Shown here: positions 1 through 31,476 of the stretch, piece by piece | Position numbering within the stretch: position 1 is the first letter of the stretch | Layout: every line of letters starts with the position of its first letter | DNA from: a virus | Length of the DNA: 31,476 bases | IMG/VR virus record: IMGVR_UViG_3300032220_000675 | Location: 1 to 31,476 of that record | Strand: one strand, 5' to 3' | Translations under genes and position numbers: made by a program | Notes under the pieces: model-generated | Seen by the model: only the letters and a program-made list of their open reading frames with translations | Database searches by the model: none | What the model was told of the DNA's origin: nothing

Positions 1-4
1 CAAT

Positions 5-187
5 ATGACTACATTAGATAAAACAACAGTATGCGTAGAGCATAACCCTTATTTCACCGCTATCTCAGAGGTCGGAGATGTGCAATACACATTCTGCCAA
101 GATTGCGAACAGAATATAGACCGATTTTGGCTAGACTATGGAATGGAACGACTACCAGAGTGGTCAGATTGGTCGGTTACTAAATGA
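5..187 (+). CDS. Small putative zinc-binding protein
   Basis: A 60-residue acidic protein of unknown function. It has C10-x2-H13 and C31-x2-C34, a spacing that would suit one zinc site. Its ribosome binding site lies outside the window. Its stop overlaps the next ATG (ATGA), so it belongs to a tightly packed operon running to about 706. Confidence 0.6.
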   Translation: MTTLDKTTVCVEHNPYFTAISEVGDVQYTFCQDCEQNIDRFWLDYGMERLPEWSDWSVTK

Positions 188-306
188 GTATTTGGACTAG
201 ATTTGCTACTGTTAATAACTACCCTAAAGGGATGATGAATGAATGCGTGTGTGGGCAAGTAGTCCTCGCACCTAAAACACGACATGAGAATTGCGAGAAT
301 AAATAA
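184..306 (+). CDS. Cys-rich mini-protein (40 aa)
   Basis: A 40-residue reading frame that begins in a 4-nt ATGA overlap with the gene before and stops directly against the ATG of the next gene. It carries C21-V-C23, H34 and C37, a possible knuckle. The gap-free coupling on both sides is the main support. Function unknown. Confidence 0.55.
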   Translation: MSIWTRFATVNNYPKGMMNECVCGQVVLAPKTRHENCENK

Positions 307-471
307 ATGAGTACCTATGTACCTATCAAATCCGTATGTGGTGCGGTAACTACCACAATCGACCAGTATGACTATGACCTAAACCCTCATGGTGTTATCT
401 GTTGCGATAACTGTAACTCTATCGTGTTATGCCGTAAGGCTTGGGATTTTCTATACAAGGAGGTTAAGTAA
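307..471 (+). CDS. Cys-rich mini-protein (54 aa)
   Basis: A 54-residue protein with C11, C32, C33, C36 and C42, suggesting a zinc ribbon. The ATG directly follows the previous stop codon. Its 3' end contains AAGGAGG, which serves as the ribosome binding site of the next gene, and the stop overlaps that ATG (TAATG). Function unknown. Confidence 0.6.
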   Translation: MSTYVPIKSVCGAVTTTIDQYDYDLNPHGVICCDNCNSIVLCRKAWDFLYKEVK

Positions 472-620
472 TGAATAACTATGAGTTTAATGTCTATGTA
501 ACAGTAGAGGCAGAGTCCTATGATGAGGCCATTGATGTATTTGAGTTTCAATTAAAATACGGAATGAATAAAGATAATGTTTATTGTGCAGATATAAAAG
601 ATTTGGGGATAAGCGAATGA
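471..620 (+). CDS. Hypothetical protein, small alpha/beta
   Basis: A 49-residue protein. Its N-terminal beta strand (FNVYVTVEAES) leads into a helix (YDEAIDVFEF), a pattern seen in many small phage proteins. A strong AAGGAGG lies 6 nt before the ATG. It ends in an ATGA overlap with the next gene. Function unknown. Confidence 0.6.
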   Translation: MNNYEFNVYVTVEAESYDEAIDVFEFQLKYGMNKDNVYCADIKDLGISE

Positions 621-706
621 AAACACTTCAAGAAAAACTTGACGCAGTATCGTTAGAGTTAGAGCCAGTACTTTGGGAATTACTAAATGAAATCGAGGAT
701 AAATAA
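617..706 (+). CDS. Mini-protein, helical and acidic (29 aa)
   Basis: A 29-residue, strongly helical, Leu/Glu-rich peptide starting in a 4-nt overlap with the upstream gene. The coupling supports it, but the length makes it uncertain. No function can be assigned. Confidence 0.45.
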   Translation: MKTLQEKLDAVSLELEPVLWELLNEIEDK

Positions 707-707
707 A

Positions 708-761
708 TTGTTATTAGTTTTAATTGCAATGATTGTGTTTGGCTTTTTGTATTCACTCTAG
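708..761 (+). CDS. Possible transmembrane micropeptide (17 aa)
   Basis: A TTG-started 17-residue frame one base after the previous stop, coding an almost wholly hydrophobic peptide that could span a membrane once. Similar single-span peptides occur at 4365 and 17157. Support is weak. It may be chance. Confidence 0.25.
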   Translation: MLLVLIAMIVFGFLYSL

Positions 762-799
762 TAGTAAAGATCGCATGGATAAATACCCTGCGATTTTTG

Positions 800-852
800 C
801 ACGTGGCGGTTATCCACAGGGGGTGTGTATAACTAATGTGTTTAAGGTCACA
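800..852 (+). promoter_or_regulatory. Composite upstream module 1 (CACGTG, two DnaA-like boxes, CRP-like site)
   Basis: In order: CACGTG (800-805), TTATCCACA (810-818), TGTGTATAA (824-832, the reverse of TTATACACA, also a DnaA-box match) and TGTGT-N6-TCACA (837-852). The same parts recur in the same order near 1879 and 6282, and in reduced form near 3233. It is followed by promoter elements at 884-923. The stretch 762-1064 holds no convincing gene. Confidence 0.6.
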
Positions 853-883
853 CCTTTATTTCCCCCATTTACGGCGTGTCGAT

Positions 884-923
884 TTGACTTTTTGACATTT
901 CTTTGCTATACTTCTAGTATAAC
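884..923 (+). promoter_or_regulatory. Tandem sigma-70-like promoters
   Basis: TTGACT (884-889) with TATACT (907-912), and TTGACA (892-897) with TAGTAT (915-920), both have 17-nt spacers. No gene starts soon after, so the transcript probably reads through the operator and repeat at 948-1001 into the gene at 1065. Confidence 0.55.
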
Positions 924-947
924 AATTAAATAAAGATAAATCAGGCA

Positions 948-1001
948 GTGAGCCTAGCAAATAAATGTGATGTAAATCACAGTGCGCCTAGCAAATAAAT
1001 G
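948..1001 (+). repeat. Direct repeat flanking a palindromic operator
   Basis: Two 20-bp copies (948-967 and 982-1001), differing at one base, share the core GCCTAGCAAATAAATG. Between and slightly overlapping them is TGTGA-TGTAAA-TCACA (966-981), a perfect match to the CRP consensus and to GlxR (TGTGA-N2-TA-N2-TCACA). Symmetric placement suggests a cooperative binding array. Confidence 0.6.
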
Positions 1002-1008
1002 CCCCGAT

Positions 1009-1037
1009 TTGTCAGACCCCCCTGTTATACTTATATT
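1009..1037 (+). promoter_or_regulatory. Promoter for the 1065 operon
   Basis: TTGTCA (1009-1014), a 17-nt spacer containing a C6 run, then TATATT (1032-1037). TATACT at 1026 may be an alternative -10. A leader with GAAAGG precedes the ATG at 1065. C-rich spacers recur in promoters near 3271, 7686 and 13253. Confidence 0.55.
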
Positions 1038-1064
1038 AACAAACAAACGAAAGGTAGTCACTAA

Positions 1065-1250
1065 ATGACTTACACTATAAAACTCGAAACCTATTCAGGT
1101 TCCGTAAAAAATATCCCCCTATCAACTAAAGGACAGGTTGCAGATTTTATCTCTAACTATCCTAATGCGTTACCTGTTGGCGTATCTGTTAAAGTATCTT
1201 GCGACATGCTAGGTATTCGTGGAACACTTAGAGGAAAGGCACTTATCTAA
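1065..1250 (+). CDS. Hypothetical phage protein (61 aa)
   Basis: A 61-residue protein predicted to be mostly beta strand. GAAAGG lies upstream of the ATG. First gene after the promoter at 1009-1037, and it ends in a TAATG overlap with the next gene. No family recognised. Confidence 0.65.
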   Translation: MTYTIKLETYSGSVKNIPLSTKGQVADFISNYPNALPVGVSVKVSCDMLGIRGTLRGKALI

Positions 1251-1405
1251 TGATAAACTCAGTACTCTCTATCCCTTGCGAAGAATGCCACGCAACAGGT
1301 TTAATCTTTTTTGGCGATGAAGATAATTTCGATGTAGAAACTTGCGTATGCGATTTCGGCATGGAACAAGACTTAAACTTATTTAACACACCCGAAGCAA
1401 ACTAA
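1250..1405 (+). CDS. Small zinc-finger-like protein (51 aa)
   Basis: A 51-residue acidic protein with C10-EE-C13-H-A-T-G and C32-V-C34. This resembles half of a DnaJ-type Cys-rich repeat (CxxCxGxG), so it may bind zinc. Translation is probably coupled to the gene before through TAATG. Function unknown. Confidence 0.6.
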   Translation: MINSVLSIPCEECHATGLIFFGDEDNFDVETCVCDFGMEQDLNLFNTPEAN

Positions 1406-1423
1406 AGAATAGGAAATAAAAAA

Positions 1424-1633
1424 ATGACAGTATCAATCGAACACAACCTAAAGTTTATCACAGAGGTAGACGAGACTCACCCAGTAGGAATGCAACTGCT
1501 TAGACTTTCAGAGTCAATGCAAATTGTAATGCTTGAAGGAATGCTAAAAGAGTTACTTGCTCCACGCATTCAGCCAGCCATAGATGAGTTAAATGCTAAT
1601 GGCTCTTATGCAATTCTAAAGGTGGCCAAATAA
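1424..1633 (+). CDS. Hypothetical phage protein (69 aa)
   Basis: A 69-residue, mainly helical protein without cysteines. A weak purine-rich site (AGGAAATAAAAAA) precedes the ATG. It overlaps the next gene by one base. No family recognised. Confidence 0.6.
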   Translation: MTVSIEHNLKFITEVDETHPVGMQLLRLSESMQIVMLEGMLKELLAPRIQPAIDELNANGSYAILKVAK

Positions 1634-1818
1634 TGATGACACGCAAAGACTATGTAGCAACCGCAGAAATCCTGCACGGATATAAAGATTTAATCGGTGA
1701 CCAATTAGTTTTTGAAGATTTGGTTGATGAGTTTTCTCTAATGTTTGAAAGCGATAACGAAAGATTTGACCATGTAAAGTTTTTCAATGCTTGCCATAAA
1801 GAAAATGCTTTTGCATAA
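1633..1818 (+). CDS. Conserved small actinophage protein (MTRKDYV family)
   Basis: A 61-residue protein that starts MMTRKDYVATAEIL and ends with a RFDHVKFFNACH segment. Many actinophages encode short proteins with this plan (MTRKDYV at the N-terminus, FD..KF..AC at the C-terminus). Their role is unknown. A repeated hairpin follows 20 nt after the stop. Confidence 0.7.
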   Translation: MMTRKDYVATAEILHGYKDLIGDQLVFEDLVDEFSLMFESDNERFDHVKFFNACHKENAFA

Positions 1819-1837
1819 ATAAAATAAAACAAAATCC

Positions 1838-1860
1838 TGAGCAAGATCTAAAACTGCTCA
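1838..1860 (+). repeat. Repeated hairpin R1
   Basis: TGAGCA / TGCTCA form a perfect 6-bp stem around an 11-nt loop, AGATCTAAAAC. It follows ATCC and sits after the stop of the gene ending at 1818. Member of a six-copy family (see 5056, 5655, 6242, 7461, 23557). There is no U-tract, so it is not a standard terminator. Confidence 0.65.
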
Positions 1861-1878
1861 ACACATCAACAAAAAATG

Positions 1879-1937
1879 CACGTGTGACTTATCCACAGGC
1901 TGTGTATAACTTTAAGTAGCATGTGATTTTTCTCACA
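1879..1937 (+). promoter_or_regulatory. Composite upstream module 2
   Basis: CACGTG (1879-1884), TTATCCACA (1889-1897), TGTGTATAA (1901-1909, reverse TTATACACA) and TGTGA-TTTTTC-TCACA (1922-1937). Same order and similar spacing as the module at 800-852. Confidence 0.6.
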
Positions 1938-2039
1938 CTCTCTGAGCGTCTCATTATTTAAGACTACTCGCTAGTAGGTTGATAATTTATGACTAATAGG
2001 CTAGACTTACATAGTAAGAAAAAAATAAATAAGCAAGAT

Positions 2040-2067
2040 TTGTCAGACCCATATGGTAGGATAAAGT
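2040..2067 (+). promoter_or_regulatory. Promoter for the 2096 operon
   Basis: TTGTCA (2040-2045) with TAAAGT (2062-2067), spacer 16. The start TTGTCAGACCC matches the promoter at 1009. GAAAGAGG (2081-2088) is the ribosome binding site for the ATG at 2096. Confidence 0.45.
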
Positions 2068-2095
2068 TAATAACAAAAAAGAAAGAGGTCGCCCA

Positions 2096-2302
2096 ATGGC
2101 TACTAAACTATACACAATACAGGATTTACTAATTGGTAAAAACTATCGCTCACAAAATCGTCACTTTGAAGGAGAAATTATTTCTGCCTCTCCTCGCCCT
2201 GCAATTTGGTATGGAGAAAATACCGAAGCCTATGTCATTGAAATCTATGACCGCACTTTGCGAAGTAAGTTTGCAACAGTAGCAGTAAAGGTTGGTGAGT
2301 AA
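2096..2302 (+). CDS. Hypothetical phage protein (68 aa)
   Basis: A 68-residue protein with alternating beta strands (YVIEIYDRTLR, FATVAVKV), possibly a small barrel. Good ribosome binding site GAAAGAGG. Its stop overlaps the next ATG. Unknown function. Confidence 0.65.
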   Translation: MATKLYTIQDLLIGKNYRSQNRHFEGEIISASPRPAIWYGENTEAYVIEIYDRTLRSKFATVAVKVGE

Positions 2303-2469
2303 TGATAAACACATACATTGACGAAACAGATTTTTATTTAATTAAAGATGAACAGAGATATTGTTGTGATGAGTCACAATTCAAGTATGTCTGCAAGGCT
2401 CATGGCGAAAGCATGGGTTGTTATTTCTGTGAGTTTGACTATTCTACTACATGCGAGGAGCAACACTAA
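2302..2469 (+). CDS. Cys-rich small protein (55 aa)
   Basis: A 55-residue protein with seven cysteines (C21, C22, C31, C40, C43, C51 and others near H34), including C40-YF-C43. Probably metal binding. TAATG overlaps tie it to the genes on both sides. Function unknown. Confidence 0.6.
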   Translation: MINTYIDETDFYLIKDEQRYCCDESQFKYVCKAHGESMGCYFCEFDYSTTCEEQH

Positions 2470-2690
2470 TGAATAATGAATATCTATATGCAGTAACAGT
2501 AGCCTATGATAGCGAACCAGTCCATTGGACAGGTCGTTACTCTGATGCACTAAGTGCAGTTAATGCTTTCAACGAAATTGTTGATTGGGGATTTGCTGAT
2601 GAATATTCAACAGTTAATTTATCTGAACCAAGTGGAAAGATGCACACCCGCACTTTCTATCGTGAAGGACGAAAGGTCGTAACAAAATAA
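2469..2690 (+). CDS. Hypothetical phage protein (73 aa)
   Basis: The chosen ATG at 2469 overlaps the upstream stop (TAATG) and has GAGGAG 9 nt before it. An in-frame ATG at 2451 lies before that binding site and is unlikely. The 73-residue product has a strand-helix-strand start (YLYAVTVAYD... YSDALSAVNAF), like small phage proteins of unknown role. Confidence 0.65.
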   Translation: MNNEYLYAVTVAYDSEPVHWTGRYSDALSAVNAFNEIVDWGFADEYSTVNLSEPSGKMHTRTFYREGRKVVTK

Positions 2691-2959
2691 TGGGAAGCGT
2701 AACCGCACTCGGTATTCAAGATACCGTACTTGATTTAGAAACACAATTAGCATATCACTTGCAGGGTAATCACTATCCTCCAGTACCGCTATCTATGGTG
2801 CAACCTTGCATAGATGCTATTGACGCATACTATGACGAGGACTACCGCAGAGAGATAGATTTGCCTCAAGGAGTATTGTGGCGTGGGCAGGTTACTGCAC
2901 CAGCAGATGCAATAATTGAGCAACACCATTTATCTTTTTGGCTACCAGAGGAGGACTAA
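2690..2959 (+). CDS. Conserved actinophage protein (89 aa)
   Basis: An 89-residue acidic protein. The C-terminal segment with LPQGVLWRG, TAPADAIIEQHHL is a pattern seen in many mycobacteriophage and Streptomyces phage small proteins of unknown function. The ATG overlaps the previous stop. Confidence 0.7.
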   Translation: MGSVTALGIQDTVLDLETQLAYHLQGNHYPPVPLSMVQPCIDAIDAYYDEDYRREIDLPQGVLWRGQVTAPADAIIEQHHLSFWLPEED

Positions 2960-3193
2960 ATGTCTGATACAATAAACAACATGGAACTTAGATTTGCTGA
3001 TAACTTAAAACCATCTCAACTTTTAGAAGGCGATCTAATTAAGGTTGATGATGAATATGTAACTATTGAAACCATTACAGAAAATGAAGATGGATTTAAT
3101 ATTTATACTAGAAATGATTTTAACGAAGAGGGTCACATTTATTTATTTGATGATGAAACTATTGAGTGGTATGTATTCTTTGAAGAAGACTAA
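2960..3193 (+). CDS. Hypothetical acidic phage protein (77 aa)
   Basis: A 77-residue, very acidic protein, predicted beta-rich (GDLIKVDDEYVTIETI), perhaps SH3-like. GAGGAGGAC upstream, within the end of the gene before, is a strong ribosome binding site. Last gene of this operon: an AT-rich inverted repeat follows. Confidence 0.65.
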   Translation: MSDTINNMELRFADNLKPSQLLEGDLIKVDDEYVTIETITENEDGFNIYTRNDFNEEGHIYLFDDETIEWYVFFEED

Positions 3194-3204
3194 TCACTAA
3201 AGTA

Positions 3205-3230
3205 TTTTTATGTGCTTCCCCGCATAAAAA
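3205..3230 (+). terminator. Candidate bidirectional terminator
   Basis: TTTTTATG (3205-3212) and CATAAAAA (3223-3230) form an 8-bp stem around TGCTTCCCCG. It sits 11 nt after a stop codon. The stem is A/T-rich, so it would be weak, but the geometry fits an operon end. Confidence 0.4.
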
Positions 3231-3232
3231 TG

Positions 3233-3300
3233 CACGTGGCGCCTGTGTGAGATTGATCACATTTAAGAATTTGACATTTATTCCCCCTGTATGCTAAGAT
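3233..3300 (+). promoter_or_regulatory. CRP-like operator and leaderless promoter
   Basis: CACGTG (3233-3238), TGTGA-GATTGA-TCACA (3246-3261), TTGACA (3271-3276) and TAAGAT (3295-3300), spacer 18. The ATG at 3306 is only 5 nt past the -10, so the transcript should begin at or next to the start codon. The operator ends 9 nt before the -35. Confidence 0.6.
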
Positions 3301-3305
3301 TAATT

Positions 3306-3452
3306 ATGAAGAAAAATCCAGAGGAATTACGCAGGCTTATGGAATTACGCCGTAGCAATGCAGCCTCTGCCGTACCCTCTAAGAAATCATACAACCGTAG
3401 AAAATGTCAGTCCGAACTGCTACAATTAAAAAACAACGAAAAAGGAGAATAG
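3306..3452 (+). CDS. Small basic protein (48 aa)
   Basis: A 48-residue, Arg/Lys-rich protein (LRRLMELRRS, KKSYNRRK), possibly nucleic-acid binding. It has no Shine-Dalgarno. Its ATG follows the -10 by 5 nt. The next gene's AAGGAG lies inside its 3' end. Confidence 0.6.
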   Translation: MKKNPEELRRLMELRRSNAASAVPSKKSYNRRKCQSELLQLKNNEKGE

Positions 3453-3457
3453 CCCCT

Positions 3458-3634
3458 ATGGGAAATATCGCAGATGAATTCTATGATGAATACTATGCAA
3501 CAACCTGCCCTGAATGTAAAGAAAATGCGGTAGACGCATATGAAGAAAAATGCACTCATTGTTTACTAGAAGAAATGTCAGCAACCTATAACGAAGACAT
3601 TGCTCTAGAAATGAGTCTTGGCCTTGACTACTAA
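3458..3634 (+). CDS. Zinc-ribbon protein (58 aa)
   Basis: C17-PE-C20 and C32-TH-C35 make a rubredoxin-type zinc ribbon. Start ATG 3458 is chosen because AAAGGAGAA lies 8 nt upstream. A longer in-frame start at 3404 would place that site inside the gene. The 3' end overlaps the following gene. Confidence 0.7.
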   Translation: MGNIADEFYDEYYATTCPECKENAVDAYEEKCTHCLLEEMSATYNEDIALEMSLGLDY

Positions 3635-4358
3635 TACATTTAAACTAAAACGCTCTAAAGATAGAAAGGTTGCTAATGCCGTCACACCTAATGGAAAACA
3701 AGCAAGTATCGCAAATACCTTTGGCCTCCCTGCTGGAAAGGCTTTCTCGTGTCCTGGTGCCACGAGTGTATGTGAATCCGTATGCTATGCAGGAAAACTC
3801 GAAAAGATCTTCCCAACCGTAAAAGTTAACCTGCTACACAATTGGGCCCTGCTAAAAGACGCAGACTATTTAACTATGCTTAATCTCATTGCTGAGATGA
3901 TTGCTGATTTCAAGGCAGACTGTATCAAGAAAGACGCTCCTATGCTATTCCGTATCCATTGGGACGGAGATTTCTTTAACGATACTTATACTACCGCATG
4001 GTCTGATGTAATCAAACTTAATCCTGATGTACAATTTTGGGTATACACTCGTGTGAAGGCTGCAGCACTAATCTTAAAAGACATTGATAATCTTAGTCTT
4101 TATTTTTCTGCTGATAGTGAGAATGTAAAAACTGCCGTTGATTTAAAAATTAACAGTGGTGTACGCATGGCATACCTTGCTAAGAATTTTGCAATTGGTA
4201 AGGCAGACATAAAAGAAATGATTGGTAAGCCTGCTGCTAAGTGTCCTGAGAATAATAAACAGATTCCACTTATCTCAACAAATGGAAGCGCTTGCGTTTC
4301 TTGCTCACTTTGTGTATACTCTAAGAGTGACATAATTTTTTCATCGAGTAAGAAATGA
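3618..4358 (+). CDS. GP88-like Cys-rich phage protein
   Basis: A protein of about 246 residues, TTG-started (TTG 3618, or TTG 3624 giving MTTNTFKLK). Visible features: a conserved N-terminal block (DRKVANAV, NGKQASIANTFGLPAG), then C45-PGATSV-C52-ESV-C56-YAGK, a central HWDGDFF motif, FWVYTRV, and C-terminal cysteines (KCPENN, ACVSCSLC). This matches my memory of the mycobacteriophage GP88 family, whose function is not established. The clustered cysteines suggest a metal or Fe-S centre and have been likened to radical-SAM proteins, which I cannot confirm. It overlaps the gene before by about 17 nt. Confidence 0.65.
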   Translation: MALTTNTFKLKRSKDRKVANAVTPNGKQASIANTFGLPAGKAFSCPGATSVCESVCYAGKLEKIFPTVKVNLLHNWALLKDADYLTMLNLIAEMIADFKADCIKKDAPMLFRIHWDGDFFNDTYTTAWSDVIKLNPDVQFWVYTRVKAAALILKDIDNLSLYFSADSENVKTAVDLKINSGVRMAYLAKNFAIGKADIKEMIGKPAAKCPENNKQIPLISTNGSACVSCSLCVYSKSDIIFSSSKK

Positions 4359-4364
4359 GATAAC

Positions 4365-4427
4365 ATGCGTAGTACTCAAGTTATACTTTTATTTTGGTTG
4401 TTGCTTCTTTTATTTTTCCACCAATAA
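4365..4427 (+). CDS. Single-span membrane micropeptide (20 aa)
   Basis: A 20-residue frame (MRSTQ then a run of L, F, W, V, I) that would form one transmembrane helix. It begins 6 nt after the upstream stop. Short and unverified, though similar peptides occur elsewhere in the window. Confidence 0.35.
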   Translation: MRSTQVILLFWLLLLLFFHQ

Positions 4428-4487
4428 AATAAAAGGGGCCACGTCGCCAAGATCGAGGTTTGTCAAGTTTATGATAGGCCTTTAAGA

Positions 4488-4560
4488 TGTGATTAAGGAC
4501 ACACCGCAAATCCCCCGCTGGATTGGTATTTATGACATTTTTCTGCTAGAATTATAGTAT
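4488..4560 (+). promoter_or_regulatory. CRP-like operator and promoter
   Basis: TGTGA-TTAAGG-ACACA (4488-4503, one mismatch in the right arm), then ATGACA (4532-4537) and TAGTAT (4555-4560), spacer 17. The gene starts at 4598 with an AGAAAGG binding site. Confidence 0.5.
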
Positions 4561-4597
4561 AAGCAATTAACCCCCACAACAGAAAGGCAAGACCCAA

Positions 4598-4768
4598 ATG
4601 ACACTACACGGATACACTTACCAAATTGGTGATTTATTCACAACAAGCAAGACAGGCGTTACAGGTCGTATCGCAGGATTTACACCAATGTCTAATAAGG
4701 TTACTAGAGTTAGCCTCATCTTGGCAAATGGCGCACAACGCCTTGCTATGGTCAAGACCTCTAAGTAA
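4598..4768 (+). CDS. Small beta-rich protein, tandem paralog A (56 aa)
   Basis: A 56-residue protein. It aligns with the next gene: YQIGDLFTTSKTGVTGRI here against YKVGDTFTTQKSKVTGVI there, with similar strands after it. Possibly a small SH3-like barrel. It has its own promoter (4532-4560). Function unknown. Confidence 0.7.
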   Translation: MTLHGYTYQIGDLFTTSKTGVTGRIAGFTPMSNKVTRVSLILANGAQRLAMVKTSK

Positions 4769-4829
4769 TCTCACAATGTGAGAAATGTTAGGTTTCGATT
4801 TGACATTTCTACAACTAAAATGTTATACT
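4769..4829 (+). promoter_or_regulatory. Palindrome and promoter of paralog B
   Basis: TCTCACA-A-TGTGAGA (4769-4783) is a perfect 7-bp inverted repeat right after the stop of the 4598 gene. Its half-sites are CACA/TGTG in everted order. TTGACA (4800-4805) and TATACT (4824-4829), spacer 18, follow. The palindrome may be an operator or a weak transcription end. Confidence 0.5.
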
Positions 4830-4874
4830 TAGGTATAACTAAATAACAACCCCTAAACAGAAAAGAGAAAAACA

Positions 4875-5039
4875 ATGTCAGTAGCAACAGCAACATACAA
4901 GGTCGGCGACACTTTCACAACACAGAAGTCAAAGGTAACTGGAGTTATTCAAGAAATTAACCCACTACCAAATGGTAATGTGCGAGTTAAGTTAGATGTA
5001 AATGGTTCAGCCCGTTACACAACTTGGACGGCTAAGTAA
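4875..5039 (+). CDS. Small beta-rich protein, tandem paralog B (54 aa)
   Basis: A 54-residue protein homologous to its upstream neighbour (GDTFTTQKSKVTG motif). It ends with an aromatic/Thr-rich strand (YTTWTAK). AAAAGAGAAA precedes the ATG. It has a separate promoter. A repeated hairpin follows the stop. Confidence 0.7.
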   Translation: MSVATATYKVGDTFTTQKSKVTGVIQEINPLPNGNVRVKLDVNGSARYTTWTAK

Positions 5040-5055
5040 TTTAATTACTAATTCC

Positions 5056-5078
5056 TGAGCAAGAATACAAACTGCTCA
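5056..5078 (+). repeat. Repeated hairpin R2
   Basis: TGAGCA / TGCTCA, perfect 6-bp stem with 11-nt loop AGAATACAAAC, 16 nt after the stop at 5039. It is followed by the leader of the 5121 gene. Confidence 0.65.
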
Positions 5079-5120
5079 ACACCCCCAACTAATACCCCAC
5101 AAAAGAAAAGAGATAAACAG

Positions 5121-5543
5121 ATGGCTAGAGCAAAAGCAATAAATGTAAAAATCCCAACAGTTCGAGTAATCGCAGGACTAGAGCAAGCACTTGCTACACT
5201 AGAAACAGACTACGCAACACAAAACGAAAAAGAAGCACAATACGAAATTGCTCGCAAAGCATGGCAGAAAGAAGTTATTGACTATGCCGTAGCAAACATC
5301 AGCAAAGCAGAAAACTTCCGCACTAACTATCGTCATTGGTCAAATAATCTTAACATTGACTTTGACTTAACAGTTACAGAAAAAGAAATGCCAACAGAGC
5401 CTGAGAAAGACTTTGAGACAATTCACCTCAGCACTTATCGTGAGTCAAAGAAAGAAATCTCAAACGCAATTCGTCTGCTAAAGATGACAGATGAGGAAAC
5501 AGTTAATACCTCAACCTACAACGCAATCGCACAGTACCTATAA
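5121..5543 (+). CDS. Conserved phage protein (140 aa)
   Basis: A 140-residue helical, Lys/Glu-rich protein, probably a coiled coil (residues 18-60). GAAAAGAGA precedes the ATG. It resembles early actinophage proteins of unknown function. No catalytic motif seen. No separate promoter is obvious, so it may be read through from the promoter at 4800. Confidence 0.7.
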   Translation: MARAKAINVKIPTVRVIAGLEQALATLETDYATQNEKEAQYEIARKAWQKEVIDYAVANISKAENFRTNYRHWSNNLNIDFDLTVTEKEMPTEPEKDFETIHLSTYRESKKEISNAIRLLKMTDEETVNTSTYNAIAQYL

Positions 5544-5654
5544 ATGAAATTGGGGGAGGCGTAAAAACCTCCCTCAACTTTCGCCAGGCTGATTAGGGCG
5601 ATAATAGAAATACTATAGAGCAAGGCTCCTGCAGGCCTAAAGAAGCAGACATCC

Positions 5655-5677
5655 TGAGCACGATCCAAAAAGGCTCA
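5655..5677 (+). repeat. Repeated hairpin R3
   Basis: TGAGC / GCTCA pair (the sixth pair is A-G) around the 11-nt loop CGATCCAAAAA. It lies in the gap between the 5121 and 5752 genes, 14 nt before a -35 element. Confidence 0.6.
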
Positions 5678-5690
5678 CCCTTAAGGGGAC

Positions 5691-5720
5691 TTGACAAATG
5701 TCAGTGGCGCCCTGTACAAT
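5691..5720 (+). promoter_or_regulatory. Promoter for the 5752 gene
   Basis: TTGACA (5691-5696) and TACAAT (5715-5720), spacer 18. It overlaps an apparent in-frame start at 5698, which rules that start out. GAAAGAGG then precedes the ATG at 5752. Confidence 0.6.
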
Positions 5721-5751
5721 TAAATTAAACCAACTACAGAAAGAGGCCCCC

Positions 5752-6180
5752 ATGGACCAAACAGAAGAATCAGTAACAGTAATACCAAACTCAACGCAAG
5801 AATTCTTTTTATCTCAAATTAAAATAAAGGATGAGCGCATTGTTCAACTAGAAGAGCACATCCAAAAGGTAACCCAGCGCTCTTATTCCGATTCAGCAGA
5901 CCGTAACCGTATGGTTGAGGGAATGAAGGACTGGACCCTTAGTGAACTAAGTAATGAAGACATCACTGAATCTCAAGCAGAACAAATTGCCGAAATCATG
6001 GGCTTTGAATTAACAACAGAGTTTGAATTAGAAGTTACAGTTCTTTATTCAGTTACTGTTAATGCTCGTGATGAAGAGTCTGCACAGAATGTAATTCACG
6101 ATATTGATTTTGATACCGTGCAATATGACTCAGATAATATTTCTTGGTTATCATCGAGTGTTGATAGAATAGATATTTAG
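5752..6180 (+). CDS. Conserved phage protein (142 aa)
   Basis: A 142-residue protein. An N-terminal coiled coil (about residues 15-45, RIVQLEEHIQKV) is followed by a beta-rich half (TEFELEVTVLYSVTVNAR, ISWLSSSVDRIDI). Actinophages often encode this two-part plan with no known function. Start chosen from the promoter and AAAGAGG. A repeated hairpin follows. Confidence 0.7.
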   Translation: MDQTEESVTVIPNSTQEFFLSQIKIKDERIVQLEEHIQKVTQRSYSDSADRNRMVEGMKDWTLSELSNEDITESQAEQIAEIMGFELTTEFELEVTVLYSVTVNARDEESAQNVIHDIDFDTVQYDSDNISWLSSSVDRIDI

Positions 6181-6241
6181 TAGGGGGCTACTAATACAAC
6201 TGGCCACCGTACAGCCAGTATAAATAAGTGGCGAAACATCC

Positions 6242-6264
6242 TGAACACGATGTAAAACTGTTCA
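6242..6264 (+). repeat. Repeated hairpin R4 (compensatory change)
   Basis: TGAACA / TGTTCA, perfect 6-bp stem with 11-nt loop CGATGTAAAAC. Relative to R1 and R2 both strands change together (G-C to A-T), which supports an RNA structure. Confidence 0.65.
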
Positions 6265-6281
6265 CTTTTTATTTTAATTTG

Positions 6282-6331
6282 CACGTGGGAGTTATCCACA
6301 GGTTTATCCACAGCCTGTGATTAAGATCACC
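6282..6331 (+). promoter_or_regulatory. Composite upstream module 3
   Basis: CACGTG (6282-6287), two direct TTATCCACA boxes (6292-6300 and 6304-6312) and TGTGA-TTAAGA-TCACC (6316-6331). Same order as the modules at 800 and 1879. Confidence 0.6.
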
Positions 6332-6372
6332 TTTAAGAAGTGTCCGAATTATCCCCTGTCTACCTATACGAT

Positions 6373-6401
6373 TTGACTTTGTCAGTCCTGTCTGCTAAAC
6401 T
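6373..6401 (+). promoter_or_regulatory. Promoter for the DUF932 gene
   Basis: TTGACT (6373-6378) and TAAACT (6396-6401), spacer 17, with GAAAAGAGAAA before the ATG at 6433. It lies inside the upstream extension of the reading frame, so the real start is 6433. Confidence 0.6.
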
Positions 6402-6432
6402 TAGTATAAACAACAACAGAAAAGAGAAACTC

Positions 6433-7449
6433 ATGGCACATGACCTAGAAACACAAAACGGCGTTGCATCATTTGCATCATTCCGTGAACCTGCTTGGCA
6501 TGGATTGGGTACTGTATTCACAGAAGAAAAAACTACATCAGAAATGTTGGCGCTTGCTAATCTTTCTAATTGGAATGTTCGTCTTGAAGATTTAACAGTA
6601 CCGACCCACTTATCATCAGATAAGAATTATCAATATGTATTGCGTACTAACCCTACAGATACAACACAGACCGACATTCTTGGTGTCGTTGGTGAGCGTT
6701 ACCATGTAATGCAGAATGAAGATTTATTCTCATTCGGTGACAACATTCTAGACGGCGGAGGTCGTTGGGAGACTGCTGGCTCAATTAAGGGTGGCCGTGT
6801 TGTGTTCGGTGCATTGGCACTAGAGCGTGAGACTGTCCTAGACCCTAGCGGTGTTGCCGATAAGGTAAAGACTTATTTACTTATCAACACATCACATGAT
6901 GGCTCAATCGCTATTCAAGCAAGCATCACACCTGTTCGTGTTGTGTGCGCTAACACTCTCAATCTTGCTCTTGGCTCAATCAAGAAAAAGAATGGCGTTA
7001 AGCAATCATTCAAGATTCGTCACACACAGACTGCAAGCGGTAAGGTTGCCGTTGCTCGTGAGACTCTTGGAATGGCTAACAAGTACATGGACGCATTTGA
7101 TATTATGGCTAAGGCTATGATTGAAAAAGAAGTCAATGCTAAGCAATTCAATGATATTGTATTGGCTGCATATGCAAAACCAGAAACAGATGCTAAGGGT
7201 TCGCTAAAAAAGTGGGAGAATAAAATTGATTCAATCAATGATATTTACACAGGCGAGTTCAATGGTATGATTGCTGGTAGCGCATGGGGTGCTTTCAATG
7301 CACTAACTGAGCGCCTTGACTGGTATCGTTCTGCTCGTGGTGGTTCTAACGAATCAATCCTTGCATCAGCATCAGGATTTGACCCTGCTATCAACGCAGA
7401 AAAGAATCGTTTGCTAAAAGTTGTACAGAATGTAATGCAACTCGCATAA
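6433..7449 (+). CDS. DUF932 / phage-plasmid-like protein
   Basis: A 338-residue protein matching the DUF932 (phage/plasmid-like TIGR03299) family. Recognisable blocks: FREPAWHGLGTVF at residue 16, GVVGERYHVMQNEDLFSFGDNIL near 83, GGRVVFGALAL, and SITPVRVVCANTLNLAL near 160, typical of the family core. The C-terminus (GSAWGAFNALTERLDWYRSARG) is also typical. Members occur in phages, plasmids and near CRISPR loci, and their molecular role is unknown. It has its own operator module and promoter upstream. The start is set by the promoter and AAAGAGAAA site. A repeated hairpin and tRNA-Asp follow. Confidence 0.9.
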   Translation: MAHDLETQNGVASFASFREPAWHGLGTVFTEEKTTSEMLALANLSNWNVRLEDLTVPTHLSSDKNYQYVLRTNPTDTTQTDILGVVGERYHVMQNEDLFSFGDNILDGGGRWETAGSIKGGRVVFGALALERETVLDPSGVADKVKTYLLINTSHDGSIAIQASITPVRVVCANTLNLALGSIKKKNGVKQSFKIRHTQTASGKVAVARETLGMANKYMDAFDIMAKAMIEKEVNAKQFNDIVLAAYAKPETDAKGSLKKWENKIDSINDIYTGEFNGMIAGSAWGAFNALTERLDWYRSARGGSNESILASASGFDPAINAEKNRLLKVVQNVMQLA

Positions 7450-7460
7450 CAAAAAAATCC

Positions 7461-7483
7461 TAAGCATGATTTAAAACTGCTTT
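7461..7483 (+). repeat. Repeated hairpin R5
   Basis: TAAGCA / TGCTTT, five pairs plus a terminal T-T mismatch, with the 11-nt loop TGATTTAAAAC. It lies between the DUF932 stop and tRNA-Asp. Confidence 0.55.
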
Positions 7484-7491
7484 CCTTAATT

Positions 7492-7565
7492 GGAGTGTTA
7501 GCATAGTTGGTTAATGCGCTACCCTGTCACGGTAGAGATCACGGGTTCAAGTCCCGTACACTTCG
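7492..7565 (+). tRNA. tRNA-Asp (GTC)
   Basis: Full cloverleaf: acceptor GGAGTGT/ACACTTC with one G-T pair, D-stem GCAT/ATGC, anticodon stem CTACC/GGTAG with loop CTGTCAC (anticodon GTC), T-arm ACGGG-TTCAAGT-CCCGT, discriminator G. CCA is not encoded. It probably reads through from the DUF932 transcript. Confidence 0.9.
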
Positions 7566-7627
7566 CAAAATCGCCACGTGTGAAAATTAGTACAAATCGG
7601 ACATAAAAATGTCAAATAAAATAAACT

Positions 7628-7714
7628 TTACGATAGTCAAACCTTTTCCCCAAAAATGTCAAACCATAAAATCTTTACGATAGAGTTGACATTTCCCCCA
7701 AACCATGCGATAAT
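7628..7714 (+). promoter_or_regulatory. TTACGA repeats and leaderless promoter
   Basis: TTACGA at 7628 and 7675, each followed after 11 nt by TTTCCCC (7645-7651 and 7692-7698). The second overlaps the promoter TTGACA (7686-7691)/GATAAT (7709-7714), spacer 17. The ATG at 7721 is 6 nt past the -10. The motif recurs near 10722, 10756, 11089 and 13240. Confidence 0.55.
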
Positions 7715-7720
7715 TAATAC

Positions 7721-7885
7721 ATGACCCAAACAATGAGAACGATTGATGAACTAGTCAATGAGATGTACATGGACAATGAGCCACATCTCGAATACATGGA
7801 GAATATGAACGGTGGGGATTGTGATTGTAACATCCACACTACCTTGAATACAATAGTCAAATACTGGTGGGATGAGGAGAACTGA
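7721..7885 (+). CDS. Hypothetical acidic protein (54 aa)
   Basis: A 54-residue, Met- and acid-rich protein with C34-D-C36 and H39. It has no Shine-Dalgarno, so the leaderless promoter sets the start. Its stop overlaps the next ATG (TGATG). Confidence 0.6.
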   Translation: MTQTMRTIDELVNEMYMDNEPHLEYMENMNGGDCDCNIHTTLNTIVKYWWDEEN

Positions 7886-8034
7886 TGTTAGGTTATGAAC
7901 TATCAGACTTAGATATGATGATTGCTAATGTAAACATTGCTTCTAAACAATTGGGCAATTCAGGTATTGCTAAAGGCCTAGAGGAAGTATCTAGTTTCTT
8001 ACAAGGCCTATGGGCAGAAGGGTACTTTGACTAA
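7885..8034 (+). CDS. Hypothetical helical protein (49 aa)
   Basis: A 49-residue protein, largely helical. It is coupled to both neighbours by one-base overlaps. No cysteines or known motifs. Confidence 0.6.
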   Translation: MLGYELSDLDMMIANVNIASKQLGNSGIAKGLEEVSSFLQGLWAEGYFD

Positions 8035-8165
8035 TGAATCCTGATGGTACAAGAGATGTTGTTTACTCCCCCGATAATTGGGGTATTGATGCTCCTGACT
8101 GGGCTACGCCTACCTTTGGTTCCTATAATGATTTCTTAGATGAGGATGATGACTATGTGGAGTAA
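8034..8165 (+). CDS. Hypothetical acidic protein (43 aa)
   Basis: A 43-residue, Asp-rich protein (DFLDEDDDYVE end). Starts in TAATG overlap and overlaps the next gene by 11 nt. Function unknown. Confidence 0.5.
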   Translation: MNPDGTRDVVYSPDNWGIDAPDWATPTFGSYNDFLDEDDDYVE

Positions 8166-8442
8166 GTATACATTTGTTTGTGACCCTGATGAGTGTGATG
8201 CTCTTCTTGAGTTTACCGCCAGGGATGGCTATGGATTCCCCAACGGATCTGTAGAGATGAAATGCCCATGTGGACGCTGGATGGCTTATATTAGCATTGA
8301 AGAGGTTTGGTCCCCCATCATTGATACTATAGAAATGCTTAATGATTTTAAGAAGCAAGCAGGCATAGCCATAGACTCCTTAGATGTGACGAAGGTCACA
8401 CCCCCAAAACTTGTAAAAATCAACTCAAACCCCTATAATTAA
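8155..8442 (+). CDS. Hypothetical protein with Cys motif (95 aa)
   Basis: A 95-residue protein (MWSKYTF start) with C9, C14 and C37-P-C39-G, a likely zinc-binding module. An in-frame ATG at 8140 is the alternative start. Its 3' part contains the operator and -35 of the next gene. Confidence 0.6.
   Translation: MWSKYTFVCDPDECDALLEFTARDGYGFPNGSVEMKCPCGRWMAYISIEEVWSPIIDTIEMLNDFKKQAGIAIDSLDVTKVTPPKLVKINSNPYN
8385..8439 (+). promoter_or_regulatory. CRP-like operator and leaderless promoter inside a gene
   Basis: TGTGA-CGAAGG-TCACA (8385-8400), TTGTAA (8411-8416) and TATAAT (8434-8439), spacer 17. The ATG at 8446 is 6 nt past the -10. The operator ends 10 nt before the -35, matching the arrangement at 3246-3300. 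Confidence 0.6.
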
Positions 8443-8445
8443 TAT

Positions 8446-8601
8446 ATGGACCTAAAAACATTCCGAGAATATATCCGATTGCATGCCATATCCCTTGAAC
8501 AGGATTTGGAAAACGAGGACGGTGCTGATAGCATTGTTCCTTATCTTGAAGGAGCCATTAATGTATCCCGCCACTATTTGGAGGTAACCAATGAGCGATA
8601 A
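8446..8601 (+). CDS. Hypothetical protein (51 aa)
   Basis: A 51-residue helical protein (FREYIRLHAISLEQDLEN). Leaderless start. Its end contains GGAGGTAACC, a strong ribosome binding site for the overlapping gene at 8591. Confidence 0.6.
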   Translation: MDLKTFREYIRLHAISLEQDLENEDGADSIVPYLEGAINVSRHYLEVTNER

Positions 8602-8878
8602 CACTACCCTTGACCCATATCTAATGAAACAAGTAGAAATGGGTATGGACGGAGCAGACATACTGCATGGTCACCTTAAAACTCTTATGTATGAGGCAGA
8701 GCAACAGTTAGACCTTTGTATTGAGGCAGAGGAATACTCAGAGGAAGCCATGGACTCTATGGCTCGTACAGAGGCTTCAGGCTATCTTGACGCACTGTCT
8801 GAGGTTTATGCCCTAACATATGCTATCGCTTTTGCCAAGGAAGAAGTAAAGAACCGTAAGGAGATTCTTGGTGAATAG
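8591..8878 (+). CDS. Hypothetical acidic helical protein (95 aa)
   Basis: A 95-residue acidic, helical protein with possible coiled-coil segments. GGAGG upstream supports the ATG at 8591. It overlaps both neighbours. No family recognised. Confidence 0.65.
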   Translation: MSDNTTLDPYLMKQVEMGMDGADILHGHLKTLMYEAEQQLDLCIEAEEYSEEAMDSMARTEASGYLDALSEVYALTYAIAFAKEEVKNRKEILGE

Positions 8879-9311
8879 CGAACGATTTATAGAAATGACT
8901 GAGGAAGAATGGTTTGAGACTTATAAGCCTGTTAAGAATCATCTTGAGACTACCTCCTCATTTGACGGACACATGTTTGAGACATATGGCTCAGAGGTAG
9001 AGTTTGTTAAATCTATCCCTGAAGACCGTATCTGGATGCTTGGTGACGGTGACGACGGTGGCATGTACATCTGGAACGGCTGGGGATTTGTAAATAGAAT
9101 AGGATACTTTGTCACTGAGGTACCCTGCCCACCTGACACGACTATTCAGGTCCAAGTTGGTATACCGTGGTATTACTGTGAATTCTGCGACTCAGAATGG
9201 GAAGACCCTGATAATCTTATTAGAGATGCCTTCCAAGAGCAGGATTTGGAAAAATGCCCTAACTGTGCTACCATTGAAGAAATGACCCTAGTAGGATTGG
9301 ATAAGAAATGA
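8871..9311 (+). CDS. Hypothetical protein with C-terminal zinc ribbon
   Basis: About 146 residues. GTG 8871 has AAGGAG at suitable distance. TTG 8868 or ATG 8895 are alternatives. The N-terminal half has a beta-rich segment (RIWMLGDGDDGGMYIWNGWGFVNRIGYFV is the region's core, residues about 43-72). Near residues 101-135 is CEFC ... CPNC, a zinc ribbon. Found as a type in actinophages without known role. Confidence 0.65.
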   Translation: MNSERFIEMTEEEWFETYKPVKNHLETTSSFDGHMFETYGSEVEFVKSIPEDRIWMLGDGDDGGMYIWNGWGFVNRIGYFVTEVPCPPDTTIQVQVGIPWYYCEFCDSEWEDPDNLIRDAFQEQDLEKCPNCATIEEMTLVGLDKK

Positions 9312-9646
9312 CAAAGTATACGATAGACGGACTTACCTTAGTAGGAAGTTTTGCTGTTGACTCAGGTCAAGCAATGGTGGGTGACCCCTGCTACCTTGAC
9401 CAATGGAAAACAAATGAGGGTGAGCCATGGGATATGGAAGGCAAGATAGGAGAATACTCTTATCAAGGCGCTAGTGCTACAACGATTAACTCTAACGCAG
9501 GGGAGTTAGGAATTGGTAGCGCAATTGTATTTAACACAGGCTATGGTGACGGCTACTATCCTGTTTATATAAAGACAAATCAAGACGGACGAGTTGTAAA
9601 GGTAGTAATTGACTTCGAAGGCGACCTAGATGAGGAGCAAGACTAA
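9308..9646 (+). CDS. Conserved phage protein (112 aa), DUF4241-like
   Basis: A 112-residue protein with the motifs VDSGQAMVGDPCYL near the start, YSYQGASATT in the middle, and FNTGYGDGYYPVY. These resemble a phage/bacterial family that includes DUF4241, though I cannot confirm it. Overlaps both neighbours by 1-4 nt. Function unknown. Confidence 0.7.
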   Translation: MTKYTIDGLTLVGSFAVDSGQAMVGDPCYLDQWKTNEGEPWDMEGKIGEYSYQGASATTINSNAGELGIGSAIVFNTGYGDGYYPVYIKTNQDGRVVKVVIDFEGDLDEEQD

Positions 9647-10011
9647 TGGGTGCACGGATCAACTATGTATTTAAAGATTCATTAACTAAGCCTTCAGTTG
9701 TACTTTATAGTCACTGGGGTGAGACTGAGTGGCAGCGGGACCTAGCAATGGCCCTGCAGCATTCAAAGCCTAGGTGGATAGACGCCTCCTATGGTACCCG
9801 TATGATGATTAGTTATCTTACCCAAGACTCAGTCTTAAATGAGACAGGGTTTGGTATCTATGCTATTAATAACGGTGACTATGAATTTTGGGACACCACT
9901 GTAATCATCGACTTCAATACTAAGACTATTAATGAACTGGGCTCAGACATCCATGTTAATTGGGACCTATTCATAGCAGCCTATCGACCAGTTTTAATGG
10001 AGCAAATCTAG
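9646..10011 (+). CDS. Conserved phage protein (121 aa)
   Basis: A 121-residue protein (start MGARINYVFKD, with VLYSHWG, RMMISYLTQ, WDTTVIIDF, VNWDLFIAAY). The type recurs in Streptomyces and Mycobacterium phages next to the 9308-type gene. Function unknown. It is the last gene before a terminator. Confidence 0.7.
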   Translation: MGARINYVFKDSLTKPSVVLYSHWGETEWQRDLAMALQHSKPRWIDASYGTRMMISYLTQDSVLNETGFGIYAINNGDYEFWDTTVIIDFNTKTINELGSDIHVNWDLFIAAYRPVLMEQI

Positions 10012-10050
10012 GGAGTGGGTCCTCTAGATTATAGGGTGGAAGGGGCAGGC

Positions 10051-10077
10051 GTGGGGCTTGCTCTTTCCCCCACTTTT
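10051..10077 (+). terminator. Rho-independent terminator
   Basis: GTGGGG (10051-10056) and CCCCAC (10067-10072) form a 6-bp GC stem around CTTGCTCTTT, followed by TTTTT. It ends the operon finishing at 10011. Confidence 0.7.
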
Positions 10078-10086
10078 TGGTACAAT
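10058..10086 (+). promoter_or_regulatory. Promoter overlapping the terminator
   Basis: TTGCTC (10058-10063) and TACAAT (10081-10086), spacer 17. Here a short leader with AAGGGAGA precedes the ATG at 10104. Confidence 0.5.
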
Positions 10087-10103
10087 AGATACAAGGGAGA
10101 ACT

Positions 10104-10310
10104 ATGCGTATAAGCAGACGGGTCACAGAGGAGGAGAAGGTAGCCATGAAGTTAGGCAACATGGTATCTGACCTCCGAGTTGATTTGGAATTAGTCGGGG
10201 AATACCTAGCAAAGTCTCAGCCCTATGTCGTGTATAATAGATTACAGACAATAGCAGAGTCAGCCAAAGAAACTAAGGAAGGTACAAATTATGCCATTAA
10301 CGGATTTTGA
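10104..10310 (+). CDS. Hypothetical helical protein (68 aa)
   Basis: A 68-residue protein with a basic start (MRISRRVTEEEKVAMKLG) and helical content throughout, possibly nucleic-acid binding. AAGGGAG upstream. It overlaps the next gene by 20 nt, which carries the next AAGGAAGG site. Confidence 0.65.
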   Translation: MRISRRVTEEEKVAMKLGNMVSDLRVDLELVGEYLAKSQPYVVYNRLQTIAESAKETKEGTNYAINGF

Positions 10311-10551
10311 TAGCAGGGCTTTAATCCTAGGACAACTATGGGTTAATTTTAAACAAGATGACGAATGGACAGACTTCTTTGCTTATAGCGATTTAGGTTT
10401 GCCACTTGCATTTTCTTTTGCTGAAGGAATAATTAACCACACACCATCACTTGAACAATACATAAACGAGACATGGGATTTGTTTATTGAAGGTTTGGGA
10501 ATTGAAGATGAAGGTTTTGCAAGACTTGAAGATATTTTCACAGAGGAGTAA
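10291..10551 (+). CDS. Conserved actinophage protein (86 aa)
   Basis: An 86-residue acidic protein. DFDSRALILGQLWVNF, DLGLPLAFSFAEGI and YINETWDLFIEGLGI are the hallmarks of a small protein found in many actinophages. Function unknown. AAGGAAGG lies just upstream. Confidence 0.75.
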   Translation: MPLTDFDSRALILGQLWVNFKQDDEWTDFFAYSDLGLPLAFSFAEGIINHTPSLEQYINETWDLFIEGLGIEDEGFARLEDIFTEE

Positions 10552-10553
10552 AG

Positions 10554-10658
10554 ATGAAGAATATAAATGTGCCACAAGAATGGCCAAGATCTAAAAAGAT
10601 TATTGTTATTGTAACAACACTGTCTGTTATAGCAGTGTTGCTATTGCTTGCCGTATAA
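10554..10658 (+). CDS. Small membrane protein (34 aa)
   Basis: A 34-residue protein with a basic N-terminus and a hydrophobic span of about 18 residues (IIVIVTTLSVIAVLLLLAV), so one transmembrane helix. GAGGAG upstream supports the ATG. Function unknown. Confidence 0.55.
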   Translation: MKNINVPQEWPRSKKIIVIVTTLSVIAVLLLLAV

Positions 10659-10669
10659 ACCCGCAAGGG

Positions 10670-10796
10670 CACGTGCATTCATATTGAATAACAAACCATC
10701 AAACCTTATAGCCAAAAGACATTACGAACCTCCAAATCTTTCCCCCTCCAGAACATTACGATCCAAACCTTTGTTTCCCCAAACTAGGTGTATACT
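10670..10796 (+). promoter_or_regulatory. Non-coding stretch: CACGTG, TTACGA elements, promoter
   Basis: CACGTG (10670-10675), CAAACC repeats, TTACGA at 10722 and 10756, each followed by TTTCCCC 11-12 nt later, then TATACT (10791-10796). No good -35. The ATG at 10803 follows the -10 by 6 nt. Confidence 0.5.
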
Positions 10797-10802
10797 TTAT
10801 AT

Positions 10803-11030
10803 ATGAGTCCAAGACATTTTGCAAACCTTTATAAGCAAACCTCCCATCGCCATGATAGCCCAAGTGATGGTGATATATTTAATAGAGACTTTGGTGCTCT
10901 ATGTGGTATGTTGTATTCTATTGTTACTCTTAAGGCTTTCTTTCCTAAGTCCCCCGCCCCAGCGATGACTGATAGTCCTATCACTGACGGCATCGGCGGG
11001 GATCAAGAAGAACAAAACAAACCCCTATAG
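10803..11030 (+). CDS. Hypothetical protein (75 aa)
   Basis: A 75-residue protein (MSPRHFANLYKQ). An upstream in-frame GTG at 10788 overlaps the -10, so the leaderless ATG 10803 is preferred. N-terminal half is basic. No family recognised. Confidence 0.55.
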   Translation: MSPRHFANLYKQTSHRHDSPSDGDIFNRDFGALCGMLYSIVTLKAFFPKSPAPAMTDSPITDGIGGDQEEQNKPL

Positions 11031-11143
11031 AATAACAAACCTTTTCTCCTGGTTTCTATATATTTTTAAATACTTTCTAAATAAAACATTACGATTATCG
11101 AGAATTTTCCCTGGTTTCTGGGGATTTTTTTATAGGGTTTTAA

Positions 11144-11214
11144 GGTTTGACAAACCATTATATGTGTGGTATCATCCGCTTCGAGGATATAAGGTTTGAA
11201 GGTTTGAGGTTTGG
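11144..11214 (+). promoter_or_regulatory. Palindrome, orphan promoter and GGTTTGA repeats
   Basis: GGTTTG-A-CAAACC (11144-11156) overlaps TTGACA (11147-11152), which pairs with TATCAT (11170-11175), spacer 17. Direct GGTTTG(A/G) copies begin at 11193, 11201 and 11208. The stretch 11031-11362 holds no gene except these sites, a TTACGA element at 11089 and DnaA boxes at 11322 and 11334. Any transcript would run into the small gene at 11363. Confidence 0.5.
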
Positions 11215-11321
11215 GGCCCCCAAGACATTACGAACGCATCGTTAAAAGCGCCCCATTCTCCACTATCCTCCACTTCACTCCACTTCTAGGGTGTCTAATA
11301 AGATTATCAGTAAGATTAATC

Positions 11322-11356
11322 TGTGGATAAACCTGTGGATAACTATTTGATATACT
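11322..11356 (+). promoter_or_regulatory. Two DnaA-like boxes and leaderless promoter
   Basis: TGTGGATAA at 11322-11330 and 11334-11342 (reverse TTATCCACA). The second ends 8 nt before TATACT (11351-11356), so it lies in the spacer. The ATG at 11363 is 6 nt after the -10. Confidence 0.55.
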
Positions 11357-11362
11357 TGGTAT

Positions 11363-11482
11363 ATGACAGAACAAACCGAAGAAAAGATCCCAGGATACAA
11401 GCAAATCCCTCCTGATTGGTGTGATGATTGCACTGTTCAAGACAGTGTTTGTACAATATGTGGCTGTAGCCATAACTGCTAA
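11363..11482 (+). CDS. Cys-rich mini-protein (39 aa)
   Basis: A 39-residue protein with C20, C23, C30, C33, C35 and C39. Likely zinc-binding. Leaderless start. Function unknown. Confidence 0.6.
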   Translation: MTEQTEEKIPGYKQIPPDWCDDCTVQDSVCTICGCSHNC

Positions 11483-11485
11483 ACC

Positions 11486-11512
11486 TGTGGATAACTTCAT
11501 CTATGCTATACT
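11486..11512 (+). promoter_or_regulatory. DnaA-like box and tRNA-Arg promoter
   Basis: TGTGGATAA (11486-11494), then TATGCT (11503-11508) or TATACT (11507-11512). tRNA-Arg begins at 11523. Confidence 0.5.
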
Positions 11513-11522
11513 GAATAAATAG

Positions 11523-11593
11523 TTCAGGTTCGTATAATGGTAGTACTCCAGATTCCGAATCTGAGAACGCAGGTCCGAATCCTGCACCTGAAG
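11523..11593 (+). tRNA. tRNA-Arg (CCG)
   Basis: Acceptor TTCAGGT/ACCTGAA is perfect. D-stem GTAT/GTAC. Anticodon stem CCAGA/TCTGA has a C-A mismatch at its base. The loop TTCCGAA gives anticodon CCG. T-arm GCAGG-TCCGAAT-CCTGC (T-loop starts TC, not TT). Discriminator G. CCA not encoded. Confidence 0.85.
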
Positions 11594-11610
11594 CCTATCT
11601 GTGGATAACT

Positions 11611-12159
11611 TTATGAAATAAAACCTAAACTGTCTCTAAACCTATATGCTTCATCAAGCATTGGGTTATTTGGAATTGCAAGGTGAGAGTAATCTGACAA
11701 ATTATCTGGATTTAAAAACCTTACAAACATCATCCTGACATACTCTCCTTCTTTAAAATGCTTTAAAACCCTCCAATGAATTTCTTTATTTGCATTAAAG
11801 ATTAAGGCACAGTTATCCTCTAACTTATAAGTTTCTAGGTTTAACCCTATATCCCAAACGGTATTAGACTCTAATTGTATACTAACAATCAGGTCATTAG
11901 TGTCTCCATCAAAATGAGGATTTAGTTCAGGGTTTCCATATAAAAGGCTATATTCTACAGACATGGCAGAGCCCATCTCTAAAGGTTTGCCAATCTCCTT
12001 TAGTTTCTCAATAGTCTCTGGGAGTAGTAGGCTTTCTAAATCACGAACCTGAATCCTGCCTAACTCATTATCAATAATTGTTGGGCTTTCTGATATTATT
12101 TTCTTTATATGATCTATTTCTTTTTTTGAAAAAATATTATTTATTCTTGTTATTGACAT
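11611..12159 (-). CDS. 2OG-Fe(II) oxygenase-like protein
   Basis: A 182-residue protein with the double-stranded beta-helix pattern of Fe(II)/2-oxoglutarate oxygenases. H82-F-D84 and distal H128 (IHWRV) would bind iron. R142 (GEYVRMMF) would bind 2-oxoglutarate. It hydroxylates an unknown substrate. This copy is the most diverged of the seven here. The -10 (TACAAT, 12166-12171 reverse) is 6 nt before the ATG, so leaderless. It shares a divergent promoter region and a DnaA-like box with the gene at 12213. Confidence 0.75.
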   Translation of the reverse strand: MSITRINNIFSKKEIDHIKKIISESPTIIDNELGRIQVRDLESLLLPETIEKLKEIGKPLEMGSAMSVEYSLLYGNPELNPHFDGDTNDLIVSIQLESNTVWDIGLNLETYKLEDNCALIFNANKEIHWRVLKHFKEGEYVRMMFVRFLNPDNLSDYSHLAIPNNPMLDEAYRFRDSLGFIS

Positions 12160-12165
12160 ACAAAT

Positions 12166-12206
12166 ATTGTACCATAATTGACCTGTGGATAACTCTATGA
12201 TATGAT
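12166..12206. promoter_or_regulatory. Divergent leaderless promoters around a DnaA-like box
   Basis: Minus: TACAAT (12166-12171). Plus: TTGACC (12178-12183), spacer 17, TATGAT (12201-12206). The box TGTGGATAA (12184-12192) lies right after the plus -35, inside its spacer. Both ATGs are 6 nt from their -10. Confidence 0.6.
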
Positions 12207-12212
12207 AGATAT

Positions 12213-12401
12213 ATGTTAGATATCAGAGGCATCCCAACACCTGCATGTCCTTGTTGTGGCTCTACACTCTTAAGGGTTACTGTAGAGTTTGATCCAGACA
12301 CCTATGAAATCGCAGGGTATTTATTAGATGATGCTCAATGCATGGAGTGTAAGTGCCTTATCACTGCACCTACTCCATTAGACCATCCAGACTATGTATA
12401 A
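12213..12401 (+). CDS. Conserved zinc-ribbon actinophage protein (62 aa)
   Basis: C12-P-C14-C15 and C43-ME-C46 with the ending TAPTPLDHPDY. This is a familiar actinophage small protein with a zinc ribbon and a FDPDTYEIAGYLLDDAQC block. Leaderless start. Function unknown. Confidence 0.75.
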   Translation: MLDIRGIPTPACPCCGSTLLRVTVEFDPDTYEIAGYLLDDAQCMECKCLITAPTPLDHPDYV

Positions 12402-12433
12402 CTCTGTTGACCATAATGTGATAAAATAGACCA

Positions 12434-12586
12434 ATGGACAGATTCGAATCATCATATAACAAATTCTCTTTAGGCTATACAAACCCTATGATAAATGTCC
12501 TATGCTATGAATGTGGTGGTATGTATCAAACCCAGTATGGTACAGAAGATGTTACAAAACAATGTCCAAAATGCGACGGCAAATAA
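12434..12586 (+). CDS. Zinc-ribbon mini-protein, MDRFESSY paralog 1 (50 aa)
   Basis: Starts MDRFESSYNKF, with C24-YE-C27 and C44-PK-C47. A paralog at 14511 begins MDRFESSYSKF, so the gene was duplicated. TAAAAT (12422-12427) is 6 nt before the ATG. Role unknown. Confidence 0.65.
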   Translation: MDRFESSYNKFSLGYTNPMINVLCYECGGMYQTQYGTEDVTKQCPKCDGK

Positions 12587-12631
12587 AGATTACGATACAC
12601 CAGACACCTCACCCTATGGTATGATATATAC

Positions 12632-13231
12632 ATGGATAAAATTATAGAAGCCTCCAACAACAAGACATATGCCCTATTTAGGGGGCTATGCAAAGATGTG
12701 CCTAACTGGTCAGATTTCATAGAAAACTTTGATTATAACTACAATAGAGATAAAGACAAAAATAAAAATAATCCAGACCGTAGATACCTTACAGACTACA
12801 TTGTGGTTTACAATAAATTTGACCCTATCATCTTTGATGCTATAGAAGACAAAACCACTAGACTATTTGATAAGTCACTAGAGGCACAAAGCCTTATAAA
12901 AGGTTTGATAAAAAAGGAAATCAGTTCAATTAAAAGTATTATTAACTTCCTAGGCAATGAGCAGGAATACTGGATCCATAGTGATAACCACGATGTTGTC
13001 TCCTGGCACTGTGTTGGTACCATTGAGTGGAGATTCTATAAAAATGTTAAAGAAGAGGATATGGAGAAAATAAGCATTGAAGGTGCCGAGTATGACTCCG
13101 TAGTCCTTGAACCAGGAGATGTGGTATATGTGCCTGCTGGGGTGGTACATCAGGTTATTAATAACAAACCTAGAGCATCTTTAGTATTTCAATATTTTCC
13201 AGATCCTGACGCTATAGGGAATACTTACTAG
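12632..13231 (+). CDS. JmjC/cupin-like putative oxygenase
   Basis: A 199-residue protein with a cupin fold signature: H116-S-D118 followed by VVSWHCVGTIEWRFY, then LEPGDVVYVPAGVVH with H173. This fits the HxD...H iron-binding triad of JmjC/cupin_8-type oxygenases (as in ribosomal oxygenases). Such enzymes hydroxylate protein or small substrates with 2-oxoglutarate, and the target here is unknown. Homologous to the C-terminal half of the gene at 20638. Leaderless promoter (TATGAT, 12620-12625). Confidence 0.7.
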   Translation: MDKIIEASNNKTYALFRGLCKDVPNWSDFIENFDYNYNRDKDKNKNNPDRRYLTDYIVVYNKFDPIIFDAIEDKTTRLFDKSLEAQSLIKGLIKKEISSIKSIINFLGNEQEYWIHSDNHDVVSWHCVGTIEWRFYKNVKEEDMEKISIEGAEYDSVVLEPGDVVYVPAGVVHQVINNKPRASLVFQYFPDPDAIGNTY

Positions 13232-13239
13232 TATAGGGA

Positions 13240-13281
13240 TTACGATCCTTTCTTGACATCCCCCGCAATTTCTGATACAAT
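13240..13281 (+). promoter_or_regulatory. TTACGA element and leaderless promoter
   Basis: TTACGA (13240-13245), TTGACA (13253-13258), a C5 run in the spacer, and TACAAT (13276-13281), spacer 17. The ATG at 13288 is 6 nt after the -10. Confidence 0.6.
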
Positions 13282-13287
13282 CAATAC

Positions 13288-13572
13288 ATGAACCAATTTA
13301 TGCAAGACTATGCCTCATGGGTCCTCGCTGTCATTGGGGTCTCAGGTATATATTTTGTTGGCCGTAAGAGTTTCTTCGGCTGGTATATTCTTCTATTCAA
13401 TGAAACTTTGTGGATAGGCTATGCTGTTGTTACAAAACAGTACGGGTTTATATTCTCAGCCCTTGCATATGCAGCAGTATATATTCAATCACATAGGCAC
13501 TGGAAGGCTTTAGATAAAGAACAGTTGTCTTGGAGGAGTTTTGCCAAGTTAGTTTGGGATCGCAATGATTAA
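13288..13572 (+). CDS. Membrane protein (94 aa)
   Basis: A 94-residue protein with about three hydrophobic spans (residues 8-25, 30-48, 51-67) and a charged C-terminus. The motif SGIYFVGRKSFFGWYILLFN resembles small membrane proteins of actinophages whose role is unknown. It overlaps the next gene by 8 nt. Leaderless start. Confidence 0.7.
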   Translation: MNQFMQDYASWVLAVIGVSGIYFVGRKSFFGWYILLFNETLWIGYAVVTKQYGFIFSALAYAAVYIQSHRHWKALDKEQLSWRSFAKLVWDRND

Positions 13573-13771
13573 CATGGAGATACCTGATCCATTCCAAACC
13601 TTTGTAGCCAAAAAATATGCTAACGCTAAGGGCTATGTGCATGACTTCTTTACTGGAGAATGGTCTTATAAGTGTAGTACTTGTAAGGATGATATTTCTG
13701 GTCCGTCCCGCAAAATATTAACCAAGATTAGACTATACCACAGCAGGAATGAGTGTTTAAATGGTTGGTAA
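13565..13771 (+). CDS. Zinc-ribbon protein (68 aa)
   Basis: C36-ST-C39 with later H and C (LYHSRNEC) suggest a zinc site. Basic C-terminal half. Start ATG 13565; ATG 13574 has a weak binding site. Overlaps both neighbours. Confidence 0.6.
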   Translation: MINMEIPDPFQTFVAKKYANAKGYVHDFFTGEWSYKCSTCKDDISGPSRKILTKIRLYHSRNECLNGW

Positions 13772-13871
13772 ATGCGATCACACCTGGTATATGCGTGAAC
13801 CAGGGATACAGTGTACAAAATGTTTAGTTATATGGGAGAGTGATGAGGATATTAATCTGTCCGATTTGTAA
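13761..13871 (+). CDS. Zinc-ribbon mini-protein (36 aa)
   Basis: A 36-residue protein: C5-D-H7 and C18-TK-C21. It overlaps the genes before and after. Too short to classify, but its cysteine spacing matches the neighbours. Confidence 0.5.
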   Translation: MVGKCDHTWYMREPGIQCTKCLVIWESDEDINLSDL

Positions 13872-13947
13872 GAAGGAATGGGATCTAAGATGGGGTATCT
13901 TTGCTCATGATTCCCTTGCTCGGCATATGAAGGCTACTCACCAATAG
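13843..13947 (+). CDS. C2H2 zinc-finger-like mini-protein (34 aa)
   Basis: A 34-residue protein with C6-PI-C9, H22, H27 and H32. Spacing is close to a classic C2H2 finger, so it may bind DNA or RNA. Overlaps the previous gene by 29 nt. A terminator-like hairpin follows. Confidence 0.5.
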   Translation: MRILICPICKKEWDLRWGIFAHDSLARHMKATHQ

Positions 13948-13961
13948 TGCCCGTGTAGGGC

Positions 13962-13987
13962 ATAGGGAGGTTTATAACTCCTATTTT
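13962..13987 (+). terminator. Terminator-like hairpin
   Basis: ATAGGGAG (13962-13969) and CTCCTAT (13978-13984) pair with one bulge, followed by TTT. It lies after the 13843 gene and before a new promoter. Confidence 0.5.
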
Positions 13988-14004
13988 CGCCGAACTTTAA
14001 AGAC

Positions 14005-14033
14005 TTGACAATTTTTTCGCCTAATGGTATGAT
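14005..14033 (+). promoter_or_regulatory. Leaderless promoter
   Basis: TTGACA (14005-14010), 17-nt spacer, TATGAT (14028-14033). The ATG at 14040 is 6 nt past the -10. One of the clearest examples of the type. Confidence 0.7.
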
Positions 14034-14039
14034 GTATAT

Positions 14040-14198
14040 ATGAACACTATGAAAGTAAAGGTTGAGATCAATCCTGCTACTGGACAATGGAGGTATTACG
14101 ATTCCGTTATACAGCAATACTCATCTGAGGAATGGCCAACCAGGAAGAAAGCCTTTGCTATGTCAAATAAATATTACGATGTGATGTATAAACCATGA
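14040..14198 (+). CDS. Hypothetical protein (52 aa)
   Basis: A 52-residue basic protein rich in Tyr and Lys (YDSVIQQYSSEEW, NKYYDVMYKP). Leaderless. Overlaps the next gene by ATGA. Confidence 0.55.
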   Translation: MNTMKVKVEINPATGQWRYYDSVIQQYSSEEWPTRKKAFAMSNKYYDVMYKP

Positions 14199-14314
14199 CA
14201 TGCACAAAATACGGATGCGACTATCAATTAGATCTTGATGGGCAAGTAACCTGCGCTGTCTGTGGGGCTATGGATGATGATATCCAACCTGTTAACCTTG
14301 ATGTGATAGAATAG
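14195..14314 (+). CDS. Zinc-ribbon mini-protein (39 aa)
   Basis: A 39-residue acidic protein with C3, C8, C20-AV-C23. The first pair is spaced C-x4-C. The 4-nt ATGA overlap with its neighbour supports it. Confidence 0.55.
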   Translation: MTCTKYGCDYQLDLDGQVTCAVCGAMDDDIQPVNLDVIE

Positions 14315-14318
14315 TCTA

Positions 14319-14507
14319 ATGCTAACCCTAACCCTAATACTAATCACATGGTATGCCACTAAGGTATATTACACAAAGAATTTTAAACTATCAATGCCTG
14401 CCTTGGATCCTGATATGGTCCATGCTAACTGTTATAAGTGTTCTCAAACCATATATACCCATATAGACAACCTTCGTGCTCCTTACTACTGTTTGGCGTG
14501 TAAGTGA
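14319..14507 (+). CDS. Membrane-anchored zinc-ribbon protein (62 aa)
   Basis: An N-terminal hydrophobic span (residues 1-12) is followed by C38-YK-C41 and C58-LA-C61. It probably sits at the membrane with a cytoplasmic or external zinc ribbon. Function unknown. Confidence 0.55.
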   Translation: MLTLTLILITWYATKVYYTKNFKLSMPALDPDMVHANCYKCSQTIYTHIDNLRAPYYCLACK

Positions 14508-14510
14508 GTC

Positions 14511-14657
14511 ATGGACAGGTTCGAGTCATCATATAGTAAGTTTGCTAAGTGGGAGCCATATAAGATAGCCTGTAGCAAATGTGATCAATTATATATCAAA
14601 CAAGATGACGAGCCTTTTGTATGTATTACTTGTGCTGCTAATAAAAGATTACGATAA
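14511..14657 (+). CDS. Zinc-ribbon mini-protein, MDRFESSY paralog 2 (48 aa)
   Basis: Starts MDRFESSYSKF as at 12434, with C21-SK-C24 and C38-IT-C41. Its 3' end overlaps the 3' end of the convergent minus gene by 9 nt. Confidence 0.6.
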   Translation: MDRFESSYSKFAKWEPYKIACSKCDQLYIKQDDEPFVCITCAANKRLR

Positions 14658-14963
14658 ATCTTTTGCTGCTTTATTAACCATACGGATCAAACCCCTACGA
14701 GTTATCTTGGATGCATCAAAGGTCTCTGTATAACCTCCTTGTGGCATATCTGCCTTATCCAGGAAATGTCCATATTTGGAAGTAAGGGTTTGTACTACTA
14801 GGGATTCTATGGCTCTTGCCTTATCCCGTTCGGGAAATGCCCAATATTTTATAAGTATCCAACCCTTGGTCCTATGGCTTGCAAACCTTCTTCCGCTTAC
14901 ATCTGATATACCTATCTTGATAGCCTTATGTCGTGGGCTATAGAGTATATAGAGTAGGGTCAT
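14649..14963 (-). CDS. GIY-YIG-like (T5orf172-type) nuclease-family protein
   Basis: A 104-residue protein. LYILYSP ... IKIGISD near residues 4-20 and R26 match the GIY-YIG/T5orf172 (MUG113-like) start. Ending QGGYTETFD is typical of phage homologs. These are small homing or host-DNA nucleases or regulators; this one lacks a clear DNA-binding tail. TATAAT (14970-14975 reverse) is 6 nt before the ATG, so leaderless. Confidence 0.65.
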   Translation of the reverse strand: MTLLYILYSPRHKAIKIGISDVSGRRFASHRTKGWILIKYWAFPERDKARAIESLVVQTLTSKYGHFLDKADMPQGGYTETFDASKITRRGLIRMVNKAAKDLS

Positions 14964-14969
14964 AGGTCT

Positions 14970-15012
14970 ATTATACTTGATATGCCGTGGATAATTCTAG
15001 ACATGTTATACT
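14970..15012. promoter_or_regulatory. Divergent leaderless promoters
   Basis: Minus TATAAT (14970-14975) and plus TATACT (15007-15012), with a DnaA-like box, one mismatch (CGTGGATAA, 14986-14994), between. Both genes start 6 nt from their -10. Confidence 0.55.
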
Positions 15013-15018
15013 TAGTAT

Positions 15019-15735
15019 ATGAACAATTTTAAGTGTGCTTCTTGCGATAAGATTCACTTTGACCAAGGAGAAAAAATAAATGTTATGAATCTAAAAGATA
15101 ATCCGAATATGCTAGATCATTTAGATTTGCCTTTTCCTATTATAAAACAATCAATTAAAGGTAATGCAAAAATAATTGAATACAAAGATGTTTATAGATT
15201 ATATATTGGAGAAAAACAATGGAATGCTTTAGACATGAACAATAAAAATGAAGTTAATGAACTTTATTCTTCATATGATTTAAGTTATGGAGATGTCTTA
15301 TTGTCTGGTTTAGGTTTTGGAGTATTGGCTCAATGGATAGCCTCTAAACCAGAAGTTAAATCTGTTACAGTAATTGAATTTAGTCAAGATGTTGTAGATA
15401 TATTTTTAAAAAACAATAAATTACATGAAAAAATTAAATTAGTTGTTCAAGATATAGGATTATACAAAGATACAAAGACTTATGATTGGGCAATTTTTGA
15501 TCATTATGAAGGTGAAACTCAGCCAACCAAGCAGGAAATAGAGCAAATCTGTAATAATATAAAATTTAATAATTTATGGTTTTGGTCATTAGAATATCGG
15601 TTAATTGAAAAATATAATTCTTGGTCAAAATTTAGAAATGATTATAGTTTAAAAATACCAGATCTGAGTCTCAAGCAGATAAACAAGTATATTATGGATT
15701 TATACAGTCCACAAAATTTTATTTTAGAAGAATAA
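15019..15735 (+). CDS. Class I SAM-dependent methyltransferase, spermidine-synthase-like
   Basis: A 238-residue protein. An N-terminal C6-AS-C9 is followed by a Rossmann-type core: DVLLSGLGFGVLAQWIA (motif I, residues 92-108), VKSVTVIEFSQDVVDIF with the acidic motif II, then YDWAIFDHYEG (motif IV). The order resembles spermidine synthase-like methyltransferases. Substrate unknown. Leaderless start. Its codons are unusually AT-rich compared with the left region. Confidence 0.75.
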   Translation: MNNFKCASCDKIHFDQGEKINVMNLKDNPNMLDHLDLPFPIIKQSIKGNAKIIEYKDVYRLYIGEKQWNALDMNNKNEVNELYSSYDLSYGDVLLSGLGFGVLAQWIASKPEVKSVTVIEFSQDVVDIFLKNNKLHEKIKLVVQDIGLYKDTKTYDWAIFDHYEGETQPTKQEIEQICNNIKFNNLWFWSLEYRLIEKYNSWSKFRNDYSLKIPDLSLKQINKYIMDLYSPQNFILEE

Positions 15736-15803
15736 AAACAACTTATGCCTGACTTGACACTTCAAGCCTACTTGGATAATTCTGGATATGATATAATTAT
15801 TAT

Positions 15804-15929
15804 ATGAACAAGGCCAAATGTTTTTTTTGCGATAAAGACGCAACTCATTACGATGTGGTAGTAGATCACGCCGAATATATAGTTGCAGATGTCTGCTTAA
15901 ATCATTTGTCTATGGGTCTTATTTCATAA
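15804..15929 (+). CDS. Zinc-ribbon mini-protein (41 aa)
   Basis: C6-FF-C9, H15, H22, C31 and H34 suggest a zinc site. TATAAT (15792-15797) is 6 nt before the ATG. Function unknown. Confidence 0.6.
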   Translation: MNKAKCFFCDKDATHYDVVVDHAEYIVADVCLNHLSMGLIS

Positions 15930-15930
15930 T

Positions 15931-16152
15931 ATGAATAGTAGAATACTTAAAGATGGATCAGAAATAATTTCATTTGAGACTCCAGTTGATTTAATTATAC
16001 ATACAAAAGCCCCTGGAAAATGGAAATTGATTGATTTAGAAACAGGAGAAGAATACCTTGGATCTGAAGTAGAAACTGGCTTTGCGGAAATTTTACGAGA
16101 AAAAGTTAAAAATGGCAAAATAGGAACTTGGATAAAAACTCTTGGTAAATAA
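15931..16152 (+). CDS. Hypothetical protein (73 aa)
   Basis: A 73-residue mixed alpha/beta protein. It starts one base after the previous stop. No family recognised. Confidence 0.55.
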   Translation: MNSRILKDGSEIISFETPVDLIIHTKAPGKWKLIDLETGEEYLGSEVETGFAEILREKVKNGKIGTWIKTLGK

Positions 16153-16185
16153 AAAATATAGTAAGTGTCTTGGAGAATACTAAAT

Positions 16186-16341
16186 ATGAAATCAAATGTA
16201 GAGTCATGTGATTTAAAAGAACATTTATTTGAAAATGGTGGATTGACGCTCATTTGTTCAAAATGTTCAAAAACATTTGAAGAGTATCAGGAAGACTTGG
16301 AAGTTTTTATTAAAGACTATAGAAATAACAAGAAGTCTTAG
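16186..16341 (+). CDS. Zinc-ribbon protein, cassette paralog 1 (51 aa)
   Basis: C8, C24-SK-C27, H13, and an acidic C-terminal helix (YQEDLEVFIKDYRN). It is homologous to the gene at 23620. Both lie tail-to-tail with a glutathione-peroxidase-like gene. Here the two stops overlap by 4 nt. Confidence 0.65.
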   Translation: MKSNVESCDLKEHLFENGGLTLICSKCSKTFEEYQEDLEVFIKDYRNNKKS

Positions 16342-17024
16342 AGAACTATTGCATATGGCGCTAATGTTCCAGCAGGGTGTGTGTAATAAGTTATATCTTT
16401 ATCTTCTAATAATTCTTCAATTGCATTTGATATATTCTTAAAGTCTTCTCCTGAACTTGTTTCTTTAAAGCCATTTTTTGTAGCAGCATCCATCAAAGTA
16501 GAATTAGCATATCTTATAATAACCTTGCCATTTTTATTAACAAGGAATTTTTCAAAATTTCCAAACATTGGCAGACCTTTTGCAAGGTTTTGGTAAATTG
16601 GATGTACATCTTCTCCCTCTAACAGTTTTCTTGGAAAGGATTCTGTTCTACCTGGATATAATTTTTTTAATGCTTGATTTGAGATTGATGTACCAACCAT
16701 AGATGTAACTAGTTCAGAAAACCCATAGGTTACATTGTATAGTTCTTTTGCATAATCTCTTGCCTCTTCTGGACCATCAATCCCACATTCATACTGGTCA
16801 TAAGTAATTCCTGGACCACAATAGTCGTTGGTTGGTATGGCAACTACTTCAAATCCTCGATCTTTGTATTTTTGATATAGCATTTCTATGATGCCGTATT
16901 GAGGGGCATTGCCACAATCTGCAGTAACATTAATAAACATTGTTACCTTGCCTTTATAGGAATTTAGCATATTTTCTTGCCCATCCCACGATTTTAGTGG
17001 AATATCATAAATAGATGCTGTCAT
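16338..17024 (-). CDS. Glutathione-peroxidase-like protein 1
   Basis: A 228-residue thioredoxin-fold protein. NVTADCGNAPQY (C37) aligns with the GPx peroxidatic loop and the following GFEVVAIPTNDY with the GPx motif that usually reads FPCNQF. C69 could resolve. The usual tetrad Gln is replaced by D in TNDY, and the Trp of WNF is G155 in MFGNFEKF. So catalysis may differ from true GPx. AGGAGGA upstream sets the ATG. Homologous to the gene at 23771. It would reduce peroxides with an unknown donor. Confidence 0.7.
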   Translation of the reverse strand: MTASIYDIPLKSWDGQENMLNSYKGKVTMFINVTADCGNAPQYGIIEMLYQKYKDRGFEVVAIPTNDYCGPGITYDQYECGIDGPEEARDYAKELYNVTYGFSELVTSMVGTSISNQALKKLYPGRTESFPRKLLEGEDVHPIYQNLAKGLPMFGNFEKFLVNKNGKVIIRYANSTLMDAATKNGFKETSSGEDFKNISNAIEELLEDKDITYYTHPAGTLAPYAIVL

Positions 17025-17096
17025 ATGAGTCCTCCTAAAACTATGTGTTTATTATACACCTTTTATGCTAAATGGTCTTCACTTTGCATATTTGGC

Positions 17097-17125
17097 TTGA
17101 CATCTTGGTCATTATAAGATATAAT
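17097..17125 (+). promoter_or_regulatory. Promoter for the 17157 operon
   Basis: TTGACA (17097-17102), 17-nt spacer, TATAAT (17120-17125), the best sigma-70 match in the window. GGAGGAA precedes the ATG at 17157. Confidence 0.75.
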
Positions 17126-17156
17126 AAAAGTATAAAGTAAAACTATTGGAGGAATT

Positions 17157-17243
17157 ATGATACACGCACTATTTCTTATACCAGCGCTTATTACAGGGTA
17201 TATTGCTTGTTATATTGTAATGACATATAAAGTAGAGCAATAG
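17157..17243 (+). CDS. Single-span membrane micropeptide (28 aa)
   Basis: A 28-residue protein with a hydrophobic stretch (residues 4-22). A GGAGGAA site and a strong promoter lie upstream. Function unknown. Confidence 0.5.
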   Translation: MIHALFLIPALITGYIACYIVMTYKVEQ

Positions 17244-17244
17244 T

Positions 17245-17418
17245 ATGAGCGTAGATGAAATGTCATTGCGAGAAGAAATTGCAAGGGCTATAGAATCTAT
17301 TGAGATTCAAGACTCTATTACTAATGCCCTTGGTATGCGTATGCTTGCTGCAAAAGTAGCAAGGGGAGAAGATAACTATATGACAAATATGTTTGAAAGC
17401 CAAGTTGACTTTGAGTAA
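17245..17418 (+). CDS. Hypothetical protein (57 aa)
   Basis: A 57-residue helical protein. It begins 1 nt after the previous stop. No family recognised. Confidence 0.55.
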   Translation: MSVDEMSLREEIARAIESIEIQDSITNALGMRMLAAKVARGEDNYMTNMFESQVDFE

Positions 17419-17539
17419 AGAACCTAAGATTGCTCAAATGGATTGGCGTTCCCTAGGCTACTGGCCTATATGGAAAGATGGAAAGAAAGTCTGGGTACCT
17501 AGAGATGCTGAAGCATTCAACAAAAATAGAGAAGACTAG
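17411..17539 (+). CDS. Hypothetical protein (42 aa)
   Basis: Reads MSKEPKIAQMDWRSLGYWP from TTG 17411, or from ATG 17438 as a 33-residue product. Trp- and Tyr-rich middle. The next gene overlaps. Start uncertain. Confidence 0.45.
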   Translation: MSKEPKIAQMDWRSLGYWPIWKDGKKVWVPRDAEAFNKNRED

Positions 17540-17750
17540 AATCTGGCCACTAAGGATTATAGGTAATTTCCTTGGTGGTTATGCTAGTAATCATTTAGTC
17601 AAGTCTCTTGATCTAGATGAAGATAATAATTTGGGATTACGCTTTAAGTACCATGCAAAAATGTGGAAATATCTTAATAAACCTTATGAGCGGTGGGGCA
17701 CTTACTACAGCCTAGACTTAGATGCGTGGAAAAAAGATTTAAATGGCTAA
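17505..17750 (+). CDS. Hypothetical protein (81 aa)
   Basis: An 81-residue basic protein (MLKHSTKIEKTRIWPL). An in-frame ATG at 17478 is possible. The C-terminal half (KYHAKMWKYLNKPYERWG) is aromatic-rich. It overlaps the convergent oxygenase gene by 12 nt. Function unknown. Confidence 0.55.
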   Translation: MLKHSTKIEKTRIWPLRIIGNFLGGYASNHLVKSLDLDEDNNLGLRFKYHAKMWKYLNKPYERWGTYYSLDLDAWKKDLNG

Positions 17751-18311
17751 ATATTTTGGAACTTTTATTTTTTCATATATTCCATTTGAATAAGAATATC
17801 GAACTCCTGATGTAACTTTAAGGACTTCGTGAGTGCAATGATCTTCTGCGCTATGAATAACTAAATCACCTGGCTCTGGTTTATAAGTAATTGACTGGTT
17901 TGGGTATCTAAGTTCTCCACCACCAAAATCGTTTATATAGGTAACAGTACCAAAAATGTTATTATTTTTTAATATAAATTCTTCTCCTTCTTTTAAAAGC
18001 AAACTTTGTTTTCTTACATCTAAAAAGGCATCATTGTCTGCATGTAGACCCCAGGTATCTCCTATGCTTAATATATTCATGGTGCTACAATTTGTAATAT
18101 GATATGGATCTTTTACTATTTGTTTAATTTTATTATATATAATAGTAAGACTTTTAATTTCTTTACTAGTATTTTTAGTATCCCACAAGGATTCTTTCTT
18201 TAAATTAATTTCATTATTTATGGTTAACAAATCTTCATTAGATAAAAAATTTTTATATACGTATATGTCTTCACCAATTTGAGTTAAATTATTTAAATTA
18301 AAAGGTATCAT
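17739..18311 (-). CDS. 2OG-Fe(II) oxygenase
   Basis: A 190-residue protein. H90-A-D92 and H161 for iron, R171 (SGVRYSYS) for 2-oxoglutarate, with GGGELRYPNQ and KPEPGDLVIH between, as in prolyl-4-hydroxylase-like phage enzymes. Target unknown. TATAAT (18318-18323 reverse) lies 6 nt before the ATG. Shares the intergenic region with the gene at 18387. Very close in its C-terminal core to the one at 19847. Confidence 0.85.
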   Translation of the reverse strand: MIPFNLNNLTQIGEDIYVYKNFLSNEDLLTINNEINLKKESLWDTKNTSKEIKSLTIIYNKIKQIVKDPYHITNCSTMNILSIGDTWGLHADNDAFLDVRKQSLLLKEGEEFILKNNNIFGTVTYINDFGGGELRYPNQSITYKPEPGDLVIHSAEDHCTHEVLKVTSGVRYSYSNGIYEKIKVPKYLAI

Positions 18312-18317
18312 ATTTAC

Positions 18318-18379
18318 ATTATATCATTATTCGCTGTCAAAATTATCAATTTGACACAGACTTTAATTTTTGATATAAT
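18318..18379. promoter_or_regulatory. Divergent leaderless promoters
   Basis: Plus: TTGACA (18351-18356), spacer 17, TATAAT (18374-18379), ATG 18387 (7-nt gap). Minus: TATAAT (18318-18323), 6-nt gap to the ATG at 18311. A reverse TTGACA (18335-18340) sits closer than usual. Confidence 0.6.
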
Positions 18380-18386
18380 AGATAAT

Positions 18387-18836
18387 ATGAAACCAACAGC
18401 ACATATATACGATGTAGACGGAACGCTTGCCAATATAGATCCCTATCTGCACTATGTTCGTGGCTCTAATAGGGACTACGATGCCTTTCATGAGGCTTCT
18501 ATAGATGCCCTGCCAAATGTAAATGTTTTAGAAATGTTAAATAATTCTGTTAGTGATGGTCATTCTATCCTTGTTGTTACTTCACGTAAAGAGAAATATC
18601 GTGGACTTACATCTATGTGGCTTGCTAAAAATAATATTAGATCTCATGGTTTATTTATGAGGGCAGATAACGATAATAGACCAGACTATGAAGCAAAAAA
18701 AGATATGCTTGATAAAATAACTTTACTATGGAATGTAACTCATGCTATAGATGACAATCCAAATGTGATAAGACTATGGGAAGATCACAACATTGCTACA
18801 ACCAAAATAGGAACATGGGATGGGCAAAAGTCTTGA
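18387..18836 (+). CDS. HAD-superfamily phosphatase, Pnkp 3'-phosphatase-like
   Basis: A 149-residue protein. D9-V-D11-GTLANI is the catalytic DxD of HAD phosphatases. VVTSRKEKYR fits motif II, and DMLDKI ... HAIDDNPNV motifs III/IV. It resembles the phosphatase domain of phage polynucleotide kinases but lacks the kinase domain. It may process 3' ends of cut RNA or DNA. The start at 18387 is set by the promoter; an earlier in-frame TTG at 18351 is the -35. Confidence 0.75.
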   Translation: MKPTAHIYDVDGTLANIDPYLHYVRGSNRDYDAFHEASIDALPNVNVLEMLNNSVSDGHSILVVTSRKEKYRGLTSMWLAKNNIRSHGLFMRADNDNRPDYEAKKDMLDKITLLWNVTHAIDDNPNVIRLWEDHNIATTKIGTWDGQKS

Positions 18837-18861
18837 TATATATACTTGAATATGGTATGAT
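18833..18861 (+). promoter_or_regulatory. Leaderless promoter
   Basis: TTGATA (18833-18838), 17-nt spacer, TATGAT (18856-18861). ATG 18868 is 6 nt on. Confidence 0.6.
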
Positions 18862-18867
18862 TAGTTT

Positions 18868-18996
18868 ATGAGCAAACGAGTTAAAAAAATTTATAAATGC
18901 GTTGAGTGTGAGACTATGATTACTATTGTAACAAAAGTTCACGAACTACCCGAATCAATTATTTGTCCTTGTGACAACGTAGCAGAAAGCCAGTGA
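18868..18996 (+). CDS. Zinc-ribbon mini-protein (42 aa)
   Basis: C11-VE-C14 and C33-P-C35. Basic N-terminus (MSKRVKKIYK). Leaderless start. Function unknown. Confidence 0.55.
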   Translation: MSKRVKKIYKCVECETMITIVTKVHELPESIICPCDNVAESQ

Positions 18997-19001
18997 TCTA
19001 A

Positions 19002-19166
19002 TTGAAAAAATCTAACAACAAGGTATCTCAACACAAAATTAATAGAGCAACAAAAAATAAAAAAAGAATAAAAAATAAGCCCTATCTTTCTAAATTTGAA
19101 ATACAACAAAATAGAATAAGAGAAGAACTCTTACTCCCTGCTTTATCATTAATGGGTAAAAGTTAA
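19002..19166 (+). CDS. Small basic protein (54 aa)
   Basis: A very basic protein (KKSNNKVSQHKINRATKNKKRI) from a TTG start 6 nt after the previous stop. Perhaps nucleic-acid binding. The start lacks a clear ribosome binding site. Confidence 0.4.
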   Translation: MKKSNNKVSQHKINRATKNKKRIKNKPYLSKFEIQQNRIREELLLPALSLMGKS

Positions 19167-19172
19167 ATAATC

Positions 19173-19838
19173 ATGACATTTTTAAAAGGTTTTGCCAAAG
19201 AATTGTCAGAATCAGAAGTTAGTTTTAAAGAAATACATAGCAATATTTTTATAGTAGAAGATTTTATTCCTCAAGAAACGATAGATGACTGTTTTGCTAT
19301 CATAAATAAAACCACAGAATCAGAGTGGAGTTCTTTTTATTTAGAAAATTTAAAAACTTTCTGTATGGAAAAATTTAACAGAGATGATGTTGAAAACCTT
19401 GTTGCTGAAGGTAAATTTGAAATTACTGAAAACTGGGCCGATAAAAATCTTTATATTCCAGACTCTTTGATTGCTAAAACAATTATAAAAAGAATAAATG
19501 ATCTGATAGAAAAAACAGACCAGTCTCTTGCATTGATTGGTTGCCACACTATTCAAAGAATGTATAATGGTGTTGAACTATTTTCTCATACAGATGTACA
19601 TACAGACCCTTCAATTCAGTATGCAGCGATTTTTTACCTTAATGATAATTATGAAGGTGGACAACTTTTCTTTGAAAACTTAAACATATCTTTAAAACCA
19701 AAGGCTGGATCTCTTGTGCTTTTTCCAGGAACGGAAGAATTTAAACATGGCGTAACAGTTGTAAATCCTGGACCTACAAGATACGTTCTTGTTGGATTTA
19801 TAAAAACAAAAGATTTTTACAATAAAAATAAATTCTAA
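19173..19838 (+). CDS. 2OG-Fe(II) oxygenase
   Basis: A 221-residue protein with H139-T-D141 (or H143-T-D145), H192 and R203 in the prolyl-4-hydroxylase-type core. EGGQLFF and KPKAGSLVLFPG mark the jelly-roll strands. The N-terminal half (residues 1-120) is specific to this gene. It starts 6 nt after the gene before. Substrate unknown. Confidence 0.85.
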   Translation: MTFLKGFAKELSESEVSFKEIHSNIFIVEDFIPQETIDDCFAIINKTTESEWSSFYLENLKTFCMEKFNRDDVENLVAEGKFEITENWADKNLYIPDSLIAKTIIKRINDLIEKTDQSLALIGCHTIQRMYNGVELFSHTDVHTDPSIQYAAIFYLNDNYEGGQLFFENLNISLKPKAGSLVLFPGTEEFKHGVTVVNPGPTRYVLVGFIKTKDFYNKNKF

Positions 19839-19846
19839 TTATAAAA

Positions 19847-20563
19847 TTAAGAAATGTAAGGAAGTTTTTCTCTTTCAACCATTTCGTCTGGTAATATAAC
19901 CAGTTGATCATTTTTCTTTAGTGGGTCTAGCCAAGTTTCTTCTATACGAGAAGGGTCCGCTGTTTGAAGTTTATATTCTTCAGTACCATAATTGTTAAAA
20001 GTTCCTGGATTTTTAATTGCTTCTAAACAAAAGTTTGAATATGAGTATCTTGATCCAGAAAGGACTGGTTTAACTCCATGAGCATAATCTTCTAATGCGC
20101 CATGAATAACTAAATCCCCTGGCTGAACGGGTATAACTATGTCTTGTTTTGGATAAAAAACTTCTCCTCCAGTAAACTCCCCAAAGTAAACACAAACTCC
20201 AAATTCTAATAGGCAACATGTTGACCATATGTCTGGTAATGTTAGGTTTTCATGATTTCCTTCACCAGGACTATCCCAATGAGGTTCCATTCCTGCGCCC
20301 TCTTTATAATGAAGCATGCTTAACAATGGGTGAACAACATATTGTGGAGCAAGTAGTTCAGAAACCTTTACCCAAACAGGAAAAACTTCTGGGATAGATT
20401 CTGTGACACCATAGTTTACTACTCCAAATGGATGTTTTGTAGATTTATCTTCTCGCTCTTTTAATATTTTATTTACAAAATCAACCTCTTCCTTACTAAT
20501 AAAATTAGGAATGTAATAGAGTTTCTCGTCTAGCCTTTGAAGGTTTGGATGTGATATAGTCAT
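19847..20563 (-). CDS. 2OG-Fe(II) oxygenase
   Basis: A 238-residue protein (MTISHPNLQR). H95-W-D97, H162 and R172 for iron and 2-oxoglutarate. TGGEVFYP and QPGDLVIHGA as in the others. A C-terminal extension of about 60 residues (after 180) is unique. TATAAT (20570-20575 reverse) is 6 nt before ATG 20563. An upstream ATG at 20581 is less likely. Target unknown. Confidence 0.85.
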   Translation of the reverse strand: MTISHPNLQRLDEKLYYIPNFISKEEVDFVNKILKEREDKSTKHPFGVVNYGVTESIPEVFPVWVKVSELLAPQYVVHPLLSMLHYKEGAGMEPHWDSPGEGNHENLTLPDIWSTCCLLEFGVCVYFGEFTGGEVFYPKQDIVIPVQPGDLVIHGALEDYAHGVKPVLSGSRYSYSNFCLEAIKNPGTFNNYGTEEYKLQTADPSRIEETWLDPLKKNDQLVILPDEMVEREKLPYIS

Positions 20564-20637
20564 GACTTTATTATAGCACAATTTTTAGACTATACTTCAA
20601 TATATTCCCGACTTTAGGCCTATGGTATAATTGTAAT

Positions 20638-21420
20638 ATGAGACAATGCACCTGTGGTAGGTCAAAAACCTATCCCTATTGTGACAATACTCACAAAACA
20701 AAGGTAAATTCTGAAGATCTCACCCTCTCCTCAACCGACAACAACATAAGAGAAACTATACTATCAAAAATGAAAGAATCAGATAAAACTGGCAAAGTTT
20801 TATTTTTAAAAGGTTTTATGAGTCAATCTCCTGAATGGGGTGATTTTGTTGGCTTAATAAATCATCAATATAATAACCCAATAATTGATGAAGTAAGTGA
20901 AGATATCTATGATAAATCAAAAAAAGAAGAACATGGGGATCACGGGCCAAAGATTTTGTTAAATAATAACAACAAAAGTACAAACATGTATTCATTAAAA
21001 AAATTAGATTTACATGTTTTACGTATAAAGCAAATACCTCCTCTTGAACATAGTTGGTACAACATGCCATATCTTGATAATTTTTTATCTATATTCTATA
21101 AACAGGATATGCTAAACACTGTAAAGTCTTTAATAAATTTTGCTGGAAATGAATATGTTGGAACTGGTCATTCAGATAGGCAGTCTGTCGTTTCTTGGAC
21201 ATGCGCTGGAGAAGTTGAATATAGAATTTATCATATTAAAAACAGTACAGAAAGAGATTCATTAACTTATGAACAACAAAGAACTTTGACTTATGATTCA
21301 TACATTATGAGACCTGGAGATGTTATGTATATACCTATTGGTGTTTTTCATAGTGCTGTTGCAACTTTTCCAAGGGCATCTTTAATTTTAGACTATGATG
21401 CTTTAAATATACAAGGATAA
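20638..21420 (+). CDS. CDGSH iron-sulfur domain fused to JmjC/cupin-like oxygenase
   Basis: A 260-residue protein. Residues 4-19 read C4-x-C6-x2-S-x3-P-x-C15-D-N-T-H19, the CDGSH [2Fe-2S] motif with N for G. Residues 50-260 match the gene at 12632: H178-S-D180, SWTCAGEVEYRIY, RPGDVMYIPIGVFH (H238), RASLILDY. The fold would bind Fe(II). The C-terminal half may act as an oxygenase while the CDGSH unit gives electrons or senses redox. Leaderless promoter (TATAAT 20626-20631). Confidence 0.75.
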   Translation: MRQCTCGRSKTYPYCDNTHKTKVNSEDLTLSSTDNNIRETILSKMKESDKTGKVLFLKGFMSQSPEWGDFVGLINHQYNNPIIDEVSEDIYDKSKKEEHGDHGPKILLNNNNKSTNMYSLKKLDLHVLRIKQIPPLEHSWYNMPYLDNFLSIFYKQDMLNTVKSLINFAGNEYVGTGHSDRQSVVSWTCAGEVEYRIYHIKNSTERDSLTYEQQRTLTYDSYIMRPGDVMYIPIGVFHSAVATFPRASLILDYDALNIQG

Positions 21421-21424
21421 CCAT

Positions 21425-22213
21425 ATGTCAACCAAACTTATTTTAAATGGTTTTACTATAAACCCTGTGACACATCTTCCTCATTTGATAGATATTCTTA
21501 GAGGACTTACAGAATATAGTATAAAGCATAAGTGTGATACAGGATCAGACGGACCAATACATACAAACTATTTAGGAAAACCAATTTTTGGACCTGTAGG
21601 AACAAAGATACCAGATATACATTCTGATAATGCTGGAAGTATTGTTCAAGGTATACTAGAAAATGGATACTATACTTGTAGAGTTTGGGAAAACTGTTAC
21701 CCTGCAAAAATTCAATTTGATCTTTTTTTAGAAAATGATTTACCTGATATTGACTTAATCATAGATCATTTTTCTGCTCCTGCTATTCCTCAAGATGGTC
21801 TTGGGCTTTTTGATTATACCTATTCTATAAGTAAAACTAAAGAACATACAACAACATTACAAAAAGATAGAAATAAAGATTCGGCATATGATGTCAATGA
21901 TTTGATTGCCTTTGATAAAAATGGTAACTGGTCTGTTACTTTAAACAGATTAAAGAGCCCTGAATGTTATTTTTGTAATAAAAACCCTGAACACTGGATA
22001 TCTCTAAATAAAAATACTGATAAGAATCATACAGATTGGATTTCGGTTTTGTCTTGTACAAATCACAAAGGTTTAGGGAAAACAATAGAAGATGTGTATT
22101 CTGACAAGGCTAATCAATATTATTCAAATCAAGATGATAGAATTTACGTTATAAAAGAAATTAAAAATGAAAATAATGAAGTTATGTTTACAGTAAATGT
22201 GCCAGAAGAATAA
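21425..22213 (+). CDS. Unknown protein, weak AdoMet-decarboxylase-like segment
   Basis: A 262-residue protein, 4 nt after the CDGSH-cupin gene (AAGGATAA binding site), so likely in the same operon. Residues about 70-120 hold an ILENGYYTCRVWEN...FDLFL segment loosely like S-adenosylmethionine decarboxylase, but the pro-enzyme ESH cleavage motif is missing. The C-terminal part has C179-YFC ... SC-TNHKG, a possible zinc site. I do not assign a function. Confidence 0.55.
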   Translation: MSTKLILNGFTINPVTHLPHLIDILRGLTEYSIKHKCDTGSDGPIHTNYLGKPIFGPVGTKIPDIHSDNAGSIVQGILENGYYTCRVWENCYPAKIQFDLFLENDLPDIDLIIDHFSAPAIPQDGLGLFDYTYSISKTKEHTTTLQKDRNKDSAYDVNDLIAFDKNGNWSVTLNRLKSPECYFCNKNPEHWISLNKNTDKNHTDWISVLSCTNHKGLGKTIEDVYSDKANQYYSNQDDRIYVIKEIKNENNEVMFTVNVPEE

Positions 22214-22230
22214 ATTAAAATTAATAAAAG

Positions 22231-22259
22231 TTGACATTTATTTGCCTATTTGCTATACT
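22231..22259 (+). promoter_or_regulatory. Promoter of the tRNA/ahpCD unit
   Basis: TTGACA (22231-22236), 17-nt spacer, TATACT (22254-22259). Transcription would begin about 22266, just before tRNA-Met, and could continue to ahpD. Confidence 0.7.
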
Positions 22260-22267
22260 TAGACTAT

Positions 22268-22341
22268 GCACCAGTAGCCAAGTTGGTTAAGGCACCGAAC
22301 TCATAATTCGGCTATCGTAGGTTCAAGTCCTACCTGGTGTA
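22268..22341 (+). tRNA. tRNA-Met (CAT) or tRNA-Ile (CAT)
   Basis: Acceptor GCACCAG/CTGGTGT (G-T first pair), D-stem GCC/GGC, anticodon stem CCGAA/TTCGG with loop CTCATAA, T-arm GTAGG-TTCAAGT-CCTAC, discriminator A. CAT could be elongator Met or a lysidine-modified Ile isoacceptor. Confidence 0.85.
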
Positions 22342-22345
22342 CTAA

Positions 22346-22418
22346 TGGGGATTAACTCAGATGGTAGAGTGCCGAACTGTTAATTCGGATGTCGCAGGAT
22401 CGATGCCTGCATCCCCAG
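22346..22418 (+). tRNA. tRNA-Asn (GTT)
   Basis: Acceptor TGGGGAT/ATCCCCA, D-stem ACTC/GAGT, anticodon stem CCGAA/TTCGG with loop CTGTTAA, T-arm GCAGG-ATCGATG-CCTGC. Discriminator G. Four nt after the tRNA-Met. Confidence 0.85.
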
Positions 22419-22421
22419 CAA

Positions 22422-22480
22422 TGCCAGAACTTTGGCACTAGGGTAAGATAAGAAAGTTGGTGCAAATCCAACCTGCCCTA
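22422..22480 (+). ncRNA. Structured leader of ahpC (riboswitch-like)
   Basis: TGCCA/TGGCA hairpin (22422-22437), then TAGGGTA (22439-22445) pairing TGCCCTA (22474-22480) enclosing GTTGG-TGCAAAT-CCAAC (22456-22472). The GGTGCAAATCC loop looks like the L5 region of cobalamin riboswitches, but the rest of the aptamer is not clear. It also looks like a T-arm, although no complete tRNA fits. It lies 18 nt before the ahpC ATG. Confidence 0.45.
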
Positions 22481-22498
22481 CTAACAGAAAGAGAAAAA

Positions 22499-23035
22499 AT
22501 GAAAACAGTTGGAGATAAGTTAGGCAACTTTGCAGTAACTGGAGTTAAGCCTGGAGCATTAACATATGATGATTCATCATTTGAAACTATAACACAAGAT
22601 TCTTTTCCAGGAAAATGGAAAATAATTATGTTTTATCCAAAAGACTTTACATTTGTATGCCCAACAGAAATTGTTGCATATGATGCTTTAGTTAATGATT
22701 TTAATGATCGTGATACAGTCCTTATGACTGGATCAGTTGATAATGAATTTTGTAAGATTGCATGGCGTAATGCTCATGACGATCTTAAGAGAACTAACTC
22801 ATGGTCATTTGCAGACACAGCACATCAACTGGCTGGAGATCTTGGAGTTCATCACTCATCTGGAGTTGCTTATCGTGCAACCTTTATTGTTGATCCTGAC
22901 AATACTATTCAGCATGTAACTGTTAATAACCTTGATGTAGGTCGTAATGCAGATGAAGCACTTCGAGTTCTTGATGCCCTGCAAACTGGAGAACTTTGTG
23001 CATGCAATAGACCGCTAGGTGGAGACACTTTATAA
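22499..23035 (+). CDS. ahpC: AhpC, 2-Cys peroxiredoxin
   Basis: A 178-residue alkyl hydroperoxide reductase. Peroxidatic C54 lies in DFTFVCPTE. The resolving pair is C167-A-C169 in GELCACN. This C-A-C tail fits the actinobacterial AhpC type. It reduces hydrogen and organic peroxides using electrons passed through AhpD. AAAGAG precedes the ATG. Its stop overlaps the AhpD start (TAATG). It lies downstream of two tRNAs and a structured leader. Confidence 0.9.
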   Translation: MKTVGDKLGNFAVTGVKPGALTYDDSSFETITQDSFPGKWKIIMFYPKDFTFVCPTEIVAYDALVNDFNDRDTVLMTGSVDNEFCKIAWRNAHDDLKRTNSWSFADTAHQLAGDLGVHHSSGVAYRATFIVDPDNTIQHVTVNNLDVGRNADEALRVLDALQTGELCACNRPLGGDTL

Positions 23036-23547
23036 TGACTTGGGTTGAACAATTAAACGAAAACCTTCCCGAATATGCCAAAGATATTAGGCTTAATCTT
23101 GATGCTGTAATTAACAGATCTACCATTGATGCTAATGATGCATTGTATATTGCAATTGCAGCAGCATTTGCAACTGGTAATTCAAAACTACTTACATTTT
23201 TGGTATCTAATGCAACAGATGAAGTAGAAAAAAATGCTGCACTATCTGCTGGCGCTATTATGGCACAAAATAATACATGGTATCCATATGTAGAAATGGC
23301 TGGGGATGCAAACTTAAAAGGCTTACCAGCCCAACTAAGAATGAATGCTATTACTTCTCATGGTGGAACAACTAAGGGTAAGTTTGAAGCCTACTCTTTA
23401 TCGTCTTCAATCATAGGAAAATGTCATTTCTGTGTTAAAGCACACTATGATACATTAAAACAAGAAGGTTACAGTGTTGATCAATTACGTGATATTGGAC
23501 GAATTTCTGCAACCATCAATGCATTAGCAAAGATACTTTCAGCATAA
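23035..23547 (+). CDS. ahpD: AhpD, alkylhydroperoxidase
   Basis: A 170-residue helical protein. Active site C130-HF-C133 with H137 (KCHFCVKAH) and E118. AhpD reduces AhpC using lipoamide/dihydrolipoamide in mycobacteria. The joint ahpC-ahpD arrangement matches the host system, so it was probably captured as a unit. Translation is coupled to ahpC by TAATG. A repeated hairpin (R6) follows the stop. Confidence 0.9.
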   Translation: MTWVEQLNENLPEYAKDIRLNLDAVINRSTIDANDALYIAIAAAFATGNSKLLTFLVSNATDEVEKNAALSAGAIMAQNNTWYPYVEMAGDANLKGLPAQLRMNAITSHGGTTKGKFEAYSLSSSIIGKCHFCVKAHYDTLKQEGYSVDQLRDIGRISATINALAKILSA

Positions 23548-23556
23548 AAAAAGTCC

Positions 23557-23578
23557 TGGGTATGACTAAAACTGCCTA
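23557..23578 (+). repeat. Repeated hairpin R6
   Basis: TGGGTA / TGCCTA pair with two G-U pairs around a 10-nt loop TGACTAAAAC. It is 9 nt after the ahpD stop, preceded by GTCC, 16 kb from the next nearest copy. Confidence 0.55.
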
Positions 23579-23619
23579 ACAACTAACACATTAACTGTAA
23601 AGTGTAGTATAATGGTTTT

Positions 23620-23763
23620 ATGGAATCAAATATCTGTAAAGTTTATGAACATATTTTTAGTGTAGATAAAGACAGTGTTCTCAAGTGTGAAAAATGTAAC
23701 AAAACATATATGCAATATATGGATGAGATTGAAGAGCATCTTAAAGGATATAGAAAGTTTTAA
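23620..23763 (+). CDS. Zinc-ribbon protein, cassette paralog 2 (47 aa)
   Basis: C6, C23-EK-C26, H11, and an acidic helix (YMDEIEEHLKGYRKF). It is homologous to the 16186 gene. Leaderless (TATAAT 23608-23613, 6 nt). It ends 8 nt from the stop of the convergent peroxidase-like gene. Confidence 0.65.
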   Translation: MESNICKVYEHIFSVDKDSVLKCEKCNKTYMQYMDEIEEHLKGYRKF

Positions 23764-23770
23764 TTTAAAA

Positions 23771-24388
23771 CTATTTTGCTAATGCGTTTTCTATATCATT
23801 ACAAATTCTGATGTATGCTAAATCTGCTCTGCCAGCCTTCTCAGAATAATTTAGCAGTGCTCCATTATCATAATTTTTTAATAATTTTCCATCTTTTCCT
23901 ACCAAATATTTTTCAAAATTACCGCCCAAAGTTCCTCCACCATCTGCAGATGTTGGATCCTTCTTCCAAAGTTCCTCTGACATTTTGCATAAAACATTAT
24001 AAACTTCATGAGGAGTAACCTTACCATGTTTAGATGGCAATCCTGGGATAAGTTCGTCTTCGCAAGGGTTAGATTCAATTAATTCAGTAAACTTGTATGT
24101 GACTCCATAATTTGTTTTTGCAAATTCTCTTGCTGATTCTGCAGTGTCTGTTCCATAAACATGATCTCCATATGTTAAACCAACGCCACAATAATCATTG
24201 GTTGGAATAGCAATTACTTCAAAACCTTTATCTTTGTATTTTCTGTATATTGTTTCAATAACTCCATATTGAGGAGCATTACCACAGTCACCAGTAACAT
24301 TAATAATCAAAGTTACTTTACCTTTATAGTTATTTAAAAAATCCTCTTCTTGATCTGCGGACTTAATCTTTACATCATATACAGACAT
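23771..24388 (-). CDS. Glutathione-peroxidase-like protein 2
   Basis: A 205-residue paralog of the 16338 protein. C35 in NVTGDCGNAPQY. C67 in PTNDYCG. The GPx Gln and Trp are replaced as in the paralog (TNDY, GGNFEKYLV). GGAG is 7 nt before the chosen ATG (24388). The ATG at 24394 is too close to it. It should reduce peroxides, perhaps coupled to the AhpC/AhpD locus next door. Confidence 0.7.
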   Translation of the reverse strand: MSVYDVKIKSADQEEDFLNNYKGKVTLIINVTGDCGNAPQYGVIETIYRKYKDKGFEVIAIPTNDYCGVGLTYGDHVYGTDTAESAREFAKTNYGVTYKFTELIESNPCEDELIPGLPSKHGKVTPHEVYNVLCKMSEELWKKDPTSADGGGTLGGNFEKYLVGKDGKLLKNYDNGALLNYSEKAGRADLAYIRICNDIENALAK

Positions 24389-24477
24389 ATACATCTCCTT
24401 TTTTGTTTCTTAAGCAATTATACCTGCCGTTTTTAATTTATGATATACTATAAAAGGTGGTAAAACTGCTTAATAAT

Positions 24478-24550
24478 ACCTTTGTAGTTCAGTGGACAGA
24501 ACGATGGACTTCTAAGCCATGCGTCGCAAGTTCGATTCTTGCCAGGGGTA
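24478..24550 (+). tRNA. tRNA-Arg (TCT)
   Basis: Acceptor ACCTTTG/CAGGGGT (three T-G pairs), D-stem GTTC/GAAC, anticodon stem ATGGA/GCCAT with one mismatch, loop CTTCTAA (anticodon TCT), T-arm GCAAG-TTCGATT-CTTGC, discriminator A. A second arginine tRNA, reading AGA. Confidence 0.8.
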
Positions 24551-24552
24551 CT

Positions 24553-24681
24553 TTACTTTTTAGGATGCTTTACTTCGTATGGTGCAATCTTAGACTTAAT
24601 CCGACCATCTTTATATAATCTAACAATCCAACCGTCTTTGATCTGAACAGGATTAAACGCTGCTGCTTTTTTCTTTGGCAT
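24553..24681 (-). CDS. Small basic protein (42 aa)
   Basis: A 42-residue protein (MPKKKAAAFNP, GWIVRLYKDGRIKSKI) with a beta-hairpin-like middle. It overlaps the gene upstream by one base. Typical of small phage proteins with unknown function. Confidence 0.6.
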   Translation of the reverse strand: MPKKKAAAFNPVQIKDGWIVRLYKDGRIKSKIAPYEVKHPKK

Positions 24682-25259
24682 TACTTTACCAACTTAAATG
24701 GAGAATCAATCCAACTATCTGATTTAGCAACTGGTATGCAGTTTGGTACTGGCTTTCCGTCTGCTCCTGGCTTCATTCCTCTTTGTACATAGCCATCCCA
24801 GCAAGGTGCTTGCTTATTTACATTCCCGCAACAGTCTGATTTCATTTCTCCAGCCTGACACTGTGGGCATTGCTCACAAGTTACATTTAATTCTTTGCAC
24901 ATTGGACAGCCACAACCTTCGTATGCTTTTCCAATTGATGAATCATACATTGCCATTGCAACTTCTGAGTCTGTTGAACTAAACTCTTCTGTAACAACAT
25001 CTCTTTCAACTTTAAGAGATTCAATCTTAACAAGCATTGAAGCCTTGTGCCCAGAAAGAATCATCTCTGCTTCCCATGTGCCATCTTCTTCTTCAAAGTG
25101 TCTTACAAGTACTGCAGGCTCTTCCATTGATGCCTCTAGTGCATACTCTGATCCAGGAATACCAAACATTCCTTCTGTCATTACATACTCTACTTGGCCA
25201 ACAATTGGCTTGTCATCGTACCCTTCAGGGCACATTACAAAATCGCCTTCTTTTAACAT
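24681..25259 (-). CDS. Phage protein with SH3/Tudor-like start and Cys clusters
   Basis: A 192-residue acidic protein. The first 90 residues (GDFVMCPEG, EYVMTEGMFGIPGS, EASMEEPAVLVR) resemble an SH3/Tudor-like domain seen in phage head-maturation proteins. Next come C-x-C-PM-C and C-x2-C-PQ-C near 115-135. The C-terminal GYVQRGMKPGADGKPVPNC is common at the end of phage protease or portal-linked proteins. It could be an assembly accessory protein. TATACT (25266-25271 reverse) is 6 nt before the ATG. Confidence 0.6.
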   Translation of the reverse strand: MLKEGDFVMCPEGYDDKPIVGQVEYVMTEGMFGIPGSEYALEASMEEPAVLVRHFEEEDGTWEAEMILSGHKASMLVKIESLKVERDVVTEEFSSTDSEVAMAMYDSSIGKAYEGCGCPMCKELNVTCEQCPQCQAGEMKSDCCGNVNKQAPCWDGYVQRGMKPGADGKPVPNCIPVAKSDSWIDSPFKLVK

Positions 25260-25276
25260 ATTAATAGTATACCATA

Positions 25277-25543
25277 TTAACCAGCAAGCCTATTGTGAGT
25301 TCTTATCCTGTGACAGTTAGCACAGACAACTTCACATTTTTCAATCTCTTTCTTAATAGCCTTCCATGAAAAACCATCATGGATCATTCTGGATACATTG
25401 TATTTCTTGTCCCTTATGTGATCAAAGTCTAGGATTATATGGTTACCAACACCACAGTCTACACAGCCAGAATCCTCTTTTATCTTAGCAAGCATCTTCT
25501 TATACTGCTGCTTGTTATAGGTGTCCAACTCTTTGTCAGTCAT
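25277..25543 (-). CDS. HNH endonuclease
   Basis: An 88-residue protein. C-VD-C (27-30), the DFDHIRDKKYNVS core, and C-AN-CHRIRTHNR near the end make an HNH zinc finger nuclease. It may cut DNA at phage or host sites, or help with packaging. TATAAT is 7 nt before the chosen ATG (25543). An earlier ATG (25552) overlaps the -10. Confidence 0.85.
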   Translation of the reverse strand: MTDKELDTYNKQQYKKMLAKIKEDSGCVDCGVGNHIILDFDHIRDKKYNVSRMIHDGFSWKAIKKEIEKCEVVCANCHRIRTHNRLAG

Positions 25544-25574
25544 TATTATCATTATACCGTGAAAATATTAAGGC

Positions 25575-25654
25575 CCCACACAGGCAATTCACCTGACTTG
25601 CGCCACGGTCTCTATCCAATGGGTAACTAATCCATCACTAAGGTCCTGTGTGGG
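25575..25654. repeat. Perfect inverted repeat enclosing 60 nt
   Basis: CCCACACAGG (25575-25584) and CCTGTGTGGG (25645-25654) could form a 10-bp stem. The inside has ACCT/AGGT and ATGG/CCAT pairs. It lies between the HNH gene and an oxygenase gene, and codes nothing obvious. It may be a structured RNA, a target site or a terminator. Confidence 0.5.
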
Positions 25655-25674
25655 ACAATTAAATTATATCATCA

Positions 25675-26214
25675 TTACATGTATAGGCTACTGTAACAAT
25701 CTTTTGTGTATACTTTATTTGTAGTAAAACAAAATGTCATGGCATACCTGACTCCACTTGTAACTTCTTCAACATAGTGCATAGACTCATCTCCATGAGA
25801 TGGAAAAGTTATTGCAACACCTTTTGATGGTTTTATTTTAACAATAATTTTTTGATTTGGAAAGACAATTTGACCACCTTCATATTCATCGTCAAAATAA
25901 ACTAGCATACCAAGAATATCTTCATCACAACCTTTTTGAATATCAGAATGCAAGCACATATCATCTCCTATATTATATTTCACAATTGATGATGAGTGAA
26001 TGTATATATCTTTTTCTAATATTTTTTTTATTTTTTCAGTATAGAGTGAAACAAGAGTAAGGAAATCTAAATCATACTGATCCTGAAATAATGTTGTATA
26101 CCTATCTCCCTTATTGTTACCTCTATAAAGACCTTCTAATTTTTTAAATATTTGTAAAGCATAAACAATTTCTTCTTCTGTAGTAAAATTATAATATTGT
26201 TTTATCATTATCAA
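25675..26214 (-). CDS. 2OG-Fe(II) oxygenase
   Basis: A 179-residue protein with H89-S-D91 and H146 for iron and R156 (SGVRYAMT). EGGQIVFPNQ and KPSKGVAITFP mark the core strands. AAGG lies 7 nt before the ATG at 26214. It overlaps the small gene upstream, so translation may be coupled. Target unknown. Confidence 0.85.
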   Translation of the reverse strand: MIMIKQYYNFTTEEEIVYALQIFKKLEGLYRGNNKGDRYTTLFQDQYDLDFLTLVSLYTEKIKKILEKDIYIHSSSIVKYNIGDDMCLHSDIQKGCDEDILGMLVYFDDEYEGGQIVFPNQKIIVKIKPSKGVAITFPSHGDESMHYVEEVTSGVRYAMTFCFTTNKVYTKDCYSSLYM

Positions 26215-26296
26215 CCTTATATATTAAATCTGAAGAAGTTCCAAAATATCCAGATGGCAAAACTGACAGTCTGTTAGGGTCAAAGTCATTATTCAT
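26189..26296 (-). CDS. Small protein upstream of an oxygenase (35 aa)
   Basis: MNNDFDPNRLSVLPSGYFG... from ATG 26296. TATAAT (26303-26308 reverse) is 6 nt before the ATG. Its end overlaps the 26214 start by 26 nt. Might be a leader peptide or partner of the oxygenase. Confidence 0.5.
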   Translation of the reverse strand: MNNDFDPNRLSVLPSGYFGTSSDLIYKVDNDKTIL

Positions 26297-26336
26297 GTAT
26301 ATATTATAGCAGTTTCTAGTATGATATAATTAATAT

Positions 26337-26912
26337 ATGCATATATCGAGACCATTTAATAATGAAATTGTCGTAGTTGAAAACTTTTTGACTCAAGATG
26401 AGGCTGACTACATTCTTGATTTAGCAACAAAAGACATTTCCTTGTGGGATGCCTCAAATGATGGATCTGGACTTACAGAGCAATATGGCAATAGGCTACA
26501 AATTGACGAATACAATTTAAGAGATAGGTATCGTGACTACAATTGGTTCTTTAAAATGCTTGAAGAAAGAGCAAAGCCGATATTTTCTAAAGAATATGGT
26601 ATTTCAGATTTTTCTTTTTTACCAATAACCTCAATTTTTAGAAGAATGGGTCATGGACTGGATGTTCATACTGATGAAGTTGATAAAGATCACCCTCAAT
26701 ATGATGCATCTCTACCAATTATTACTCACGGTTTTGTAGTTTATATTAACAATAACTATAGTGGTGGAGAAATTTTTTATCCAAATAAAAATATAATTAT
26801 GAAACCAAAGGCTTTGTCTTTAGTTATGCATCCTGGAAATAAAGAATACGAGCATGGAGTTAATGACGTAACGAAAGAAATAAGATATAATCTTGCTTGG
26901 TGGACTAGATAG
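26337..26912 (+). CDS. 2OG-Fe(II) oxygenase
   Basis: A 191-residue protein with H111-T-D113, H173 and R183 (EIRYNLAWW). SGGEIFYPNKN and KPKALSLVMHPG mark the core. TATAAT (26325-26330) is 6 nt before the ATG, so leaderless. The intergenic region is divergent with the small gene at 26296. A multi-hairpin stretch follows. Confidence 0.85.
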   Translation: MHISRPFNNEIVVVENFLTQDEADYILDLATKDISLWDASNDGSGLTEQYGNRLQIDEYNLRDRYRDYNWFFKMLEERAKPIFSKEYGISDFSFLPITSIFRRMGHGLDVHTDEVDKDHPQYDASLPIITHGFVVYINNNYSGGEIFYPNKNIIMKPKALSLVMHPGNKEYEHGVNDVTKEIRYNLAWWTR

Positions 26913-27018
26913 CATGAAGAATGAGCAGTTTATAGACCTGCTCAGGTCCCCCAGGTAGCGATCCTGGGCTTATCCGTACTCAGCAATAGGGTTGCTATAA
27001 GCAACTGCATGTATCATG
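26913..27018. ncRNA. Multi-hairpin intergenic element
   Basis: Helices: CATGA/TCATG (26913/27014), TGAGCAG/CTGCTCA (26922/26938), CCCAGG/CCTGGG (26950/26963, 7-nt loop), GCTTAT/ATAAGC (26968/26997) enclosing AGCAA/TTGCT (26982/26992), and an alternative GCAGTT/AACTGC (26925/27003). All arms are perfect. It lies between convergent genes. Confidence 0.5.
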
Positions 27019-27036
27019 ACGGAATAATTTATTATA

Positions 27037-27441
27037 CTACCTAATTTCAATAGTTTTTGGTAGTTTATCTTCTGGGATCTGCTTCTCAAGTTTGATATCT
27101 AAGATACCGTCCTTGAATTCAGCCCCAACAACTTCGACAAACTCAGGAAGAGTGAAGATATCAGTGAACTTGCGAGCAGCAATTCCCTTATGTAGATACT
27201 CCGCACCCTCTGGTAACTCAGCGTCCTGCTTCTCGCCCTTAATTGTAAGTTTGCGATTGTCTAGCGACACTGAGACATCATCCTTAGAGAACCCAGCCAA
27301 AGCAAATGAAAGAATGTACTCTGTGTCATTTAGTTTGACTTGATTGTAAGGTGGATAGTTTGTTGTTGTTGTTACCTTCTGAAAATTTGAGAAGGTATTG
27401 AAAAATGGATCATTAAAAAGATCCAGTGCTGTTTTTACCAT
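27037..27441 (-). CDS. Hsp20/alpha-crystallin small heat shock protein
   Basis: A 134-residue small chaperone. The NYPPYNQVKLNDTEYILSFALAGFSKDDVSV segment and the closing IKLEKQIPE match the alpha-crystallin domain. Hsp20 proteins are common in phages, where they may protect virions or proteins during assembly. GAAAGGGG precedes the ATG. The promoter is at 27499-27527. Confidence 0.9.
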   Translation of the reverse strand: MVKTALDLFNDPFFNTFSNFQKVTTTTNYPPYNQVKLNDTEYILSFALAGFSKDDVSVSLDNRKLTIKGEKQDAELPEGAEYLHKGIAARKFTDIFTLPEFVEVVGAEFKDGILDIKLEKQIPEDKLPKTIEIR

Positions 27442-27498
27442 GTTATTCCCCTTTCAAGCGAATAAGTTAATTCCCCCCCATACTGGGCAGGTATAAAT

Positions 27499-27527
27499 AT
27501 TATAGCATAGAAAAGCAGGCCTGTCAA
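27499..27527 (-). promoter_or_regulatory. Promoter of the hsp20 gene
   Basis: On the minus strand TTGACA (27522-27527), spacer 17, TATAAT (27499-27504). A leader with GAAAGGGG follows. Not leaderless, unlike most genes of the middle region. Confidence 0.7.
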
Positions 27528-27553
27528 ATAAACAGACCTGCCAATCTAATGGT

Positions 27554-27832
27554 TTACTTCTTTGCTGATGCTTTCTTAGCAGGAGCCTTCTTAGCAGCCT
27601 TCTTGACTACTTTAGCAGATCTAACTGCCTTGTCTACCTCATCAACTGAAGGCATCTTTCCAAATGCCAAGTCATTAGGGTTTGCTGCTCTCAATGCTAC
27701 GGGGATTAGTGCTCCAAGTAGTGAGTATGCTAGTGTCTGTGGATCTGTAACTCCAGAAGCATACATTGCTGTTGCTGCTCCAAGTACTGATCTTCCGTAT
27801 GACGCCAGTGCGTTTTTGATTTGTTGATTCAT
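27554..27832 (-). CDS. Conserved phage protein with Lys/Ala-rich tail (92 aa)
   Basis: A 92-residue protein. Residues 1-50 (ALASYGRSVLGAATAMYASG, SLLGALIPVALRAANP) are mildly hydrophobic and conserved in freshwater phages, sometimes suspected to be holin-like. The tail (KKAAKKAPAKKASAKK) resembles histone H1-like tails. AGGAGGAA precedes the ATG. Function uncertain. Confidence 0.65.
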   Translation of the reverse strand: MNQQIKNALASYGRSVLGAATAMYASGVTDPQTLAYSLLGALIPVALRAANPNDLAFGKMPSVDEVDKAVRSAKVVKKAAKKAPAKKASAKK

Positions 27833-27842
27833 AATTTTCCTC

Positions 27843-28001
27843 CTAGGATATTATTTTTGTTAGTACTGTAAAACCAATCCATAGACCAATAATTCCTGCG
27901 ACTCCCGCAAAAACTGGTGGGGCTGGGACTGGCAATTTGAATGCAGCAAATACTACACCACATCCAAAACCTGTTAATGTTGATAACAAAACATCTTTCA
28001 T
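27843..28001 (-). CDS. XapX domain membrane protein
   Basis: A 52-residue protein: MKDVLLSTLTGFGCGVVF, then LPVPAPPVFAGVAGIIGLW. The PVPAPPVFAG block is the XapX (DUF1427) signature. Two hydrophobic spans. Bacterial XapX proteins are small membrane proteins of unclear role. Overlaps the gene upstream by ATGA. Confidence 0.75.
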   Translation of the reverse strand: MKDVLLSTLTGFGCGVVFAAFKLPVPAPPVFAGVAGIIGLWIGFTVLTKIIS

Positions 28002-28162
28002 TGATAACCTTTTTCAATTAAGTCTTTATAGTGAACTACGCACACATCTATAATGTTAGATTCAGTAGCGTATATTTTTTCTGCTTCAAGTTCACAGCCC
28101 AATACATGGCATGAATAAAAAGCATCATATGCCAGATCTTCGTATGACTTGAATTTGATCAT
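27998..28162 (-). CDS. Hypothetical protein (54 aa)
   Basis: MIKFKSYEDLAYDAFYSCHVLGCELEAEK... with C18, C23 and C41. The stop and start overlap both neighbours by 4 nt (ATGA), which places it in a compact operon. Function unknown. Confidence 0.6.
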   Translation of the reverse strand: MIKFKSYEDLAYDAFYSCHVLGCELEAEKIYATESNIIDVCVVHYKDLIEKGYQ

Positions 28163-28557
28163 GTTTCTATTTTACCATAGTCCTCTGGTAGAATGCTTTT
28201 AATTACTTTATACCCTTCAATTATGGACAGCCTTTGCTGCTCAATCAATATTGGAGAGGCATATTTTTCTAAATAATCAATCACTGGTCCAACATCATTG
28301 ATAAAACTATTAATCTTTTCCTGTGTAGTTTCAATATAAGTATAAGCCCAGTCACGAGAATCTGAAATAAATTTTAAAAAATCCTCATTAAATTTTTCTT
28401 TATCTGTTTTTGCCTGTGCTTCTTGCGCTTCTTGGAGCATAAAGAATTCAAGAGTTTGAGCAAGTATTTGTATATTTTTTTTCTTTTGAATATAAAAAAG
28501 AAAAGCAAATGTTGTTGATAAGACTGATAATATAACTAAGGCTACCGTTTCAATCAT
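28159..28557 (-). CDS. Membrane-anchored coiled-coil protein (132 aa)
   Basis: An N-terminal hydrophobic segment (residues 4-22) is followed by a charged, Gln/Glu-rich coiled coil (40-95). The plan is typical of small phage inner-membrane proteins. No known enzyme domain. Confidence 0.6.
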   Translation of the reverse strand: MIETVALVILSVLSTTFAFLFYIQKKKNIQILAQTLEFFMLQEAQEAQAKTDKEKFNEDFLKFISDSRDWAYTYIETTQEKINSFINDVGPVIDYLEKYASPILIEQQRLSIIEGYKVIKSILPEDYGKIET

Positions 28558-28799
28558 AATTCCTTTCCACCCTCTCGAACAAGAAGAACAATTGCACCAT
28601 TATCTTCTAATGCTTTTTTAACACGAACCATATACTCAATTGCCTGTCTTTTTAATTCTACCGTTTCTAATGACATGAAGTCTTTTTCTTTTGCTTTTAC
28701 TGTTATAAAATGATCATTATCTATAATCTGTAAAGAAAAATTATTTGGGCAGTAAAGTTGAACAGACCTAAAGGCTCTTTTCATTGCATCTGTGTACAT
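28554..28799 (-). CDS. Hypothetical protein (81 aa)
   Basis: An 81-residue mixed alpha/beta protein (LQIIDNDHFITVKAKEKD, then a helix, then AIVLLVREGG). Overlaps the next gene by 4 nt. Function unknown. Confidence 0.6.
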   Translation of the reverse strand: MYTDAMKRAFRSVQLYCPNNFSLQIIDNDHFITVKAKEKDFMSLETVELKRQAIEYMVRVKKALEDNGAIVLLVREGGKEL

Positions 28800-28800
28800 A

Positions 28801-29082
28801 CTACTCCATTGTTAATGATTGCCAAGTCATTCCCCAATCGTCTTTGTTTTTGTGGCTGGCAAACTCTTTTGATATTTCACCATTCTCTAAAAATACTCCA
28901 CCCCAAACACCCCACTCTTTGCCTGAAATCCCAACAGAAAAACAATCTTTTCTTACTGGACACGAAGAACAAAGTGCATCTATTGCTGGCCTTAACGACT
29001 CACTTTCTTCATACTTTTCAAAGAATAAATTTGTATCATAGTCTAAGCAAGAAGCATTATCTTTCCATTTAAATTTATTCAT
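28801..29082 (-). CDS. WhiB-like iron-sulfur transcription regulator
   Basis: A 93-residue protein with C12, C38, C41 and C47, the four [4Fe-4S] ligands of WhiB proteins, followed by GVWGG (58-62). WhiB proteins are limited to actinobacteria and their phages. They bind the host sigma factor and regulate genes. Phage WhiBs can change host division or superinfection. A cluster sensitive to oxygen or NO would fit the redox theme here. Confidence 0.9.
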   Translation of the reverse strand: MNKFKWKDNASCLDYDTNLFFEKYEESESLRPAIDALCSSCPVRKDCFSVGISGKEWGVWGGVFLENGEISKEFASHKNKDDWGMTWQSLTME

Positions 29083-29295
29083 TTAGATCACATACTTGTC
29101 AGGGATTTCCCATCCTTGATTAGAAGGAATAAATTCTTTTTTCATTTGCCATTTATTATTTTTGTATACTCCAAATTTTGAGTAATAGGCTTTCTCTGAA
29201 GGAAATGTCTCAACTACTGTCCATCCGTTCCAGGATAGTTGTCTGTGCTTATTCACTATTGATTCCATAGTGGATAAAGATTTAACTATTTTCAT
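29083..29295 (-). CDS. Conserved actinophage protein (70 aa)
   Basis: A 70-residue Trp-rich protein (NGWTVVETFPSE, SNQGWEIPDKYVI). This type recurs in actinophages. Function unknown. First gene of the minus operon that includes whiB, with a promoter at 29344-29372. Confidence 0.7.
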   Translation of the reverse strand: MKIVKSLSTMESIVNKHRQLSWNGWTVVETFPSEKAYYSKFGVYKNNKWQMKKEFIPSNQGWEIPDKYVI

Positions 29296-29343
29296 TATCT
29301 TTCCATTCTGTTGATGTGCTAAAGCACAGGTGTCACATATTAA

Positions 29344-29372
29344 AGTCTATCAGCCATAACAACTTATGTCAA
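29344..29372 (-). promoter_or_regulatory. Promoter of the whiB operon
   Basis: On the minus strand TTGACA (29367-29372), spacer 17, TAGACT (29344-29349). The 49-nt leader contains the palindrome GTGCT-AA-AGCAC (29316-29327), a possible operator. Confidence 0.65.
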
Positions 29373-29378
29373 GGCTGG

Positions 29379-29729
29379 TTAGAAATTATATACGTTTGTA
29401 TTTATATTATTTAATTTTGATACATGAACAATTTTTGATACTGGCTCTTTTGGGTTAGACAAAAAAACAAAATGATCAACTTGTAATATGTTTTCTTGCA
29501 TCCATTCTGGAGTAACTTTAATAAACTTAATAGACTTTCCTCTTGACTTCATTCCTTTTTCTGATAAGTTTGAAAACTCCATTGCCATCATGCTAATATT
29601 GTTTGGTCCTGCAGAGTATACATGAAAAACCTTATCCTCTTCTTTTAACTCAGAAAGGGCAACGGCCATTGATCTAAGGAAGACATTGTAGTTATCAAAA
29701 CTACTTGTTCCCTGAACCCCTACTATCAT
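29379..29729 (-). CDS. Rossmann-like (SLOG-type?) protein (116 aa)
   Basis: MIVGVQGTSSFDNYNVFLRSMAVALSELKE and FHVYSAGPNNISMMAMEF resemble the nucleotide-binding loop of SLOG/YspA-type folds. No catalytic motif is sure. It overlaps the gene upstream by 29 nt. Family call is tentative. Confidence 0.5.
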   Translation of the reverse strand: MIVGVQGTSSFDNYNVFLRSMAVALSELKEEDKVFHVYSAGPNNISMMAMEFSNLSEKGMKSRGKSIKFIKVTPEWMQENILQVDHFVFLSNPKEPVSKIVHVSKLNNINTNVYNF

Positions 29730-30117
29730 CGTTAATCCCTTCTCGTAATTTGTCCATTATGAACAACATCTTATCTAATTGTACCTTATCCATACTGATT
29801 GTGTCAACTTGCTCTGCAGACTCTTTATCAATAAGTTCATTAACAAGGGGGGCTTTATAAAATATATTATCTTTAATCCAATAGGCATTATTTTCAACAA
29901 TAATAACCCTTATGTTGGTTTTATCATGATGAACTTTTGACTGAGATCTAACATTTAATTTTCTTGAATTTTTTTTGCGATTGCTGTACCGATATTGAAG
30001 CATTGATTGGCTAACAATAATAGGCTTATTATTTCTTTCTCTATTCCTTAGCACATATACATAAAAAAGCAGCACAATAGTCACTACTGTCCCGATAGCA
30101 CCATATAAGTTATTCAT
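29701..30117 (-). CDS. Membrane-anchored protein (138 aa)
   Basis: A hydrophobic N-terminus (residues 5-22) is followed by a very basic region (NRKKNSRKLNVRSQSKV, 45-62), then a mixed C-terminal domain. The plan suggests a membrane-tethered protein that contacts nucleic acid or lipid. No family recognised. Confidence 0.55.
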   Translation of the reverse strand: MNNLYGAIGTVVTIVLLFYVYVLRNRERNNKPIIVSQSMLQYRYSNRKKNSRKLNVRSQSKVHHDKTNIRVIIVENNAYWIKDNIFYKAPLVNELIDKESAEQVDTISMDKVQLDKMLFIMDKLREGINDDSRGSGNK

Positions 30118-30141
30118 TAATACTCCCAGATATCAAGTATA

Positions 30142-30471
30142 TCAGTTTTTATTAAAAAGAACCTTGATTATTTCTTCTATGATTACTCTTTCATCACTTG
30201 GTAAAGATTTTATAGCCATGGAATCAAAAGATTTTGGTCCTAATTTTACTAAAGGATCTTTATTTGTTACGTCCATGTTAAGAAAACCCTTTTCCCAAAG
30301 TTTTAAAGTTATATCTGAAAAGTATATTGATAGTTCATCGCTAAGTTGAGCATCTATTTTCTTAAGCCTTTCTGTAGGCTTGTATAGTGACTCACCAGTT
30401 TCAGAATCTTTTCCTGCAAACTCTAGGCCTCCATTTAAAATTAAATTATCGACAATGTCAAACTCATCCAT
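30142..30471 (-). CDS. Hypothetical protein (109 aa)
   Basis: Starts MDEFDIVDNLILNG at 30471, overlapping the upstream oxygenase gene by 8 nt. Longer in-frame starts run far inside that gene. Acidic, mostly helical. It is probably translated together with the oxygenase. No family recognised. Confidence 0.6.
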   Translation of the reverse strand: MDEFDIVDNLILNGGLEFAGKDSETGESLYKPTERLKKIDAQLSDELSIYFSDITLKLWEKGFLNMDVTNKDPLVKLGPKSFDSMAIKSLPSDERVIIEEIIKVLFNKN

Positions 30472-31087
30472 TAGTCCACCCAGTTTGAAATTTAACTCTA
30501 TTTTCCCAAAACCCAGGAACAATATATTTTTCTCCAGATAGTATGGTGTTTGATTGATGGAAATATGGTTTTCTTGATGGGAAAACAACAATGCTTCCTG
30601 GAGTTGGTTTTACAATAATGTCATGATCTGGTAATTCTATCTCTCCGCCTGTATAATCGTCATTTAAATATAAGACCACAGACACAGTTTTGCCTTCATC
30701 ATCGTCATGGGTATCCGTATGCTTGCCCATCATGCTACCAACAAAATACTTACTAATAGATAGTGGGCAGAGCATTCCAATATCTAGCCCTGGATGCATA
30801 GACTCATAGTCTTTTGATACAGCAATAATTGAATCTGTAATTTCTTTTTCAATTTCTCGACACTCAATGTATGCTGGGTGGGCTTTATTAAATAAATGCT
30901 CACGAATCATTTTTTGTTTTCCAAATGCATAATCTGACTGATAGGCTGTCCAATCAGCCCACTTGCTTACTCCAGTATCTTCTCCCAGTAGGTGATCAGT
31001 GGCTTCTATTTTTTCAAGAAGTTCTTTAGGGTTTTCAATAACATTTTCATAATAATAAACATGCTTTTCTAAAATATTTCTTTTCAT
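30464..31087 (-). CDS. 2OG-Fe(II) oxygenase
   Basis: A 207-residue protein with H123-T-D125 and H177 for iron. The 2-oxoglutarate position is a lysine, K187 (SGEKYIVPGF), instead of arginine. TGGEIELPD and KPTPGSIVVFPS mark the core. It overlaps both neighbours by 4-8 nt. It is the only oxygenase in the late minus block. Substrate unknown. Confidence 0.85.
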   Translation of the reverse strand: MKRNILEKHVYYYENVIENPKELLEKIEATDHLLGEDTGVSKWADWTAYQSDYAFGKQKMIREHLFNKAHPAYIECREIEKEITDSIIAVSKDYESMHPGLDIGMLCPLSISKYFVGSMMGKHTDTHDDDEGKTVSVVLYLNDDYTGGEIELPDHDIIVKPTPGSIVVFPSRKPYFHQSNTILSGEKYIVPGFWENRVKFQTGWTNG

Positions 31088-31476
31088 TTTCCAGACTTCT
31101 TTCTTGCCTTAGCCAGTGCTACAAAATCTTTAACCTTAGTATCTCCAAGATATCCCCATGCATAACCATCATTGATCATCATGTCATTAAGAGACACTGT
31201 GTCTCCATTGATATATACCCAGCCTAAAATGCGACCATACTTTTCAGATGAGTCCATCTTCTCAGTCTTAATTACAACAGACTTAGCATCCTTTAGAGAC
31301 TTCTTTAGGTATTCCTTGGCTTCAAGTCCAAGAGCCTTCTCTGCAAGATCCTTTGTGCGAGACTCAGGGGTATCAATACCAGCCAATCTAACACGGGATG
31401 CAAACAAAATATCAAACCCTAAATCAATAAGAACGTCAATGGTATCTCCATCTACTACGTTCTCTACTTTTCTTAC
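31084..31476 (-). CDS. Thermonuclease (SNase) family protein, partial
   Basis: The 5' end runs off the window, so at least 130 residues are visible. VVDGDTIDVLIDLG, RVRLAGIDTPESR and EKYGRILGWVYI carry the SNase active site (Arg and Glu in RLAGIDTPE, Arg in GRILG). It would cleave DNA or RNA with Ca2+. A secreted or host-DNA-degrading role is possible. Its 3' end overlaps the oxygenase gene (ATGA). Confidence 0.85.
   Translation of the reverse strand, partial: VRKVENVVDGDTIDVLIDLGFDILFASRVRLAGIDTPESRTKDLAEKALGLEAKEYLKKSLKDAKSVVIKTEKMDSSEKYGRILGWVYINGDTVSLNDMMINDGYAWGYLGDTKVKDFVALAKARKKSGK

Follow-up and report, generated by a model that had tools for sequence, protein, structure and literature searches.

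Nine exact copies of the nonamer TTATCCACA occur in the window, the whole stretch of 31,476 nucleotides analysed here, and they are best read as boxes for the DnaA protein of the host, of three kinds: those in an origin-like block, those of early promoters and those next to extended -10 elements. This reading draws on the enrichment of the motif, its concentration in non-coding DNA, its identity to the box of the probable host and the absence of a phage DnaA. In full, the explanation is that the sites bind host DnaA, that the block is an origin, that the early boxes control promoters and that boxes lying over a -35 element or spacer repress; taken as a whole, we hold this to be moderately probable. 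The window covers part of a WhiB-encoding freshwater actinophage of ~110–117 kb, which has at least 350 relatives in IMG/VR. Judging from WhiB, habitat and GC, the host is probably an actinobacterium of the Nanopelagicales. AhpC was dropped as a pointer to the host because its best matches are mainly from Burkholderiales, with one actinobacterial MAG (KLAP143), and it is thus uninformative on this matter. The phages of the most abundant bacteria of freshwater are largely uncultured.

The nine copies compare with a mean of 0.37 in 100 dinucleotide shuffles of the window (largest count 2), and a recount bore out every position and strand given in the original prediction, as well as the near copies, all of them on the minus strand: TTATACACA at 824 and 1901, and TTATCCACG at 14986. 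Dereplicated IMG/VR loci contain 247 copies against 14 expected. Amongst 45 dereplicated relatives, the motif is about nine times denser outside ORFs (0.857 per kb) than inside them (0.099 per kb), with the reversed motif, as a control, at 0.007–0.009 per kb. An equal frequency in coding sequence had been named in advance as an observation that would tell against DnaA; given this contrast in density, the proposal survives, and the contrast and the shuffles together rule out that the motif arose by chance or from coding sequence. It should be noted that an ORF mask of at least 50 aa labels four of the nine window sites ‘coding’. Those overlapping ORFs that were inspected are alternative-start or antisense frames that family searches do not support, and none of the nine lies within a convincing gene.

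Nearly all of 30 small actinobacterial genomes, probably Nanopelagicales, have the same box with the same 10–12 bp spacing around dnaA/oriC, and a search of six phage genomes for a DnaA gene found none. CRP, with the helix RETVNKALADFA, is encoded by all 12 probable host genomes searched for it and by none of the six phages. The relatives do encode DnaB helicase, DnaG primase and Pol III alpha. It could be supposed that the boxes serve a regulator of the phage's own whose target happens to be TTATCCACA, in the manner of mycobacteriophage stoperators, as the phages possess other private repeated elements (CGACACGCC, TGTCAGACCC and TGTCCG). However, the motif matches the probable host box letter for letter and is equally spaced, and its orientation relative to transcription varies among relatives, unlike that of stoperators, which have one orientation; we regard such a regulator as distinctly unlikely. 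A DUF932 gene is common to the window and to Streptomyces phage Samisti12, in which the Streptomyces equivalent of the DnaA box was sought and is not enriched, a point against the host-DnaA reading.

The early region, to which host DnaA is the preferred candidate ligand, has the following features.

800–805: CACGTG just upstream of box 810, a layout repeated at 1879 and 6282
810–818, plus: DnaA box of an early promoter, with its inverted near copy at 824–832
837–852: CRP-type site TGTGTTTAAGGTCACA, one mismatch
873–881, minus: family-wide element CGACACGCC, adjoining the -35
884–912, plus: early promoter TTGACT-17-TATACT
966–981: CRP-type site TGTGATGTAAATCACA, with a promoter downstream of it near 1009
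1889–1897, plus: DnaA box, with its inverted near copy at 1901–1909
1922–1937: CRP-type site TGTGATTTTTCTCACA
3246–3261: CRP-type site with no accompanying DnaA box; the promoter at 3271–3300 lies downstream
6292–6300, plus: DnaA box upstream of the DUF932 gene
6304–6312, plus: second DnaA box, at a direct spacing of 12 bp from 6292
6316–6331: CRP-type site TGTGATTAAGATCACC, one mismatch
6373–6401, plus: early promoter TTGACT-17-TAAACT of the DUF932 gene
8385–8400: CRP-type site TGTGACGAAGGTCACA

The boxes at 810, 1889 and 6292/6304 thus lie upstream of early promoters, with CRP-type sites adjoining. In the relatives, TGTGA-N6-TCACA occurs 211 times against 1.2 expected, with a spacer of strictly 6 bp, and nearly all copies fall within the early region; CGACACGCC is also strongly over-represented (124 observed, 0.3 expected). 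CACGTG was considered as a further family-wide element and rejected, being without overall enrichment (64 observed, 73 expected), although it recurs beside the window boxes. The suggestion that host DnaA may control early genes is therefore strengthened in that the boxes equal the probable host box and appear to sit in composite early promoters, but it had missed the CRP-type site, which is even more enriched. We propose that each box, together with its CRP-type site, would form the upstream control region of an early promoter, in which case early expression would track the growth state of the host, through DnaA activity and the signal sensed by host CRP. An alternative is that the boxes mainly absorb host DnaA and so halt replication of the host chromosome during infection. 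There are 5–13 boxes per long contig, and, scaled up by the number of phage copies, these could rival oriC, but titration leaves unexplained both the exact placement of the boxes relative to promoters and CRP-type sites and the trio-like array described below, and we think it very improbable.

The second kind of site, again read as binding host DnaA, belongs to a conserved non-coding block at 11259–11342 that resembles a bacterial basal-unwinding origin.

11259–11284, plus: three direct repeats TCCACT (11259, 11269 and 11279; 10-bp period), from the sequence
11285–11321: AT-rich stretch with invariant ATCAGTAA (11306–11313), from block comparison and stability
11296–11319, minus: DnaA-trio-like array of eight triplets, TTA ATC TTA CTG ATA ATC TTA TTA
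11322–11330, minus: DnaA box, exact match, the trio-proximal member of a tandem pair
11334–11342, minus: DnaA box, exact match, the second of the pair

Of the 81 loci compared, 58 contain the block, and the remainder are mostly short or stop ahead of it. Most of 46 unique block sequences retain the TCCACT repeats, which are degenerate in three loci (L039, L043 and L061). The tandem boxes are exact in the window and 12 bp apart, the spacing in relatives being 11, 12 or 21 bp. In stability, the AT-rich stretch ranks within the lowest ~12% of 40-bp stretches in a window that is itself AT-rich, and a very stable flank adjoins it. The trio-like array begins 2 nt after box 11322, and T is the middle base of all eight consecutive triplets. 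Across 43 unique blocks the run comprises 4–8 consecutive triplets (mean 6.4), as against a mean of 1.95 and a maximum of 5 at 257 boxes elsewhere in these loci, while shuffles give 2.5; since the blocks share ancestry, their agreement does not amount to 43 independent observations. The middle T is conserved across relatives and its neighbours vary: the phage triplets (TTA, CTG, ATA, ATC, ATT) are degenerate, and the trio consensus 3'-GAT-5' (CTA on the box strand) is not amongst them. Most of the 30 probable host genomes carry the canonical box-spacer-TTACTACTACTAC trio element, from which the phage array differs, and a copied host oriC is thereby ruled out. An Rfam search for a conserved RNA at the block returned only tRNA.

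The original prediction of an origin near 11.3 kb accordingly gains a conserved block combining tandem boxes, a trio-like array, an AT-rich stretch and 10-bp repeats, which makes it a candidate, but GC skew, which had been offered as a check, lends no support: in three long relatives it tracks the coding strand, with a cumulative minimum well away from the block. A change of skew is a usual sign of a chromosomal origin and lies outside the published BUS definition. If the block is an origin, host DnaA would occupy the tandem boxes and polymerise along the trio-like array on the AT-rich side, the DNA would open, and the opened block would be handed to the phage DnaB helicase, DnaG primase and Pol III alpha; that host DnaA can load phage DnaB is an assumption of the model.

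Several known systems bear comparison. Short direct repeats, an AT-rich region and DnaA boxes are combined in P1 oriR and other plasmid-type iteron/DnaA origins; the present repeats differ in being 10 bp in period and only three, and no Rep initiator was identified adjoining the block. The BUS of bacterial oriC, as in Bacillus subtilis, likewise has tandem boxes followed on the same strand by triplets of trio pattern, at least three of them adjacent and within 16 nt of a box, with an AT-rich neighbour (PMC8287927). Here, in contrast, the candidate block is in a phage, away from dnaA/dnaN, its triplets are degenerate without CTA and the three TCCACT repeats are additional. In Alphaproteobacteria phages controlled by CtrA (‘lytic deferment’), sites for a host cell-cycle regulator are similarly concentrated in promoters of one genome region, although the regulators here would be DnaA and CRP; in the phages of that study, DnaA sites were reported to have no positional asymmetry (PMC9437464).

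DnaA boxes are already known in T5-type phages (PMC13250531), of which Salmonella phage UTK0009 is an example; these share with our phages a box pair at 12-bp spacing, an AT-rich neighbour, non-coding pre-early or early DNA and a genome of ~110 kb, but infect a host of an unrelated phylum, and the T5-type example has no long trio run. The T5 injection-stop signal has been described as containing repeats, inverted repeats and DnaA boxes (PMC13250531). The block might hence be a comparable stop or terminus signal rather than an origin, the early region being a long terminal repeat that is injected first and a host protein holding the DNA by way of the boxes and repeats at the edge of that region. 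The window boxes and repeats are likewise in non-coding DNA of the early region, and the presence of DUF932 genes twice over, at separate places, in Samisti12 and in other Streptomyces relatives is consistent with such a terminal repeat. Nevertheless, the trio run of the Salmonella T5-type block is only 4, as opposed to up to 8 in the freshwater blocks, and we consider a stop signal unlikely.

To return to the origin, the exact boxes in block and early promoters suggest that the phage may time its replication and expression with the growth machinery of the host. That the family as a whole carries a miniature bacterial-type oriC with a trio array, served by host DnaA and a phage replisome, along with early promoters wired to host DnaA and CRP, is a tentative proposal to which we give a little less than an even chance. 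Were it correct, a slow-growing host would set the pace of infection through its state of replication and nutrition. We found no description in the literature of a trio block combined with DnaA/CRP promoters. The ~90-bp element is a candidate replication origin, and two host global regulators can be read from the sequence as likely inputs through which a phage senses host state. Alongside the unexplained DnaA boxes of T5, the freshwater phages provide an independent case that bears on whether large phages use host DnaA.

Sites of the third kind are associated with extended -10 elements, in part within an inserted cassette.

11351–11356, plus: -10 TATACT, 8 nt from box 11334; the ATG at 11363 follows 6 nt on (leaderless-type)
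11363–11482, plus: 39-aa ORF in a 266-bp cassette missing from L009-type relatives
11486–11494, minus: DnaA box 12 nt upstream of the tRNA-Arg -10 TATACT (11507–11512)
11523–11595, plus: tRNA-Arg (CCG), within the inserted cassette
11600–11608, minus: DnaA box, the right-hand duplicate from cassette insertion
12178–12206, plus: promoter TTGACC-17-TATGAT with a DnaA box (12184–12192, minus) in its spacer; ATG at 12213
14986–14994, minus: near copy TTATCCACG; -10 TATACT (15007–15012) follows after 12 nt, with the gene start at 15019

The boxes at 11486 and 11600 evidently arrived with the cassette: 584 bp separate 11600 from 12184 in the window, and the same 584 bp separate 14847 from 15431 in relative L009, which is without the 266 bp. 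It has to be considered whether the block is simply a conserved promoter or regulatory region at a hot spot for cassette insertion, its boxes being merely promoter parts. The region behind the boxes does vary with the cassette, and some relatives have a degenerate TTGACATTACG promoter-like stretch before the block, but the most conserved part, the trio-like array with the AT-rich stretch, is on the side opposite the cassette promoters; this makes such a region quite improbable, and we retain the origin as the preferred reading of the block. The boxes at 11334, 11486 and 12184 are just upstream of extended -10 elements, in place of the -35 and/or spacer, mostly at exactly 8 nt from the -10 (12 nt at 11486); the 8-nt distance is seen in 15 of 28 listed cases. 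Both 11334 and 12184 had been placed inside spacers, which holds for 12184; box 11334 is better described as lying just upstream, 8 nt from the extended -10 TGATATACT serving the 39-aa ORF. At these leaderless-type promoters, a box over the -35 or spacer would probably allow DnaA to repress accessory genes. The promoter module of 12178–12206 recurs in several relatives.

The window carries nine exact copies of the DnaA-box 9-mer TTATCCACA, against 0.37 expected from shuffles, and 26 copies with at most one mismatch, against 12.5. All nine lie exactly where the original prediction had placed them, and the near copies that it listed are present. A scan of IMG/VR with the DUF932 protein of the window gave 352 relatives, many on contigs of 100–118 kb; 45 dereplicated relatives contain 247 TTATCCACA sites against 14 expected, at a density outside ORFs nine times that inside, so that the motif is not equally frequent in coding sequence. 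Across 80 phage loci there are 414 TTATCCACA sites versus 10 of the reversed motif, and in 13 longer contigs most lie in the early region or a conserved block. These sites are real, conserved and probably functional host DnaA boxes, belonging to an origin-like block and to composite promoters, and their binding by host DnaA is predicted with high confidence. The window is a virus record of 31 kb, with the following features.

966, 3246 and 8385: CRP-type sites without a DnaA box
3618–4358: GP88 gene
6340–7446: DUF932 gene
11259–11342: origin-like block: TCCACT three times with a 10-bp period, then an AT-rich stretch in which ATCAGTAA is invariant, then two tandem DnaA boxes
28801–29082: gene for a WhiB-type regulator

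Other genes encode HSP20, AhpC/TSA, SNase and a JmjC/cupin protein, and there are five tRNAs. The accessory region at 15–31 kb holds many 2-oxoglutarate oxygenase-like and cupin genes, together with those for a peroxiredoxin, an AhpD-like protein, HSP20, SNase and WhiB.

WhiB is considered to be an actinophage marker (PMC10202952), and we therefore infer an actinobacterial host. Among named phages, Streptomyces phages such as Samisti12 are nearest in DUF932 (<60% identity); no TTATCCACA enrichment was found in the first 30 kb of Samisti12. The host-side sample comprised 30 genomes of 1.2–1.8 Mb from the class of a Streptomyces-like genome; with a GC content at the dnaA locus mostly of 0.40–0.49, and dnaA beginning the first contig in many, these small actinobacterial genomes look like Nanopelagicales. 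TTATCCACA boxes surround dnaA in nearly all 30, as pairs at 12 bp upstream of the gene and arrays at 10–11 bp behind it, and the phage boxes have the same letters and spacing. Most of the dnaA–dnaN regions (L290–L319) contain box-N13-GGTTACTACTACTAC-CTATATATA, with some 13 nt between box and GGTTACTACTACTAC and an AT-rich stretch after GGTTACTACTACTAC; by its sequence, this is a clear and canonical DnaA-trio origin element. In many of these loci TGTCCGTTTT lies upstream of the boxes, a string for which the early region of the phages shows enrichment too. At loci L179–L181 and L184, a TGTGGATAA pair between the promoter and a gene with an nrdR-like start (MRCPYCGY...) suggests DnaA control of nrdR.

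The origin-like block is found in 58 of 81 phage loci, most of the others being short contigs or stopping before it. Its tandem boxes are 11, 12 or 21 bp apart, often with a third 33–34 bp further on. Starting 2–6 nt after them, on the box strand, is a run of consecutive middle-T triplets, the pattern by which DnaA-trios are defined (PMC8287927). The run is eight triplets long in the window and 4–8 (mean 6.4) in 43 unique blocks, which share ancestry and are not 43 independent tests, four triplets being fixed by the search pattern that found them; it averages 1.95 (maximum 5) at 257 non-block boxes of the same loci and 2.5 in shuffled block sequence. The middle T is conserved while the flanking positions vary. 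CTA, the triplet of the DnaA-trio consensus, is absent from the phage runs. One relative carries genes for RecA, Pol III alpha, primase (DnaG type) and helicase (DnaB type), and no DnaA gene was found in six phage genomes searched; it is therefore plausible that host DnaA would start replication at the block, with the phage replisome then taking over. An origin near 11.3 kb, as originally proposed, is favoured by the conserved block and its trio-like array but gains no support from GC skew, and we predict the block to be the replication origin with moderate confidence.

A real rival is that the block is an injection stop signal of the T5 type. The T5 signal, described as containing repeats and DnaA boxes (PMC13250531), is the closest precedent for the block, which has both. 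T5-type phages were prominent among the weak blastn matches of the block to phage records, and the pre-early non-coding region matched in a Salmonella T5-type phage has a box pair at 12-bp spacing. The closest regulatory precedent is provided by phages carrying sites for the host regulator CtrA, in a study that observed no asymmetry for DnaA sites (PMC9437464). No description of such a block or promoter arrangement in actinophages was found in the open-access literature searched.

Boxes also lie over promoters. At 11334 and 12184, exactly 8 nt separate the end of the box from the –10 element that follows (12 nt at 11486), the 8-nt spacing holding in 15 of 28 listed family cases, and ATG often follows 6–7 nt after –10, in the style of leaderless transcripts. 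RNA polymerase would overlap any protein bound at such a position, which makes repression the likelier effect. In the relative L009, the second box of the pair is 584 bp from the next, as 11600 is from 12184, and the window has 266 bp extra (a 39-amino acid ORF and tRNA-Arg) between two box copies within 11334–11608; on this comparison, boxes 11486 and 11600 are explained by cassette insertion. In relatives, a DnaA box marks where the conserved block gives way to variable genes.

At 810, 1889 and 6292/6304, the boxes are indeed upstream of promoters, as first proposed, in the order CACGTG, DnaA box(es), CRP-type palindrome, promoter. Relatives contain 211 copies of the palindrome, TGTGA-N6-TCACA, where 1.2 are expected (window copies include 966, 1922, 3246 and 8385), but 0–1 copies with spacers of 5, 7 or 8, and three long genomes have nearly all copies in the early region. 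A CRP-family protein was found in none of six phage genomes searched and in 12 of 12 probable host genomes, with the recognition helix RETVNKALADFA in all four read. At the 6292 module, roughly 85 bp lie between the centre of the CRP-type site and the expected start downstream, which would be compatible with class I activation. Early-gene regulation through the TTATCCACA boxes is proposed with moderate confidence. Several other elements recur here: CGACACGCC (window 873–881; 124 versus 0.3 expected in relatives), often directly upstream of –35; TGTCAGACCCCCCTGnTATACT, common to early promoters (window 1009–1037; relatives such as L035, L064 and L088), with a strongly enriched conserved part, TGTCAGACCC; and a hairpin-like TCCTGAGCA...AAACTGCTC at 1835, 5053 and 5652 (103 versus 5.7 expected in relatives), often directly before early promoter modules and perhaps a terminator.

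Follow-up and report, generated by a model that had tools for sequence, protein, structure and literature searches.

Probable promoters fused to ATG start codons and predicted leaderless mRNAs in a group of freshwater actinobacterial viruses

The DNA analysed here (the window, 31,476 nucleotides) is a fragment of a freshwater actinobacterial virus, the group genomes being those of 110-119 kb actinophages. A WhiB-family gene, an actinophage marker, is located at positions 28801-29082 and is found together with actinobacteriophage core genes; GP88 relatives are present in Mycobacterium and Streptomyces phages. The window itself lacks TerL, DnaE and MCP, and in its relatives these proteins and the portal are, respectively, 54%, 51%, 43% and 47-48% identical to those of Streptomyces phage Paradiddles (Stanwilliamsviridae), with a similar order of the structural genes, the comparison resting on identities and gene order. 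We infer an actinobacterial host; the AhpC search gave matches mostly in Burkholderiales genomes plus one actinobacterial MAG, and the tRNA search gave weak matches only. Many short genes of the window escaped a simple gene caller, so the analysis relied on mechanical ORF scans and on orthologues.

A preliminary description had proposed that 24 genes of the window (Table 1) start 6 nt after a TAnnnT-type −10 element, or 5 or 7 nt after it in three cases, with no Shine-Dalgarno (SD) sequence. Each of the 24 coordinates marks an ATG that opens an ORF, the ORFs being 35-260 amino acids long, and an SD-like match was found at none of them. Scoring with an E. coli σ70 matrix, which was not trained on this phage, places a −10 of at least 5.2 bits exactly 6 nt away at 20 of the 24 starts and 5-7 nt away at 23. 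The three deviating gaps are those described (3306, 18387 and 25543 on the minus strand). At 7721 the −10 is GATAAT and not of the TAnnnT type. Two further weak candidates lie beyond the list, at 14319 on the plus strand (TAGAAT) and 28162 on the minus strand (TAAAAT).

Table 1. Predicted −10/ATG starts of the window and the contrasting SD-led module. Gap, nucleotides from −10 to ATG where given individually; orthologues, fraction of orthologue upstreams with the −10.
Positions	Strand	−10	Gap	Gene	Context	Orthologues
3295-3308	+	TAAGAT	5	3306 ORF	TTGACA at 18 bp	35/53 distinct, at 5-7
7709-7723	+	GATAAT		7721 ORF	TTGACA at 17 bp	17/33
8434-8448	+	TATAAT		8446 ORF		40/43 at 5-7
10791-10805	+	TATACT		10803 ORF		22/22 at exactly 6
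11351-11365	+	TATACT		11363 ORF	TGTGGATAA boxes upstream	5/5
12157-12171	-	TACAAT		12159 ORF	divergent from 12213, ATG-ATG 53 bp	5/7
12201-12215	+	TATGAT		12213 ORF	TTGACC at 17 bp; DnaA-box-like TGTGGATAA in spacer	
12422-12436	+	TAAAAT		12434 ORF		3/3
12620-12634	+	TATGAT		12632 JmjC_2-domain gene		
13276-13290	+	TACAAT		13288 ORF	TTGACA at 17 bp	9/11
14028-14042	+	TATGAT		14040 ORF	TTGACA at 17 bp; promoter adjoins a different ORF in close relative G001	
14961-14975	-	TATAAT		14963 T5orf172/GIY-YIG-like gene	bidirectional promoter, left half	26/26 at exactly 6
15007-15021	+	TATACT		15019 methyltransferase-like gene	bidirectional promoter, right half	
15792-15806	+	extended, TGATATAAT		15804 ORF	no −35	13/14
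18309-18323	-	TATAAT		18311 2OG-Fe(II) oxygenase gene		7/10
18374-18389	+	TATAAT	7	18387 HAD/PNKP-phosphatase-like gene	TTGACA at 17 bp	1/4
18856-18870	+	TATGAT		18868 ORF	5/6 −35 at 17 bp	4/4
20561-20575	-	TATAAT		20563 2OG-oxygenase-like gene	divergent from 20638	6/9
20626-20640	+	extended		20638 CDGSH/JmjC_2 gene		3/4
23608-23622	+	TATAAT		23620 ORF		
25257-25271	-	TATACT		25259 ORF		3/4
25541-25556	-	TATAAT	7	25543 HNH endonuclease gene		4/4 at gap 7
26294-26308	-	TATAAT		26296 ORF (35 aa)	bidirectional promoter, left half	
26325-26339	+	extended, TGATATAAT		26337 2OG-oxygenase gene	40 bp between divergent ATGs	4/12
1-7449	+			1065, 2096, 2960, 4598, 4875, 5121 and others	contrast module: SD-led, leadered	

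TATAAT-like words might precede any ATG in AT-rich DNA, and the window has a GC content of 36%. An origin by chance or base composition is nevertheless refuted by the controls, which leave it a negligible probability. In dinucleotide-preserving shuffles of the same 50-nt upstream regions (2000 trials), the control that the preliminary description had put forward, the exact gap of 6 occurred on average 0.72 times (maximum 4) against the 20 seen, and a gap of 5-7 occurred 2.06 times (maximum 9) against 23. Because the 24 starts had been picked by an earlier reader, every ATG opening an ORF of at least 35 amino acids in the window was also scanned, yielding 22 matches at gap 6 versus a mean of 2.2 (maximum 5) at the other gaps, with gap 5 at background. 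The same scan of GTG and TTG starts gave no gap-6 peak, which is restricted to ATG. The peak recurs in six relatives (22-28 versus 5.2-7.7 for other gaps); their very long gap-6 matches, such as DnaE-like ORFs of 913-952 amino acids, look like internal ATGs and were taken as background rather than as support. It is weaker in Paradiddles (10 versus 1.85), where it includes the annotated starts at 21772, 28774 and 42963; this phage differs from the group of the window in its higher GC, its host and its fewer leaderless starts, and its gene at 32284 has an SD-led start behind a leader, whereas in the group this gene is predicted to be leaderless. No gap-6 peak was found in T4 (1 versus 5.3), T7, lambda, BFK20 or Anthony; T4 has 34% GC, and hence AT-richness alone does not produce the peak.

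The layout is confirmed as real, and it is conserved throughout the virus group. Orthologues hold the −10 and its gap while the letters of the 6-nt spacer change (10803, 14963, 8446 and 15804), and the same holds between orthologues for most genes, conservation being weak for 18387 and 26337, the latter figure partly because distant paralogues were aligned. At the SD-led genes of the 1-7449 module, none of the distinct orthologue upstreams (45-69 for each gene tested) had a −10 at gap 5-7, and this division between SD-led and leaderless modules is conserved. The proposed restriction to the middle region therefore stands for this fragment but not for the phage group, since in relatives predicted leaderless starts also precede tail-region genes. 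Its proposed use by single genes is true in part, some starts (for example 7721 and 13288) heading short operons. Leader status also differs among orthologues, with an own leaderless promoter in 13 of 29 relatives for 13565 and in 21 of 40 for 8591.

The surroundings of the −10 are those of a promoter. Of the 24 listed starts, 19 have TG one base ahead of the −10, making it an extended one, and seven have a TTGACA match of at least 5/6 at 17-18 bp. Among 528 pooled starts, TG precedes the −10 in 54%, versus 12% in controls, and the −35 elements cluster at exactly 17 bp (108 cases). AU-rich upstream sequence aids SD-less initiation in some bacteria, and the TA-rich element could accordingly be a translation enhancer on a longer mRNA instead of a promoter. 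This is very improbable given the close TATAAT match at fixed spacing, the TG at −15/−14, the TTGACA at exactly 17 bp and the back-to-back elements in divergent intergenic regions of 29-57 bp, where both genes need a promoter. The search for phage sigma factors covered Sigma70 region 2, which was found in none of 12 relatives; this speaks against a promoter class of its own served by a phage sigma factor of that kind, and points to the host sigma.

At leaderless gene starts the base at −1 is T in 69% and C in 16%, while at SD-led starts it is A in 51%. T or C followed by A is the usual pyrimidine-purine start signature and places +1 at the A of the ATG. The prediction that this A is the +1 of leaderless mRNAs is thus well supported by the gap peak, the conservation in orthologues, the −35 and extended −10 context and the T at −1. 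The start site of σ70 promoters varies by 1-2 nt and at three listed starts the gap is 5 or 7 nt, so that the promoters could be real with transcription beginning 1-5 nt upstream of the ATG, the mRNAs having very short leaders. We consider this improbable, the gap being sharply 6 with gap 5 at background and the T at −1 and A at +1 fitting initiation at the A; start choice could be spread by 1-2 nt.

In the divergent pairs, the two directions use separate −10s, and 29-57 bp lie between the start codons. One bidirectional promoter, of 48 bp, is unchanged in length in eleven phages, which also retain both of its −10s and its −35. Counting three length variants, the element occurs in fourteen phages, with one conserved GIY-YIG-like gene on its left and, on its right, ten unrelated gene families, including a methyltransferase, a pyrimidine-dimer glycosylase and a sulfotransferase-like protein. 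These very short, predicted two-way leaderless promoters, the conserved 48-bp element among them, appear to be a new detail. A DnaA-box consensus is found at a fixed place in the spacer of a subset of the predicted leaderless promoters and could couple expression to DnaA or replication. It is conceivable, though we advance it tentatively, that the accessory region is built of minimal leaderless promoters ending at the ATG that serve as gene-exchange sockets, the DnaA-box subset tying expression to DnaA or replication. Start-precise gene swaps were seen behind SD-led starts as well (14.7% versus 8.4% of pairs, 'unrelated' calls being unreliable in both sets because the proteins are short), and cassette exchange as a trait exclusive to leaderless starts is not supported.

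Leaderless genes average about 19% in surveyed actinobacterial genomes (PMC3160421), and the same gap-6 peak was found in two of five low-GC actinobacterial genomes sampled, which weakens the earlier view that such use is striking in a phage. In the TA-led leaderless genes of Actinobacteria and Deinococcus-Thermus, TANNNT is placed about 12 bp upstream (Zheng et al. 2011, PMC3160421). The window shares with them the TANNNT −10, above background and with its first T some 12 bp upstream of the start, the absence of SD and the host σ70-type signal, together with conservation of the layout among orthologues. It differs in belonging to a phage group and not to a cellular genome, in its fuller TATAAT consensus (low GC), in its use of ATG only and in its many back-to-back divergent pairs. 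The trait is a known one of actinobacteria and not a new mechanism. Lambda cI and the predicted leaderless gene 90 of mycobacteriophage Adephagia (PMC11373665) are likewise phage genes with +1 at the start codon, but isolated ones, whereas here the layout recurs over many unrelated genes and is conserved across a phage group. The bidirectional promoters of E. coli (Warman et al. 2026, PMC12825309) also use short DNA for divergent transcription, and mutually exclusive polymerase binding is expected in both. However, they have one shared symmetric −10 and start sites mostly 10-23 bp apart, whereas the pairs of the window have two separate −10s and start codons, hence predicted start sites, at the distances given above.

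Taking the sequence evidence together, these elements are very probably complete host-σA-type promoters fused to start codons, giving predicted leaderless mRNAs. In the model, RNA polymerase would recognise the −10 with a TTGACA −35 at 17 bp, an extended TGn −10, or both. RNA synthesis would begin at the A of the ATG, and the leaderless mRNA would be translated through the leaderless route already used by actinobacteria. The phage group would employ this layout in its accessory region, for many genes standing alone or heading short operons, as well as for some genes of the tail region; the module at 1-7449 would have ordinary SD leaders. What the layout most likely brings, we infer, is a compact arrangement whose gene cassettes are easily exchanged: all expression needs would fit in about 30-45 bp ending at the ATG, and two divergent genes would share 29-57 bp. 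Given the swaps behind SD-led starts, this rationale is not unique to leaderless ones. A regulatory purpose, by which leaderless mRNAs would escape ribosome-binding control or be favoured by stress-altered ribosomes during infection, concerns what the mRNAs are for and so is compatible with promoters fused to start codons. E. coli leaderless mRNAs respond to the state of initiation factors and initiator tRNA (PMC9031893), and the conserved division between modules would agree with such a purpose. We nevertheless hold it unlikely, as leaderless and leadered mRNAs of M. tuberculosis show no systematic difference in protein/mRNA ratio (PMC7148126), leader status shifts among orthologues, and late tail genes use the layout too.

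Phage gene finders that seek SD sequences will misplace or miss such starts. Gene calling in lake actinophages requires a leaderless model, and short genes can be called with the aid of the −10/6/ATG rule. The group provides a natural collection of very short two-way promoters, and Paradiddles-type Streptomyces phages offer a cultured system in which to ask if leaderless translation matters in infection.

The preliminary description had listed 24 gene starts between 3306 and 26337, on both strands, at which a -10 hexamer precedes the ATG by about 6 nt (gap 6) with no Shine-Dalgarno (SD) sequence. These starts are genuine: an ATG opening an open frame is present at all 24 coordinates, and the absence of an SD sequence was borne out, with an SD-like match at none of them. 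With a general sigma70 matrix not trained on this phage and a cut-off of at least 5.2 bits, a -10 element was located at gap 6 in 20 of the 24 starts and at gaps 5-7 in 23, against 0.72 and 2.06, respectively, in dinucleotide-preserving shuffles. An unselected scan that made no use of the list, covering every ATG in the window that opens a frame of 35 aa or more, gave 22 starts with a -10 at gap 6 versus 2.2 on average at other gaps; GTG and TTG starts displayed no such peak.

The window, 31,476 nt from an IMG/VR viral record, encodes WhiB, which serves as an actinophage marker (PMC10202952, PMC9878933), and its GP88 protein matches hundreds of IMG/VR contigs as well as Mycobacterium and Streptomyces phages. 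Six relatives were taken as entire contigs for comparison; five of them are ~109-119 kb long and look circularly permuted, since their matches to the window wrap round the contig ends. The gap-6 peak is present in all six (22-28 versus 5.2-7.7 at other gaps). With Streptomyces phage Paradiddles (Stanwilliamsviridae) they have TerL (54%), DnaE (51%), portal (47-48%) and MCP (43%) in common, and the order of these genes is similar; Paradiddles has the peak too, although weaker (10 versus 1.85). The same scan detected no gap-6 peak in the control phages T4 (34% GC), T7, lambda, BFK20 and Anthony, and the gap-6 count of PA6 was not significant. Gene by gene, a comparison of the distinct orthologue upstreams showed the -10 kept at exactly 6 nt in 22/22 for the gene starting at 10803 and in 26/26 for the minus-strand gene starting at 14963, at gaps 5-7 in 40/43 for 8446, and in 13/14 for 15804, while the stretch from the -10 to the ATG is free to vary. 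The layout occurred in 0 of 45-69 upstreams for each of the genes 1065, 2096, 2960, 4598, 4875 and 5121, from the SD-led module at 1-7449. The feature is real and conserved.

The anatomy of the promoters was analyzed on 528 pooled distinct gap-6 starts. A TG preceding the -10 by one base is found in 54% of them versus 12% in a gap 9-29 control, and -35 elements matching at least five of the six bases of TTGACA pile up at a distance of 17 bp, with 108 cases. In a set thinned to 302 starts, T occupies -15 in 61% and G occupies -14 in 71%. The base before the ATG is T (69%) or C (16%) at leaderless gene starts versus A (51%) at SD-led starts. Bacterial RNA polymerase usually prefers a start site with a pyrimidine at -1 and a purine at +1, so that this base independently places the predicted +1 at the A of the ATG. 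A search of 12 relatives for sigma70 region 2 gave no hit. Judged from sequence, the best reading of the layout is that host-type promoters drive predicted leaderless transcription.

Restriction to the middle region, which had also been proposed, turned out to be a property of the fragment, since tail-region genes of the relatives have gap-6 starts as well. One of them, at 47056 in relative G005, matches Paradiddles gp196, located between the capsid and tape-measure genes; others have tail-type or phrog_1084 matches. The leader status of a gene can change between relatives: 13565 and 8591, neither of which shows an obvious own promoter in the window, are each preceded by a separate leaderless promoter in 13/29 and 21/40 relatives, respectively.

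Leaderless genes also occur as divergent pairs, of which 39 distinct ones are 29-74 bp apart, nearly all at most 57 bp; 18311/18387 was left out for a gap of 7 on one side. An element of exactly 48 bp is kept in 11 phages (L023, L025, L051, L054, L058, L078, L080, L081, L085, L093 and G002), with a leftward -10, one base, a rightward TTGAC -35 and, 17 bp on, the rightward -10; its window counterpart is 55 bp long. The left gene is constant, a T5orf172/GIY-YIG-like protein of 103-110 aa (weak Pfam match, E 0.05), whereas the right genes belong to ten unrelated groups across 14 phages. In relative G001, ~96% identical in this part, the promoter that serves gene 14040 in the window adjoins the ATG of the gene that follows 14040 there. 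Start-precise swaps occur in 14.7% of pairs behind leaderless starts versus 8.4% behind SD-led ones; since the latter show them too, exchange at the ATG is not supported as a leaderless-specific property. The data suggest, but do not prove, that short two-way leaderless promoters serve as sites of exchange.

The perfect DnaA-box consensus TTATCCACA occurs nine times in the window versus 0.39 expected. It is scarcer than expected within genes, and over seven sequences 50 of 54 copies lie outside called genes. In the relatives, TGTGGATAA begins exactly at -29, within the spacer, in 16 distinct leaderless promoters. As a lead only, these words might allow repression by DnaA.

Among the other genes, several 2OG-Fe(II) oxygenase-like genes are grouped in one phage region, and the stress/redox set comprises an AhpC and CMD-family (AhpD-like) pair, two glutathione-peroxidase-like genes and HSP20, the AhpC being nearest to Burkholderiales sequences (~66%). 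The JmjC_2 family, with two members here, includes ribosomal oxygenases.

Positions of features in the window
Feature	Position	Remark
TTATCCACA	810, 1889, 6292, 6304, 11322, 11334, 11486, 11600, 12184	9/9 outside called genes
Divergent leaderless pairs	12159/12213, 14963/15019, 20563/20638, 26296/26337	
Counterpart of 48-bp element	14964-15018	
GP88	3618-4358	
WhiB	28801-29082	minus strand
2OG-Fe(II) oxygenase-like genes	17739-18311, 19173-19838, 19847-20563, 26337-26912, 30464-31087	
Candidate further 2OG-Fe(II) oxygenase-like gene	25675-26214	
JmjC_2 (PF08007) proteins	12632-13231, 20638-21420	the second begins with a CDGSH iron-sulfur motif
Stress/redox gene set	22499-23547; 16338-17024; 23771-24394; 27037-27441	
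tRNA genes (five, scattered)	7492, 11523, 22268, 22346, 24478	TATACT-type -10 just upstream of at least two (11523, 22268)

Surveyed Actinobacteria have on average 19% leaderless genes, with TANNNT ~12 bp upstream (PMC3160421). Of five genome samples from low-GC actinobacteria, G018 and G024 showed the peak, with 10 and 12 starts at gap 6, and the remaining three did not. The open-access papers found in a search that was not complete describe single leaderless phage genes alone. With this group, a layout already known from actinobacteria gains a new example among phages.

Follow-up and report, generated by a model that had tools for sequence, protein, structure and literature searches.

Two tail-to-tail gene pairs in a freshwater actinophage

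The window, by which we mean the whole stretch of DNA analysed here, is a 31-kb linear viral record, and the virus is a freshwater actinophage. It carries a WhiB gene, as do others of the 23 records searched (16 in all, the window counted among these). This gene marks actinobacteria as the presumptive hosts, and narrows the host of the window phage to the actinobacterial level only.

Two pairs of genes of the same composition are found in the window (Table 1), ZR1 with GPxA (pair A) and ZR2 with GPxB (pair B). A sequence-only reading of this DNA had described two zinc-ribbon/peroxidase-like pairs sharing a tail-to-tail layout, with both partners related between the copies, and our analysis recovered both pairs in that arrangement. 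GPxA and GPxB share 44% identity (E 6e-57), and the zinc ribbons 38% (E 2e-9, in a single comparison). The convergent overlap that was also described holds for pair A, where the stop codons of ZR1 and GPxA interlock over 4 nt (16338-16341), and not for pair B, where the two ends lie 7 nt apart without overlap. For GPxB, the start at 24388 chosen in that earlier reading is preferable to the longer open reading frame from 24394, based on the ribosome-binding-site spacing and on the family N-terminus MS[IV]YD.

Table 1. Genes and candidate promoter discussed in the text, in positions of the window.
Feature	Position	Strand	Remarks
ZR1, CHCC zinc-ribbon protein, 51 aa	16186..16341	+	ORF; homologous to ZR2
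GPxA, glutathione-peroxidase-family putative thiol peroxidase, 228 aa	16338..17024	-	PF00255, E 5e-14; convergent with ZR1
AhpC-like peroxiredoxin	22457..23035	+	Context gene, same strand as ZR2, upstream; PF00578, E 3.5e-23
AhpD-like alkylhydroperoxidase	23035..23547	+	Context gene; one-base overlap with AhpC; PF02627, E 1e-7
TATAAT, candidate leaderless promoter of ZR2	23608..23613	+	6 nt ahead of the ZR2 start codon
ZR2, CHCC zinc-ribbon protein, 47 aa	23620..23763	+	ORF; AlphaFold2 model; TATAAT-N6-ATG start
GPxB, glutathione-peroxidase-family putative thiol peroxidase	23771..24388	-	PF00255, E 4e-15; structure model; convergent with ZR2

The AhpC and AhpD genes sit immediately upstream of ZR2, and the AhpD-like protein also matched the TIGR00777 AhpD model (E 6e-32, under that model's cut-off). 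The window further contains six genes of the 2OG-Fe(II) oxygenase family (PF13640), two JmjC/cupin-type genes, and an abundance of other small Cys-rich open reading frames. A 2OG-Fe(II) oxygenase lies near many GPx loci; we do not claim this as a linkage, since these phages carry many such oxygenases and the excess over chance is small (an oxygenase lies no farther than 700 bp away at 9 of 21 loci, where 4.2 would be expected, and related phages contribute to these 9). Looking in the literature for 2OG oxygenases of freshwater phages brought up no paper.

Fold and conserved residues of the two proteins

Membership of the Pfam family GSHPx (PF00255) was judged at its gathering score of 27 bits, which both GPxA and GPxB pass (52.2 and 55.8 bits for the two proteins), in agreement with their earlier description as peroxidase-like. 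Both also match phrog_5295, a phage family left without function in PHROGs. The GPxB model (pLDDT 84, pTM 0.86) shows a confident glutathione-peroxidase fold, the GPx variant of the thioredoxin fold. Its best VIA-align match was the GPx of S. aureus (Z 22.0, rmsd 1.7 over 157 residues), and its best 50 entries were all GPx-family structures or GPX4-based designs (Z 16.5-22); by sequence, the best PDB match was yeast Hyr1/Gpx3. The phage proteins resemble the Cys-type, or thioredoxin-type, GPx (PF00255; yeast Hyr1/Gpx3, S. aureus GPx, E. coli BtuE) in the thioredoxin-like GPx fold, which spans almost the entire chain, as well as in the NVxxxCGxxPQ peroxidatic motif and the NFEKFLVxKxG motif.

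Alignment to yeast Hyr1 places Cys37 at the peroxidatic position, within the NVxxxCG motif. Cys37, Cys69, His129, and Asn159 were invariant among 44 family members; DCGNAPQ and GNFEK served as search patterns, so that their invariance, including that of Cys37, comes partly from selection, whereas that of Cys69 and His129 is independent of the patterns. Unlike in the Cys-type GPx, the canonical tetrad (Cys, Gln, Trp, Asn) is incomplete, Gln being replaced by Asp, Glu, or Asn and Trp by Gly, while Asn is kept. Two residues past the tetrad Gln position stands the extra invariant cysteine, Cys69 (motif T-N-[DEN]-x-C-G), which is a plausible resolving residue. Also, the phage GPx carry an insertion of 30-50 residues ahead of the NFEKF motif. 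In one of the related phages (L041), a phage-encoded thioredoxin gene lies directly upstream of GPx. Matches of GPx in cultured phages covered most of the query at less than 30% identity, or half of it at 35% at best, and none was close. A bacterial origin was rejected: a single scan of 84,980 species genomes turned up no more than two relatives, both on MAG contigs (3.0 and 9.4 kb).

In the zinc-ribbon family (47-70 aa), C6, H11, C23, and C26 are invariant across seven members sharing 23-78% identity. The AlphaFold2 model of ZR2 (pLDDT 81) consists of a beta hairpin followed by a helix (30-46). As read from the sequences and the model, the beta hairpin bears Cys/His ligands in two pairs, so that these proteins qualify as zinc ribbons and are predicted to bind zinc. 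The C-terminal helix had been described as acidic, which is correct for ZR1 and ZR2 but does not extend to their homologues, where acidity is not conserved. Five of the eight substitutions between ZR1 and its counterpart on the same-species contig L011 are synonymous. The fold search with the 47-aa ZR2 model returned nothing better than E 0.97, hence no convincing PDB match, and Pfam assigned no family to the zinc ribbons, all matches of ZR2 being under cut-off and those of other members weak. The profile of phrog_8315, a group of small zinc-ribbon-like phage proteins, matched ZR2 only, and weakly (E 5e-4), the other six members being unmatched. Searching cultured phages for the zinc ribbon gave one insignificant match.

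Linkage, orientation, and start signals in related phages

Four scans of 2.9 million viral contigs were seeded with the zinc ribbon alone, part of them with subgroup profiles of its sequences. They yielded 24 loci on 15 public viral contigs, the window being extra, and GPx adjoins the zinc ribbon in all 24, with 3-69 bases between the open frames. In 27 whole GPx-bearing records, a profile search detected the zinc ribbon 15 times, in 12 of the records, always beside GPx and never elsewhere. Thus, the zinc ribbon was never found apart from GPx in these scans and records, which supports the functional link suggested earlier. The reverse dependence is absent: 15 of the 27 records, including the 51.6-kb record of L034, have no zinc ribbon (some of the 27 are fragments, where absence counts less), and scans seeded with GPx found its relatives on many viral contigs. 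Since most GPx relatives, among them L034, the nearest to GPxA, lack the partner, the dependence is one-sided and GPx function in general does not require the zinc ribbon. The sequence-only reading had named, as the observation that would count against it, homologues of either gene being mostly unlinked in related phages; this is the case for GPx and the opposite of what we find for the zinc ribbon. The two proteins diverge in parallel (Mantel r 0.93, exact p 0.0004); close pairs account for part of this, and significance was lost once the set was thinned to four distant pairs. All clear cases belong to a single GPx clade or to GPxA, which leaves few independent pairings.

The orientation of the pair is not constant. 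The window and the nearly identical contigs of its phage type have the pair tail to tail; in L007, L015-L017, and L018-L019 it is head to tail with the zinc ribbon first, and in L033 and L035 head to head. L007 and L015 have further neighbours in common; L018 keeps the pair with immediately flanking genes unlike theirs. L033 has homologues of AhpC and AhpD (92% and 82% identical) on the zinc-ribbon strand, as in the window, but with the pair on their other side. Linkage is therefore conserved across three orientations and convergence is not. This bears directly on antisense or collision control; antisense control had been put forward earlier from the convergent overlap, and in its favour both window pairs are tail to tail and one overlaps by 4 nt. 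Convergent overlap is not conserved, however, as the pairs of the relatives are co-directional or divergent, so that control of this kind cannot account for the linkage in general. The overlap of pair A amounts to an interlocked stop codon, and pair B has none; we consider this explanation very improbable. A consensus scan found no shared terminator at either tail-to-tail junction.

In L007, L015, and L018, the stop codon of the zinc ribbon falls within TGATATAAT, six bases ahead of the GPx start codon. The arrangement TATAAT-N6-ATG precedes GPx in these three, and precedes the zinc ribbon in L033, L035, and at ZR2. The window contains 17 occurrences of TATAAT-N4-8-ATG where 5.7 are expected, and none of 100 shuffles reached 17, although TATAAT on its own is not enriched; spacing six predominates at ATGs opening frames of 40 aa or more. 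From these patterns, the TATAAT-N6-ATG starts look like leaderless promoters. GPxA and GPxB have a Shine-Dalgarno sequence instead, with TATAAT farther upstream. As several copies have their own start signal, and thus probably separate promoters, co-transcription is an unlikely reason for the linkage.

A regulatory role offers another explanation for the adjacency: the zinc ribbon would bind DNA or RNA as a small regulator of the neighbouring GPx gene and might respond to peroxide by losing its zinc. Genes for small regulators often lie beside their targets, and the head-to-head layout of L033 and L035 would permit autoregulation. In the convergent pairs, however, a long distance separates the zinc ribbon from the GPx promoter, neither the helix nor the surface is notably basic in ZR1 and ZR2, and the zinc ribbons have no DNA-binding family match, so that we regard such a role as improbable.

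The two genes could also be neutral neighbours derived from one ancestor, with a zinc ribbon of unrelated role, which single-gene inversions have yet to separate. The restriction of the clear cases to one GPx clade (100/99) plus GPxA, the richness of the window in other small Cys-rich open reading frames, and the many GPx without zinc ribbon are compatible with this. Nevertheless, the adjacency outlasts at least two orientation changes and different flanks at about 30% zinc-ribbon identity, most other neighbours change while the pair stays, and no unlinked zinc ribbon was found in the scans seeded with it or in the 27 records. We therefore hold mere neutral adjacency to be possible but rather unlikely.

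History of the pairs and a proposed partnership

In the GPx tree (26 rows, LG+G4, topologies tested by AU), GPxB forms a clade with all GPx having co-directional and divergent partners (L007, L015, L018, L033, and L035; support 100/99), and GPxA falls outside. The nearest relative of GPxA by tree path is L034 (54-56% identity), without zinc ribbon. A clade of GPxA and GPxB was rejected (AU p 0.0013), while a single clade of all zinc-ribbon-bearing GPx was not (p 0.25). In the zinc-ribbon tree, ZR1 and ZR2 group weakly (77/82), the tree being too short to tell ancient duplication from later recruitment for pair A. The pair had been proposed to be duplicated and kept together; taken as a duplication within this phage lineage, this is not supported, because GPxB nests with the GPx of other phages, to which it is closer than to GPxA, and the clade of both is rejected. 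The common layout of the two pairs and the weak grouping of their zinc ribbons are what a recent duplication of the whole cassette would leave, but against the GPx topology we see hardly any chance that it gave both pairs. The two pairs may instead stem from an older duplication or from two separate acquisitions.

The explanation that we favour, to which we give about even chances, is that of two cognate pairs, each composed of a predicted Cys-type GPx-fold thiol peroxidase and its dedicated zinc-ribbon partner. From an adjacency that is exclusive and independent of orientation, we infer a physical or redox partnership, the two proteins probably working together. GPx would reduce peroxides through Cys37 and resolve via the invariant Cys69 or another thiol. 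Actinobacteria generally rely on mycothiol, and the reducing power may come from host thioredoxin or mycothiol, not glutathione. The zinc ribbon would act on or with GPx, as a bound subunit, a localisation factor, or a zinc-thiolate redox partner. Start signals of their own precede several copies of both genes, and every orientation is seen; hence it is probably for the joint work of the proteins that selection maintains the genes as one transferable block, not for a common transcript or opposed transcription. Counted against this explanation are the replacement of two of the four canonical tetrad residues and a zinc ribbon without fold match or Pfam family, as well as the many GPx relatives lacking the partner, the few independent pairings, and the loss of significance on thinning.

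A narrower form of the partnership would be a virus-encoded peroxide-sensing relay, in which Cys37 and Cys69 of GPx oxidise the zinc-binding thiols of the cognate zinc ribbon, with zinc release and a change of activity. In the peroxide relay of yeast, Orp1 oxidises Yap1, and the system of Gpx3/Orp1 and Yap1 likewise joins a GPx-family protein to a cysteine-containing partner. The zinc ribbon is unrelated to Yap1, and the comparison is an analogy only; we think such a relay quite improbable, but if true, each pair would be a separate sensor channel.

GPx genes of freshwater phages are already known. In the sections of PMC6802176 on which we draw, oxidative-stress genes, glutathione peroxidases included, are reported in over 10% of the phage genomes studied, and many of these freshwater phages are actinophages recognised by whiB. 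Like the window phage with its phrog_5295 members, these are freshwater phages with GPx genes among them, many having actinobacterial hosts; unlike for the window pairs, a zinc-ribbon partner goes unmentioned in those sections. We found no report of the zinc-ribbon/GPx pairing in phages in the open-licence literature.

Oxidative-stress genes are common in freshwater phages, but each has so far been regarded as an auxiliary gene acting by itself. That one clade of phage GPx has an exclusive small partner, retained whichever way the genes point, suggests that these enzymes are partnered or regulated in a phage-specific manner. Also, the extra invariant cysteine and the altered tetrad set apart a subfamily of phage GPx, and its chemistry may depart from that of textbook GPx. 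Some acI actinobacteria, the likely kind of host, need outside catalase in culture (PMC7527133), which makes peroxide handling during infection a directly testable question.

GPx genes and their neighbours at related loci

Locus L042, on a related viral contig, carried two GPx genes in direct tandem, which formed one clade (support 96/97) and lacked the zinc ribbon. This tandem is a genuine local duplication. At L041, a thioredoxin gene was located directly upstream of the GPx gene, on the same strand; its product is a candidate phage-encoded electron donor. The record of L035, where the ZR/GPx pair is present, also contained a second, short GPx/redoxin-like gene, whose 147-aa product shared about 25% identity with the main GPx family.

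The small gene adjoining ZR1/GPxA in the window resembles, when compared by eye, a gene of L034 that is divergent from the adjoining GPx gene, at a locus where the zinc ribbon is missing.

Coordinates of features in the window and at related loci
Feature	Position	Profile match
Small gene adjoining ZR1/GPxA	window 15931-16152	
Gene divergent from GPx	L034 3709-3939	
2OG-Fe(II) oxygenase-family genes	window 17739-18311, 19173-19838, 19847-20563, 25675-26214, 26337-26912, 30464-31087	
JmjC-type protein, CDGSH-type half motif at N terminus	window 20638-21420	PF09360, E 1.7e-6, slightly below cut-off
83-aa protein	L034 618-869 (-)	
CDGTH protein	L033 6431-6616	
GPx tandem	L042 3992-4639, 4654-5280	
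Thioredoxin	L041 1244-1609	
Short GPx/redoxin-like gene	L035 7070-7513	
Hsp20 small heat-shock protein, phage-encoded	window 27037-27441	PF00011, E 7e-17
TATAAT-N6-ATG examples	window 15804, 18311 (-), 20563 (-), 20638, 23620, 26337	

Oxygenase and CDGSH-type genes

Six 2OG-Fe(II) oxygenase-family genes were detected in the 31 kb of the window. When 21 related records (among G001-G026) were searched, 20 of them also proved to contain such genes, between 1 and 15 each, which constitutes a large expansion of this family. Part of the window JmjC-type protein shared 62% identity with the 83-aa protein of L034, and a small protein of L033 contained CDGTH.

Start signals of the accessory genes

At many gene starts of the window, the ATG was preceded by TATAAT, frequently as TGnTATAAT, at a spacing of exactly 6 nt. 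With spacings of 4-8, 17 TATAAT-ATG arrangements were counted against 5.7 expected. From these starts, the accessory genes of this actinophage look as if they undergo widespread leaderless transcription.

Follow-up and report, generated by a model that had tools for sequence, protein, structure and literature searches.

A miniature CDGSH-type loop associated with 2OG-Fe(II) oxygenases in uncultured aquatic phages

Analysis of the window, a 31,476-base IMG/VR virus fragment taken over its whole length, and of related viral records revealed that, in uncultured aquatic phages, a minimal CDGSH loop is a recurrent partner of 2OG-Fe(II) oxygenases. The window gene at 20638..21420 (+), in which profile matches and fused homologues identify a CDGSH-type mini-module joined to a JmjC_2 2OG-Fe(II) oxygenase, is one case of this partnership. 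It is apparently undescribed, and such fusions were absent from the literature searched for CDGSH together with phages, 2OG or viral metagenomes, in agreement with the earlier note on this DNA, which knew of no described phage enzyme of this kind. That note had presented the gene as a single fusion. The fusion is real, but its scope was underestimated: the module is found on at least seven 2OG clusters besides JmjC, at either end of the protein, and also as free ORFs.

The fusion gene, its start codon and its surroundings

The ORF encodes 260 aa from an ATG start, and its N-terminus reads MRQCTCGRSKTYPYCDNTHK. The mini-module (residues 1-22, 20638..20703, +), supported by the zf-CDGSH match and by purifying selection, carries the full ligand set in CDGSH spacing, with codons for C4 at 20647-20649, C6 at 20653-20655, C15 at 20680-20682 and H19 at 20692-20694 (+). 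Pfam zf-CDGSH matched residues 4-20 with 28.6 bits in hmmscan (cut-off 29.5) and with 31.1 bits, above the same cut-off, in a genome search. The alignment spans only positions 32-48 of the 48-position profile, which indicates that just the cluster-binding loop is present. The earlier note had named a CDGSH iron-sulfur domain fused to a JmjC/cupin oxygenase; the fusion is borne out by the ligand set and by the zf-CDGSH and PF08007 matches. As for the domain, the ligand loop is confirmed, but it stands bare, without the rest of a CDGSH domain, and its motif reads CDNTH, with the G of CDG replaced by N and with the S, the P, the aromatic residue and [ST]H all kept. A chance motif was ruled out by the absence of any match to a degenerate motif pattern in 100 shuffles of the window and by the 34 intact copies described below.

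Behind the module, a variable linker (residues 23-52, 20704..20793, +), partly missing in the homologue L132, leads to the JmjC_2 double-stranded beta-helix domain (20794..21405, +), which was assigned from PF08007, invariant residues and Foldseek. The PF08007 match covers residues 167-243 with 29.2 bits (cut-off 22). The Fe ligands of the HxD...H motif, H178 (21169-21171), D180 (21175-21177) and H238 (21349-21351), all on the + strand, are invariant across fused forms and module-free paralogs. So is R246-x-S248 (21373-21381, +), located 8-10 residues past H238, which is plausibly the R-x-S site for the 2OG C5-carboxylate, whereas the lysine of MINA53 GEKHW aligns with a non-basic residue. The predicted structure of this part is a double-stranded beta-helix, and Foldseek matches obtained with the low-confidence model were 2OG/JmjC enzymes (E about 1e-3). 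The stand-alone JmjC_2 paralog at 12632..13231 (+), identified by profile match and alignment, matches the non-module part of the fusion protein at about 36%, the earlier note having already pointed out that this part matches the stand-alone cupin; it keeps the Fe-site residues and lacks the motif.

An extended -10 promoter element, TATGGTATAAT (20621..20631, +), ends 6 nt before the ATG, in a leaderless-type arrangement. It was not called by a generic sigma-70 scan because it has no good -35. In L132, a homologue 49% identical to the window protein, TATGGTACAAT is found at the same distance before the start. A repeated box, TATGGTAYAAT or TATGATATAAT, lies 6-7 nt before the starts of the window genes 12159(-), 12632, 20638, 25259(-) and 26337; these boxed genes are individually promoted and leaderless-type. 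Comparison of the first 22 codons revealed 12 synonymous and 4 non-synonymous differing codons with L132, and 12 and 1, respectively, with L007. Codon 45 of the window gene is an internal ATG, and L132 has no Met at that position. A start after the motif was ruled out by the promoter element, the synonymous change and the missing Met of L132. Together, the conserved box, the synonymous change and the missing L132 Met show that the module is translated and under purifying selection.

The fusion gene adjoins a divergent 2OG oxygenase without the module (19847..20563, -), recognised by profile match and family comparison and 36% identical to a family that is C-terminally tagged in other phages (L095 and relatives). 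Further 2OG-Fe(II) oxygenases are encoded at 19173..19838 (+, PF13640), 17739..18311 (-), 25675..26214 (-), 26337..26912 (+) and 30464..31087 (-), and the gene at 11611-12159 (-), with HFD and a later HW, looks like another divergent, putative one. The downstream gene (21425..22213, +) has no Pfam match; its homologue adjoins the fusion in L132 and lies near the stand-alone mini-module in L007. The gene at 15931-16152 (+) is homologous to L007:4762-5004, both encoding short proteins with W-K-L-[IV]-D-x-E-T-G, and the stand-alone CDGSH ORF of L007 overlaps the end of the latter gene. The window also contains a peroxide-defence set at 22457-23035, 23035-23547, 16338-17024 and 23771-24394 (AhpC, CMD/AhpD-like and two glutathione-peroxidase-like genes), of which the AhpC and AhpD-like genes overlap by one base. 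A WhiB-like regulator (28801-29082, -) suggests an actinobacterial host. No recognised tail-fibre gene was found near the window fusion.

Distribution of the module in viral metagenomes and cellular genomes

The same domain order was recovered from other metagenomic phages in IMG/VR. A protein search found near-identical full-length fusions in L001-L005 and one cut by a contig end in L006, and a second fusion lineage, L132/L022, is 49% identical to the window fusion. A singleton or assembly error was ruled out by these several contigs and the second lineage. The mini-module is identical in L001-L006 and differs by 1 change in 22 residues in L007, where the motif forms an ORF of its own, 42 aa long, which overlaps the gene upstream of it.

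We then considered the phage-type CDGSH loop of about 20 residues across IMG/VR, using a pattern scan and a stricter scan, which yielded 78 distinct phage-type ORFs. Fusions were called with local 2OG and JmjC profiles from which the motif had been left out. The ORFs comprised 25 N-terminal and 16 C-terminal fusions to 2OG-Fe(II) oxygenases, 3 JmjC fusions, 30 unfused ORFs (one of which, L052, is probably a cut C-fused copy) and 4 truncated ones. Most unfused minis (23/30) have an oxygenase gene no more than 300 nt away, and some overlap an oxygenase on both sides. Altogether, 67 of the 74 untruncated phage-type ORFs are fused to a 2OG/JmjC ORF or lie no more than 300 nt from one, versus 2 of 22 cellular-type CDGSH ORFs near an oxygenase in the same scan (Fisher P = 8e-13, or 2e-6 with relatives collapsed into 25 and 16 groups); because the phage-type regex was written with the sequences already in view, these P values are descriptive and not predictive. 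In an independent test on records of at least 25 kb, 8 of 11 minis were within 500 nt of a PF13640 match, with 1.3 expected (P = 2e-6).

The module is carried by 7 oxygenase clusters defined at 55% identity, plus JmjC. On the 2OG tree, at least 5-6 changes are required to explain this, and JmjC adds one further event. The same oxygenase can occur both with the module fused to it and with the module split off. The free form is an ORF of 32-45 aa inside oxygenase operons: in L010 and L030 it lies between oxygenases B and C with a 4-nt overlap with each. The fused form is joined to C in L015 and L024, and L025 and L083 carry it at the N-terminus of B. HxD...H is kept in all fused oxygenase types inspected. 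Conservation of the Cys and His residues was assessed on loci fetched by the oxygenase domain alone: C-x-C-x8-C-x3-H is kept in 34/34 motif copies, no decayed copy was found among these loci, and the next match was noise (E = 2.2).

These data bear on the idea that a small neighbouring ORF simply merged with an oxygenase and that the fusion has no functional meaning. Free minis overlap oxygenase genes by 4-11 nt, so that loss of a stop codon can fuse the two. However, the strong purifying selection on the module, the lack of decayed copies, the repeated fusion at both ends and its retention in two JmjC lineages that are 49% identical make a neutral origin very improbable, and we disfavour it.

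A cellular origin of the fusion was also considered. None of 84,980 cellular genomes contained the strict phage motif. All 24 CDNTH proteins inspected from cellular organisms are ordinary CISDs, in which the motif is preceded by about 23-360 residues and the first position is hydrophobic, mostly L; the 2OG profile matched nothing in the DNA fetched around their genes. The absence of the strict motif, together with these ordinary CISDs without a 2OG ORF, ruled out this origin. Among known phage isolates, neither the whole window protein nor the C-fused type had a match; two N-fused types matched through the catalytic domain only, and the mini gave two matches at chance level.

Relation to known families and possible function of the module

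The phage module shares with CISD/NEET proteins (types 1-7) the four-ligand loop C-x-C-x2-S-x3-P-[YF]-C-D-x-[ST]-H, and its best match to a solved sequence is the CISD 3TBN of Magnetospirillum magneticum (E = 1.8e-4). Unlike CISD/NEET proteins, including mitoNEET, it consists of the 17-residue loop only and often has CDN where CISDs have CDG. According to Lin et al. (PMC3174974), a beta-sandwich that includes an N-strand and a P motif is required for the CDGSH binding module. Where CISDs have an N-strand with a hydrophobic position 1, the window protein has only M-R before a position 1 that is Q, and phage modules have Q or K there; the P motif (G-P-Phi-x-Phi, lid proline, beta-sandwich) is absent both before the loop and in the linker. 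Judged from its residues, the window module agrees with CISDs in the loop and departs from a full CISD in two structural features. We therefore use the name [2Fe-2S] "CDGSH domain" provisionally, as the beta-sandwich dimerisation elements are missing.

CDGSH fusions have been described with the FMN-binding domain of glutamate synthase (type 5) and with DUF1271 (type 7), which also combine the motif with another domain, the order being varied in type 7 (PMC3174974). Unlike the phage fusions, these are full CISDs with no reported oxygenase partner. On the catalytic side, the window protein shares PF08007, HxD...H and the JmjC fold with the JmjC_2 oxygenases MINA53 and NO66, a group that also includes YcfD/RoxA. 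It differs from MINA53 and NO66 by a catalytic part of about 200 residues, the N-terminal mini-CDGSH and the candidate R-x-S 2OG site. Most fused partners belong to the same catalytic family as phage 2OG-Fe(II) oxygenases (phrog_61, PF13640), but relatives in cultured phages match in the catalytic domain only and have no CDGSH. In Rieske oxygenases, a [2Fe-2S] centre feeds electrons to a mononuclear non-heme iron oxygenase. Their centres are 2Cys-2His and their catalytic fold differs from that of 2OG oxygenases, so the likeness to the proposed phage pair is one of working principle and not of homology.

We propose that the first 20 residues form a phage-specific miniature CDGSH module, C-x-C-x8-C-x3-H, which would bind a [2Fe-2S] cluster and serve phage 2OG-Fe(II) oxygenases as their dedicated redox partner, fused to them or as a free 32-45 aa protein of the same operon. 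Cluster binding is probable. That the module is a one-electron donor for 2OG oxygenases is the most likely of the readings considered, with a little under an even chance, and donation to the active-site iron itself is about equally tentative. 2OG oxygenases can stall as Fe(III) after uncoupled turnover, a stall rescued by ascorbate in animals; PHD2, for example, forms an inactive Fe(III).2OG state that ascorbate hinders and slowly reverses (PMC11525979). Host thiols or flavins would reduce the mini-cluster, which would then give one electron to the oxygenase iron and keep it as Fe(II), as a phage stand-in for ascorbate. MitoNEET has a potential of about 0 mV and is in the reduced state in the cytoplasm of E. 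coli; its electron sources include thiols, reduced flavins and glutathione reductase (PMC9737848). The fold of the truncated module could be completed by the partner or by dimerisation, or the loop could be stabilised by the cluster itself. We counted against the donor reading the lack of N-strand and P motif, the Q/K first position and the module pLDDT of 38-45 in both AlphaFold models, in which placing the module near the active site was not achieved. No precedent for a CDGSH protein donating electrons to a 2OG oxygenase was found in the literature searched. Many phage oxygenases, including the window paralog, do without the module, and catalysis therefore does not require it.

A module found with many different oxygenases, whether at the N- or C-terminus or in trans, is consistent with a general service, for instance re-reduction of the iron. 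Metal delivery would also be a general service: the labile 3Cys-1His cluster could supply iron to fill or mend the mononuclear Fe(II) site of the oxygenase, and a donor of this kind could work with many unrelated oxygenases, in cis and in trans, as is observed. MitoNEET does donate its cluster to apo-acceptors and can restore damaged aconitase (PMC9737848), but known NEET transfer concerns the whole [2Fe-2S] cluster going to Fe-S acceptors, not a single Fe(II). Five other minis are partnered with ThyX instead. Since ThyX is a flavin enzyme that is not known to contain metal, these minis tilt the balance towards electron transfer, and we regard iron or cluster donation as unlikely. The ThyX-linked minis (L175:6861-6977, L026:5917-6027, L048:9342-9443, L051:2772-2885(-) and L159:2518-2619(-)) lie directly behind the ThyX gene, at 3 nt or overlapping, with no 2OG oxygenase nearby; PF02511 scored over 120 bits in the four tested.

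The cluster could instead sense redox state or oxygen, its oxidation or loss switching the activity of the oxygenase. CDGSH clusters are redox- and pH-labile (PMC9737848), and the peroxide-defence genes of the window would suit such a sensor. Nevertheless, families differ freely in where the module sits and in its linker, and in operons the same job is done by a free mini, both of which are ill-suited to a tuned intramolecular switch; gating is in our view rather improbable. Returning to electron donation, a broader form of it would be a new, phage-only class of stand-alone Fe-S mini-proteins of ~40 aa without a conventional CDGSH fold of their own, shared as an interchangeable electron donor by whole 2OG arrays and in other phages by ThyX, with the fold completed by the enzyme served. 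This generalisation is doubtful, if worth stating.

If cluster binding is true, the module would be among the shortest natural iron-sulfur proteins. The free, N-fused and C-fused forms provide a natural experiment on cross-talk between an Fe-S cluster and a 2OG oxygenase, for which we found no precedent, and the 17-residue motif gives a handle for finding such systems in metagenomes.

Oxygenase arrays, candidate substrates and other contexts

2OG oxygenases are common in aquatic phages and often clustered. L042, L010, L016, L080 and similar records (G016-G023) carry, within 8-12 kb, 6-9 divergent genes for 2OG-Fe(II) oxygenases arranged in tandem; these operons contain a conserved gene pair of unknown function, DUF6065 / phrog_7084, and are often beside tail-fibre genes. 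Many mini-bearing arrays adjoin tail-fibre genes, some with collagen repeats and the Peptidase_S74 chaperone domain, others with FN3. Collagen-repeat genes beside arrays include L083:6350-7498(-) and L010:618-1919(-), one of them with Peptidase_S74. It is a reasonable guess that array oxygenases hydroxylate virion proteins, and the collagen-repeat tail fibres are possible hydroxylation substrates; these neighbouring genes thus suggest a substrate that can be tested.

Such neighbourhoods are also compatible with a docking or assembly module, holding Fe-S or zinc, that would gather the oxygenases of an array or bring them to a substrate, perhaps tail fibres. The occurrence at either terminus of many oxygenases agrees with docking, as do the arrays adjoining tail-fibre and collagen-repeat genes, and CDGSH motifs have a built-in dimer interface (PMC3174974) whose P and aromatic positions are kept in the phage module. 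The hydrophobic first position of this interface is, however, replaced by Q/K, and a pure tag would not need four ligands and CD-x-[ST]-H intact in every copy. A docking or assembly role seems unlikely to us.

The motif was also seen in other proteins. Six records (L074, L075, L084, L092, L098 and L100) encode 71-73 aa proteins with a C-terminal CDGSH motif preceded by about 52 residues that look SH3/KOW-like by eye; in L092 and L098, the gap from a preceding 2OG oxygenase gene to their start is 7 and 28 nt. Phage proteins of 123 aa in L014 (9122-9493), L027, L041 and L049 combine a WYL_2 (PF10902) Sm-like domain with a C-terminal CDGSH motif. Finally, the C-terminal half of an FN3 tail protein (L116:402-1631) matched the intein splicing domain PF14890 with 31.1 bits (cut-off 35.8).
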